Positions 1 to 64,000 of a DNA stretch of 64,000 nt are shown piece by piece. Source of the DNA: Antedon mediterranea (taxonomy: Eukaryota > Echinodermata > Crinoidea > Comatulida > Antedonidae); the NCBI RefSeq assembly GCF_964355755.1, contig NC_092676.1:20194288-20258287 (forward strand). The letters are read 5' to 3'. The stretch's first letter is position 1. The number at the start of each line of letters is the position of its first letter. The position numbers and the translations under genes are program-made. The notes below the pieces were generated by a model, which had not been told where the DNA came from, did no database searches, and saw nothing but the letters and a program-made list of their open reading frames with translations.

Positions 1-252
1 TGGAATGGATGAAGCCTGCATCTGATGGCAGCTATCACTAGTGGCTGACATTTTGGTTAAATTCAATAGTTGTACATAACCAGCTTGATTAAAATTGCTA
101 GATATGCCTAGAATCTTTCCTGTAACATCTACAAATAATATTAATGATGGTTAATTTTAAATATAAAAACTTTTAAACCAGCAATGAAAATGTTGTAAAA
201 CTAATGTAGCATTTGGCCAAAGTTAACTCTAATATATCAAACTTCCTGTTTA

Positions 253-355
253 AAGCTCTGTCTACACTATACGATGAGATACGATGTTATTGTGTCCATA
301 TATGGGCACATCACATTTTGTTGTCACACAGAGTTTAATAGTTTAGACAGAACTT
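253..355. mobile_element. MITE, AAGCTCTGTCTACAC family, copy A
   Basis: Terminal inverted repeats AAGCTCTGTCTACACTAT and (imperfect) ATAGTTTAGACAGAACTT flank a core with the palindromic CCATATATGGGCACATC motif shared by the other copies. It has no coding capacity. Confidence 0.7.
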
Positions 356-503
356 TAGTAACGCTAGGTTTGCAGTACACCACAAGTTCCAAAAAGGAAA
401 TAAAGTGTGTTTGAAAATGTTATAACGTTTTGGTTGTTATGAAACAATTTTCTGTCAGTTGTACAGGTTTTTAACGAAACTATTAAATTAAAAGAGTCAT
501 GTA

Positions 504-640
504 AAGCTCTGTCAACACTATCAAACTTTATGTGACGAACATCTGATGTGCCCATATATGGACATGACATCATATCACTACCATATTTGGTCATATTACA
601 CTTTTTATGTCAAACTAGTTTGATAGTGTGAACAGAGCTT
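504..640. mobile_element. MITE, AAGCTCTGTCTACAC family, copy B
   Basis: A 137-bp element with ends AAGCTCTGTCAACACTATCA and TGATAGTGTGAACAGAGCTT. Its right end lies 20 bp from the last base of the GPLD1 exon 661-854, just inside that exon's splice donor. Confidence 0.85.
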
Positions 641-660
641 AACTGATGCATTTATCTTAC

Positions 661-3600
661 TTCCAGTATCAACTCCAAGAACAAGAATATCACTTCCATC
701 ATTGTACAGGTCACCAACAGCCATAGAAGATCCCAGCTTATCAAATGCACTTTCACCATGAAGACAGAACACTGGCTCGCTGATGTTCTTCACATCGTAA
801 GCAACAATGCGACCTACACTCTGTGTGTCATTATCGGAATGAGGGCAGCCTTCACTGTGGGTAAAATAAAGATCATAATAATTCTAATGGTAGACATGCT
901 ATTTTTACGGCGAAATGAAGAAAAACTATTGATATAGTATATTATTCAAACTATAAGTGGACTGCGTAAGGTTTATATTTTAACCTTACAGTCAAGAGAC
1001 TAGATTAAACTTAATAGGATTTGCGAGGTGTTTTCCCAAATGATCGTACCATAAAAACGGTAATGGGCATGTTTTATAACCTTACAGCCAAGAGCCAGAA
1101 GACAGCTAGATATTCCAACTTACTTCCACAGGTGAAATTAAATTTATTATTATTAGTACATAAATATTAACATTTTTATTTATAAACCAAACAATTATAA
1201 AAATAATATTAAGCTTACACAGAACAAATCCTGTATGTGGGTTGTGACACAAACAATAATGTCCTTCCCGACTTCATTTTCTTCAACTCTATACTATTCC
1301 CAAACCAACCATAATCCTAAGTAAAACAATACAAACAGTAACGAACATAGTAACTAGCATTCTTACATATCACTTTTAATAATAATAATACCACATGTAT
1401 TATCTTTGATGACACAAAACAAAAATATGCAAATACAAAAACAATTCATCATGGATCCTAGCTAGAAGTGGATACTTGTCTCACTAGCACCCAGAACAAA
1501 AGACAAAAAGTTTAAACAAATAATGAAAAGTTATCCGAAATTTAAAGACTGAATTAAAAAGTACCTGATCGCCATTGAGTGTAATATCCATTTCAATAAC
1601 TGACATGACTTGATGACCTAAACAAATATGAACAGTAACAATTATATACTTATTTTCTCTTAGTGCATCTTAAGTCAAAGAGAGAAACCTGAATTTATAA
1701 GCAAATATTTTGTGGAGACAAGAGGGTACATAGTTATAAAGTCAGTAACTTTTCCTTCATTTAAAAACATATACAAACAATAGATATACAATAGGAAAGG
1801 TAACCAAAAACAAGCAAAAAAAAACGTATATACCTTTAATTTTGTGGTTTGCATACAGGACATTGACCATGCCTCTTTGTTGACCCCCAGCAGATGCAAA
1901 TGGTGACCCAATTAATAGGTCATTATGTCCATCTCTATTCACATCTCCAACAGTTAATGTCCAACCCAAATTATAATAATCATTTGCAATATCCTATGAA
2001 AAATATATACACGTCAATAGGTCTTCACAACTTTTAACTTTAAATTGAGAGTTTGCAGTTTTGTTATTTTTTCTCTCTCTTTTGCAGGTCATGCCCCAAT
2101 TTTATGTCTTTTCAACATCAATACATACATTAAAATAATGCTAACAAACTGTAAATAAAAAAAAAAATCATTTTTGGCTATATTTTTTCTTTATTTAGGC
2201 CTATATATATAATTATATTTTTGTTTTAGTTATTTCTCTCATGTTTCTTATATTACACATATATCCTTTTGCTTTGAATTATATTTACTTACTTGCCCCT
2301 TGATAGTAATATTTGGAGAACCAAAATGTTTGCTGCCTCCTAGATAAATATAAACTTCTCCCTGTTAAATAAATTACAAATAGAAATAAGAGATTGCCAC
2401 CGATTTATAGGTCAGTGAGAGAGGAACTGGCTGTCACAATGGCAGATAGGAAGTTATGGAGGAATCTTATAAGTTCTGCTATGTCCCGGACTAAGTAAGT
2501 AAGAAGACATAAGAAACTTTATTATCTCCAAAAATCCGAAGAAATTACAAGCACTTGCAATCAAACATACAAAAAATAAATTGTTCATTTCATATATACA
2601 AACATTAGTGAATAATGTGAATTATATCATTTTATGTGATTGATTTGAACTGCATTGCGTAATTGCTACAGAATGAGGAACGACTTACATAATACGAGAA
2701 AGTTGTTGATCCAACAGAGGGCGCACTCACAACCAAGTCAGCGATTCCATCTAAATTTATGTCCAGTACAGCAAGTGCGGACCCAAATCGACCGTTTTTC
2801 TACAAAAGAAAAACATAATGGTTTGCGGTATTTGAAAGGAATATTGGCTTTTAATAAGTATTATAATATAACCCATTAGATTCAAACATGTCTACCTTTA
2901 GGCCAGTAATATGGGCATCAGCAGACACATCCAAGTCTATTTTTCCCTGTGGCAGTCCTTTACTTTTTGACCCATAGATGATGTAAACACGGCCTAGCTG
3001 GATGTTGTTGTTTATGCTATATCCAGGAGCTCCAACAATGAGGTCCATTACACCATCTCCATTAAGGTCTTCTGTTATAAAACTCCTGTATAATGGTTGC
3101 GTATTATTTTGTTAATACTTAAGATAAAGGTATTTATTCTGGTCCTCAAGCTTAACTGGAAAATGGGTGAGGAAATTCAAGTTAGGCTCTCCACGATAGC
3201 CAGCAATGCAGCGCCTACCAGATGAAGCGTTTGTAGGGTTTGAAAGAACCTCCGTTTTTTGTCCCTTTCAAACTAGAGTCCAACAGAAAAAGTGCTAGTA
3301 AATAGGCCTAACTTATAGGGAAATTATTTTCATCTACTAGGTACCGTAGGCCTAAATCTGTCATTTCTTTAATTTCTTCTGGTTGCACTTAATTTATGGG
3401 AAAAAAGAACCCCTTGTAAAAATCCCATCTATGGGCTTGATTATTATATTAATAATAATAGCTCCTGTACAGCTGCCATTTACTGTGAAAAGTAATCATA
3501 CAATAGTAGTTTTCTTACCATCCTAATTTGGCATATGCATTCTCAACATACAATGTCGTTAATGGTTCTTGATGATAACGTGTTTTCAACCTCAATTTTT

Positions 3601-6600
3601 GCTTTTTCATCATTTCTTTCTTTTGCAATGACTTCAATTTTCTCTAAGAAAAGATTAAAATATACAAAATCTAATGGTATTCTTCATAACATTGTAATTA
3701 TTATTATTGAGTCCCTGCCATGTTCGCATCCCTTCATTAGTGTTTCTATGAATGGATGTTGAGCGCTGGAACTCTAGTTGATCATACCCAGTACCGTTTT
3801 ACGATCAGGAAATTACCTCACATTGACATTGTTGAATAATATAAGCTCTTTGGAATTAATTCAACTAACTTATTTAAAGTGCATATGTTGTATTGTTTTT
3901 TACTTGCTTATTTCAGTCATCACCATATTTATTGTATTATCTGGAGGTTTAGACTTTAAGCCATTATGGCTTATCGTAATCTCCACACACAATCAAATGT
4001 ATTATTATTATTTATAAATGTATATATAGTGTAATATTTTGTGTGAAATAAAACTGAAACTAAACTAACCTTTAGTCTTGCGGAAGCACTGATGTAGACT
4101 CCTCGCTCAGTTCTTCTGTATTTTACCTCATCCAATGACAAACCATGTAAGTGTAGTCTGGAATGGAGACTAGTAGTTTTGATGTTGCGCTGGTTTTGGT
4201 AAACATCCGTTTGATTTGGACAGGAAATAAACAAAGTACTGTGTGGGATTTGACAATCTCTGCAATTTTAAAAATACTGATTATTCAATTCTAAATGTTT
4301 TATTTCGAAAATAAAGTTTAATCAATTATTAAATCAAACATGGAAAGCTTTATACTTTAAGCTACTGTAGGTCTACACTATCAAAATAGTTTGATAAAAA
4401 AGTGTGGTGTGCCAAAATGTAGTAGTGATATTCCCAAATATGGTAGTGATATGACATCATCATGTCCATATATGGGCATATCACATGTTTTTGACACATA
4501 AAGTTTGATAGTGTACTGTAGACAGAGCTTTATGAACAACACTGTTATTGCTTTTCCCTTACTCAGTTCCAGTCTGAAGCATCCAGAGTGACGTACGCCA
4601 AAGGTTAGTAGTCCAGACGGCCATGTCATCTACACCACCAAGAAAGTAGTCTTGGTAATCCTCTATAAGGAATGGTGATTTGGAAGCATAGCTTCGATAC
4701 AGCTAGACACAAAGACAAACAGATATGTTAAATTTCCTGTATCAAGAATGACAATTACACTGCCAGATCCAGGACCTTGAAATAAGGATAGTGGGGGGAA
4801 GCTGAACCGACTGTTCTATTGATCGAATTTTATTCTAGAATAACACAATTCCATATATCCAAAAAATAATGTAAAGAAAAATGAAAATAACACTAAATGA
4901 AGATTTCTCCCATTTAGTAAAGAGATTTGAGAAAGATACGGATACGGCGTAGTGCACAAGATCATTTACTACAGTGGGCAAAGGCACCTGGTTGGCAGTT
5001 TCATTTGACTGCTCAGGCACTGGGGCCCCTTAAGCTCTGAGGTCCCTGAGTTTAGCCACTGAGCGCTAATAGCCAGTGATTAGCTATCTTTTGCATTGTT
5101 TTTTTCTCAAAATTGTATGGATTAAGAAGCAGAATTATGTTCCAGATTTGTCCATAGCTTTATGTATTCATATAAACTAATATAGCACAGTGAAACTGAT
5201 ATTAAATAAATATATTACTACAAGTGAAAGTATATATCTATTTTGGATACTAATAACGTGTTGAAAATGTATTAATGACCTTGGTATGGTTTCAATACTC
5301 AGAATTACAGTAAAATATTTGCTAAGTTGAAACTAATAGAAATGTTACTTGATTATAAACGGAAGACACTAACCTTAGAAATAGCCAACTTCTCTCCAAG
5401 TCTATAAAATATACAGTACAATAAAATAATGAAATATATCAGTAATAAAACATCAGCTTTAGTTTTTAATTAAAGTCACAAGAATAAACACAATAATTAG
5501 AATGATATTGTCATGAGAGCCACTAATACACAAAAGAATAAATAAAGATGTAAAATTTATAAAATATATAGAGGTAGAGATGGATAGAGCTTTTAAGCCT
5601 GGTTTCAATAAAATCGCTACACGACAGAGCGTAGCAATTCTATGGAAACGGGGATCCCCGATCTATTTATCAGGGATCTAATACGCGAGCGCTATATATT
5701 CTTTGATACGCGTATACGATTCATCGCCGAAAAAATCGGCAAAGTTGAACATGTTTGAACTTTGCCGATTTGACTGCGATGAATCGGGGACCCTTCCCGA
5801 TTGCGTCGGCGACATCTGCGTGTGTAGCAATTTTAGTGGAAACGCTGTAGCGACTTTATGGAAACCAGGCTTTGATAAGCATATTTTTTAAACTGACCTG
5901 CCTAAGAACATTAGGGCACTACATTCCTCAATCAGCGAGGCATCCACTTTGTTAGCCTGATAGTACTCTTGATAGATGTTGACAAGATCCTGAATTGGTA
6001 GGTACCTAATAAAAAATAATAATAATAAAATGTCAATCTAATTTAGCGGTTAATTTACAAGACTTTTAAGCGAGTCACATAATTAACCTGGTCATTGGAT
6101 CAAACATGTATGTTTCCATAATTATGCAGCTAGTAATCAGTGCAATTACATTTTACATAATTATATGTAAAATAAAAATGTAAACAAACCAACCAAATTT
6201 CATTTGTATCTCATTGTTAAAATGACAATAAATAATATCGTATTGTATCGTACATTTGATCCAACCAGGTACCCATATACACATTATACATGGAAAGAGT
6301 CAAACATAAGTAAAGTGTCTTGTCTAAGGAAAAAAGCAATGCGACGAGCATTGGCCTCACATCATCAGAAGTTCAACGCTTAACACACTGTGTCACGCGC
6401 CCTTACAACCATTTAGCTATAGGAAAACAATTTCTTCTTCTCTCTTTATTATTTTGCTATCACAAGCAAAGTTAGGTTTGGGTAAAACTAACATGCAAAC
6501 ATTTAAACAAAATTTTCATGTCACTAACCATTCTGAGATCTCGCCTATATAACCAGTGTCAAATTCAAATTGGGCAACCACGTCACCTCCTATTAGGGAA

Positions 6601-9294
6601 ACAAGGAAATAAGATATTAAATAGTGTATACATTTATCTAAAGTATATGTGGCATTAAACTATCTTGAAATGTTTATTCATTATAATAAGTTATAAATGC
6701 ATTCATTGAAACAAGACTAATTGACAAACACATATGGGAATTCTCACGCGAGGCTTCGATGTGCTAATCTTACTAGAATGGTTGGTTAATCCTTTCAGAA
6801 TAAACTTGTTTACCTGTATATCATCATCATATTATTATTAATTTAATCATAGGCATATAAAGGCCACTTTACCTTCATCCCCTACAGGATGTGCTGCTGA
6901 AAATGATCCAAAGAAATTTACCTAAAAAAATAATTTAAATTAGTTATTAAAAGAATGGTTTTGTTTAAAGACCCCTTCCCTGCAATTTTGGACGTTTTTT
7001 GGAAAATAATACATATATATCACTTTAAAAACATTAAACCATGTCATTCCTTGTCTTAAATGTACGTTTTATGGTAAATTATGATAAAAAGTGAGAAACA
7101 ATGCACTACCTAAGTAGCTCGCGGCGATCGACCTCTCGTGGACGGTCTCAGGCCTAGCCTAGCTAGGCTTAGTTTTGTAGGCCTAGCTGGTAAACATCGG
7201 TAACGTACGAACATCGTACGCTAGCTATATACCTAGCCTGACGTTGTATAGTTGCTGCATTAATTGTCTTTCTATTTTTGCCAGACTCCGTTGATACAAA
7301 TTGGGGAAAACCCGGTATTTTCGCTGAAAAGTTAGGAGTCTTCCATTTGTTTTGGCTTCACGATCGATCGAAAAGTGGGCGAATTACAGGTGAAAAACAA
7401 CAATATCAATCCGCGCGCAATGCATTTTGGGATTTATAGCGGGCCGCTATAATTATTAAAATCGATTTATTTTTCACATTTTTAACCGTTTAAAGACGAA
7501 AAAAGTTATCGCAATAGGACCATATAGTATTATTTTTACATTAAATATAGTTTGTGATCTTAAATTAGATCTAAAAAACGTAGGGAATGGGGCTTTGATG
7601 AAAGTTTTAGTACATTTTCAGATACTATACGTGTTCAAGTCTAATGAGTATTTTTTTGTCAAACTCTACGCCATGTATAACATAACATGTACAAGCCATG
7701 GCTATGGATATAGCATGTTCATATCAACAATCTAAATATTTGTATTTCTTTAGTGAAAGGGAAAAGATTTTGTAAAGTTCTGAACTCTAACCTGCCCCAT
7801 TGTTGCTAGGAAACCTTGTTCAATTCCAAGACTATGCCATGAAATGTCTGCAACTTGATGCGATACAAACCCCAGCATAAAAACAACCAGTTTCTGTGTT
7901 TCCTATTTTTTAATAACAAACAAAATTACTCAAAATTCAATGGTTGGAACTATCATCTGATTTTTTACCAATCAGTGACTTAGAATCTATGTATGTTTTA
8001 TGTACTATATATAACATCAATAATAATATAATAATAATAATCGATATTTTTAATATATTTTTTTTTTTTTAAGCTGATCATTAGGGACGTCACAACAATA
8101 CAAAATGATGACATAAACAAGTAACAATAAAAATTAAATTAACATATAATTCATAAAGATAAACAAAATATTAATATAATATAGTAATAATATAACATAA
8201 ATATAAGGTACTGTATATTTGTTCTACAAATATACTCACTGTATCCCATGGTTGTGGATATGTGTTTCTTATGTAGTTGATTGTCACGTTTAGGAATGGT
8301 GCCCAATGGGTGTCTTCAGATACTCCATGGAACTGTCCTAAATCATAAAGGATAATAACCATACAAGTTTGTATTATACAGTAACTATATATAAAAAAAA
8401 TTCTAGGTCCCTGAATATGACACCATGGTAAGGAATCAAACTTGCGTATGAAATGGCACAGGTTCGATACCTGTTTGTGCTTCTTGCTTGTGTGTATTTT
8501 CACATGATCGTTTACCCTCTTTGCCTTGTCATTTCGATACAAACACAAATTTGTCAACAGCAGGCACAAAACAAGTATGGTGTGCTAAACAAAACTATAG
8601 AGTGGTAAACAAAAGTATAAAGTGGTAAACAAAAGTATGGTGCGCTGATTGTGGAATGAAATAACCTCTGTAGTTGGAGTGGCCATAGATTACCTGTTAT
8701 TTCTCCTGTTGTAAGGCATAACTGTAAAGTTAGTCAAAATTATATAAATATTGTTGATATGACACTAACCTTGGTGACACAATGAGTCATAAAAAGTATC
8801 TGGGTAAGGATTACCAGCTTGGAATGCATCTTGATGTGCAGCGATCAACTAGTACAGTACAAGAAACAAGGAAAGGAATATCAGAAACTCACAATTGTTT
8901 CAACTATCACCACACTACAAATTGCTGTTTGTATCTTAGCATTCAATGAACTGGTCCAATATTGCAAAAAAATTAGTTAAGTGAGATACACTGATTATGA
9001 ATTGTAGGCCTACTAAAAAAAAGGTCAAACATATTGAATCAATAATCCAATAATTACAAAATAGAACATCCAATTGCTGTTATGTGTTTTTATTTGGCTA
9101 GCCCTAGTCTACCACTAATACTGGCAAACACTGCATAGGTATGTTTAAAGGTTCAAAAGAAAACATTAGTTTAAAAAATTAATATATATATATATATATT
9201 TAATCGTTGTTAGTTTGTTAAGCTGTGCCACAAACCTTTCCATATTCTACTCCATATTGATCAGTGTATTCAAAATAACTTGCTGCCCGGTGAC
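661..9294 (-). CDS. GPLD1: Phosphatidylinositol-glycan-specific phospholipase D (partial, 18 exons)
   Basis: Secreted enzyme that cleaves GPI anchors. Exons, high to low coordinate: 9236-9294, 8770-8848, 8240-8337, 7792-7902, 6873-6921, 6529-6589, 5898-6005, 5374-5401, 4563-4702, 4070-4259, 3519-3643, 2896-3085, 2689-2799, 2293-2361, 1834-1993, 1565-1617, 1219-1316, 661-854; all junctions are GT-AG and phases agree, giving about 641 residues. The first seven exons encode the zinc-dependent phospholipase domain: GHRAASYFEYTDQYG, FHGVSEDTHWAPFLN, VSHQVADISWHSLG and AAHPVGDEGGDV match the human protein closely and carry its His/Asp metal ligands. From 3519 leftward come FG-GAP beta-propeller repeats with Ca-binding loops (DLNGDGVMDLIVGAPGYS, DINLDGIADLVVSAP, DVNRDGHNDLLIGSPF). 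The signal-peptide exon with the CG..TH.EI motif was not found, and the last propeller blades lie beyond the left edge (human protein about 840 aa). Several introns hold MITEs and a SINE. Confidence 0.93.
2490..2620 (-). repeat. Possible retroelement 3' tail in a GPLD1 intron
   Basis: An AACTTTATTATCTCC...GAAATTACAA segment resembles stretches at 24363-24620 and 32190-32620. The pattern is typical of reversed LINE 3' ends, and no coding part is visible. Confidence 0.25.
4359..4530. mobile_element. MITE, AAGCTCTGTCTACAC family, copy C
   Basis: The ends AAGCTACTGTAGGTCTACAC and GTGTACTGTAGACAGAGCTT share an extra inserted CTGTAG. The core is reversed relative to copy B. It lies 32 bp inside the intron downstream of the GPLD1 exon 4563-4702. 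Confidence 0.85.
5595..5872. mobile_element. MITE with AAGCCTGGTTTC ends
   Basis: A 278-bp element with roughly 27-bp imperfect terminal inverted repeats: AAGCCTGGTTTCAATAAAAT at the left, complemented by ATGGAAACCAGGCTT at the right. A second internal palindrome (AATCGGCAAAGTTGAACATG and its complement) gives a long foldback. It is non-coding and ends 25 bp from the donor of GPLD1 exon 5898-6005. Confidence 0.85.
6093..6405 (-). mobile_element. tRNA-derived SINE, family B, copy 1
   Basis: On the minus strand a degenerate tRNA-like head (TGATGATGTGAGGCCAATGC region) is followed by the body AGACACTTTACTTATG and GGGTACCTGGTTGGATC. The same order occurs at 38773-39034. This body is typical of SINEs widespread in deuterostomes and molluscs. 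It sits in a GPLD1 intron. Confidence 0.75.
6969..7594. mobile_element. TTAA-flanked non-autonomous element, copy 1
   Basis: A 626-bp sequence almost identical, in the same orientation, to 62130-62759. Left end AGACCCCTTCCCTGC; right end GGGAATGGGGCT, an imperfect inverted match. TTAA precedes the left end; the expected right TTAA reads TTGA here but is intact in copy 2. No ORF. It fills most of the GPLD1 intron 6922-7791. Confidence 0.85.
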
Positions 9295-11077
9295 CTAAAG
9301 TAAAAATAAAAGAACTTCTTGACAGGTCTAGAAAGATATGTAGGCCTAGACTTGGATAGCAGGAATACCAATAAGATTCAAGAAGCAAATTGAGTAAAGT
9401 TGGGGAGCATTTGCTATACATACAAGTGTCCACTGTAGACTTCACAAAGAGCAATGCATTTTAATGGGCCTTTGTGAGTAATACTAAATCAATAATGTAA
9501 TGTAAATATGATTACGTAACTATTATATGTATTTATATACTTGGAAAGATTTTGGGGTTGGGTGTGTGGGTGAGGGGAGAGGTGTTTATTAGCGTGTTAA
9601 GGAAAAAACAGATAGGCAAGGGCCTAGGCCTAAAATCTCTTAAAATATTTAAAACACATTCTAACAATTATTACTATCGCCGTTGCTAAAGATACGGTAC
9701 CGTATCCATGCTTTTAAAAACTAAAGATACGGTAATTATAGAGGGCGCTTCCGTTTGGTAAAAGTACAGTAAAATTGCATTCCTAAAACTCGTACCTAAA
9801 TATAAAACTCCTTCCTAAATATTAAACTCCTTCCTAAATATTAAAAACCTAACCCTCTAAATAATCTCTCTTAAATTAAAAACTAAAAAAAAAAAAAAAA
9901 AAAAGACGTCAAGAAGAGTATCGAACCCCCAACCCCTTAAGCCAAAGCCTCATCACATGCCCACTAGGCTACACAGCTGGCTTGCAGAAAACCAATGCAA
10001 TAACCTATTTGATTAACATCCACATTACATAGCGCCCTCTATAATTACCGTACCTTTAGTTTTTAAAAGTATGGATACGGTACCGTATCTTTAGACATAA
10101 CGTATTACTATAAGTATCAACCAACATTTTATTTTAAATCAAATACTTATTGTGTATATATATCAATACATCCTATCTATCAATAAAATCTGGCTTGGCC
10201 TAGGCCCCACTACCTCTCTCCCCAGGTAGCGGTTTCCTCTCTCTTTTTCTTTCTACTGTACTATGCCAATGGATATTGTAAAGTAGGCCTAGATAAAGTA
10301 GGCCTAGGCCTAACCTACTACCTAACTAGGTAGCCTAGCCTAGGCTAGTCATACTTTCTCATAGATAATCTTACTACGCCTAATTTAACTACAAAGACTA
10401 GCTTAGGTCAATGCCTTGGTATATGAATTACCAATTTCTATATGTGTTGTGATGCCACATGATTTTACAGGTGATATAGAAATATATACTATTAACAATG
10501 AAACAAGAAACATTTTTTAATGCTTGTCTGTCTGATCGTCTGCACAACTTCTTTAAAAACCATAACAAACGCACGTGATCGTCTTCGGCTTCTTCAAAGC
10601 AATACACTGCCCTCAGTCGATCAGAATCATTCTCGCAATTTGGTACGATGTCTAAGTTCCGGCTAACTAATATACTATTATAATAATGAAAATTGTAAAT
10701 ATGAATAATGTAGATAGGAAAATTCATTACAAAATAAGCAACATAGTCAACAAGTTAAGAAGTAAAGAAAGATACACATTCCATTTTAATATAGACCTAA
10801 TCTTTTACCTGTTTTTATAGCATTTCACTTCTTGTGATAGGGCATATAGAGTCGCAAGAGCTTACTTCTTTTGTTAAGCTTATATATTATCTAATTTTTG
10901 TTTTTATTATTCAAAAATAATTTCCATTCATGCCATTTTTTGAAATCTAAATACTATTTATGATGTAAAAAGCCAGTGTCAATTCAGAAGAAAAGTCTAA
11001 AACGATCACTATCTCAGATGGCATTCTTCAAACCGTACATCTTCGATGTCAAACCCAGTATTCGGTTTGTGTTTTTG
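9295..11077. other. Upstream of GPLD1; first exon not identified
   Basis: I searched the minus strand for an exon ending in a CG..TH.EI-G signature with phase 1 and did not find one. The stretch holds a 9687-10093 inverted-repeat element, an (AT)n run near 9182-9202, many TAGGCCTA palindromes at 10280-10350 and the 3' flank of the first GPCR gene. A 99-codon minus-strand frame at 10428-10727 has no recognisable similarity. Confidence 0.5.
9687..10093. mobile_element. Long inverted-repeat element carrying a tRNA-like Pol III unit
   Basis: About 63-bp inverted repeats, 9687-9749 and 10030-10093, begin with TAAAGATACGGTACCGTATC and end at AGAGGGCGCT; the outer part is itself palindromic. Between them lie a short CTCCTTCCTAAATATTAAA tandem repeat and, on the minus strand (about 9992 down to 9885), a tRNA-like sequence with A-box-like TAGCCTAGTGG, B-box-like GGTTCGATACT and a downstream T run that would terminate Pol III. 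Confidence 0.8.
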
Positions 11078-12034
11078 TTAATTTTTCTTACAGTTAATGC
11101 CCAATTTTCTTCTGACTGTATTCTGAGTGAAGGCGTAAACAAACGGATTAAGAAGGCAATTGGTAAAGGCGACCAATGTCAAAATATTGGTATATATCTC
11201 AGGTTTGGTGGCGTAATCCAATTTATACATCGTGGAATAATATAAAAACAAGACCTGGTCAGGAGTCCAAGTTATTATAAAGACAACGGTCAATGCAAAG
11301 AACACCCACGTCATCTTCATTTTTGTTTTTGTCAGCGTTTCAGAAGCTTTACCTTGTTGATACTTGTCCATATTTCGTGTCATAGTGGTCATCGCTTGTA
11401 TTGTTCGATGATACGTAATCAGCAAGCATGTGATAGGAACTAGATAGGTAAATAGGAATATATTTATTCCCATTAAAAGTAACGCGTACTGCCAGTTAAA
11501 AAACTCACGACACTTCCCACAGTCATCAACCCTTCTAACAAACCAACCAAACATTTGAACCAAAACGGCATATATCCATGGAAACATTAAGAGAATATAT
11601 CGCTTTGAAGAAAATACAATAGACTTGCACTTAAAGGGAGTTGCTATTGCCCAGTATCGGTCCACAGCTATCATTAGTAGTCCCATCAGAGACGCGGTTA
11701 GAGACGTCCAGAACGGGACGTCCGTACCGTACACTCGACAGACAATCTCCATTGTAAGGCTCTGATCATAAACAATATCTGGCCGGGGAATCATAAGCAC
11801 TGATGATATCAAATCAGAAATCGCTAAGTTGCACACTAACTGATACGTCATCTTTGATCGAAGAGCCTTCGTACTGACGATAATAACAATGACAATTGCA
11901 TTTCCAATCAAACCGGTTATACCGAACAAAAGTAATATACAATTGTATGGGTGTGTAAAATCTACTGGTTCAGGGATAAATTCAGTGCAGTTAGCTGTAA
12001 AATTCCACATTGCTTCATCAGTGAAATTCGCCAT
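11078..12034 (-). CDS. Intronless class A (rhodopsin-like) orphan GPCR, 318 aa
   Basis: Seven-transmembrane receptor of the plasma membrane; ligand unknown. The N-terminus has three N-glycosylation sequons (NFT, NFT, NCT). Family motifs in order: GLIGNAIVI (N1.50), NLAISDL (D2.50), Cys before TM3 (VCRVYG) with a partner in the ECL2 VDDCGKC, DRYWAI at the end of TM3, TWTPDQ in TM6 in place of CWxP, and NPFVYAF (NPxxY) in TM7. The tail is very short and ends in CKKN. No Asp occurs in the central part of TM3, which argues against an amine receptor despite the DRYWAI sequence. It is a tandem duplicate of 13214-14185. Such intronless expanded receptors recall the lineage-expanded GPCRs reported from sea urchin; that comparison is inference. 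Confidence 0.95.
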   Translation of the reverse strand: MANFTDEAMWNFTANCTEFIPEPVDFTHPYNCILLLFGITGLIGNAIVIVIIVSTKALRSKMTYQLVCNLAISDLISSVLMIPRPDIVYDQSLTMEIVCRVYGTDVPFWTSLTASLMGLLMIAVDRYWAIATPFKCKSIVFSSKRYILLMFPWIYAVLVQMFGWFVRRVDDCGKCREFFNWQYALLLMGINIFLFTYLVPITCLLITYHRTIQAMTTMTRNMDKYQQGKASETLTKTKMKMTWVFFALTVVFIITWTPDQVLFLYYSTMYKLDYATKPEIYTNILTLVAFTNCLLNPFVYAFTQNTVRRKLGINCKKN

Positions 12035-13213
12035 GGTTATCTATGTAGGCCCAGCGATTGCAAAGCAAAGTTCTTCCAATCTAATATGTCGCTAATCAAT
12101 AATAGTCATACGATAAGATCAAAGACAATTTCAAATAGGAGCAAAAACAATTTAATGAAAACATTAACGATTGATTATGATTGATAGTTTATATCACTAC
12201 TAAATATTCGATACGTTTTTAACTAATTTAACAAAACATGGAGACTTTCTATGTTTTGTCAATCATTGGTCATTAAAAATGTGTTTTATTCATGACGATG
12301 AAGACAATATGTTATATTAATATTGGAATCTTTGTCTACAGTGTGTAGATCAAGGTATTTTTATACTAGAACTAATCAAGGTTTTTGTTTAAAACTAAAT
12401 TATATATTATGTTTCATTCAGAAACGCGCGGCGTCGTCACAATAGAAATAGTTCGCTATTTGTTTATCATTGGATTCTTTTATAATTCGTCGCTAAACAA
12501 ATTCATTTAGTATAACTCTCGTTGGTATTCTTTACCCATCACATTAAAACAAGATAGAATCAAGGAAGAGTGAAATTCACTTTTCCTTCATCGGATTGAA
12601 TCTAGGGCAGGATACTGTTGCAATTAATATAAATCAGATTATTATTGTTATTCACCATATGGAATGTATTACGTTTTGTTTTTAAGTATTTCGATTTATT
12701 GATTGTATGTTCCTAACTCAGATAGTTAATACAAACGTTGAGAAGCAACTGTCAGTAATAAAGTTTATTTGTATATGTGTTTATATATCTAACAGTACAC
12801 ACACTCACAGTAAGAAATTTGCGATTCAAACGGCGACCAAAAACGGTTAATATGTATTAACAGTATTTTCAAAGTATAATACTATATCTAAAGGTTTTAA
12901 GTTTATCACCCAAGGGCCTATACATTTACATCCTTGTTTTAAACCATGGGTCCATGGTTAAACCAAATAAGATTGAATAGAGAGATTGAAATGTTCCATT
13001 CATCGCAAATCAATACATTTGTATAAACGTGTATTAAATCTATCAAAATAATATTTGTTTAAGAAAATTCGGCATGTCTTCAACATTCTAGAAGTAAATT
13101 TATATTTATAGAACCTAAGTTTCTTCTATTTTTTAAATTCAGAATAAAGTCACAGTCAAAAACAGTCATTATCTCATATGGCATTTTTCACACGCTAGAT
13201 GTCAAACCTATAA
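12035..13213. other. Intergenic spacer between duplicated GPCRs
   Basis: The 12035-12600 part is the 5' flank of the first GPCR and aligns with the 5' flank of the second (14186-14560, resuming near 15605-15750), so the duplication included upstream DNA. A shared block contains CGCTAAACAAATTCATT and AGAGTGAAATTCAC. No other gene is visible. Confidence 0.7.
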
Positions 13214-14185
13214 TTAATCGGTTTGTGTTTTTGTTTTCTTGCAGTTAATGCCCAATTTTCTTCTGACTGTATTCTGAGTAAAGGCGTAAACAAACGGATT
13301 AAGAAGGCAATTGGTAAAGGCGACCAATGTGAAAATATTGGTATATATCTCAGGTTTGGTGGTGTAATCCAATTTATACATCGTGGTATAATATAAAAGC
13401 AAGACCTGGTCAGGAGTCCAAGTTATTATAAAGACAACGGTCAATGCAAAGAACACCCACGTCATCTTCATTTTTGTTTTTGTCAGCGTTTCAGAAGCTT
13501 TACCTTGTTGATACTTGTCCATATTTCGTGTCATAGTGGTCATCGCTTGTATTGTTCGATAATACGTAATCAGCAAGCATGTGATAGGAACTAGATAGGT
13601 AAATAGGAATATATTTATTCCCATTAAAAGTAACGCGTACTGCCAGTTAAAAAACTCACGACACTTCCCGCAGTCATCAACCCTTCTAACAAACCAACCA
13701 AACATTTGAACCAAAACGGCATACATCCATGGAAACATTAAGAGAATATATCGCTTTGAAGAAAATACAATAGACTTGTACTTAAAGGGAGTTGCTATTG
13801 CCCAGTATCGGTCCACAGCTATCATTAGTAGTCCCATCTCAGACGCGGTTAGAGACGTCCAGAACGGGAAATTCGTACCGTACACTCGACAGACAATCTC
13901 CATTATAAAGCTCTGATCATAAAAGATATCTGGTCGGGGAATCATAAATACGGATGATATCAAATCAGAAATCGCTAAGTTGCACACTAACTGATACGTC
14001 ATCTTCGAGCGAAGAGCCTTCGTACTGATGATAACAACAATGACAATTGCATTTCCAATTAAACCGGTTAAACCGAACAAAAGTAATATACAATTGAATG
14101 GGTCTGTAAAATCCACTGGTTGAGGAATAAATTCAGTGCAGCTAGCTGTAAAGTTCCACATTGCTTCATCGGTGAAATTCGCCAT
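13214..14185 (-). CDS. Intronless class A orphan GPCR, 323 aa (tandem paralogue)
   Basis: Nearly identical to the 11078-12034 receptor, with the same sequons and GN, LAISD, DRYWAI, TWTPDQ and NPFVYAF motifs. Differences cluster in the N-terminus, in the start of TM3 (TNFPFW against TDVPFW) and in TM6/TM7. The C-terminus reads on to KTKTQTD because the other copy carries a small TTAA-containing insertion that creates an early stop. The first ATG after an in-frame stop was chosen, and it aligns with the start of the paralogue. Confidence 0.95.
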   Translation of the reverse strand: MANFTDEAMWNFTASCTEFIPQPVDFTDPFNCILLLFGLTGLIGNAIVIVVIISTKALRSKMTYQLVCNLAISDLISSVFMIPRPDIFYDQSFIMEIVCRVYGTNFPFWTSLTASEMGLLMIAVDRYWAIATPFKYKSIVFSSKRYILLMFPWMYAVLVQMFGWFVRRVDDCGKCREFFNWQYALLLMGINIFLFTYLVPITCLLITYYRTIQAMTTMTRNMDKYQQGKASETLTKTKMKMTWVFFALTVVFIITWTPDQVLLLYYTTMYKLDYTTKPEIYTNIFTLVAFTNCLLNPFVYAFTQNTVRRKLGINCKKTKTQTD

Positions 14186-14658
14186 GGTTATACTTATCTA
14201 TGTAGGCCTAGCGATTACAAAACATGAATTCTTCAAATTTAATATGTCGCTAATCAATAATAGTCATACTATAAGATCAAAGACAACAATTTCAAAGAGA
14301 AGCAAAAAACATTTAATGAAAATTAACGCTTGATTATGATTGAAAGATCTAGCCCTAATTATTCTAGTTTACACTAATCAATATTCGATACGTTTTAAAC
14401 TAATTCACCAAAACATGAAAACTTTCTATGTTTTGTCAATCATTGGTCATTTAACAATTTCTTGTATTCATGACAATGAAGACAATTGTTCAAATAATAT
14501 TGGAATCTTTATCTACAGTGTAGATCAAGGTATTTTTATACTAGGACTAATCAAGGTTTTTGTTTAAATAAATAAAGTAGATATGTTTCTATACAATATT
14601 CTGAAACGGCGTCTTCATAATAAAAATAGTTTCCATCATAAACCATCAAATTCAACAC

Positions 14659-14690
14659 AAGTACGAGTCTGGTATACCGGACTCGTACTT
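14659..14690. repeat. 32-bp near-perfect palindrome
   Basis: AAGTACGAGTC, then a TGGTATACCG centre, then GACTCGTACTT: a strong potential hairpin or cruciform with one mismatched pair. Confidence 0.8.
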
Positions 14691-14707
14691 ATGTTGGTAC
14701 ATTATAC

Positions 14708-14913
14708 AGGCCGGTGCATACTGAACACGCAAAGCGAGACGCTGCGCGCCGCGCCAAGTGTAACATTTAACTGTAATTAAGTCGGATGTGACGTGTGTAG
14801 AAATCAGTCGATTTTCAACTTCGATTGTTTAATGAGTCGTGAATTTGCTTGAATTTGGCAATTTGACGCTGGCACGTTTCGCTTTGCGTGTAGATGATTA
14901 ATGGGAACCGGCC
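14708..14913. mobile_element. Short inverted-repeat element
   Basis: The left arm GGCCGGTGCATACTGAACAC with CGCAAAGCGAGACG is mirrored on the right by CGTTTCGCTTTGCGTGT and GGAACCGGCC. About 206 bp, non-coding, GC-richer than its surroundings. Confidence 0.6.
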
Positions 14914-16257
14914 TTTAGGCCTAAATACATATCAGAGAAGGGTTAGATTTACTCTTCTCTGATAAATATACAAGTACTGTAAATCTGCTGAGAAAAACAA
15001 TTCTATTCTATGAATAGGCCTATTTTAAATAATACATTTAGTTAAATATTTCCTCAACCATTTCGTTTATGACAAGGTGTTGTAACTCTTAATAAAGCTG
15101 TAATTATTCTATTTATTATAAAATAATTATACGATAAACATGTTTAAAATGTTTAAATACAGATTATCTATTATGATTATTATACAAGAAACTACAAATA
15201 GAATTGGATTTTCCCTAACAATATTGTTAGATTTAACTAACACTACATTCTTTAATTACCAAAAATAGAATTATCAAAAATAGAATATCAATGCAGTTAG
15301 GCCTATATACATTAAAACGATTATCATATAATGCCACGTAAAAAAAAGTTGTTGGTCCTCGTCCTTCTTTCTTTTAAAATTGTAGACCATTGAAGGTACA
15401 AAATGAGGTAATGATTTTATGCCCGGATGTTCCTTGGTGATGACGTATTTCATTCAATTTACTACAACAGAATCTTAGAAACAAAATCGTCACGATAGGC
15501 CTACTATTCGGCGTACGCAGGTAAACAATTTACAACTTTTTTTACATGGCCTAATACATATTGTCTAATTATCACTTATTATAATAAAAGAAATTAAAAT
15601 TGAAACTTTGGTTCGCTATTTGTTTATCATCCATTGGATTCTTTCATAATTTGTCGCTAAACAAATTCATTCAGTATAATTCAAGTTGACATTCTTTACC
15701 CACCACATTGAAACAAAATAGAATCAGAGAAGAGTGAAATTCACTGATTGAATCCAATACAACACACTGTTGTAATTATATCATTCAGATTATTAATGTT
15801 ATTCACCATAAAGAATATATTACGTTTTGTTTTTAATCTAAGTACTTCAAATTATTCATTCTATAAATAACTTGATATGTCTCTAACTATATATACTTTG
15901 GTATTTCATTGTTAAAGATGCATTGTCCTCCAAAATCATCATATTGATAAAATCATACTTTTAATAGCTCAATTTGCAGTTTTAATGAAGTTATTCACTT
16001 CCATAGAAAACAAACCCAACAAAAACAATTACTTTAGTTATAAAATGTCAAAAGAAACGGTTAATTTTAACCAAAAACAATTATTGTTTGACAGACAATG
16101 TAAGTATTTTTTGCTTTAAATTCCATTTTTTTCTTCAAGTAAATAATTTGTTTTCGATCGAGTTTTTGGTCAAAGTGATGTGACATTATTTATATATTGT
16201 GAAAATATTTTTTTAGTGGGACAATATCTTTAATTAATTATGTAATATTAATCTAAG

Positions 16258-16263
16258 TTTATT
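16258..16263 (-). promoter_or_regulatory. Candidate polyadenylation signal of the ZIP gene
   Basis: AATAAA on the minus strand, about 90 bp beyond the ZIP stop codon. Only the hexamer and its position support it. Confidence 0.4.
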
Positions 16264-16350
16264 CTATTTTTCCCTACAAAATCAACTGCTTCTACTAGTT
16301 AATCATTGCTCTCAGCCTCAGCGGCACGGCACTTTTTTTGCGGCAGTCTC

Positions 16351-19300
16351 CTATATGTCAATTGCTATCTCATCTTCATAAAGAGCAATAACAAGTAGAA
16401 TGCCTGTACCAACTAAAAAGCCAATGTTTTGTAACAGGAACACCCACCACTTGCCCGACTGTACACCAGGATTCATCAGTTCTGGCATCTAATATAACAA
16501 AATATTAATTCATGGTTAAATAAGTCATTAAGCCCTTCATGGTGATTGGAAAATCACATGATATTGAAGATGGTCAATATAAGTTGTAGGCTACTTATAT
16601 AGTAAAGTGAACGATTTTGAGCCAATCTGTTCATATTTAAGTCTCACTGCCAATAGATAAATTAGGCCTAATATGCTCTGGTTCGTATAGAAGGAAGAAG
16701 AATAGCCTGCACTTACCATGTCACCCAACGCCACGTATAGAAACATGCCTGCAACCACGGCAAAGATCCACTGGCGAGTTTCAGCGTTCTCTCCAATCGG
16801 TAAACCAACACACACGCCGGCCAGCGCAGCCAAGGCACTCAGGAAATTGAGTATCAAAGCCTCTTTGAATTTCAAACCGGAATTTAACAGAACAGCAAAG
16901 TCGCCTATTAACAGAAAACAATGTTGTTCTTTTTGTTAAATGTTGAATCCGTTGAAAATAAATACAGTAGAGCCATAGTTACATTGTTAATACCGGACCT
17001 GGCATTATCTAAAGGAATCATTTCATTTCGTTGAAGCATAAACGGATGATCTACTTGAGTAATACTAGTTCAATTCAATTTCTTACCAAACTCATGAGGT
17101 AACTCGTGACAAAGAACAGCGACACTTGTCGACACACCAGCGCCAATAGACAGAGCAAATGCTGCACCGATTGCTAAACCATCAGCAAAGTTATGAACAC
17201 TGTCGCCAATAAGAATCATAACGGCTACAGAGGAAACTCCTAAAGAGAAAATATTTTAATATATTAGGAATACCAACAACAAAACAAAACTCTTTACACT
17301 ATAAAGGTAATAACAACAAGAATATGACAAGAAAACAGGAACCGTTTTGTTGACTTAAGCTCTGTCTACACTTTCGAACTTTATGTGATGTGCCAATACG
17401 ATGGACACGATGATGTCATATCACTACTATATTTGAGCATATCACTACCATATTTGAGCATATCACTACCATATTTGGGCACATCACATTTTTTGTCAAA
17501 CTAGTTTGATAGTGTAGACAGAGCTTCATGGTGATTGATGAAAACTTACTCTTGCATAAACTGTCTTGTTCTTTGTTAGAAATTACCGGCAACTCGTCTT
17601 CATTCTGTAAAAATATATTTAAACAAAACAAATTAAAGTTCGGATCTAGAATAGAACTGTATCTCTGACAAAATCAATTTAGGCCTATCCATCTCTCGTG
17701 TGTAGGCCTATAATAAGTATTTAATGTTTGTGACAAGAAATATATTCTTATATTTGTTATACTGAGTGACCTCTTCCGTCGAAGACTGTTCTACCAGAGG
17801 GCACAACGTAGGAATACTGGATGATCAGTAAGACGGTGTGAACTAGCCCTCTCTTCTGAAAAGATGTACTAGGAGTATTTAACTGCATTTTGTGTACAGT
17901 GGACCTATGGTTACAGAAGACGTGTTCTACCACCAGAACCATGGAGCGAGTGAGGCTCGAACAATTGCCTATATTACGGTCCCACCCCAGGTTCCAATGT
18001 CTTAACCGCTCGGCCACTCCCTCAAATGGGACAGCGACAGAATTATCCGTCGAATGAATATACTACTAGATTATTGAATAAGGAAGACCGCTCTAAAGTA
18101 AATAACATGTCAAACCTTAGGCCCTATTTTACTGACGTTGTTGCTATTCTTCAAGGGAAATTCTCCGTGGTGGTGGTGATGATGCGCACTTTCTCGTCTT
18201 TCCATCTTGGAAGAAGATAAATGTTAAATGTATAAACGTTACGAAATATATTATAATATAGGTTTTATGCCATTTATATATTGGGAGTAAACTCAAATTT
18301 ATTTGAACACTTTTAAATCAGTGGCACACATTCTTAAAAGACGGTGGGTTCTAATTCACTGGAAATCATGTCAAAGGCCACATCATCCTCGTACATTCGT
18401 ATTTTCGTTAGATAGTACCCTTTTTCAAATTTATAAATACAAATACTTTAGGTGTTGTTTTCTGTTTCTCGAAAATGTCAAGACATTTTAAAGCAGTTTG
18501 CCTGTTCATCAAATGCATCACAATAGTTATTTTAGCTCGAAAATTCAGTGGAATAACTAACAAATACAACTTACCACCACCATTCCCATTATTCGTTCAA
18601 AAATAAAGAATGCATAGATAGCCCCCATAGTAACAAGTCCCTTCCAGACGTACTCCAGCTCCTCACTCAGAGGCCCGTGGTCACCTTCATCTTCATGATC
18701 GTCATGAGCGTCTGCACCATGTGCGTGCAAACCAAACGCCTACATGAACATATTAAAAAAAACGGCGTAGAGGGTAATCTACTCTAGGTCCATTTCGAGT
18801 AAATTTTGGTCAAAAGTATTTGGCACACATGGCGTTTCATACGTATACTATTTTAGATTCTAGTTTACAGACAAAAATCGAAACGCCGAGTGGTGGACAT
18901 CAATTTGAAAAAGACTATCACATTTCATAAAACAGAGCTTAGGATAATTCTGAGAGTTAAATTTACTGGATCACAGTATGCACGAGGTGACGCGTATATT
19001 AATTAACATAATTAATTAATGTATACTAGAAATCTCTCTTGTATTTCGTTAATATAATATCGTTTGGTTCAGTTCAGATAATCAAACAAAACAACTTACT
19101 TGTGGAAGAAGATGTAAAATTGCATCACCAGAAAGTGTCGCCATTGCAAGTGCTATTAGAAACTGGATAACGTATACATAGGAAGTTCTGCCAATGCACG
19201 GGAAAATGAAGACGCCGATTAAAGATGCTAAGCTGATAATGATCACAGATGATATAGCAATAGCCCATACTAAAATAATACAAAAAATAATATGGCGTTT

Positions 19301-22300
19301 TTTTTTTTCAATCTATACAAAACTTAATCAATTCAGGCGTCTTGCAGTGGATTATATTTTTTTTAAAAATTATGTCCAATAAAAGAATTATAAATGATGA
19401 TATCTGTAAATTTTAACGTGGATAATGTTACAAACGTCAGATATTCGTTTTTCTTAAACTTTGTTTGACTTATAACAGCCGAGATGACATGCGTAAAGCC
19501 CTCAACACTTACAAAAAGGGAACGATAGAAACACGAAAAACGAGAAAAAAAGATTATAAAAATACATATTCCATTAATTAATCAGCCACTATACCATCAA
19601 TAAATAGAGCTTAATTAAACGGAGTGTTTTGAAATATTATTATTTAAAATGAAATATTCGTCGAAGGGTGTTGAACATTTTGTGAGAGAATTTATATACT
19701 TATTTATGTACTTTGTTATATCCTGTACAATACAATCAATGAAGGTCATTTTGTGGTACACCACATAGACATTGCAGAAGGCCGAAACGTCGACAGGTTC
19801 TCAACTTTTTTTTATATGAATCATGGTGTACCGCAGACTTTACTGTCTCTTCTCGATGAATGCAAACAACAATCAAATCATTATTGTTCCATTTTCTATG
19901 TACCTATTTTTTCTCTATTAATATTGATATATTTGTAGGCCTATTGCTATTGTATCGAATTTCTAATAAATAAATAAATAATCAAATCATATTTCAACGA
20001 CAGTAAATCGTACTTTTTCCTTTGTCCTCCTCCGGTTCTTCTGTTGGGTGTTCTTCATGGACTTCTTTACAGGACTTTGACAAAACTTGTTGTAGGAGCG
20101 CCGGGCATATTCGTTGCAGATCGTCTCTGTGTAGTCCAGTCTCGTGATCAATCCCAAATATGTCCAACAAATTCTCTCCACTGTAACACTACAATATACG
20201 GTAATCTCAGTTAAATCCGGATAGATTTAATTTAAATGAAAATGCACAGTGAGTTAAACCTTAACACCCAGCTGACAATACCAAGTGCACGACAAGAATT
20301 TGCACCTTATTAATAGTAGGCCTAGTGGGTTGTAAAAAAAAATTCAAATATGAAAAATATATGTGTTTTGATTAGTTTGGCCAACTCTGACGTAATTAAT
20401 GATGATAAATAATGACTTAAGAAAAATGTTGTTCTCAGGTGGTGGTCGTCATGATAGCCCAGTGTTCACCGCCACCGAGCTTATGTTGTTGGCGGCCGTA
20501 AGATACTTATACATTTTACACTTACATAGTGATGTTCATCCTCGTCATGATCGCCATGATCATGATCGTCGTCATCATGATCATGATCGTCGTCATCCGT
20601 TTCTCTCCTCTTTCGGTGATTATGTCCATCCTAATAAAATAATTAATAGTTTCGTTTCAAGTTGAACACAGACATTTGTGCATTTAAAAATACTTAAATC
20701 TATAAAATGTTAATGATGCAATCACCAGACGTACATACTTAATAGAATTATTCAGTGTATAAATCGTGATTTTTAAAACATTACTTTCTATTCACACATT
20801 TGTATGAAAATAATAACAATTTAATTTTAGAGGGAAATATTTCATTATGTCCAATAAAAGAATTATAAATGGTGAGATCTGTACATTTTAACGTGGTGGA
20901 TAATGTTGCAAACGTCAGATATCGTTGGTACAATCCATGGATATTTAGTTGCAATTCATCAAGTAGATACCAGTGGGCATTTGTTTGCTATGCCGATAAA
21001 TATAAATAAAACGACCAGTCAAACTATGTTGTACACGAGATTAGTAGATAACATGGTTATTAACAGAATGAGTAAGGTACGAGGGTCAGGGCGTTATTGA
21101 CTGTGAACAATTCCAGGTGGTACTTGGCAAATATATGATTGGTTAATTACCTACTTGGTTTACTTGACCTGGTCACACCAAAATGAATATTCATAATTTA
21201 AGAATACCATTTACATGTATGTGGTAATGTAGATTATTAATATTACCAATTCAAGTAATATTGAAAGGCATTGGGGCATTTTTAAAAAGTTGTTTACATA
21301 ATATTTAGAATATATTTAGATTATAATTTAACCTAACTATGCTTACATCTTCCCCAGCACCTTCATCTCCATGGTCTTCTGTTATTTCACCAATTTCAAG
21401 AGCTTCCAACATTAATTCAAATCCTAGTAATAAAATAATTTTAAATATTGAAATTCTTTCGTTTGTTTGACAATTTCTTTGTTAAATCTTTGATTTCAAT
21501 GTACATTAAGCTCTATCTACACTATCAAATACTTTGATCAAAAAAGTGTGATTGCTCAGATATGGTAGTGATATGACGTCATGTGCATATATGAGCACAT
21601 CACATTTTTTGGTTTGATAGTGTAGACAGAGCTTTGCTAAATATAATATACCTTCTTCTGTAATGACATCATCATCATCTGCGTACTCTTCGAATAGTTC
21701 GTCAGTGAATGATTCCGGATCAACAGCCGTCGGTTCTCCAATACAATAGCCCCTGAAGAGGTTGTAAATGACAAGAGCTGATAGTTCCTGTACTTTAGAG
21801 GTTTTTGCGCCAACCGTGTGGTTTGCAACTAAATCATCAAACACATCCTCAGCCGTAAAACACTGATTAAAACAAATTTAAATTTTTAAAGAAAACTATA
21901 CCAATCACATTAACAGGTTAAAGTTATGCACTAATTTGAAATTAAATGAAATAAATTAAAATAAACCACACAATAAATTGTTTAAATAACACATCTATCG
22001 CACCATGGACATTGTATGAACAATCTGTTTCTATTAAGAAACTAATTCCTACATCTTTAGAATTAGGTTGGTCTACATACAGCAACATTGATTTCATGGT
22101 GTGACGATTAAAAAGTTGTCCAAAATGAACGGATTTCACAGCGAAAGCCAAAAGACCATTTTATGATTCGTATGGCGTGCAAGAGAATGGTTGAATGTGT
22201 ACTATAACCATTTGTTGTAAAACCGAAGAAGTGTTCTTTCTATATATATTACAATTTTTTTTAGAAATGTAAAATGTGCTCTGGCTTTTAAACAGCATGT

Positions 22301-25300
22301 CAAATAATGTATTATTCATTTTCTAATTTTTTAAAATTGTCTAAAAGAAGCTGAATACTATACAAATTGCTAAATTTTTATTTATAAATTAAATACTATG
22401 GTATATTCACGGATTGATAACTTTAGTTGAAAAGGCGAAACAACAATTCTTGCAAAAATAGTTGACCTAGTCAAACAATGGATCATAAAAATTGATCTCA
22501 AAACGCAAAACCTAAACCTACTATAATAGTTTTGTATTTCGCTAATCAACCAGAGGTTTTACAATTTAGGTTTTACCAAACGAACTCCAGTATTCAATAC
22601 ATCATAGTTCGCTGAACTAGTTCATGGACTAAGTTAGTCAAAGACTAGTTTTAAATAAAATAAATATTTTGGCACACATGGCGTTTCATATGTATACTAC
22701 TTGAGCTAGACAAAATCTAAACGCCTTGCGTAGTAACTGCTTCTGAATGCTCTGGGAATATAGCTGGCTAAAGCCGCGACGCGCAAAAGATAGTGTAACT
22801 ACAACCTTTAGGGAAAGTCTATCTGTAGTTCCAGACCAACTCGATCTATGGGGTTACTGAGAGTATGACACAGCAGCCCTGGTCTAAATTAAAATTTACG
22901 TTAGTAAAAAAAAGTTTTAACAGTTTTTATTTATTCTCCAGTCTACACCTAAATAAATTATAGCACTACACTGATACTGTTGTTGTAGGTATTGTGATAA
23001 ATATAAAGTTAAAATAAAAAGGTCCCGATCTATGACGCAACAACGTTGTATTACGCGAAACGCAAGTAACTTGTCTAACACAAGCGGGAGTTATGTTACT
23101 ATGATTTGACAATCTACTTGCGTTGCTTAGTAGAGTGAAATCAGCATTGCTGACTCCTATGGTAGCCCCTGCATCTAGTATCTGCTTCAGACGTATTGGC
23201 TTATGCCTTTCCTCTGGTCAAGGTGGGCACTGGAAGAGAGAAGCCCTTGATCAATGTTAGGACCGATCAAGGTGCTTTAAACAGTCCTGGCTTTGTTTGT
23301 ATCAAACCTGTTAGTGGCAGTAATTATCGCTGTTGGTTTCGATTGAATAAAATAAAAATAAAAATACCTTGTAATAAATATCAGCGTTATAAATTCGTGA
23401 TACATCTTGCACAATCGACTCAAAATCATCCTCAGCAAGCTTGTCCACATTTTGGTTGCCACCAGTGAGTGTTACGTAATGTTGGTCATACGTGTTGCTT
23501 GTCAGACAAGCGGCATAATGCGTTGAAAGTATGCTCAAGATAACAAGAGATACCTTCTCATACTCGTCCTCGTCCAAGCCGTAGGCTACATCTGCACCAA
23601 CAACATTGAACAAGTCAACGGGATCTAAGCACTAAATACAAACATTAATACAAATTGTTTAATTTGGGAGGAAATAAACAAGATATATTGAACAAGTCAA
23701 CGGGATCTAAGCACTAAATACAAATATAATAGAAATCGTTTAATTTTGGAGGAAATAAATAAGATATATTGAACAAGTCAACGGGATCTAAGCAGTAAAT
23801 ACAAATATAATAGAAATCGTTTAATTTTGGAAGAAATAAATAAGATATATTGAACAAGTCAACGGGATCTAAGCAGTAAATACAAACATTAATAGAAAGT
23901 TTAATTTTGGAGAAAATAAATAAGATATAGGCCTACAAGTTTTGAATTAGGATGACATTAAAATCCCATAGCCCATAACAGTATAGTAATATTAATAATA
24001 TTTAAATAGAGCAAAATAAAGAGTAACATATTATTATTATACCACTAATAGGCCTAATGAACATATTACAAAAATAGATGCAAGAAAAGTGACGCCGCAG
24101 CAAGCAAGCTTTAACGCCCCTCTCATAATAGTGAAAAAAGACTAAAACACACAATTTTAAGATGTTATTAAAATAAATCATTGATAAAACTACAATAGTT
24201 AAATTAAATGTGATAACCATTATACAATTTTAAAATAAACATCTATTTACATTGTTCTTGTATTCAATAATATATAAACTTCTCTTTTGAAATTATATAA
24301 ATCTAATTTCGTTACTGATATTATTTAATATTCGTTGTTTCCCGAGACAGTTATAGTAATTCAATTCAATTAAACTTTATTATTCCACACAAGAAAATTC
24401 ATTTCTTCGTGGTAGACAAATATCAATACAACATGTTTAAATGTATACACAAGAAATTACAAATAGAACAACAAATTATCATCTAAAACACCATTATAAC
24501 AATCTAAAATATGTTAAAATACATAAAAAGAATTTAAATATTGCACAACATAAAATTCCATCTTAGCGTTCAGAAGTCTAAAAATGTTTTAAAAATACAC
24601 AAGAAATACAAATTTGCACAGCATTATCTTAATCTCAGAGCGCCATTGTAAACAGCGCTCAATATTTGTCTTTCTCATGATCAGTAATAACAGCTTCGAG
24701 TTATAAATAAAATGTATTAAAAAGACATATATTAATAAAATACATTGAAATGTTCAACAAAATGCCTATATTATTGTTTACGAAAATTTTAATATGAATT
24801 GTTTTTTGTATTATGTATAATCTCAAAATGCAAAATGCAGACAAAATCTTCTATTATAACTTATAGGTTTATTTGTACAGTCACGCATACCGCAACAACC
24901 ACATACTCAATCGTAAATAAAGCATTGGATTGTGTTTTTTATTTCAGTGTTCCAAAAACAAATAGTACTATTTAGAGTTGATCTCTCCTCAGGGAGACTT
25001 TATTTATGTAGGGCAGCATATTATGAGCAAAATAAAATGTTAATTTCTTAATGGATGGCTATTTCCTGTACAATGACATTTACTAGTGACTTAATCGTTA
25101 GATTTCTAAAATAAAGAAAAAAAGATTAATTTTAACATAAAACGCTTTCTTAAGAGATTTTGTAAAAAGAAAATTACATAATTCAATAATTAAATCAATT
25201 CTACCAGCATAGTTTACTGACAGAACACTTAAAAAACATAATTTGAAATCCTTTTACAAGTATGTTGCAAATGTAAATATGCATTTCATGTTCTTGTTTG

Positions 25301-27071
25301 CTTGGCCATTGGTTTTAAACAATATATTTAATAATATGTACCGTATGGTACAGTAAGCCTACATTCGAATGGTTAAACATTATGGTTAAAAAAAAGAAAT
25401 TAGGCCTATTAGGAATGAAATAAATGACAGCAAAAGTAAGGATAGAACATGGAATTAAAGAAGGAGGACTTTTGACAATTGTGATAGAAGAAAGATATGA
25501 TGGTAAAACAAGAAGAGAAAAGTAAGTGATAATTATGCTAGATAGATTTAAAAATAAAATATTAGGAGAAGAAGAAGAAGAAGACTGTCATGACCTTCTT
25601 TATGGCTGGTAGACAAGGTAGCCTAATCAACATGAAAAATCACGGACAACATGCTTCTCTATACATTAGTGAGGTTACCTACTAAACGTTGAGTCTATAC
25701 GTAGTACAGGAGTATTAAGTATTATAGACAGATTACTGTCACGACTTCTAGCTCATGACACATAAAAGCTATTGACATAGGGCCGGGCTTACTGTAGCGG
25801 ATCTTCTTTTATACCTAAAAATAATAAAGCCTGTTTTACAAAATATGAAAGACCATGGAATCGTTATCTAACAAAAGAAACTGCACTGACAACAAATTAA
25901 CTTTGAATGAATAACTTTGAAACGAAGACACATGTAAGATCGTGTGTTCGAAAATCAACAAATAATTTTTAAAAAACACGCCATGGAAACATAATGCGAA
26001 GACTTTAATAATAAAAATACAAAGCGTACATATACACAGAAATTATCAGACATCTTGGGAAATAAGAAAATGACAAAGATCCAGTGTTCAGGGCACATCC
26101 ACTTAACCCGGCCTACGAAATACAATATCTATATTGTTCGAACACAATAACCAGGGCGTCTGAGTCACAAACATTGTGTCTGTGGTATAAATAGTAGCAG
26201 GGAAATTTCACTCTTCCCTGACGGTACTGGTAAAATAGTACAAATAATTTTGTTTGCATGAAACACCAAAGCAATTATAGACCTAATTACTAACACTCCA
26301 TCGAAACACCAAGTCTGTAAACAGCTACATTTAATACTATTCAACGTTTGCTTTGTTGTTCTTCAATTCCGTGTTTGAATTTTAAGTACGTCATAACTAA
26401 ATTTACACGATTATTCCATATTACACTAACGATAGTCCTCTATTCAGATTTAATTCAAGACAAATAATTTTAATGATTTAAACAAATTTACTATTAAGCT
26501 ATTTCTATTAATTTATTAATAAGTATTAAAGTTCTGGAAAGAACCCGTAATATGAATGGTAGAGAGTGGTAACGACAATGACATCAGCTTTATTGGACCG
26601 GATGTGCAGGTAGTTTGATCGCCCCAACATCCCAAAGCAACGAGCCAAAGTGGCAATTTTAAACAGTCATTACACAATCTACATATTAAAATTATATTCA
26701 AACTTATATATTAGACTTAGAGAGCTGTAAAATTATCATTCATTTTACTTTTATTTCGGTTAGTTACAAATAATACTAATTATTATAATACTAATTATTT
26801 TCTTTCTTACCTCATTGCAAGAACTTTCAGTCATGCCATTTTGCTTTGAACAATTCGTACGTTTTAGAATATTTTCCACTAACAAAGACACACCAGCTGT
26901 CGTGATATTTTCAGAGTGCTCTTCATTTTGTAACTCTAATTCTTTAATATAATCTTTGGACAAGTCAAATGCGTCGTGATGGTCTTCTTCTGTGTGTATT
27001 TCATGTTCAGATCGAATCACTGATAGTATCTGCGCAATGCACACGAGACGAAAAAAAAGTTTGGTTGCCAT
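16351..27071 (-). CDS. SLC39A4/SLC39A12-like: LIV-1-type zinc transporter (ZIP4/ZIP12-like), complete, 12 exons
   Basis: Imports zinc across a membrane into the cytosol. Exons, 5' to 3': 26811-27071, 23368-23631, 21652-21862, 21347-21423, 20526-20630, 20014-20188, 19100-19269, 18575-18739, 17550-17604, 17087-17239, 16717-16904, 16351-16488; phases agree and give 653 aa (human ZIP4 and ZIP12 are of similar size). Signal peptide at residues 1-21, then a large ectodomain with CLDPVDLF and CFTAEDVF modules, a His/Asp-rich segment (about 272-306) preceded by RKRR at 277-280, the CPALLQQ motif (334-340), TM1 from about 364, a second His-rich loop (exon 18575-18739), HNFADG (510-515) and HELPHE (539-544), the binuclear metal-site motifs, and a terminal TM ending YEDEIAIDI. 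It is divergent from HSDL1. The exact vertebrate orthologue is uncertain. Confidence 0.95.
17357..17526. mobile_element. MITE, AAGCTCTGTCTACAC family, copy D
   Basis: Ends AAGCTCTGTCTACACTTTCG and GATAGTGTAGACAGAGCTT. An internal block (CATATCACTACCATATTTG) is repeated three times, making this copy longer. It lies 23 bp inside the intron downstream of ZIP exon 17550-17604. Confidence 0.88.
17760..18024 (-). mobile_element. tRNA-derived SINE, family A, copy 1
   Basis: The minus-strand head GAGTGGCCGAGCGGTTAAGA matches a Ser/Leu-type tRNA 5' half including the A box, followed by TTCGAGCCTCACTCGCTCCA (B-box region) and a body with TGGTTCTGGTGGTAGAACA. The same head and order occur at 34689. It sits in a ZIP intron. 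Confidence 0.8.
18459..18530. repeat. Fragment related to the 45143-45321 foldback
   Basis: TTTCTCGAAAATGTCAAG followed by AAAGCAGTTTGCCTGTTCAT and AAATGCATCACAAT matches one arm of the foldback near 45.2 kb. Confidence 0.6.
18818..18892. repeat. Dispersed GGCACACATGGCGTTTCATA repeat, copy 1
   Basis: GGCACACATGGCGTTTCATA with a following GTATAC recurs near 22671 and, inverted, near 51118. Each contains a short GAAACGCC or AAACGCC partner, consistent with a small mobile repeat. Confidence 0.55.
19372..19445. repeat. Intron-shared 75-bp repeat, copy 1
   Basis: A segment starting TATGTCCAATAAAAGAATTA and ending CAAACGTCAGATAT is duplicated at 20845-20923 in a neighbouring ZIP intron with few differences. 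Confidence 0.75.
19753..19800. repeat. Possible Penelope-like element fragment
   Basis: GACATTGCAGAAGGCCGAAACGTCGAC resembles the GCCGAAACGTC segment found in the hammerhead-like repeats of Penelope-like elements. Only a fragment is seen. Confidence 0.3.
20845..20923. repeat. Intron-shared 75-bp repeat, copy 2
   Basis: Direct repeat of 19372-19445, in the ZIP intron between exons 20526-20630 and 21347-21423. Confidence 0.75.
21508..21634. mobile_element. MITE, AAGCTCTGTCTACAC family, copy E
   Basis: Ends AAGCTCTATCTACACTATCA and TTTGATAGTGTAGACAGAGCTT (final 20 shown by the other copies). The core is inverted relative to copies B and D. It lies 17 bp inside the intron downstream of ZIP exon 21652-21862 and makes up over half of that 228-bp intron. 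Confidence 0.88.
22671..22735. repeat. Dispersed GGCACACATGGCGTTTCATA repeat, copy 2
   Basis: Same core as at 18818, in the ZIP intron 21863-23367. Confidence 0.55.
23606..23928. repeat. Four 79-82 bp tandem repeats spanning a ZIP splice acceptor
   Basis: Units begin at 23606, 23688, 23769 and 23850 with TTGAACAAGTCAACGGGATC. The first unit contains the true acceptor and first 26 bases of exon 23368-23631; the other three are copies within intron 1. Unit 2 keeps the TATTTAG acceptor, while units 3 and 4 have TATTTAC. Confidence 0.93.
24363..24620 (-). repeat. Possible reversed LINE 3' end in ZIP intron 1
   Basis: The remainder of the 3.2-kb intron (23632-26810) is AT-rich with no visible gene. 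CAATTAAACTTTATTATTCC followed by repeated ACACAAGAAAT motifs resembles reversed LINE tails seen elsewhere in the window. Confidence 0.3.
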
Positions 27072-28878
27072 TTTGAAGTTCAGTTTCGTACTGTGTGCAA
27101 CACACTCTGATAAGGTTCAGTCATGCAGATTTTATCTCGTATTTGCATAAGAAGCAGACAAAAGCAGATTGCCGAACGTTCCAGAAATGTTATCCTTAAT
27201 ACAACCGTCACAAATACGTAAGCAGCCAATCATTAACAACGTTGTTATGTGAACAATCTGCAAGAGTTTGTCTAATTATACAACTCCCTCAAGAGTTGTC
27301 CTTGAAGTATTATAGGCCTATTGTAAAAAAAATTAGCGGGACAAAACATGCAGACAGCCCAACCAGATCAATCGTTGGATCGGGATCATGGCCACTCTTA
27401 CACACACAAATCGTGGATAGATATTGAATTAGTAATATAGGACTACATTACCGTCCTGAATAAACTCATGATTTGTTCATTTTGTTAAAAAAGGACGTGA
27501 TTTCAATTCCACGTTTATAGTTGTCGTATAATTTTTGCCCGTAATAAAATAATATAAGCATTATCAACAATAAATAAGTGCCTATAAGACTTATGAGAAT
27601 GCACCTGTGCTCTATCAGGCCTTTTGTATAATGCTTCCAATGCATCCGTTTTAACTAGATGTATTTTCATACATCATATAATGTACAGTATTTTTATATG
27701 TAACTAGTAGGCCCTATTTTGTGTATTTTTAAAAAATAAGGCCAAATCATATTATTCAGTCACATTGAAACCTTCAAACAAAATAAGGCCAGATTAATTA
27801 TAAATCCAGGATATTATTATTTATCATCGTCATCACCATTGTCATTATTAATATTAATCTTCATAATACATCTCTATACGTGTTCCGTTGATTTATGAAA
27901 ATTAATTTTAACTAAGTAATCCCTATGTGGTGTGCAGTGAAGGAATTTGTCTGTGGTTTGTCGGTCACATGTTCTTTGTTACCAGCTTTTGACAATTAAT
28001 GTGATTGAATAATAGTATTTGAGACATGTACTTAACTGTTGTTATGCATCACAAAGTGTATTATTAGGTTGAGTGATCAGTGTCCTCTTTACAACCCTTG
28101 CAATCATGCTTTTATCAAAATCAGACTTATCACAGGTTTTTTACTGTTCTATTATGTATACAGCTCTAGGGTGGTGCATGCGCAGAGTGGCGGAGTGTGA
28201 AATAATTTTGAATTGTTCAGTCCGATGCTATGATTTGGGTCATATGTTCTTGTTATTAACTTTGGTAATTAATGTGAATGAATAATATGATTTGAGACAT
28301 AATAATTACCTTTTGTCATGCATCATGTAGAGAAGGAATTAAAGTTTAAATTAGGTTCAGATCGACACCAGTGCCCTTTCTACAACCTTTGTAACGAACC
28401 TTGAATCCATATCAGAATCCTATTCATTTTCTGCTGTTTTTCAAAGACATCAGTGCAATCAGTCAAGGAAAAATATATAAAAATGTGTATGTTTATTAAT
28501 TATTTATTAAATATATATATTTTCCTCCTGAAAAAAAAAACATTTGTCATATAGGACTATACAATTTTAATATCACATAATAGCTATACTAAAGTTACAC
28601 AAAATAAAAACATATCACTTGGAATTTAATAATAATATATACATGATTAATTATTATACAGAATTTAATGTATACAATAATATTCACTAGATAATTAATT
28701 GTTAAATATAAAAAGAATCAATTGAAAAATGTTTAAAATATTTACTGTATCAAATGCTGCCAAAACATCTACTAAGATCTATGTTAATATCTACCCCGAC
28801 CCCCCTCCCCCACCCAATTAAATAAATCCAGGTCAGCATTTGAACTTTGACACACAAAAAGTAAACAAAATCATCACG
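27072..28878. other. Divergent intergenic region between ZIP and HSDL1
   Basis: Promoters of both genes should lie here. The middle contains a diverged direct duplication: about 27950-28130 and 28225-28425 share GACATGTACTTAACTG- and GACATAATAATTACCT-type sequence, GCATCA, and TACAACCCTTGCAA or TACAACCTTTGTAA in the same order. No ORF resembles a gene. Confidence 0.5.
27093..27099 (-). promoter_or_regulatory. Metal-response-element core near the ZIP start
   Basis: TGCACAC on the minus strand fits the MTF-1 core TGCRCNC, about 22 bp upstream of the ZIP ATG; a second match on the plus strand is at 27038-27044 inside exon 1. A 7-base match is weak evidence. Confidence 0.25.
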
Positions 28879-31800
28879 ATGGCGGTCGCCGTAGACAAAT
28901 TTGACTTGTTGTTTGACGAAATTGTCCGACAATTTACGTCATTCAGTGAAGCATTTGCAATTGTAGGAGCAATTTACACCACACATAAGACATTTAATAT
29001 TATACATGGATGTTACAGGGCAATCTATGTGTATGGTGCACCTAGATTAAGGGGAAGACCTAACCTTGTAAGCCGGTATGGTCGGTGGGCACGTGAGTAC
29101 TCCATCCAGCTAGGCTAGTGCCATGTCCGCTGCTCTCTCTTCGCTTAAATGGCATGCAGAAATAATAGGAAGGACGGATATCCGGAAGGACTAGGCCTAG
29201 GTCCTCTAGAATTAGCCTACCGTAATATTATAATATAGCCCAAGGTGCCAAGTGTAGCCTAGAAATACTAAAGCGTCGGAGCTGGAAATTCTGGAAACAT
29301 TTTTCAGAATATTATGTATTATTTTATTACAATACAATTTAATAAATTAATTTACAGACAGGTATAGATAGGCTAGTGGTAGTAGAGATATTAGATAGTG
29401 AAATATTATATCAGGTGAATCCAGAATGTTGAAATAGGGGAGGAGGTGAATCCAGAATGTTGAAATAGGGGAGGAGGGGAAAGTATGTTTTTGATGGTGC
29501 ACAACCGATCCCCCCCCCCCCCCCCTTTGTTAGATCCACCTATAAATATGCAGGCCTTATTATTGATGAGGCTGTTTTCAGTTTGTCAATCATGCATGGA
29601 AGTCAACCTAGGTTTATGATACAATCTTCCTATCGGTGCATCTAGGGCCTTGCATCTTAATTCTATTGTCTCTCTACAAGGGGACGAGGTGAACCGTGCT
29701 AGTAGAAAACTGTAAAAATGCAACTTAATCAATAACATGGTTGTACTAAATGCACAGTTGACCCTGATCACCAACCCACTGCGTTCATTTCCCATTTGCA
29801 AAACTTGGTTAATTTAAGTTTAATACTAATAAATTGCAAAGTTTTTAATTCTTTATAGTGGTCACAGGATGTACAGATGGTATAGGGAAATCATATGCAC
29901 AGGAACTTGCAAGTTATGGGATGAATATTATTTTAATTAGCAGATCAAGTGATAAACTACTTAAATGTTCCGAAGATTTAGGTAAGACCACTTATGCAAT
30001 CTAACAACACTGAGCTCACCTTGTCAAGATAGGAACTCATAACAGTCCTTTGATCTTATGTCTGGCTGCGACAAATACCAACAATTCTGTAGTACTATGT
30101 ACATATTCTCTGTGGCGCGTGTTGTGGCACCAAGGGGTGTTGAACTGATTGTGTCGCAGCCAGAGATAGACCCTTTGATCTCCAGAGCTCAGCATCCTGT
30201 TGTTAGATTGCCTGGGTACTGTAAAACGTTGTGCTTTTATTAAATTACCAGTTTGGCTTCGTTTTGAGCTGCAATGTATCGGTGCACCAAGTACAATATT
30301 AATTCTCAGATGGTAGATTATGTGCTACATCACAATTTTTATTCCCTAATTTGATCATAGAGAAATACATGAAGAAATAAGTTATTTCTTTACGGTTTAA
30401 TTAAAATCATCAACTAGAACTATATACAGTATTTATTTCCATCTTTTATGTGATAACAAATTCAGTAGATCACAGTACTGATTTAAAAATTTGATCACAG
30501 ATATACATATACATTACACAGCAAAAACTTAAAAATATTCAACAACATGAAATCAATAGAGCATAACAAACATTTATTCATGTTCATTGGTTGATTTCTG
30601 CTGCGAAATGCCAACTATGCTACATTTAATACTAAGTGCCGTTGCTGCATGAGCAAATTAGAAAACGATAAATTTTATTTTTAGAAAGGCAATTTGGAAT
30701 TGAGACGCTCACAGTGACAGCTGATTTCAGTCAGGGACGTGCCATTTATACTATGATTGAACAAGAAATAAAAGACAAAGAAATAGGAATTTTAGGTAAG
30801 ATTGTTCTTCCTACAAATTCCCCTACAAATAAAGGGGAATTGGTTGGACAAATTATTGTTAGTGCTAAGTTACATTTAAAAAAAACCACAGCATGCATGT
30901 TAAAAAAAACCACAGCATACATGCATTATAAAAAACCAGAGCATGCATGCATTAAAAAAACCCACAGCATGCATGCATTAAAAAAAACCAGGGCATACAT
31001 GCATTTAAAAAAAACTGAGCATGCATGCATTTAGAAAAAAAAAATGAGCATGCAATATTACTATGACAAAAAAAATAGTTTGTCTTGTTTGTTTTTTCCC
31101 TAGTGAACAATGTTGGTGTAATGTACTATCCTGAAAATCTGCATGAGATGAATATGGATCGAATTTTCCAATTGATTAACGTTAATGTCACTGCTGCAAC
31201 TGTTGTAAGTTGGGAAACCGGGTAGAAAAAACCGTTTCATTTGGAAATGTGATTCTGCCTGAAAAACATTATTGCCACTTCAATGGATTGAACTGTATTA
31301 ACCTGTAATTGATAGTATTTCAGTTTGTTGTAGGTTATTGATGCAATTTATGAGCCCACAGAGCTGTTAAAGACCATATCCGTTCTGTTAAGAGGGAAGT
31401 GTCTATCTACACGGTAAACTGTGACAACAGCATGGCCAACTGTGTGTGTAACCCACATCCATATCCCTTCTGTATAAGAAGAAAGTGTCTATCTACACAG
31501 TTAACTGTGACAATATAGCATGGCCAACTGTGTGTGTAACCCACATAGCTGTTAAGGTAGCACTGACCATATCCCTTCTGTAGAAGAGGGAAGTGTCTAT
31601 CTACACAGTTAGCTGTGACAATATAGCATGGCCAACTGTGTGTGTAACCCACATAGCTGTTGAGGTAGCTCTGACCATATCCCTTCTGTATAGGAGGGAA
31701 GTGACTATCTACACGTTCAACTGTGACAATAGCATGGTCAACTGTAATTCATTATTTTCTATCAGCATAGTTGACCCTGGCTAGTTTTCTGTGCTAACAG

Positions 31801-33434
31801 AATAAAAGCACATGCTTGACCTTCGATAAAAATTAAGACATTAGACGCACGGTTGACTGTAGGAATAGGTAACAATGAATTTGATGCATGGTCGACAAAG
31901 CCAATTAAGCTTATATTTTCCACCCGGTTGACCGTACAAATAGCCTCATCTACATAGAAGAGAATATGAGGACTGAACACCTGAAAACTGCTAGTTTGAA
32001 ATGTAAATTCATTTTTTCAGATGAGTCGTATTGTATTGCCCCAAATGGTGGAACGAGGCAGTGGAGCCATTGTGAATTTATCAGCAGCAACGTCCATTAG
32101 GCCAAGTCCGCAACTAGCAGTATATACAGCTACTAAGGTAACTTAAACATAACAACAAATTGTATAGGCTGTATTCAATATTATAATACAATTCAATTCA
32201 ACATTTATTTCAATCAAAATCAGCAAACATTTACAAAAAAAATTAAAAAAACAACAAATTTGGACGAAAGATCACATGAAATCTTTATTTGTTCCACATA
32301 TAAAAATATACATGGAAAATTGTTTTCCTCGACAGAAATATGGTAAAACAAACAAAGCATTCACAATACATCATACACAACAATAATAAAATGACAGTTT
32401 ATAAGAAGATTCATAAAAACATACATCAATCTAATATAAAAGTTATATTTAAAATTATATTCCCATTTAAAAACTGTAAAATCTAAGATCTAACATTCAT
32501 TGAGACTCGCATGCCAAAAAAAAAAAATTACATAAAGTATATAAGCATAAAAACAATTTAACAATTACGCTTAAACTTAAGATTAATTCTTGTTAATAAT
32601 ATTCTCTCTCTGATGAGGATATTCCCACATGTTTAGGTCTAAGACACATCAGATGCTGTCCATAAAACTTAATTTAGATACAGTATCGACTGTGGGAAAA
32701 TTGTTTTGGTTGACTACAGACATGTACTCTTTCCAGACTTATTTAGATTATTTGGCCCAAGCGTTACAGTATGAGTATGCAGACAAAGGAATAACGGTGC
32801 AGAGCCTAATGCCATGCTTTGTGGCCACCAAGACATCACAATATGGTGGTGATGTTCAGAGTCCAGGCTACTTTATACCATCAGCCAGCCTTTATGCCAA
32901 AAGTGCTTTGCAAACACTAGGTGTGACTAGCAGAACGACAGGTTATTGGCCTCATCAACTACAGGTAAGCTTTTAATTTTAATAACTTGCGATGATCTTT
33001 ATTACCTAAGCACAGTAGAACCTCTCCTTTGGGACACCTCAATTCTGGGACACTTAACTCAGAAACGAACGACGGCAAATTATGTTTTACACTACGACCA
33101 ACCTTTATTTATTGGACATCCCTATTATAGAGACACTTCCCGAAGTGTCCCCTTAATAGGTCTTTTTCTGTATTCCACTTTAGTTTGGGAGATAGAATAA
33201 AAAGCACTTCTTTGAATAAAGGTCACTAAAACATTATAAACTGTAACCCCAATTCAGGTCAACCCAAAGTTAGTTGCAACTTGATGGTGGACCAAATTGA
33301 TTTTAATATTATTTCTTTTCTTGTAGTTTTACATTGTAGAAATGTTACCAAAGAGTGTTTGGCTATGGTGCACCAACATAGTCAACAGTGCAATAAAGAG
33401 GAAGATTAAAGCTGGACAACAGAAGAAGAAATGA
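28879..33434 (+). CDS. HSDL1: Hydroxysteroid dehydrogenase-like protein 1, complete, 7 exons
   Basis: Short-chain dehydrogenase/reductase orthologous to HSDL1. Exons: 28879-29092, 29859-29981, 30685-30795, 31104-31204, 32021-32137, 32737-32964, 33327-33434; 333 aa (human 330), all GT-AG and in phase. The N-terminus MAVAVDKFDLLFDEIVRQ matches human MAAVDSFYLLYREIARS. The cofactor motif TGCTDGIG (about 74-81), the NNVG motif in exon 4 and SAATSI in exon 5 are present. The active site is YTATK, Tyr218/Lys222, whereas human HSDL1 has Phe at this Tyr position. The C-terminus ends in a basic GQQKKK tail. The first ATG of the exon was chosen because it aligns with the vertebrate start. Introns carry minisatellites and a foldback repeat. 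Confidence 0.95.
29400..29525. repeat. 31-bp duplication and C-run in HSDL1 intron 1
   Basis: GGTGAATCCAGAATGTTGAA with its flank is directly repeated, and a run of about 17 C follows at 29508-29524. Confidence 0.8.
29996..30212. mobile_element. Foldback element (GGCTGCGACA family), copy 1
   Basis: Ends GCAATCTAACAAC and GTTGTTAGATTGCC are inverted. Internal TCTGGCTGCGACAAA and TGTGTCGCAGCCAGA are also inverted, so the whole 217 bp can fold. Related copies are at 36653, 41691, 45608 and 51460. Confidence 0.8.
30878..31055. repeat. Minisatellite, about 22-24 bp units
   Basis: Seven degenerate units of AAAAAACCACAGCATGCATG plus GCATT in HSDL1 intron 3. The ORF running through it from exon 3 is intron read-through. 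Confidence 0.9.
31371..31745. repeat. Tandem repeat, four units of about 85-110 bp
   Basis: Units begin ACCATATCCCTTCTGTA and include GTGTCTATCTACACAGTTAA, AGCATGGCCAACTGTGTG and TAACCCACATAGCTGTT. Non-coding, in HSDL1 intron 4. Confidence 0.9.
32190..32620 (-). repeat. Possible reversed LINE 3' end in HSDL1 intron 5
   Basis: ATTCAATTCAACATTTATTT followed by ACGAAAGATCACATGAAATC and AAATCTTTATTTGTTCCACA looks like a reversed retroelement 3' UTR. No coding region is visible. Confidence 0.3.
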
Positions 33435-34688
33435 TCTGAAAATAATCAACAACTTCAAGAACCACTCAAAAATGCTTTTTTCTTGGCAAAATTATTTTAT
33501 TTTGTATTGTAGTATTTGCTTTTTTTGTTAGAACGATAGCGCCTACAGTTTTTAAGTTATCATTCTGTTATTATTTTTCAGTGTAAATAGATATATACTT
33601 GCGGAACATTCAATTCAAGAAAATTGGTTCAAAAATTTGCATTCTTTTAACATGAGCTGAAATATCAAAATGGTGCCCTCTATGGCAATATTCTGCCAAG
33701 TACTTCACTCAGTTTCTGAGTGCTTCTTGGTGTTATTGTAGAAGAGCTTATGTAATCACTAATCAGGTAGATGCAGCAATAGATCAAATAGCATCAAAAT
33801 GATTGTAGCGTAAGAAAACCAAAATGTTCTCAACCATACTTTATTACCTTTTTGGAAGCACATAATGTACTGCAAACCTAACTTTACTAGAATTTAATTT
33901 CGCATACAAGAGCATTTTTAACAATAATTTAGTTGTTGCAGTGAAGAGTCCGATATAAGCCTTGCACATCTACATTATTAGTGTAGTAGTCCAGTAAAAT
34001 ATCACATTCACCATTGCATAACGTTAGTAGTTAACGAGATTGTCAACGTAGGTTCTAGATGGCCATTTGGCTTAATTTATATTTATATAGTAGCACACAG
34101 TGCTATACTCCTGTTTTAGGGAATCTAAATGGCCCTCCAATCCTGGAGGCCTCTGGCATTTTTAGCCTTTTTCAACATATTTTAATGCCAGTTTGTTACT
34201 CTTGACACTGCTCAGGAGCCTGTAAGCTACTGTAGTTTACATTTTTGGCAGATATTTATTCAATGATATTTTGTTTTTGCAGTAGTATTTTAAAAGAATT
34301 ATGTTTGTCTATTAAGTTTTTTAGGTATACATTAAATGTATTCTACTATTAATGTATCATATTCATGATTTTTTTTCAAAATTTATTTGTCCTTTTCTAT
34401 TATCTTTTAATAATTTATTTTCTTTACATTTCCCTAATCCTTACGACACAAAATCTGCAACTTCACATCAAAAGAGAATTCTTAAAAGTTGTAACGATTC
34501 AATTACTGTATCCTTTGAAAAACTTTTGGTACAGGTTGACTTTTAATCATGAGCACATCATTTACAACCATTACTCATTGGTTTTGCGGTCGTTCAAGCG
34601 CATTCACAGACCATTATAAGCTAGATTAAGCATGAATGAAATATATATAAATATATATTTCCTCCATGGATTAAGTTATCATATTAAT

Positions 34689-35057
34689 GAGAGTGAGTGG
34701 CCGAGCGGTTAAGACAGTAGAATCATAATCCATAGCCATAACATTGGAGGTTCGAGGCTCACTTCCTCCATGGTTCTTGCAGTAGAACAAGACTTGGATA
34801 ATGACTATAAACCATAGATCTAGTGTACACATATTATTACTTGTGTCACTTTAAAGAACCTACTACATCTTTCGACACAAGTAGGGGGTTTCCCTGGTGT
34901 ACTAGTTCACACACTGAGCCACTGTCGTGGACAGACGTAATGGTGGCGTAGTTGGCTGCCGGTGACACGATGTGACTCTTGGAGGAGAAGACAGTTGTTG
35001 AAAAGGTGTAATATCCAAGTCCACATCGCTCTGATCTTCACGAAATAGCACTATATA
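34689..35057 (+). mobile_element. tRNA-derived SINE, family A, copy 2
   Basis: The head GAGTGGCCGAGCGGTTAAGA (A box TGGCCGAGCGG) and GGTTCGAGGCTCAC (B box) are typical of a Ser/Leu-type tRNA. A GTAGAACAAGACTTGG body follows, ending in GCACTATATAAATG, a tail often seen in deuterostome SINEs. Confidence 0.85.
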
Positions 35058-35654
35058 AATGTCAAATTATATATTATTTAAATTAATTGACAGACAAATT
35101 TGACTATTACCATGTTTTATTGGTGTTTTTTATTGAATTATCAGTACATTGATATTTATGAAATGCATTGGGTGTACAAAAAGAAAAAATAAATTATGCA
35201 AATCAACCGATGAAACAATAAATTATGCAAATCAATAGACAAAATGTATGCAAATCACATGGTTACGAGTTTCCATTGAAAACTCTACAATCTGTGATAT
35301 TTGCAGTGGATGTTGACAAGTGTGACAAAACCAAAGATTTCAACACCATGAAAGTGATCCTTACCAGCACTACTGAAGTTAAATCCATTCATAAAAATGT
35401 GCATAGGAATTTGAATACCCATTGAAACCGTGTATATTTTATGCCATAAATTTTATTTTGTTTTACCTTTAAGTATAACTTTTATTTAAAAAAAAACAAA
35501 AATATTATATTGAGTTCATTTTTTTCAATAAGCTCATCAACATTGTGAATGAATTATAATGAAAATTACTACTATGAATCAAATTTGACGACATGATTTC
35601 TCTATCTTATATATATATATATATATATATATTATAACATTTCATAGAAATCAC

Positions 35655-35660
35655 TTTATT
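35655..35660 (-). promoter_or_regulatory. Candidate polyadenylation signal of the HSD17B12-like gene
   Basis: AATAAA on the minus strand, about 37 bp beyond the stop codon; hexamer and position only. Confidence 0.4.
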
Positions 35661-35696
35661 ATTTTATTAAAGGTGGTTACACATCAGCAGTGAATA

Positions 35697-38600
35697 TTAA
35701 TTTGTTTTGGCTTGTTTCTTCAATGCTCTGGCACGAGTACTTTTAAGAATGCCCATGGTGTTCTTGGTCACCATGCTTTCAGGTAAACACTCTAGAACGT
35801 ATTTCTGTAGAAGGAAAGAAACAAAAAAAGGTAAAAATCTAAATCTAGGTATAAGATGAGATCCTTCTGGATCCAATGCCCTGGATCTACAATTATATGG
35901 ATCTAGCATTATTTGGACCTATAATTATCTGGATCTACTGTTATATGGATCTACTGTTATCTGGATCTACCATTATCTGGATCTACCATTATCTGGATCT
36001 ACCATTATCTGGATCTACCATTATCTGGATCTACCACCGATTTCCAATTAAAAAATGTTCCAAAGGCTTTCCTTAATGGGTGAGAACACTGGTCTTAAAT
36101 TAGGTGTTATTTTATTTGCTATGTTTAATAATTACCTGCAGAGCATGGGAAGTACATCCCATTGTCAAACTCTCCACACCAACTGTTCCCAATGCACTGC
36201 TTACATATGTGTCTGGGCTTGGAATTGTCCAAGACTTTTTCTTTATCTTGCTAAGTTTTGTTGTCACGAAGTAAGGTGCAACACACTTTAAAAAGATTTT
36301 TAAAAAAAATTGGAAACATCTTTTTATTTATTTAAATAAATTCAAAATTACAACCAACAACAAACACATCCTAAAAAAGCTACTTTTTATTCCATTCTAA
36401 ATGATCACATGATCCCAATTCATAAATGAATTATCAGCACAAAACACACTTTATATGATCATATGCAAATGAAACAGAAGAACTTGAATATGTTATCAGT
36501 AATCCGATCCACTCAAGCATTATGACTGACTATGGGTTATCAAAAATATCTTTGAAGCTATTGTCTTTTGGAAATAAACGAAAATAAACCAAATCGCATG
36601 GGCACATTACACTTTTCTTGTCAAACTAGTTTGATAGTGTAGACAGAGCTTTACAATAGGATTATGAGCTCCGGAGATCAAAGGGTTTATCTGTGGCTGC
36701 GACATGATCCCCTTAACAACACTGTGCCACAGAGAATGTACATAGTACAATACTGTTGATGTTTTGTTGCAGCCATACATAAGATCAAAGGACTGTTACA
36801 AGTGTCCTGTTGTTAGATTGCCTTGATTAGTTTGTGGGATCATATTCCAACATAATTTATATCAACTTACTTGAACTACAATGCCTTTGTCTTGATACTC
36901 ATAATGGAGGCATTGTGATAGAAAGTTTACATATGCCTATGAATAAAAACAAAATACTTTAATATAAAAACTGGCATCTTTCTGTTAACCCTTTCACTGC
37001 GGAGCGTTATTCCCACCTCTGTGCATAATATATATTTAAGAAAAACATATGATATTTTAATTAATTGCAAAAAAATACTAATTGAGATAATTGTGTAATT
37101 ATTTTTGTGGTGTGTGATGGGCAAAGGGTTAGTCTACAGTTAGGTATTAAAAAAAAAGTAATTTGCATATTGATGACGTCATGTGACGTCATTACAGGTA
37201 TTTTGGATTTCGTTTTTTTTATCAAATCAATGATAAAAACTATATTTTCTATAAGAAATTCTTATGGAATACGTTTTTCCAACTGGATATTGATGAAGAT
37301 ACGTATAAAAAATAAAAATATAAAAAAAAATTTAATTATTTTTATTGTTTTATAAAAATTATGCACAAATCAAAGTTTTGGGTCAAAATCGTGAAAATAA
37401 TGACATTTTCGAAAAATTCCCTATAGTACAAAAACTAACTATTTTTTCAGAATTTTTTTTTTTTGCGTGTTGTGATAAACACCATGTTGCCCTATTGGAG
37501 CTGGTAAATTTGTGTTACTTTCAAAATGGCCGCCATTACGCTACTCAACACAACTTTCCAAGATAGAAATACTATTATATACTATACTATATATAATATA
37601 ACTATAGAGGGCGCATTATTTTCAAGACGATAATACAACTATAGAGGGCCGTTTTTTTTTGCTGGAAAATTTTTTTAATGACTTCCAAAAATATTCAAGT
37701 TCATCAAAAAAATACAGAGGGTGCTATATATTATAGGCAAATACGATTAAATCATTGTTTTGCCCATACCCGGTAATACCGGGTATACGTATTTCAACGA
37801 CGTCTGTTTATACCCGGTAGTACCGGGTATACGCAGTGAAAGGGTTAATTTTACAACTTAACACAACACCTGCATTTTGTATGGTGTGCAATTTTGGTGT
37901 GTGTAAACTCTGGCGAGTTGAAAGAGTTACTAGACAACCAAATGTTTTGTAATTTTTGTATTTTTTTAATGTCTTAATGTCACATAATAGTTATCAAATT
38001 TGAAGCAAAAATAAAAATTGCTATAAATTAGCAAACCGTCTTTTTATTTTCTATGGGAGTGATTTATTTTAACTGCAAAATGGTCTGATTTGATTAACCT
38101 TCATTTGTTCAAGTATTTGGGGGATAATACATCATTAACACATAGTACACTAAACACAGTTTTACCTTGGTTGCTGAGTAAAGAGCTAAAAGTGGACATG
38201 TTGATAAACCAGACGCGGACGACACATTGATGATTGCTCCTTTCCGCCTTTAAAGAAAAATTAAATTAAATTTACTCTACAGATCTAATAATACTAATAT
38301 ATTCCATATTTTTATAGTAGAGAATAGCAGTTAGTAGTGAATAAGTAGAGAGCAAGGGGAGGGGTTTAGAGAGCAAGAGGGAGGGGTTTAGAGAGCAAGG
38401 GGGAAGGGGGTTTGATGAGCAAGGGCAGGGGTTTAGAGAGCAAGGGGGAGGGGTTTGGTGGGAGGGTGTTAACAGATTAGCTTTTTAATTGAAATACTGT
38501 ACAATACAATCAGTAATACCAACAAAAGAAAACACACACAAACCTTGTTTCCATTTGTGGAAGACAAATTGCAATCATCTATAAATATAAAATGTATAAT

Positions 38601-41600
38601 GTTTAGGAATTAGTTTTAATATATAATAATTAATAATAATAAATTTAATCATTTATACTGTACATACAGTACAAGGAGAGGGAAGACAGATGGTGGAATG
38701 GTAAAGGAACCAGGATGGCATGGAGTCCAATACCTGCCTCTACAATTGTTGTTTGTGAACAGTGATACTACTGGGGCCATCTAGAATAAATGTTATTACT
38801 CGGTCATTTTTGGATCTAACATGTATGGAAATATACTTCTATAATGCAGCTAGTAATCAGCGTCAAGTTGTGTCTTGACCTAACCAGGTACCCATCTGTA
38901 CACCTGGGTGGAGAGGTAAATGTAAGTAAAGTGTCTTGCCTAAGGATAAAAGCAATGTGACAAGCATTGGATTCGAACCCATGATCTCATGATCAGAAGT
39001 CCAACATCTTACACACTGCACCACACGCCCTCACAAGTTTGCAAGAACATTCCATCACATCATTTAAAAACCCATCTTTTTTCTTTTTCTTTGTAATTTC
39101 TTTCTGTTTTTTCTCTCAATCTTTTGATTATATAAGCGCTTTATAAATCATTAACATTACAGTATATTAATATGAAAAATATTCAAAGGCCAAGTTTTTT
39201 ACCGGATATGAATCTAGAAGCAGCAAAATAGTACTTAAATTAAAGACTATGTTCAAAATTAGAGATTACATAACAATGTCAGTTGACCTCAATTATATTT
39301 AAAATGTTTTTACAAACTTCTCTGCACACAGGTGTCTATGTTTTGTACACACTATCAAACTTTGTGACAAAAAAATGTGATATGCCCATATATGGACATG
39401 ATGATGTCATATCACTACCATATATTGGCATATCACTTTTTTTTTACTAGTTTGATAGTGTAGACAGAGCTTAATGGTCTGCTTGCTATTAGTAGCTTTA
39501 TTTTTTTGCAATGAAAATAAAACATTAACAAATATCCTTTTAATGGTCGCAATCCGTTGTCTATCATAATCGAAGAAATATTTTAATGCAACTATTACGG
39601 TTTTGATCCTCGTAGCTATAATCACATGATGTTATTTTGACCAATCATGGTCTCTTATTTACATAGGTTATTCATATACTAAAGATAATAATCTTCTAAT
39701 GGTACTAAGATGCTTTCTATTTGAGATTTTGACAATATTCCATTTCATAAAGAAAACTTTCATTGAGATAAAAAAAGGAAGCATTTGATCCATTACTACT
39801 ATTATATAAAAATCTCTACATTAATTACAGATATGCATTTTTCTCCTGTCCTTCCCATTGTATTTTGTTTAATATCTAAAGTGCATTTCCAATCTTAGAA
39901 TATGAGAATGAGAGGATATTAAAATGTATATGAATGGTGATCTTTTCTTTAGTCAAATTTTTTAGATTTTTAAAATCAATTTAATTTATGAAATTAAAAT
40001 TAATTATTTACCTTTTTCACATGACCTTCATGTTAAGAATGAGGATGTACAAAATTAGGACACAAGTAGCATTAGATAGTTCTTGTTTATGAATAACCAA
40101 TTAGTCAGTAAACTAGATTGTATAGTATAGTAAACTGGATTAATAGATCAAAGTATTGAAAAAGTCATTTATACAATGATCACTCATCTTTATTTGACAT
40201 TGGACAAATATTGGAACAATAAACTATTTTTAATAAACAGGTAAAATGTTATACAACCATAGAGATAATAATCGAAGGCTAGAGGGAGTACTCGTGACTG
40301 GAAAGTGATTGCAACAGGAAGGGGAACCAACAAGATGGCGACAGTAAATCCGTTATTATAAATATTACGTTATGTATCATACGTGAGAATGTAAAGAATA
40401 CTTCTCACATTTATATGGTCAACACAGGTCGATTGCAGTTGTCATCTTCTTGGTTCTCTCCATGAAGAATCACTTTTTGAACTGCTAAAATTGGGGTCCG
40501 CCCTCTAGCCAATCTAATAAAAGTTCATTGTATAGAGTATCACGGTGTGACGTCACAACAAAAGAGGGCGCTGTATGGTTGCTAGCAAACCAAAAAATGC
40601 GTTCAACGCTACTATGTTGATAAACTGTAAAGATCTGTATTTGTATCAAATTATGTATCTTAGATTGATTTTTTAAAACTTAAACTGTAGTTGAAGAATA
40701 AATAGATTATTAAAAACAAATGTTTATTGATCTTTTGAAATTTTAGTTTGTTTTTATTGAAAATTATTAAGTTTTAAAATGACTACTTCAATAAGCCTAT
40801 TCCAAACCATTGGTGACCTTGGAGTCACTCAGGCAGGTTGAACGCATATTTGTGACGTCACACCGTGATACTCTATACAAACATAGTTCACTTACCATTG
40901 ACATGGACAAACAGTTACAGTTAAGCATATCAACAATTTTCTGTAGGAAAAATAAATCAAAATTCAGTGTTTATTTAATACAGTTATTTTCATAATATTT
41001 TTACACAGAAAAAAATATCTTTGCCTAAACGCTGTTATGAAGAGCTACACTGACATAGACCCCAATTACTAGAAGACTGCCTCTTGGATGCGACTGGCAT
41101 CAGTGGAAGGAACAAAACTGTACTGTACTGTAGACCCTAATTACACTTAGATTGGGCCAGGCTATAAGTCGGCAATTGGTACTGTAATTGTAAATACTCC
41201 AGAGTTAGGTCAACCTTAGGGCAGCCACTCAGATCTTGGGACCACCTCTCAAGGAGCTTATAAGTGGGCCAGCGCATGCAGTGAACTATGACCACTTGCT
41301 TGAGAAATGAAGTAATAAATTGTCAGTGTGTAAATATGGTCATACAGTATAATAATAATAATAGACAGGCTAGTGATATTAACAAGTTAACAACTGTGTA
41401 TTCGTTACCTGTTTAACATTTTCAAGCTCAAGGAAATAGTTGGGGAATGGATAGGACATGCCAACATTATTCACCAGTACCCCAATCTCTAAACCATCTA
41501 ACTGTGTTTCAATGTCACCGTAGATTTCTGGACCTTTACAAAAATCCACTGCAATAACACGAGTTTGCACTTTGTATCGGCTCACTGTGAATAACAATGA

Positions 41601-43085
41601 TAGAGAGATGTGATGACTAAATCACTTACCCCAAATGAATTTGCTTATTTCTACTATTCGGCAGTGTTGAGGCAAAACACCATATGCCTCTCAATCTAAC
41701 AACAGGATACTGAGCTTCGGAGATCAAAAGAATTATCTGTGGCTGCGACACAATCAATTCCATGGCTCTTACTGACATAAAATTTGTCCCTTGTGTGTAT
41801 GAATAAATCTATTTTGTACTTTAATGGGTGGTTGGGCCATGCAATATTGAGAATTTGTAACAAGATACAGTCTCGATTTTGAATTTTTACAGTACCTATT
41901 TCAGAGGCTGTTTCTTCCAGTTTAGACATTGTCCTACTGATGAGAACCATATTCAATCCCATCTTTGCAAGCTACAAAAAAAAGGAAAATAAAAAATAAG
42001 CATTATACAAAATACAAAGTACTGTACTAACTGTAGGTGAATAAAGTTGTTCAACTAAAGTACAACATTTATATAGCTAAATTTCACGAAGAACAATGCG
42101 CTTAAAAAACCAACATAAATGTTCCTTTGCCCAACTGAACAATATTTAAAGTGTATTAATTAATAGACTTGTTTGCCTTTACCATAAGTACCTACCTGTT
42201 CAGCATATGCCTTACCAATACCATCTGTGGCTCCAGTTACAACTGCAAAATTAAGTAGTCACCATTTTTAGATTTAATATTTAGGAATGTAGAAAGAGAA
42301 TAAATCAATGCAATGTTACATCAACGTAGGGATATAACACACTGTAACTACACATATAGAACTCATATTCTGCTCTGGTTACCAAGTAAAATTTTGTGTT
42401 TTTTTCGATGAATTTTAGGCAATCAAAACAAATTGTTTTCAATCATACAGTGATGTAGGTCTAGGCCAATATTTTAAGGCTTAATCTACTAAGGGCATTT
42501 TACAGTAAATTTTTACGATATTTTAATTAACATGGTGTACTGAAATTCACTGTTTTTTACGCTCGGCTGGTCATGAATGTTTTTTTTTTCATCTCTCTCA
42601 TCATGGCCTCTCTGCGCAGCAGCACAAAGGTGTACTCTACTACTACTAGCTAGGCTAGTACTACTATAGCTCTATCTAGGTAGGGCCCAAACATAATAAG
42701 GGGCCTATAATAGTCCCCTAAATGTTTTATAAATAGAGTAGGCTAGGTCTAGACCTTTATTTAGAGTAGGCCTGATGTGGTAGTTATCATTTTCATAGGT
42801 AGGCTTCTTTTATGTTTTACCCTAGGCCTACTTGGACGCCAGTCGTTTGTTTAATTCTCACAGTAAGACGCCGAGTTGAACGCGTTTCTTTCGCTAACAC
42901 ACACACACTTTCATTACCATACCTGCCCATTTTCCAAGCTTAGCTAGATTTGTGTTTAAACCCAAAGAACGGCTAAAAAAGTACGCCTTTAATGCACGGA
43001 TAATAGAAAGTAGTATCTTGAAAGCAAGATAACTGGCAGTGACTGCTCCAAGCGCAGCAAATGCTTGGTTCAATTCAATAAACAT
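35697..43085 (-). CDS. HSD17B12-like: HSD17B12-like very-long-chain 3-oxoacyl-CoA reductase, complete, 10 exons
   Basis: ER-membrane SDR enzyme of fatty-acid elongation (the ketoacyl-CoA reduction step). Exons, 5' to 3': 42923-43085, 42196-42242, 41896-41971, 41409-41584, 40896-40940, 38545-38579, 38166-38247, 36871-36936, 36136-36285, 35697-35804; 315 aa (human HSD17B12 312), all in phase. An N-terminal hydrophobic segment precedes VVTGATDGIG (55-64). VNNVGMSYPFPNYFLEL (133-) matches human VNNVGMSYEYPEYFLDV. The catalytic Ser lies near 190-193 and YSATK at 204-208. The basic KKQAKTN tail resembles human KKTKKN. It is tail-to-tail with paralogue HSDL1, 2.3 kb apart. The tiny exon 40896-40940 is flanked by two inverted-repeat elements and its protein (KIVDMLNCNCLSMSM) is the least conserved part. 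Confidence 0.94.
35879..36037. repeat. 16-bp tandem repeat, about ten units
   Basis: Repeated TGGATCTACCATTATC, with more divergent units at the left, in the last intron of the HSD17B12-like gene. Confidence 0.92.
36596..36652. mobile_element. MITE fragment, AAGCTCTGTCTACAC family, copy F
   Basis: Only the right third is present, ending TTTGATAGTGTAGACAGAGC-TT. It is abutted by the foldback copy at 36653. Confidence 0.75.
36653..36822. mobile_element. Foldback element (GGCTGCGACA family), copy 2
   Basis: Contains GAGCTCCGGAGATCAAAGGG, TCTGTGGCTGCGACATGAT, GTTGCAGCCATACATAAGAT and ends TGTTGTTAGATTGCC, in the same order as the copy at 29996. Confidence 0.75.
36989..37844. mobile_element. piggyBac-like MITE with TTAA target duplications
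   Basis: Terminal inverted repeats CCCTTTCACTGCG and CGCAGTGAAAGGG are bordered by TTAA at 36985-36988 and 37845-37848. The CCCTTT.. ends and the TTAA target are hallmarks of piggyBac-type elements. The 856-bp interior is non-coding and contains paired TACCCGGTA.TACCGGGTA palindromes near its right end. It lies in the HSD17B12-like intron 36937-38165. Confidence 0.9.
38332..38462. repeat. G-rich minisatellite
   Basis: Five degenerate units of AGAGAGCAAGGGGGAGGGGT-TT, in the intron between exons 38166-38247 and 38545-38579. Confidence 0.88.
38773..39034 (-). mobile_element. tRNA-derived SINE, family B, copy 2
   Basis: The minus-strand head GTGGTGCAGTGTGTAAGATG, B box GGTTCGAATCC, then GGCAAGACACTTTACTTACA, CACCCAGGTGTACAGATGGG and TACCTGGTTAGG. 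This is the better preserved of the two copies in the window. Confidence 0.85.
39342..39472. mobile_element. MITE, AAGCTCTGTCTACAC family, copy G
   Basis: The right end TTTGATAGTGTAGACAGAGC-TT is intact; the left end is degraded to TTTTGTACACACTATCAAAC. The core has CCCATATATGGACATGATGA. It lies in mid-intron, far from any exon. Confidence 0.82.
40274..40511. mobile_element. Inverted-repeat element with GGCTAGAGGG ends
   Basis: GGCTAGAGGGAGTAC at the left is mirrored by GTCCGCCCTCTAGCC; inner GGAACCAACAAGATGGCGAC is mirrored by GTCATCTTCTTGGTTC. About 238 bp and non-coding. Confidence 0.65.
40528..40880. mobile_element. MITE with perfect 31-bp terminal inverted repeats
   Basis: Arms 40528-40558 and 40850-40880 are exact inverted copies (TTGTATAGAGTATCACGGTG...TGACGTCACAA), and the similarity continues inward (ATGCGTTCAACG / GTTGAACGCATA). 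The interior is non-coding and its right end is 15 bp from the donor of exon 40896-40940. Confidence 0.88.
41691..41758. mobile_element. Foldback element fragment (GGCTGCGACA family), copy 3
   Basis: CAATCTAACAACAGGATACT, CGGAGATCAAAAGAATTATC and TGTGGCTGCGACACAATCA match the left half of the family. Confidence 0.7.
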
Positions 43086-43887
43086 GATGCAAAGTTTGCA
43101 GCATGCAGCCTGTCATCCAGCTACTAGCACAGCGTGAAAAAAGAGAGATAGAAAAAAAAGTGTTTTATGCGCATGTGCAAAGTAGGCCTATTTTGTGTCC
43201 CTCCTCCTACTATCTGATCTAACTCGCAACCATCAATCCTGGCCCTCCCCACCTTCTGTCTAAAACGCCAAACCCCCTACCTACCTCCAGAAGATATTCT
43301 TGTTATGCATAAAAAAATATTGCACAATTATTATACCTTAATCGATTTAGGTATAGTAAGCTGCGTTAATATGAATCATAGTATAATGTGTAAGGTAGCC
43401 TATGGGCATAAAAAACCCATAAACCAGTGTAATCCAACTCATTTTATGAACACGTTCCGACCAAGTAGGCTCCGGTAGATATAGGAAAATAAAATATAAT
43501 TCAATTATAAATGATAGACTTGAAGAAAGAAGAAGAAATTATACAATGTCGACATAATCATTTCATCTTAGTCTACCGTACTGTTCTCTTGACAGTACTT
43601 CTACAACCGGCACGGCCGTTTCTTCTTGATTTAAAATCGCTATAGGGGATTATACCGGTCCACCATGTTTATCATCCTGAATATCGTGCAAAACAAGCAT
43701 TTTCTAAATTGAATAAACGAGCTTTCTTTCAATTATTCCAAAACTATTGTTTTTTTTATTGAAAAATAATCACTGTAATTAATTGTAGTGGATCACCTAA
43801 TTTATACAAATCGTGTACTTTAAAAAAAATGTTTTTTCCGACGAGTTAAGTAGGGTGTGGCCTACTAGTTCATTACTTGCGTTCGTG

Positions 43888-44420
43888 CACGTAGGAGGAA
43901 GAATAATGACGTCGTTAATTTAAAAGCATTATTAATATTAAAATACTTTGGCCTAAACGTAATCTTAGCATTTTAGTAATGATACAATTATTATTTTATA
44001 TCATTTATATAAAGGCTAAATGATAATTAAAACATAATCATTGTATCAAATTAATTAATGTTGAGGTTTGTATTTTAAAAGAAGAATAATAACGTCGTTA
44101 ATAATTTTTAAAAAGCATTATTAATATCAAAATATTTTGGCCTAAACGTAATCATTACTATAGTAATGATACAATGATTATGTTATATCATTTATATATA
44201 AATGATATAACATAACCATTGTATCAAATTAATTAATGTTGAGGTTTGTATTTTAAAAGAAGAATAATGACGTCGTTAATAATTTTAAAAAAGCATTATT
44301 AATATCAAAATATTTTGGCCTAAACGTAATCATTACTATAGTAATGATACAATGATTATGTTATATCATTTATATGATATAACATAGGCTTAATCATTGT
44401 ATCAAATTAATTGATGTGAG
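43888..44420. repeat. Three tandem units of about 180 bp
   Basis: Each unit begins AGAAGAATAATGACGTCGTT, runs through TTTTGGCCTAAACGTAATCA and contains an internal palindrome (GATACAATGATTATGTTATA and its complement). Confidence 0.9.
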
Positions 44421-45142
44421 GTTCGTATTTTAAACTGACCGTTCGATAAAGAAATCCCCACATCCTCATTATTACTTGTTTGACCAAGCGACTAGGCCAG
44501 ACCAGTATGCATGTTAAAATTATTAAAAAATTAATCAATTTGTATTGTAATATCGCTTGTAGGCCAATAAACAAAATAAACAAAACAATTGTTAACTTTT
44601 AAATTGGATAACGTGTTTGGATGTTCTCATTTATCACAAAATATACTTTGTTAGTATACGGTATACCTCATATTCTTTTTTCAATCCGTCTCTGTCAAAC
44701 CTGCTCAAAACGTATTTTGGGCTGATCAAAAAAAAAAAAGAATCGATGCGTTTCATATACAGTTTAACAATAATTTATGTTATTATAATTTAATTAATGT
44801 AATGATTAAAAGCAAGCTACCGGCCTAGGTATTATTTTGATTGAAGGTTTTATGTTTTCCCTATATTGTTGTTGTAGGCCTACACAATACAATATATTGA
44901 TTTTTTTTAAACGAATATCTTAACAATAATGATAAATTCATATTCCTTTCACCGTATGTAATTATTCTGTAAAGAATGAATATAAGTTGAATGGAGATAA
45001 TCATTTCATGAATTGTTCTCTTGATCGAACCGCAGCCGATTTGAATTGAACAGTCAGGCTTTGAACCGAATGGAAATATTCTCCCTACTCAACGAGTACC
45101 GTACATCATGTATGATACCACCAAACTTTACTGTTAAATTCT

Positions 45143-45321
45143 AGATTGTGAGGCATTTGATGAATAGACAAACTGCCTTAAAATACCGTGACATGTTTCG
45201 GAAAACTATTCTCATCATCAGAACTAGGAGTTGATTTCTGTTCTGATGATAAGAATAGTTTCTCGAAACATTTCATAGTTTTTTAAGGCAGTTTGCCTAT
45301 TCATCAAATGCCTCACAATCT
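45143..45321. repeat. Foldback with two hammerhead-like cores, Penelope-type
   Basis: The arms AGATTGTGAGGCATTTGATG and CATCAAATGCCTCACAATCT are perfect complements and extend inward through GGCAGTTTG. Each arm contains, reading toward the outside, CTGATGAT, a short stem, then CGAAACATG or CGAAACATTT. The CTGATGA...GAAAC order is that of hammerhead cores in Penelope-like elements. Confidence 0.65.
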
Positions 45322-45607
45322 TGATTTCAACGAATTAAAAAATGTTATGTTGTAGATCAGTATTCTTGAACATGTTACTTCTCAATTCCATTGTAATTCC
45401 TTAATTATAAAGTAGACCAATTTAACACAACTGTCGACGGTACAGTAAAAGTGACAGTAGGCCGGCAGGTTTAACTCGCTTTTCAGTAGGCCTAGTCGGT
45501 GTGAAATACACTCATTTACTTGCAATGTGAATTGTACACTGAAGTTATTTATATGTATTTATTCATTATAAGGAAGCTTTCGATTTGCAATGACGTAGGA
45601 TCTACCA

Positions 45608-45770
45608 AGGCAATGTAACAACGGGATGCTGAGCTCCGGAGATCAAAGAGTTTATCTGTGGCTGCGACATGATCAGTTCAACACCCCCTTATCAGAAACC
45701 GTGGGCCGCGTGGCGGAGAATATGTGCATAGTACAGTTACTGTTTATTGGCAGTTCTAATCTTCGCAAGG
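45608..45770. mobile_element. Foldback element (GGCTGCGACA family), copy 4
   Basis: GGATGCTGAGCTCCGGAGAT, TCTGTGGCTGCGACATGATC, AGTTCAACACCCCCTTATC and the far end TTCTAATCTTCGCAAGGC follow the family order. Confidence 0.7.
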
Positions 45771-47436
45771 CGAAAAAAAAGTAAGTAAAAAAGAAATGTA
45801 TTTGACCAATTCTTGTATTGTTGAGTTACATTTTTTTACCAGAATATATAAGCTTATCATGATAGTCATGGTATCTTTATTTTGTCCAGAAATTTATTTT
45901 GAAAACTGGCTTATCATAAAACAGTAAAAAATACACAGAAAAATAGCACCAACAAGAAGGAGACCACAACACTGTTATTTGTTCTTATGTGTTGCTGTTC
46001 AAAATTGTAGCCTGATCGTTAACGTTATCAACACAGATTATTTAAAGAAGATAGAAAACCCGTATTATTTTGATTCCTGTTATTTATTCATGGGTCCCAA
46101 TTAAAGAAAGAAACCACTTAAATGTTATTGCACGAGTCACTTAATTAGTAGTATTTAACTAAAGGCCCTATCATTATCTGAATTAAACCTTTAGACCATC
46201 CCTCTGTTAATTATGCTGATTACTGTCAATTAATTCGCACCTTCCACTTGCGCCAATTCCGCAAAACAACACGTGATAACTACTTCCTTTGTGGCTACAC
46301 TTCCAATTTTTGCTAACGAAGGCGAGACTCTGCGTAATCATCGGTTAGGATGTAAAAATGTATTAATTTAATAGGTAAGTTAGAATGTATCATCAATTCT
46401 AGTTGAAATTCGAGGTCAAAGTCGTCACGAACTATGATTAAAAATATACAAAGCATTTTCGAAAGTGACATCTGATGAGAACCGGATCATTGACAAATTT
46501 CATAAAATGTGCTTCATATTATGTAACACCTAGTATTATATACCTAACCTTGATACAGGCACTAAATGTGATACACATGTGATGGAATTATTACTATTTT
46601 ATAATAATAATTTATCCGTAATTATTACGGATTTTGCCTCTATAATTATTTTATGTGGAAATACAAAAAAAAAACTTTAAACAAATTGATTGTTTTGATA
46701 TTGAATTAGATATTTAGGCCTAAAACCTTGTGAATGTTATATATTTTTTAAGCAAATGACTCGACTCGACTCCATACACTACATAGGCGCGCATAGTTGG
46801 ACACAAAGATGCCCGGTAATGTACCACTTGACTTTCTAAAATCTGTGAATGCGCCGAAAGGTTTGTCATTAAGACGATTTTCAGAATAGCAAAAAGGAAT
46901 GAATGAGTTTTAACAAAGGATTATAAATATATTTCTTTTTAGTGCAAACTTTGCTTCTCTTCGTCATGTCACGTGCACTTTTTACAGTCGATTAATCAGT
47001 ATAGGCTATACATCTAACAATAAATAAATTAAATTATGATAGTACATTTTATAAGGCTAACATAAATGTCAGGTGCACTCTTACACCATTTGATTTTCTC
47101 TAAAGTAATCAACAGATACCGTATAGACGCGATGATAACTTACATTGTGTTTCCCTCTCCAAATGGAACCTAATTGCTACAATTTGGTCCTTATAATTAT
47201 AACTTCAATCTTTACTTTTTAGAAATAATCGATGTGTTATTAAAACATTAGGCATTCATTTTCCATCTTCTTTTTAATCAGCAAAGTGTGTGTTATCATA
47301 AAAAACTACCTTTTACGATGAATTTTTATCCTAATTACTGGAAATTGTTCAAAATGAACGAAATGAATGAATAGATTTGAATCCAATTGTTCAGTCTTTG
47401 ACGACACATTCTGATTTTGTGAATAATAAACACTTG

Positions 47437-47571
47437 CGCATGCGCAATAAAAGGCAAATGTATGTATATAATAACGTGTTAGACCCTCACACTTGAGAGA
47501 TTGGCCAGCATGGTTTAAAAGCTGATTTGAAGATAACACATTCTATCACCCCAGCCGTTTTAGGTTACCAG
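47437..47571 (+). promoter_or_regulatory. Promoter-like block 1 with candidate non-coding first exon
   Basis: GCGCATGCGC (NRF1-type palindrome) at 47437-47446, TATATAATA at 47466, GAGAGATT at 47496 and a CAG/GTACGT donor at 47571/47572. The same arrangement recurs in block 2. The nearest downstream acceptor with a gene is TATTTTACAG at 51761-51770, just before the GPCR at 51793. Confidence 0.4.
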
Positions 47572-47645
47572 GTACGTTAACATAAAATAATATTCTGTAA
47601 AACAAAATGTGCTATAATTAATAACGGATATACAAAAAGTGACTT

Positions 47646-47783
47646 GCGCATGCGTAGTATAATATAGGGATTTCTGAATATAAGACGTCTACTTTTTGGA
47701 GAGATTAAGTTATTTAGTTCGTAAGCTGATTTGATGAAGAAGAGGTAAATGCTTTCGCTAGAAAATTAATCATTGGTTTGCAG
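47646..47783 (+). promoter_or_regulatory. Promoter-like block 2 with candidate non-coding first exon
   Basis: GCGCATGCGT at 47646, TATAAG at 47679, GGAGAGATT at 47698, AGCTGATTTGATGAAGA, and a CAG/GTATGT donor at 47783/47784. It is a diverged copy of block 1. Confidence 0.4.
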
Positions 47784-48800
47784 GTATGTTAATGTATTAC
47801 TGATTACTTATAGGGCTAGAGTAAAAATGAGTAGGCCTAATAAAAAGTTGTAGGCCTAGGTACTATGTGAAGAATAATAATGTGTGTGGCCTAAGTAAAT
47901 GGATAATACATTTGTATATTTTCTTACGGAGAAAATACATAATGTAGTTTTCCATAATTGTACATATTTCTTATTATTGTCAAATGTAAAATAAGTTATT
48001 ACATATTTAAATTATGATTTGACAACAAAAAAAACAAATAAAAAGCTATTCGCTTGTCTAGATTTGGCCTTATAAAAGTATAATTGCTCACTTAAGTAAC
48101 GCAATTATAATTAAATAAATAATACCTTATTATTATTAATATTATGTGTAGTAATTTTATAGGATTTTTTATGTTACGGAATTTAGGCAAATCAGTTCGT
48201 AACAATATTACTAGTGTGTATAATATGCTCAATAATAGGAAACAGTTACATTACTGAATTAACTCTTCCACGGTATTTTGAAAATAAAATTGAACAATTA
48301 TGAGAATTCCAGTTCAAAAATATAGTGGATGATGTAGTACATAAACAATTTGACCTTCAATATTTTATAATGTTTTAGTATTAGGCATAAGCCTTTTTCT
48401 TTGTTTTACAAATCCATTAAATATTCTAATTCAAATCATATTTATCTATGGAAAAAAAATGTTCTTTAATAATAATAATAATTAGATTTGGTGTTAATTG
48501 TAGGAACAAACAGTACTATACAGTAATTTTTTCTTTATCATTTATTTTTCTTGCACGATACAAACTTTACAGCAATCAGAACTGAAAAATTAGAAGTTAC
48601 GGTATGAAAAAAACAATTAATCACAAACCATATTTATTTTGAAATATTTTTATGAACAGAAAATAAGAAGAAAGGAAATGAAAATAAGGCTTTTAAAACT
48701 TTTTAGATTTTTAAGATAATATTTATTTCTCTAATATTTTCCAAACTCTCACAGGTTTTAAGCTTTCCTTTCAATGCTAAAGTACTAAGTTGACGACACA

Positions 48801-49150
48801 TTGCGTTCAAATCCAAAACAAATGGGAGAAAATAAGATTAAACGTACAAATAAGGCATTAGCTCTAATTTCTATAAAAAGAAGACAAAGTGTACAATCAA
48901 ACACTACTTGTTTGTTTAGGATATTTATTTTATTTCATAAAAGAACTATATACTGTATGTTTGAGAGAAAGTGTATGTTATGTATAACATTTTTTAGAAA
49001 GGTAGCCCTAATTTATATTATTTATATTTTAATGTTTATGGGCTAAACTTGATTAATTGTAACCTTTCCCTTGATATAATTAATTATTATTATTTGTATG
49101 TTACAATGTTTATAATTTATATTTATGGGTAAATAAAGAAAGAAATAGTA
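48801..49150 (+). repeat. Possible non-LTR retroelement 3' end
   Basis: An 81-codon frame rich in Lys, Ile and Phe ends at 49046 and is followed by a GGGTAAATAAAGAAAGAAAT tail. The tail and end-of-ORF style suggest a LINE remnant; no diagnostic domain is visible. Confidence 0.25.
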
Positions 49151-50534
49151 ATTGAATTTGTATATAATTTCTATACATTATATTTTATAAAATTTCTATG
49201 CATTTTTTTCTTACGGGATATAAGAATTCATATTCGTGTTTGTGTTCCCTGTGATTGGCCGTGATTGGTTGAAACCGTTCCACGTGTTCGTCTCCAGGGA
49301 AAGGAGTGTGCCCTGAAATAGGACGGGTTTACTGTACATAAATGTTAAGGATTTTAACCAGTCAATATTTAATCAAAACAGTTACAATTATTACTAATAT
49401 TAATGTGATTCTATAAAATAAATAATTAATAACCTTTCTCAAGATTCGTGTCTAAGGTATATTGATTATATATATTGATTTTTTTAGATTAAGGAAAAAC
49501 CAATTCGAAGATATGCTTTTGTTGAACATGCACTCTAAATAATTAATACCTTAATCGTATTGTTAATGATCACAGCAATTATTAGGGGAAACAGAATATC
49601 TAGGTTGAGTATGAGTTACGTGTGGTGGCCACAGACCAAAACGAGACTCAATTAAGGTACTAATAGATTGGGATCATGGGGTTTGATACAACTTGTATAC
49701 TATTTTGAATGTATACCGTATCATGTCTACTTGATAGTAAGAAGACCGAACGTTAAGCGAACAAAACTCGGCGTCTCAGATTCTGTTTCATCTAATAAAA
49801 ATATCCTATATATGACGATAGGAAATTTCATTGCTTGCATAATAATTATTATGCTTGCATAATAATTATTATTGCTGTTTATTGGTAGTCAATAACAACA
49901 TATTAACATAGAATGTGTAATTGTTAAATGATTTGATGCGTAAATATTAAAAACTAACAAGATACAAAAGATTATAAAAGACACCAAATTCAATCAATTC
50001 TTTATAATTACAGTTTCCTTCATCTATCACCCCGAAGCAAAAACTGCACAATTTTTGATTAATATGAGGAGCGCAATGTAGGATTAAGGATTAACCCATA
50101 ATCAAGAAAATATAAACAATATGCCAGAACATTTGAGACCGGGTTGCGCGCTTCGAGTCTAAAGAGAATAAATTATTCACGTGGCTATATTGATTATACA
50201 AATTTAATACAAATATAGAAATATACTACAATATATTTTGAATATTTATTTATTCATTTCCTTTTATTTCGGATATACATATACAAATAAAAAAGAAAAA
50301 AAAGAAAACAAAATTTACCAGAAAATTAACAATAGCGACTTCCACAAAAAAACCTACAATATTCTAAAATATCAATTTGCACCAAGACTGGTTGGTAGGT
50401 TGGTTTGTGGAAGTACGTTAACTTTGGTTTTAATTAGACTATTACAACTGTCAGGAATTCTGTTCTTAAAAACATGAATGGAGTTATATTGTTTGAAGAA
50501 ACTCAACGGTTCTTTTTTTTAGAACTAATATACG

Positions 50535-50783
50535 TTGTATATTATCTGGAGTATCTCCAATATTCATAGAATGAGGAACGTTCTGCCAAAAGCGCCTAAA
50601 TCTAGATACAATTTAAGACAAGTTAAAGAATTTTGCATTCCAAAAAGTAAAAACGGAACGATCAAAAAATATCATTGTATAACTTTGGTCTCTTTCACAA
50701 GTGGTAGGCATAAATATCCCTGCACAGTCGTATCTTCCCCTGACTTCTGTTTTGTCTGTTCTTCGATGTTTTGTGTAATTTGA
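50535..50783 (+). pseudogene. Non-LTR retrotransposon ORF2 C-terminal remnant
   Basis: The frame contains KSRYNLRQVKEFCIPKSKNG followed by TIKKY, which resembles the YNLR....F.IPK..... KKSI segment near the C-terminus of LINE reverse-transcriptase proteins. Upstream reverse-transcriptase motifs are absent. Confidence 0.4.
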
Positions 50784-51117
50784 TTTTTATTGTTGATGGA
50801 TATGATATATTTTCATTTAAGTATAAGTATATATTTTTGTATAATTCAACCCAAAAGTTGCAATAAAACTATTTTATCAGTTATCAGTTTATTCGTTACA
50901 AACATCGTGCTTGCGCTATTTTAACTAGGTAATTTCAGTGGTAGCTTACGTAACCAGTTGTCAAAGCAAACTCTAAATGAGTTTACATAGGCCTAACAGT
51001 CTTTCAATAAATTTACTCCATATACATTAGACTTGCCCCAAGTCTGTATACATTGTCTTTTTTTGTTTTGTTTATTTGATTTTATTTCGATTTTTGTGTG
51101 AATATATTCAAGCTGAA

Positions 51118-51160
51118 GTATACGTATGAAACGCCATATGTGCCAAAACATTTATCTTTT
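51118..51160. repeat. Dispersed GGCACACATGGCGTTTCATA repeat, copy 3 (inverted)
   Basis: GTATACGTATGAAACGCCAT followed by ATGTGCC is the complement of the core at 18818 and 22671. Confidence 0.55.
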
Positions 51161-51459
51161 TACTAATATTAAGACAAAACTCTCTATGGAACCCAGACTA
51201 CATATACATATACACTGTTTAGTACTTTTTTGAATAAACGAGTTTAAACTACGCCATAAATATGTCGTTCACTTCACGTTGCACATCTTATCTTATCGTA
51301 TCATGCCTACTTTTTAATAAGAATAACGACCGTTAATCGATCAAATGATTCTCGTAGTATATCGTTAATGAATAACATTTTCATTCTAAAAACTAATTAT
51401 AAGTGTAAATACGATATTCAAATTCTAATTGATCATTCTTGACCGCAAGTTGTCAGGAT

Positions 51460-51582
51460 ACCATACGGAGAATATGTACATATACTGTTGGTATTTGTCG
51501 CAGCAAGACATAAGATGAAAAGACTGTTACGAGTTCCTATCTTTGCAAGGCAATCCTGTTGTTAAATTGCCTTGTAGGATTA
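51460..51582. mobile_element. Foldback element fragment (GGCTGCGACA family), copy 5
   Basis: GAGAATATGTACATATACTG, TGTCGCAGCAAGACATAAGA and GGCAATCCTGTTGTTAAATT match the right half of the family. Confidence 0.7.
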
Positions 51583-51792
51583 TCATTATAGCGCATTTGT
51601 AGTCTGTATTAAGTAAAGAGGAATGCATTGATACAATTTGATATACGCCCAGGTGGGCGAGGGCGTGGGAGGGGTCCGAAGAGTCGTGAACCCCATGCCA
51701 CCCCTCCCCTTAGATGTATCACACATTGTAAATGGTATGACTAAACGATGCATTCTTTTGTATTTTACAGATTTATACTTTGAAATAAGTTC

Positions 51793-52845
51793 ATGATGAA
51801 CGCAACTGATGACGATATGTATTCTCCACTATCAACAACCGAGTGTGAAGAAATCATAAGAGAGCCTATTGATTTTACAAATCCGTATACAGGATTACTA
51901 CTAGGCTTCGGTTTGATAGGCTCAATTGGTAACGCTATGGTAATTGGCGTGATCGTCAGCTCCAAGTCTCTTCGATCTAAGATGACCTACAAGTTGGTGT
52001 GCAACCTCGCATGTGCAGATTTCATAGCATCACTTTTCATGATTCCACGACCAGATGTACTCTATGATCAAAGCATTGCGATGAGATTTGTCTGCCGAGT
52101 TTACGGTTCTGATTTCCCGCTCTGGATGAGTTTTGTAGTGTCTGTAATGGCATTACTAATGATGGCGTTGGATCGTTACTGGGCCATCGTAACTCCACTG
52201 AGATACCAGACAATCGTGTACTCAAAGAAGCGCTACCTACTCCTTGTCTTCCCGTGGGTTGCTGGAGTTTTGATACAGGGCTTCTGTATAATCGTCAGAG
52301 ATGTTGATGAGTGCGGTAAATGTAAGAACTTTTACAACTGGGAATACGCTCTACCTTTAGTCGGCAGTTCGGTGTTTATATTTTCCTACTTAATACCTAT
52401 CACCTGTATGATGTTCGTTTACTACAAGATCATACAAGGTATGGCTACAATGGCGAAAAACATGGTCACATACAAACAAGACCAGTCAGCTAAAAAGTTA
52501 GAGAAAACTAAGACAAAGATGGTGTGGGTATTCTTCGGTTTGACTGTATTCTTCACAATAACATGGGGGCCAGATCAGTTCTTATACCTGTCATACACTA
52601 TGGGTGCTTCTGTGTACAAGGGGACGGTATATAACAAACTTATCGTTCTTATTGCGTATGCGAATAGCATAATAAACCCACTAGTGTACGCGTTTACGCA
52701 AAAGACAGTGCGAAAGAAATTGGGAATCGATTGCAAGAAGAAACGACGACGAGATCAAACAGCATACTCAATCGACAACAATTCATCAGCAATCGACAAC
52801 ACAAGCCAGTCAAGAATGTCAAATACCTCTATAAGTTCCATTTAA
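51793..52845 (+). CDS. Intronless class A orphan GPCR, 350 aa, with Ser-rich tail
   Basis: Same receptor family as the 11-14 kb pair but a more distant member. Motifs: GSIGNAMVI (TM1), NLACADF (TM2), VCRVYG and DECGKC (disulfide Cys), DRYWAI (TM3), TWGPDQF (TM6) and NPLVYAF (TM7). Unlike its relatives it has about 35 extra C-terminal residues: a KKKRRRD cluster followed by a Ser/Asn-rich stretch (SIDNNSSAIDNTSQ, RMSNTSISSI) that could be phosphorylated for arrestin recruitment. Codons are GC-richer than in the other copies. TATTTTACAG at 51761-51770 suggests a 5' UTR exon joined just before the start. Either of the two adjacent ATG codons could serve as the start. Confidence 0.95.
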   Translation: MMNATDDDMYSPLSTTECEEIIREPIDFTNPYTGLLLGFGLIGSIGNAMVIGVIVSSKSLRSKMTYKLVCNLACADFIASLFMIPRPDVLYDQSIAMRFVCRVYGSDFPLWMSFVVSVMALLMMALDRYWAIVTPLRYQTIVYSKKRYLLLVFPWVAGVLIQGFCIIVRDVDECGKCKNFYNWEYALPLVGSSVFIFSYLIPITCMMFVYYKIIQGMATMAKNMVTYKQDQSAKKLEKTKTKMVWVFFGLTVFFTITWGPDQFLYLSYTMGASVYKGTVYNKLIVLIAYANSIINPLVYAFTQKTVRKKLGIDCKKKRRRDQTAYSIDNNSSAIDNTSQSRMSNTSISSI

Positions 52846-55309
52846 AGTTATATGTGGCACTGCAGTTACAGAATACTCGCAACTTCATATGATTTTCGTA
52901 CGGATGTCAAGAGACAAAAACTAGTCATTCAACCCAAATGGCATGGCTTTCGGAAAAGGGTCTACTAATAGAGACGCGCGATAGCACCCAATGCACCTCG
53001 CATGTCACACGTAATGTAATTGTTTACACAATCAGTATTGTATCTACAACATAAATGTCTATTGACTATTCAATTATCCACTATTATTTAGTGCAACGTG
53101 GAAAAAAAAACTATGCATTAACAAAATCGATGACTAGGTACTTTATATCAATATTATTCAAACGCGTGCGCACAAATACTGTCCTTAGTAATTCAATGTT
53201 GATAGATAATACTATAAAGATGAATTCATTGTTTCGTTACGAGTTATGTGTTTGCTTATAATTTAAAAGAAATTTAATATATATAATCAATATGAATTAT
53301 TATTAGTAAAGAAAGATCAAAGCGCCGTACATAGTAATAACAGAACCGGTATAATGATATATAACATATAAATGCTTTAAGATCGCAACTTAGGAAGCAA
53401 GTAAGTTTTAATATGCTTCTTAAAAACATGAGAACTAGGAGCCTGACCAATTACTAAGGAGATACTATTCCAAAACCAGGGATAGAAAACGCATTGTCCA
53501 AAACCCCTAGTGACAGGGACAGAAAGGCCTAGAATGTCCATGGATGATCTAAGGCCAGTTATAGGCCTAGCCTACGACAAGGCCCATGTAAATGAATGAT
53601 ATCTTGCAATGTATTTCGGGACACTATAAACAATGTTGTACTTATCAAGTCAGGATTTTTACAGGGGGGTTTTTTTTCCCCAAAAAAAGGCACTTATCCC
53701 CTTTATGGGAATTACCCTCCGGTGTAACCTCCCCCATCCAATGACTGCCTTATAAGATTTAATATCAAACGTCCTATATCAAAACACCAATGAAAAGGCA
53801 GAAGAACACTAAATTGCTCTCCCTGTGTGCTCCCCTACGAACCCCTGGCTACGGGCTTGGTAATGCAGTGATGCGATAAAATATCTGATTAGGCCTACTA
53901 ACTCAATTTTTATTTTAAATTCTACCCATGTAATCAGCCTTGTTTGTTTCCATTAGTATTGTAGGCCTACTTACTTCTTCATCACTATTTCTTTAAATAC
54001 TATATTTTAGGGCTATTCAGTATTTAGTCTTAAGTGCCGCAATAAAATTACCACACCACATATTTTTGCTTCATTCAAAGAAAAATGGTAAACATTCTAC
54101 ATATATACTATTATCTTAACACCTTTTGTGATTTCTAAACACACGTGTTAAGTGTAGTATGTTATGAAGTCACATAACATTCAGTTAATGAGACAAAAAA
54201 TACTGTGTTTAATATTTATGACAATTGTTTTAATTAGCTTCGTTGAATGTTGACAAATTAGTTTTAAAGACAAATTTATTTATTGTTGCAACCTGGAATA
54301 TAGCACCTGATTCTCGTATTTGAAAAAGAGGCAATGTAGGCCTATAAAGTGTAGTCAGGAGACAGAGGGCTGTAGTCAGTCAGTAGACAAGAAACTCCAG
54401 GCACTGTTTATTGCGTTCGAACGCGTTCAATTGAGTCAATAAATAATTTCCACTAAATAAAATGATAACGCGTGAAACATGCCAAAATCTTTCATTGATG
54501 TGCGTCCAAAACTACTTTTTTTTGGTTGCTATATTATTCAAATATTCCTATATATTGGAATTTACGAACATTGAAGCTTAAAACGTGCTGAGAAATTTTA
54601 ATTTAATTTAAAACTTCCTCATATTATCAATTTATAGCATAATACACAATTGTCCTTTGTAATGTCATGTACAATAAATATTTAGTGTCACTCCTCGTGT
54701 ACGAGTTAATTTGGCACATATAATTATTAGTCACGCACTGTGATGCATTTATCAAATTGATATTCAGTATTAGATGTTATGGACACATTATCATTAAGAA
54801 ATAATAATACACACTGCAGGTCTACTTTTCATGACAATATCGAAATATTGATCATGTTTGACGGCGTCGTGTATGCATCACACATAATGTCTCTTTTGGT
54901 GATTGTTGTACTGTCATCAACCTTGCGGCTACTAAAATAATATTTGTTTGATACGTGTTTTGTATTAATTTTAAAATGTTATATCGTTTGAGTATCTAAT
55001 CAAGTTGAATCGATTAACTATTGTTATTTATACAATGCATTGTACTGACCACTACCGACTTTCGCCCGTATACTATGTAAATGAGTTTGTACTTATGACG
55101 TCATCGAATTGAAGAAATAAATTCAGTCCTTAAGTCCAATTTAAGTTAAATTACACAAACCAATGTCAGAGACTGAGATACCTACCTGTGGCATGCCATT
55201 GTTTAGTGTCTATAACTTTTGTATGGGTATGGATGTAATGAAATAGACTACACAAACCAACAGTGGTTTACCGCCTGTCCTGTGGCATACGGTATTGTAG
55301 TATCTTTGT

Positions 55310-55370
55310 GGTGTGGTAGTCTAGAGGTAGTAGTGTGCTTGTGATAGCAAGTACGAAATCTCACCAAATT
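55310..55370 (+). repeat. tRNA-like fragment, probable SINE remnant
   Basis: GTGGTAGTCTAGAGGTAGTA carries an A-box-like TAGTCTAGAGG; the B box is degenerate (GTACGAAATCTC). It is not a functional tRNA. Confidence 0.35.
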
Positions 55371-56946
55371 GACTTAGAGCATCAACAATGGGTTTCTCTC
55401 TATTCTGTACCATTTTATCCAGGAAGAGTGTATTTTAAACTCTCATAATTGGCCATAAATGTCTTTCTTCTTGCCTTCCATTCCAATAGACGGTACCGTA
55501 TTCAACCGAGCACCAGTTACTAAGCAATAGACTTGTGTTTTGTAAAAATAAAAATTGATAGATAGATATAGAACTTTGTATGAAAGATTTGAGAAAGAAA
55601 ACAGCAAAATGTTTCCCACAAAAAGTATATTTAAATATAAAATGTAAAGACAATCGAATCATATTTGTGCATTTTTATTCTAAATGATGCTATTTTTTAT
55701 ATTCATAATGTGTTTTGTAATGTAACGTTTAGTGCAATAAAATGTATAGTCACATGGTTACCTTGTGGTTTTATCTATTTTGTAAATCCAAAATAAAGTA
55801 GTTTTGTCTTTTTTGTTTATCTCAAAATTCTCATTTTTCAAATTACTATTTTATTTTACATCTTGTCTTTTTTTTAAATCGAAAAGTACTCCTTATTTGT
55901 AAGTTAAATTAACCTAATTTCTCCCATTTAAAAAAAAACATGGTTTGATTTGAACGCGGTTGTCGTCAACTTAGTACGTCTCTAGCCTTCAGCAGAATTC
56001 ACATGAACTTTTTGAATTTACAGGCACAGTATTAACTTTGTGTACTTTGATAATAGCAACCCTCTCGCCTAGCCTTTTTTTCAGATTCAAGATGGAAGCA
56101 TTAGATTCATTTAGAAACAATTTTACTTTTATAGAACAGTGATGAATGTGTGTATTATTATGAGAGAGTGACTGACCTATTTAACTTAGTGAAACTGAGT
56201 TAAATAGGACATTCAATCATTCAACATGTCTTTATTTCCAAATGACAATCGAATTAAATAATTATTACAATTAAGTTTCCACAAACGACTCAATGTAATA
56301 ACAATACGATAAGCAATAACATTTTGATAGAATTTTAAATAATCCAAATGATACTTAATGTATATACACTATGCTGTTCTAGTTTGTATTATAATAAGAA
56401 CACTGAATTCGATTTACCTATATTAACAACCATTATTAAATAAACAAAGAAAAAAACATACAATATAGAATGAATATTTTTAAAATTTTTTTTTTTAGCT
56501 TATTAAAAAACCAGAAAAGTTTTCCAAATGCAAATTAACCCACGATCACATAATATTGGCGATGATGTATAGTTTAAGTTTTAGTGGGATTTACTTTTTG
56601 GCGTACATGGCGTGTCATAGCCTATTTAACAGGAGCAGAACCTACCTAAAAAAGTTGGCAGAATCTAGTCAAGTTCAAGAACTGTCATTTTATTTTCATT
56701 TATTTTTTCAATTATTTATTCGACACAATCGGTCAAGGGGTTGCGACAGCAACAATGCGCCATAACACGAGTGTGTCCGCAACCATAATACAATACAATA
56801 TAAACGAAATTTGCTTTCCGAGCATAGAGGTATAAATAAATTAATAATTGTGTCACACTGTTTCTTGGTATCCATTCAGTGATAGTTTGCCAAAATGTAA
56901 TGCCTCGTTTTTAGTCGCGTGGACGCGACTCTATAGTTCACTATGT

Positions 56947-57016
56947 CGGTCGGTCGGTCTGTCTGTCTGTCTGTCTGTCGGTCTGTCTGTCTATCGGTCT
57001 GTCTGTCGGTCCGGTA
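56947..57016. repeat. (GTCT)n / (GGTC)n microsatellite
   Basis: GGTCGGTCGGTCTGTCTGTC continuing as imperfect GTCT units for about 70 bp. Confidence 0.97.
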
Positions 57017-57630
57017 TCACTATGCGTTTTATCGCTTTTCTGTACTTTTTGAACTGTTTTGATATCAACATGTGGGCATTTACGTGAAATTGTGCACCTC
57101 CTATTGTGAATGACGTTAGAGTTGCGCAACACGCGCATTTAAAATTTTAAAATGCGCAAAATTGATTTTTAATCAACTTTCTACGCGTTTCTTGTCATTT
57201 TGAGCTGTTGGCCTTGTTATTCTGCAGGTGGCGCTATGTTAATTATTCTGCCAGAGTCATTGCTTATCATATAAGATAATCAGGGAAACTGTTAATAGTC
57301 TTTTTATAGAGATACACCATAAATACAACATAAATTGTGTGGCATTTAATCACAAGATGTCAATCGTACAAGATCTTTCATTAAAAGGTTTCTTTACTCT
57401 TGACACTACTCCTTAAGTTACACGATATTAAATTGAAACATTGATTCGAGTTAAAGCAATATAGTAGTCGATGATCAGAATCTCAATTAACCAGTTGATA
57501 TTCTATATGTTTAACAAGTTCATTTGTAATGTAACTATTCCACACGAATCTCAGTTCATGCGTGAGTTGACAGGAATAAAAGGAGACAAACATCGTTTTT
57601 TACTAGTTTTGTTCTAGAAGTTCATATTAT

Positions 57631-57848
57631 GAACAAACCATGTTTACGAAACGATTCAAAATATGTGTTATGTAAACGCAATGTCGTGTCTGTAAAATGA
57701 TCTAGATAATTGATGGGTTTCACTAACGCCTAATTTATTCTAGCTAATAATTTTCTATCTATTCAGTAAACAAAATTCAGTTACGACAATAAAGCAGCAT
57801 TATTAAATGTATTATATTCTGATTCTTTCTTCAAGAAGACACTTCTCT
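57631..57848 (+). promoter_or_regulatory. Conserved block upstream of GPCR at 58166
   Basis: From GAACAAACCATGTTTACGAA to TTCTTCAAGAAGACACTTCT it closely matches 60370-60590 upstream of the sister receptor, more closely than the sequence on either side. It includes GATGGGTTTCACTAACGCCT. A GTAAGT-type donor follows near 57881, so it could be promoter plus a 5' UTR exon. Confidence 0.5.
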
Positions 57849-58165
57849 CAGAAAGTTTTTGCAGCAAAGATTTTGTTATTTAATGTAAGTTGTAAATCTT
57901 TTTTTGTTTATTTGTTATTTTATACATTTTCTGTGGTATAATTTTGGCCAGTATAATGTTACAGAATTAATTGTTTACCTACACTGGTATATATACTACC
58001 GAAACTACAAATTTGGCAGTGTTTCGGTTATACAGATTTCCTATGCGAAGGTTTTCATCGTTAAGATTATATTTTTATTGTTTATGGCTAAATGGCTAAT
58101 TTTCCGATACATTAAAGCATTGTTGTAAAACTTGTTCTTAATTACAAAGGAACCGTTTAAACTGA

Positions 58166-59083
58166 ATGTCTAAGATGAACACGACAACGTGCGAAGCTAC
58201 AGTTGTTACCAATACTGCTGAAGACCCCTTCAAGATCATGGTGATGTGTTTTGGGTTGATAGGTTTAATTGGTAACTCTATCGTAATTTTCGTCATCATT
58301 ACATACAAATATCTTCGATCAAAGATGACATACCAGTTAGTGTGTAATCTGGCCGTTTGTGATTTCACCTCATCTTTATTCATGATTCCTGTATCTGACA
58401 TCAAATACGATCAAAGTATTCTAATGAATATAGTTTGCCGAATTTATGGTTCACACTTTCTAATGTGGGCGTGTTTGTCTGCTTCTGTGATGGGCCTGTT
58501 GATGATCGCATTGGATCGTTATTGGGCTGTAGTCACTCCTCTAAAATACCAAACAATCATTTTCTCTAAGAAGCGTTACTTTATGTTAATTTTCCCGTGG
58601 CTTGCTGGAATGTTCTTACAAGTATTTAATGTCTTTGCTAGCTTTGTCGATGAATGCGGCCAATGCCTGGAAACATTCCATAGAGATTATGTGTTTACGC
58701 CTATTGCAGTAACCGTTTTCTTATTTTCGTACCTAATTCCTATAATATACATGTTTTTTATTTACAAGACGATAATCAAAAGTATGGGGGAAATGGCAAA
58801 TAATATGAATAAATATCAACAAAACCATGCTGCTAAAACTCTAACAAAAACTAAATCCAAAATGATGTGGGTTTTCATGTTCTTGACAGTTTTCTTTACA
58901 ATAACTTGGGGTCCAAATAAGTTAATTTGGCTGTATGCTTCGTTAACTGGTCACTCGTTATGTAACAAAATGCCCCAATTATGTAAAATCATGTTACTAA
59001 TAGCGTATTCAAACAGCATTCTGAATCCGTTTGTGTATGCGTTTACACAGAAGAAAGTTAGGAAAAATGTATGCTTTAAATAA
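58166..59083 (+). CDS. Intronless class A orphan GPCR, 305 aa
   Basis: Class A receptor with GLIGNSIVI, NLAVCDF, VCRIYG and DECGQC, DRYWAVVTPL, TWGPNKL and NPFVYAFTQ. One N-terminal sequon (NTT). The protein stops at RKNVCFK, so a regulatory tail is nearly absent; one Cys remains as a possible palmitoylation site. TM6 carries TWGPNK where other members have TWGPDK or TWxPDQ. It is a tandem duplicate of 60939-61847, and the duplicated unit includes over 1 kb of 5' flank. Confidence 0.95.
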   Translation: MSKMNTTTCEATVVTNTAEDPFKIMVMCFGLIGLIGNSIVIFVIITYKYLRSKMTYQLVCNLAVCDFTSSLFMIPVSDIKYDQSILMNIVCRIYGSHFLMWACLSASVMGLLMIALDRYWAVVTPLKYQTIIFSKKRYFMLIFPWLAGMFLQVFNVFASFVDECGQCLETFHRDYVFTPIAVTVFLFSYLIPIIYMFFIYKTIIKSMGEMANNMNKYQQNHAAKTLTKTKSKMMWVFMFLTVFFTITWGPNKLIWLYASLTGHSLCNKMPQLCKIMLLIAYSNSILNPFVYAFTQKKVRKNVCFK

Positions 59084-60938
59084 AAATGTTAATGACAGGG
59101 AAAGTTGAAAAAGTATAACAAAAAGATATTTAACGTGTACAGCGATGGTACTACACCATAGTAGGTTGTACGCACTTATAGGCCTACATATTTTACAAAA
59201 TATAAATAAGATTTTTTACTGACAGTAATCATTAGATTGATTATATTTACAACATAACTAGTTTCAGAAAACAGCAATTGATGATATAAGAAGGTACATG
59301 CTGGAGTTAGAATTAAATCACGAAGTCATTGATACCCACATCATTGTCATTTTTAATAATTTGCCTTTTGATTGATAAAGATAATGATTTAGAAATATTA
59401 GGAAACATAATCTAAGTTAACAACTTAATTGTATATTTCTACTCTGAACCACTGGAGCACATTCCACTATTGTGCAATACCAAAAGTGTCCAAACTTTGA
59501 AAAAGTGAGGCCAGCCATGATTCTATATTTCTAACTTTATTCTTATCATAATGCCATGCCGCAGCATTTTCATAGTTTGTTTTATATTACCCCAATTGTA
59601 AGTGCCTTTATTAAAAATAGAAGAAAAGTCTGATTACTTTTCAGAACAATTACAAATTTACCAACACAATACTGTCGCAATCACTGGCTGCATTATACTA
59701 ATTGTTCTTGTATGTTTGTTAGTTTTTCTTTTAATAGCGATACAGCAGACCATATAAAATATAACTATTGTGTGGCGTCATTTAATCACGAGATGTCAAT
59801 CGTTTAGCATCTTTCATTAAAAACCTTTTTTTTCGTATTGACATTCCTCCTTAAATTACACGATATTACATTGAAACATGATTCGAATTATAGAAATAGT
59901 AGTCGGTATGAACGAACCTAATTATGTAACCAAATCTCAGAACAATAAAACCAATTCTTAATTAACCAGTTGATGTTATCATGAAAGACAATGATAATTG
60001 TTTGGATTGAACTAGTCGAGGATTGAACAAAACTATCATCTAAGCTAAAACAGTTTATTTGTATCGGATGATGTTCTTCTCTATGTTATATAACGAAACT
60101 GTCCACGTGAATCTTAGTACAACGAAGCAAGTTGAAAGGGCCTGAAAAGGAGATTCACCTTGGAGGAAATTTAGGTAGGCATCGCAGCGACATTTTCTAA
60201 CCGAATTAACATGTTGTGGTGGGCTTCTAGAGATAATAATGTAGGCTGCTTGGTTGTTTAATATTTTGGAAAGGTTAATTTAAAACAGGCAAAAACATTT
60301 GGAAACAACCAATGCCTAGCTGTTCACGCTAATGTATTTTAATGAACTCGTTTTGTTTTGGCAGTTTATGAACAGACCATGTTTACGAAACCATTCAAAA
60401 TGTGTGTTATGTAAACGTAATGTCGTGTCTGTAAAATAGTCCAGCTAATTGATGGGTTTCACTAACGCCTAATTTATTCCAGCCAATAATCTTCTATCTA
60501 TTCAGTAAATAAAATTCAGTTACGGTAATAAAGCAACAATATTAAATGCATTATATTCTGATTCTTTCTTCAAGAAGACACTCCTCAGACGTGTATTAAG
60601 TTGTTTCAGCGAAGATTTTTTAATGTAATGTAAGTTGTCAAATTCTTCTTTCTTTTTTGTTATATATATTATTTATTTGGTATAGTTTAGGCCTGTTCTC
60701 ACCAGTCTAATGTGTGATTCCATTAACTTTCCGACACGAATTTTTCTCATGTTTCGGTTTCTATATTGGTGTATAACATTGTGTACAAACAACTTGTGCA
60801 GTGTTTTTCGAAGGTTCCTTGGTTAAAATTATGTACCCTAAAATATTGTCAGTTGGTATGGATAAAAACGCTTTTTTAATATATCAATAATCATTTTGAC
60901 TAAACTTGTTCTTATTTACAAGAAACTAATTGTCGAAG
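59084..60938. other. Spacer between the duplicated GPCRs
   Basis: The right half from about 59760 (ATTTAATCACGAGATGTCAA) aligns with 57340 onward upstream of the first copy, which fixes the duplicated unit at roughly 2.6-2.7 kb. No other gene is seen. Confidence 0.65.
60370..60590 (+). promoter_or_regulatory. Conserved block upstream of GPCR at 60939
   Basis: Counterpart of 57631-57848, with the same start (GAACAGACCATGTTTACGAA) and end (TTCTTCAAGAAGACACTCCT) and nearly the same distance to the coding region. A TAATGTAAGTTGTCAAATTC donor-like site follows. Confidence 0.5.
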
Positions 60939-61847
60939 ATGAACAAGACAACGTGCGAAGATACAGTTGTTACCAATACTGCTGAAGACCCCTTCAAGAT
61001 CATGCAGATGTGTTTTGGGTTGATAGGTTTAATTGGAAACTTTATCGTCATTTTCGTCATCATTACATACAAATCTCTTCGATCAAAGATGACATACCAG
61101 TTAGTGTGTAATCTGGCCGTTTGTGATTTCACCTCATCTTTATTCATGATTCCTGTATCTGACATCAAATACGATCAAAGTATTCTAATGAATATAGTTT
61201 GCCGAATTTATGGTTCACAATTTCTAATGTGGGCGAGTTTGTCTGCTTCTGTGATGGGCCTGTTGATGATCGCATTGGATCGTTATTGGGCTGTAGTCAC
61301 TCCTCTAAAATACCAAACAATCATTTTCTCTAAGAAGCGTTACTTTATGTTAATTTTCCCGTGGCTTGCTGGAATGTTCTTACAAGTGTTCACTGTCTTT
61401 GTTAGCTTTGTCGATGAATGCGGTCAATGTTTGGAAACATTCAATAATGGTTATGTGTTTACGTTTATTGGAGTAACCGTTTTTTTGCTTTCGTACCTGA
61501 TTCCTATAATATACATGTTTTTTATTTACAAGACGATAATCAAAAGTATGGCGGAAATGGCAAATAATATGAATAAATATCAACAAAACCATGCTGCTAA
61601 AACTCTAACAAAAACTAAATCCAAAATGATGTGGGTTTTCTTGTTCTTGACAGTTTTCTTTGCAATAACATGGGGTCCTGATAAGTTCTTCTGGCTGTAT
61701 ACTGCGTTAAGTGGGCAATCGTTATGTAAAAAAACGCCCCAATTATGTAATATTATTTTACTAATTGCGTATTCCAACTGCATTCTGAATCCGTTTGTGT
61801 ATGCTTTTACACAGAAGAAAGTTAGGAAAAATGTATGCATTAAATAA
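60939..61847 (+). CDS. Intronless class A orphan GPCR, 302 aa (tandem paralogue)
   Basis: Almost identical to the 58166-59083 receptor (TM motifs NLAVCDF, DRYWAVV, TWGPDKF, NPFVYAF), again with a minimal tail (RKNVCIK). The ATG used by the sister gene is TTG here (60930), so translation should begin three codons downstream at 60939, giving MNKTTCEDTV; the sequon NKT is kept. Differences cluster in ECL2 and the following TM5 start (NNGYVFTFIGV against HRDYVFTPIAV) and in ECL3. Confidence 0.93.
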   Translation: MNKTTCEDTVVTNTAEDPFKIMQMCFGLIGLIGNFIVIFVIITYKSLRSKMTYQLVCNLAVCDFTSSLFMIPVSDIKYDQSILMNIVCRIYGSQFLMWASLSASVMGLLMIALDRYWAVVTPLKYQTIIFSKKRYFMLIFPWLAGMFLQVFTVFVSFVDECGQCLETFNNGYVFTFIGVTVFLLSYLIPIIYMFFIYKTIIKSMAEMANNMNKYQQNHAAKTLTKTKSKMMWVFLFLTVFFAITWGPDKFFWLYTALSGQSLCKKTPQLCNIILLIAYSNCILNPFVYAFTQKKVRKNVCIK

Positions 61848-64000
61848 AAATGTTAATGACAGGGAAAGTTGAAATACAAAGTAACAAACAAGATAGTTCA
61901 ACGACTACATCGGTGTTAATGCAACATACTAGGTTGTACGCACTGGCCTACATATTGCATATATAGATAATTATTAACTTACATTAGATGAAGATTTAGA
62001 ACATAGCTTCGGAAAGGAGCAATCCTGGATGCTGGTAGCCTATAATAAGAAGGTGCATGATGGGGATGAATTTGTAGACATTTTTGTTTTTATTTCACGG
62101 AAAATAGGCCCACCGGTAGGCCTACTTAAAGACCCCTTCCCTGCAATTTTGGACGTTTTTTGGAAAATAATACATAATTATATATCACTTTAAAAACATT
62201 AAACCATGTCATTCCTTGTCTTAAATGTACGTTTTATGGTAAATTATGATAAAAAGTGAGAAACAATGCACTACCTAAGTAGCTCGCGGCGATCGACCTC
62301 TCGTGGACGGTCTTAGGCCTAGCCTAGCTAGGCTTAGTTTTGTAGGCCTAGCTGGTAAACATCGGTAACGTACGAACATCGTACGCGAGCTATATACCTA
62401 TCCTGACGTTGTATAGTTGCTGCATTAATTGTCTTTCTATTTTTGCCAGACTCCGTTGATACAAATTGGGGAAAACCCAGTATTTTCGCTGAAAAGTTAG
62501 GAGTCTTCCATTTGTTTTGGCCTCACGATCGATCGAAAAGTGGGGGAATTACAGGTGAAAAACAAAAATATCAATCCGCGCGCAATGCATTTTGGGATTT
62601 ATAGCGGGCCGCTATAATTATTAGAATCGGCTTATTTTTCACATTTTTAACCGTTTAAAGACGAAAAAAGTTATCGCAATAGGACCATATAGTATTATTT
62701 TTACATTAAATATAGTTTGTGATCTTAAATTAGATCTAAAAAACGTAGGGAATGGGGCTTTAAAGAGGTAATATTATTAAACTATAGTGATCCATCCTGT
62801 CTAAACTGAACGTATGGCGAGGGCTCATCGTCTGTTCAAAATGTATATAAAAAAGAGATAATTGTTAGAAATATTAGTTAACATATCAGAAGTTAACAAC
62901 TTTATTATGACGTATCTATTAAGCACTATGACCATGATCCTACTATTACGCAATTTACCAAAAAAGTGTTTAGTTGTATTGTATTTGAATAACTGACGTT
63001 TGTGTTCAAAGTATATCGCCCTCTCTTTCCAAAAACAAACGTAATTGCTTTCAAGAGGGCGCAATTACTTTATTTAACAATTTTGCCTATTTCAATGCAT
63101 TTTAAATATGATTAAAATAGAGTATTGGGATATATGATATACTTGAGTTAAAATTGGTAATAGAATCCCTTTTAAAGTTGTTATGTATTTTGTTTTGTTT
63201 TTGTTGGAACTGGAATTTTCTCTGATCTATAGAGGGGTAGTAGCTCTGGAATATGGGCAGCAGACGATCAACAAGAAATCATCGTCGATCGTTCGTCCTA
63301 CGTGTCATATATCACAAGAATGAGTAATCCGCGATTTTCCCTGTAACATTAATATTGTCCATGTGGTAGGGCGCCGTCATTAGTGTGGATGTATCTGGGA
63401 TGTATACAACTTTTTGTGACGGTTTCACTAATCAAAGGCTGGACCACCTGATGATGAAAAATGTTATCAACTACATGCCAACATCATGTTAAATACTATT
63501 TGGATATTTAATTGTTCGTTTTATGCAATTTATTTAGTAAAAACTGCCGTATAAACAGTTTGCTTTATCAACCGGACGCTACGATAGCGTGACCGGACGT
63601 GTTGGTGTTTACGCGTTTTCACGAAGGATAGTTTAATAATATTCCTATATTTAACTTGTTTCTGGTTAAAAAAATAAATGTTAATGACATTTAACATTTT
63701 GTCCTATTAATAACATGTATTTTATACTAATTTATATCATAAAAACAATACTTAATTTACCGGGCGTAGAGTAGTACACGGCAATGGTAAAGAATAGGCC
63801 GTGCTGAGTAACGATTCGTTGATTTTTGGTGTTGCTGTGTTAGACCTTTTTTGTGAACTAACTTAGCATGTTAGTAAATAATTGTCTGTAAAAGTGAATG
63901 TACACTAGTTTGTTAATATATTATTATAAAATAGTTTACAATTGCAAAAACTATTATCATAATTCTATTTAATGTGACATGTATAATATCTATTAAATCA
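61848..64000. other. Downstream of the last GPCR to the right edge
   Basis: Apart from the TTAA-flanked element (62130-62759) I see no gene. Short AGAGGGCGC-type motifs (63000-63065) and a CCGGACGCTACGATAGCGTG hairpin near 63572 are present. Confidence 0.6.
62130..62759. mobile_element. TTAA-flanked non-autonomous element, copy 2
   Basis: A near-identical, same-orientation copy of 6969-7594. The ends AGACCCCTTCCCTGC and GGGAATGGGGCT are bordered exactly by TTAA at 62126-62129 and 62760-62763. The interior includes GGCGATCGACCTCTCGTGGA and GCATTTTGGGATTTATAGCG. No ORF. Confidence 0.9.

Follow-up and report, generated by a model that had tools for sequence, protein, structure and literature searches.

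MITEs close to splice donors in Antedon mediterranea lie in pre-existing introns

MITEs lie repeatedly just inside splice donors in a region of the genome of the crinoid Antedon mediterranea. In this study, we show that these elements landed in introns that were already there. The donor-side pattern is mostly ordinary, and there is no evidence of intron creation by MITEs. We favour, with a probability of about 0.7 for the explanation as a whole, that ordinary cut-and-paste MITEs inserted in existing introns with a mild bias towards exon flanks and short introns, and that purifying selection acted at acceptors. The analysis concerns a stretch of 64,000 nucleotides (the window, C7:20194288-20258287) and, by tests based on pattern counts, the 354-Mb genome.

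Elements, host genes and introns of the window

The main family carries the terminal inverted repeat (TIR) AGCTCTGTCTACACTATCAAAC at both ends and has seven copies in the window, A to G (F partial), the paired copies being 103-172 bp long. Copy B (504-640) ends 20 bp from the exon edge at 661, copy C (4359-4530) 32 bp from the edge at 4563, copy D (17357-17526) 23 bp from 17550 and copy E (21508-21634) 17 bp from 21652, where the donor reads GTATAT. Copy A (253-355), which matches the TIR, shares the intron 120-660 with copy B and lies about 165 bp from the donor after taking out copy B. The partial copy F (36599-36651) is not close to a donor, and copy G (39338-39472) is about 1.4 kb off the donor at 40895. 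A family 2 MITE (TIR AAGCCTGGTTTCAATAAAATCGCTACA; 5595-5872) lies 25 bp from the exon edge at 5898, and a family 3 MITE with a 31-bp perfect TIR (40528-40880) lies 15 bp from the edge at 40896 of an HSD17B12-like gene. An earlier note had placed copies B, C, D and E and these two other MITEs 15-32 bp off donors; on reading the sequence its coordinates hold, and the donors are real. A seventh donor-proximal case, absent from that note, is a family 4 MITE (TIR CAATCTAACAACA) at 29997-30210, whose two 13-bp termini are exact; a plus-strand HSD17B12-like gene has its donor 15 bp away, at 29982. Further family 4 copies are found at 36646-36820, 41692-41780 and 45603-45687, and one of these is about 50 bp off a donor.

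The main-family elements are short, bounded by TIRs and dispersed in many similar copies; the genome contains 8,767 exact 23-nt ends, including some in tandem arrays. Among the best 40 copies scored, the other 39 show 84-88% identity to copy B. The flanking triplets are TWA-like: 10 of the 13 copies with identical 3-bp flanks have TAA, many others have TAA on one side and TTA on the other, and the apparent target sites are TTA/TAA (TWA). In their short length, TIRs, high copy number and TWA-like flanks the elements resemble PIF/Harbinger (Tourist-like) MITEs, from which they differ in that the two 3-bp flanks agree in only 13 of 36 intact copies. The tandem arrays of the main-family end at C1:410891-412383 and C1:1406558-1410627, with 42-bp and 92-bp periods, form a satellite built from the MITE terminus.

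All six donors of the earlier note belong to minus-strand genes, which are GPLD1-like, ZIP and HSD17B12-like. In the GPLD1-like gene, exons 2293-3108 and 1832-1993 match FG-GAP PF01839 (E 2.5e-29); the zinc transporter gene matches ZIP PF02535 (E 7e-31) and the HSD17B12-like short-chain dehydrogenase matches PF00106 (E 5e-11). The Pfam matches supply domains only, and the names GPLD1 and HSD17B12 are those we presume to apply. Four of the six donor-side exons are called by our exon finder, namely 661-854 (the coding exon of the GPLD1-like gene that precedes the B donor, minus strand, score 18.7), 4563-4702, 5898-6005 and 21652-21862; the two missed are short.

Several further features of the window were observed. 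In the ZIP gene, an 81-bp tandem unit at 23564-23929 yields several copies of the beginning of a coding exon (CLDPVDLFN). The 300-bp stretches 7009-7308, which lies in a GPLD1-like intron, and 62174-62473 are 98% identical, 55 kb apart. Five intronless GPCR-like ORFs are local duplicates (11081-14197, minus strand; 51784-61844, plus strand), and the one scanned matches 7tm_1 just below the cut-off. Two HSD17B12-like genes stand in inverted orientation (28900-33450, plus strand; 36100-43110, minus strand), and both hold a family 4 MITE in corresponding introns.

MITEs landed in pre-existing introns

Once the elements are removed, complete introns remain. On the minus strand, the GPLD1-like intron with copies A and B (120-660, GTAAGA..TTACAG) measures 541 bp and 296 bp without MITEs, and the intron with copy C (4260-4562, GTAAGG..TTGCAG) measures 303 bp and 130 bp. 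The ZIP transporter intron with copy D (17240-17549, GTAAGT..CTTTAG) is reduced from 310 to 139 bp, and the intron with copy E in the ZIP gene region (21424-21651) from 228 to 100 bp. The family 2 intron (5402-5897) leaves a residual of 214 bp. Without the MITE, four of these five introns are thus only 100-214 bp long. Since all five residuals contain stops in every frame, the family 2 intron included, and have lengths that are not multiples of three, they were never exon before. Moreover, the residual introns bear their own donor and acceptor, both outside the element.

A second line of evidence comes from a paralogue. The plus-strand HSD17B12-like gene, a tandem paralogue, has an intron (31205-32020) at the phase-0 position of the family 3 intron, the junction following IVDMLNCNCLSMSM versus IFQLINVNVTAATV, and this intron lacks the family 3 MITE; the family 3 TIR occurs at 40528 and 40850 only. 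In this one case the intron is therefore present where the element is missing. In the minus-strand HSD17B12-like gene, the exon that follows the family 3 intron downstream was sought without success.

The earlier note had raised introner-like creation of introns by DNA elements as one explanation. Introners occupy the same span as the intron, whose splice sites they supply or recruit upon insertion (Gozashti et al. 2022, PMC9860276). They are often derived from DNA transposons with TIRs and TSDs (PMC9860276), and our elements are alike in being repeated DNA elements with such features in many introns, close to one splice site. However, introners turn an exon into exon-intron-exon (PMC9860276), whereas here the intron is present without the element. 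Neither is the element itself the intron nor does it supply a splice site, as a residual intron of 52 to 1540 bp with its own splice sites and broken frames is left, and the paralogue keeps the family 3 intron without the MITE. We thus consider intron creation by these MITEs highly improbable. The shortest residual intron, C1:781k, was considered as an introner candidate and rejected, since even this residual breaks the frame.

Distances to donors and acceptors

Six elements so close to donors had seemed more than chance to the earlier note, given introns of several hundred bp. This yardstick is misleading because those lengths count the MITE in; since the MITE-free introns are mostly 100-214 bp long, donor proximity is not rare. 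If insertion is barred from about 6 bp next to the donor and about 30 bp next to the acceptor, copies in the measured introns have a chance of 0.10 to 0.41 of falling at most 32 bp from the donor. Such proximity is seen in 4 of 7 main-family copies (P = 0.015) and, over all families, in 7 of 13 elements (P = 0.0003), with limit and element set picked post hoc and several of the per-element probabilities estimated by hand. The dense cluster in the window is probably a chance concentration atop a general trend.

Such a trend is real genome-wide for the main family, and to this extent the claim stands. CTTAC read outward from an element corresponds to a donor facing it, GTAAG to the wrong orientation. 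At 5-35 bp outside the main-family ends, CTTAC was counted 401 times versus 173 for GTAAG (binomial P 8e-22), which establishes a donor-side excess. An orientation asymmetry is expected with any intronic insertion, and the ratio therefore reflects donor proximity and does not by itself demonstrate targeting. As a control, a random AT-rich word gave 271 versus 196, an approximate ratio because the word includes its own repeats; the ratio for the MITE exceeds it (Fisher P 9e-5, gene density uncontrolled). The CTTAC count drops with distance, from the value at 5-35 bp to 328 at 36-66 bp, inflated by at least 13 from the 92-bp tandem array at C1:1.406-1.411 Mb (13 rows of which were removed), and to 244 at 200-230 bp. 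An open frame that resembles an exon and is backed by an acceptor (score of 6 or more) was found at 15 of 30 CTTAC loci at 5-35 bp versus 43 of 199 control GTAAG sites.

The acceptor side is similar at some distance. The counts at 36-66 bp are 428 for TTNCAG and 328 for CTGNAA, an excess of 100. This is comparable to the donor excess at the same distance if one considers that each word samples only part of the real sites, GTAAG covering 16 of 43 donors and TTNCAG 6 of 43 acceptors in coding-driven exon calls. The donor distances show no sharp peak, the 5-bp bins from 5 to 34 bp holding 14, 23, 11, 19, 9 and 12. For family 2 there is no genome-wide donor excess (7 vs 9).

These counts bear on a specific targeting of splice-donor flanks, for example by a transposase tethered to co-transcriptional or U1-associated chromatin. 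The donor-oriented excess at 5-35 bp and the seven window elements from four families at 15-32 bp agree with such targeting, but the comparable excess beyond 35 bp on the acceptor side, the lack of a sharp donor peak and the behaviour of family 2 argue against it, and we hold it to be improbable.

We also placed 73 distinct main-family copies, sampled without regard to splice sites, relative to called exons and compared them with noncoding TTA/TAA sites of long loci; a null from loci with 325-bp flanks was dropped, as it under-counts exons near locus ends. The exon finder is heuristic and custom-written, was trained on 2,287 codons of window exons and yields false calls. On the donor side, 5 copies were observed versus 1.9 expected at 4-35 bp and 9 versus 5.6 at 36-140 bp at threshold 14, and 7 versus 2.4 and 15 versus 7.9, respectively, at threshold 12. 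On the acceptor side at 36-140 bp, the values were 14 versus 5.3 at threshold 14 and 20 versus 7.3 at threshold 12. The strongest bins have P values of 0.003 to 0.04, uncorrected for two thresholds and several bins. The one zone without an excess is the final 35 bp ahead of acceptors, where 2 copies were observed versus 2.8 expected at threshold 12 and the deficit amounts to 1 observed versus 2.1 expected at threshold 14.

On either side, exons are hence about 2-3 times nearer to main-family copies than expected, a value that is provisional because the exon finder is heuristic and the sample is small and drawn largely from one chromosome end, the majority of the short unselected loci lying in the first 4.1 Mb of a single chromosome. 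A called donor is this near in only 5-7 of the 73 unselected copies, a few percent. Both flanking exons were called for 12 unselected introns with a MITE (two are duplicate loci), and in these the element sits at a relative position of 0.06-0.64 from the donor, with a mean of about 0.44; their residual lengths are 52-946 bp with a median of 191, compared to 387 in MITE-free introns.

Could uniform insertion in short introns, of which the close cases were listed, produce all this by pure chance and choice of examples? Residual introns of 100-214 bp in four of five cases, the uncorrected main-family P of only 0.015, family 2 without excess and the mean relative position of about 0.44 in unselected introns are in line with it. 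Against it stand the MITE ratio exceeding that of the random word, the fall of the CTTAC count with distance and the unselected copies lying nearer to exons than local noncoding TTA/TAA sites do. On balance, we judge chance and example choice less likely than not to be the whole explanation. A uniform intronic distribution, which the earlier note had named as its refutation, does not strictly describe the main family; most of the apparent donor specificity nevertheless vanishes. The target preference at exon edges, one of the explanations it had listed as possible, is weakly supported for the main family, on both sides save the last 35 bp before acceptors, and is absent for family 2.

A probable insertion bias with selection, and its meaning

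In the reading that we favour, mild insertion bias with purifying selection at acceptors, the transposase would favour accessible gene-rich DNA, including short introns and exon flanks. Selection would purge copies that hit exons or the zone of branch point and polypyrimidine tract ahead of acceptors, and insertions just past about +6 of the donor may be tolerated. Insertion bias and selection together would leave the nearest surviving copies at donors.

Mammalian intronic TEs offer a precedent. At very short range they show an asymmetry of donor over acceptor, which was ascribed to a donor signal of about 6 bp versus an acceptor signal of 20-50 bp (Zhang et al. 2011, PMC3088655). As in our data, the closest-in copies are found far more often near donors than near acceptors. 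However, mammalian introns are depleted of TEs at either edge, over the 50-100 bp next to the exon (Zhang et al. 2011, PMC3088655), whereas here a mild excess is seen at the donor flank and, beyond 35 bp, at the acceptor flank. Because the donor side is undepleted here, unlike in mammals, selection alone is insufficient and a target bias must be assumed. A GC step around the insertions was looked for and not found; GC is flat about the copies, which speaks against the favoured reading in that a feature at exon edges receives no independent support from it.

The main-family transposase may truly prefer exon-flanking DNA, for example nucleosome-poor linkers beside exon-bound nucleosomes, and clearing of the acceptor side by selection would then leave MITEs packed inside donors. 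We put this forward tentatively, as a possibility with somewhat less than even odds.

Taken with mild insertion bias and selection at acceptors, the results mean that clustering of MITEs at donors can arise without intron creation, from short introns, an insertion bias to exon flanks and selection on the acceptor side. Should an annotated genome bear out the 2- to 3-fold exon-flank bias, this high-copy family would serve as a probe of exon-edge chromatin accessibility in a non-model animal.
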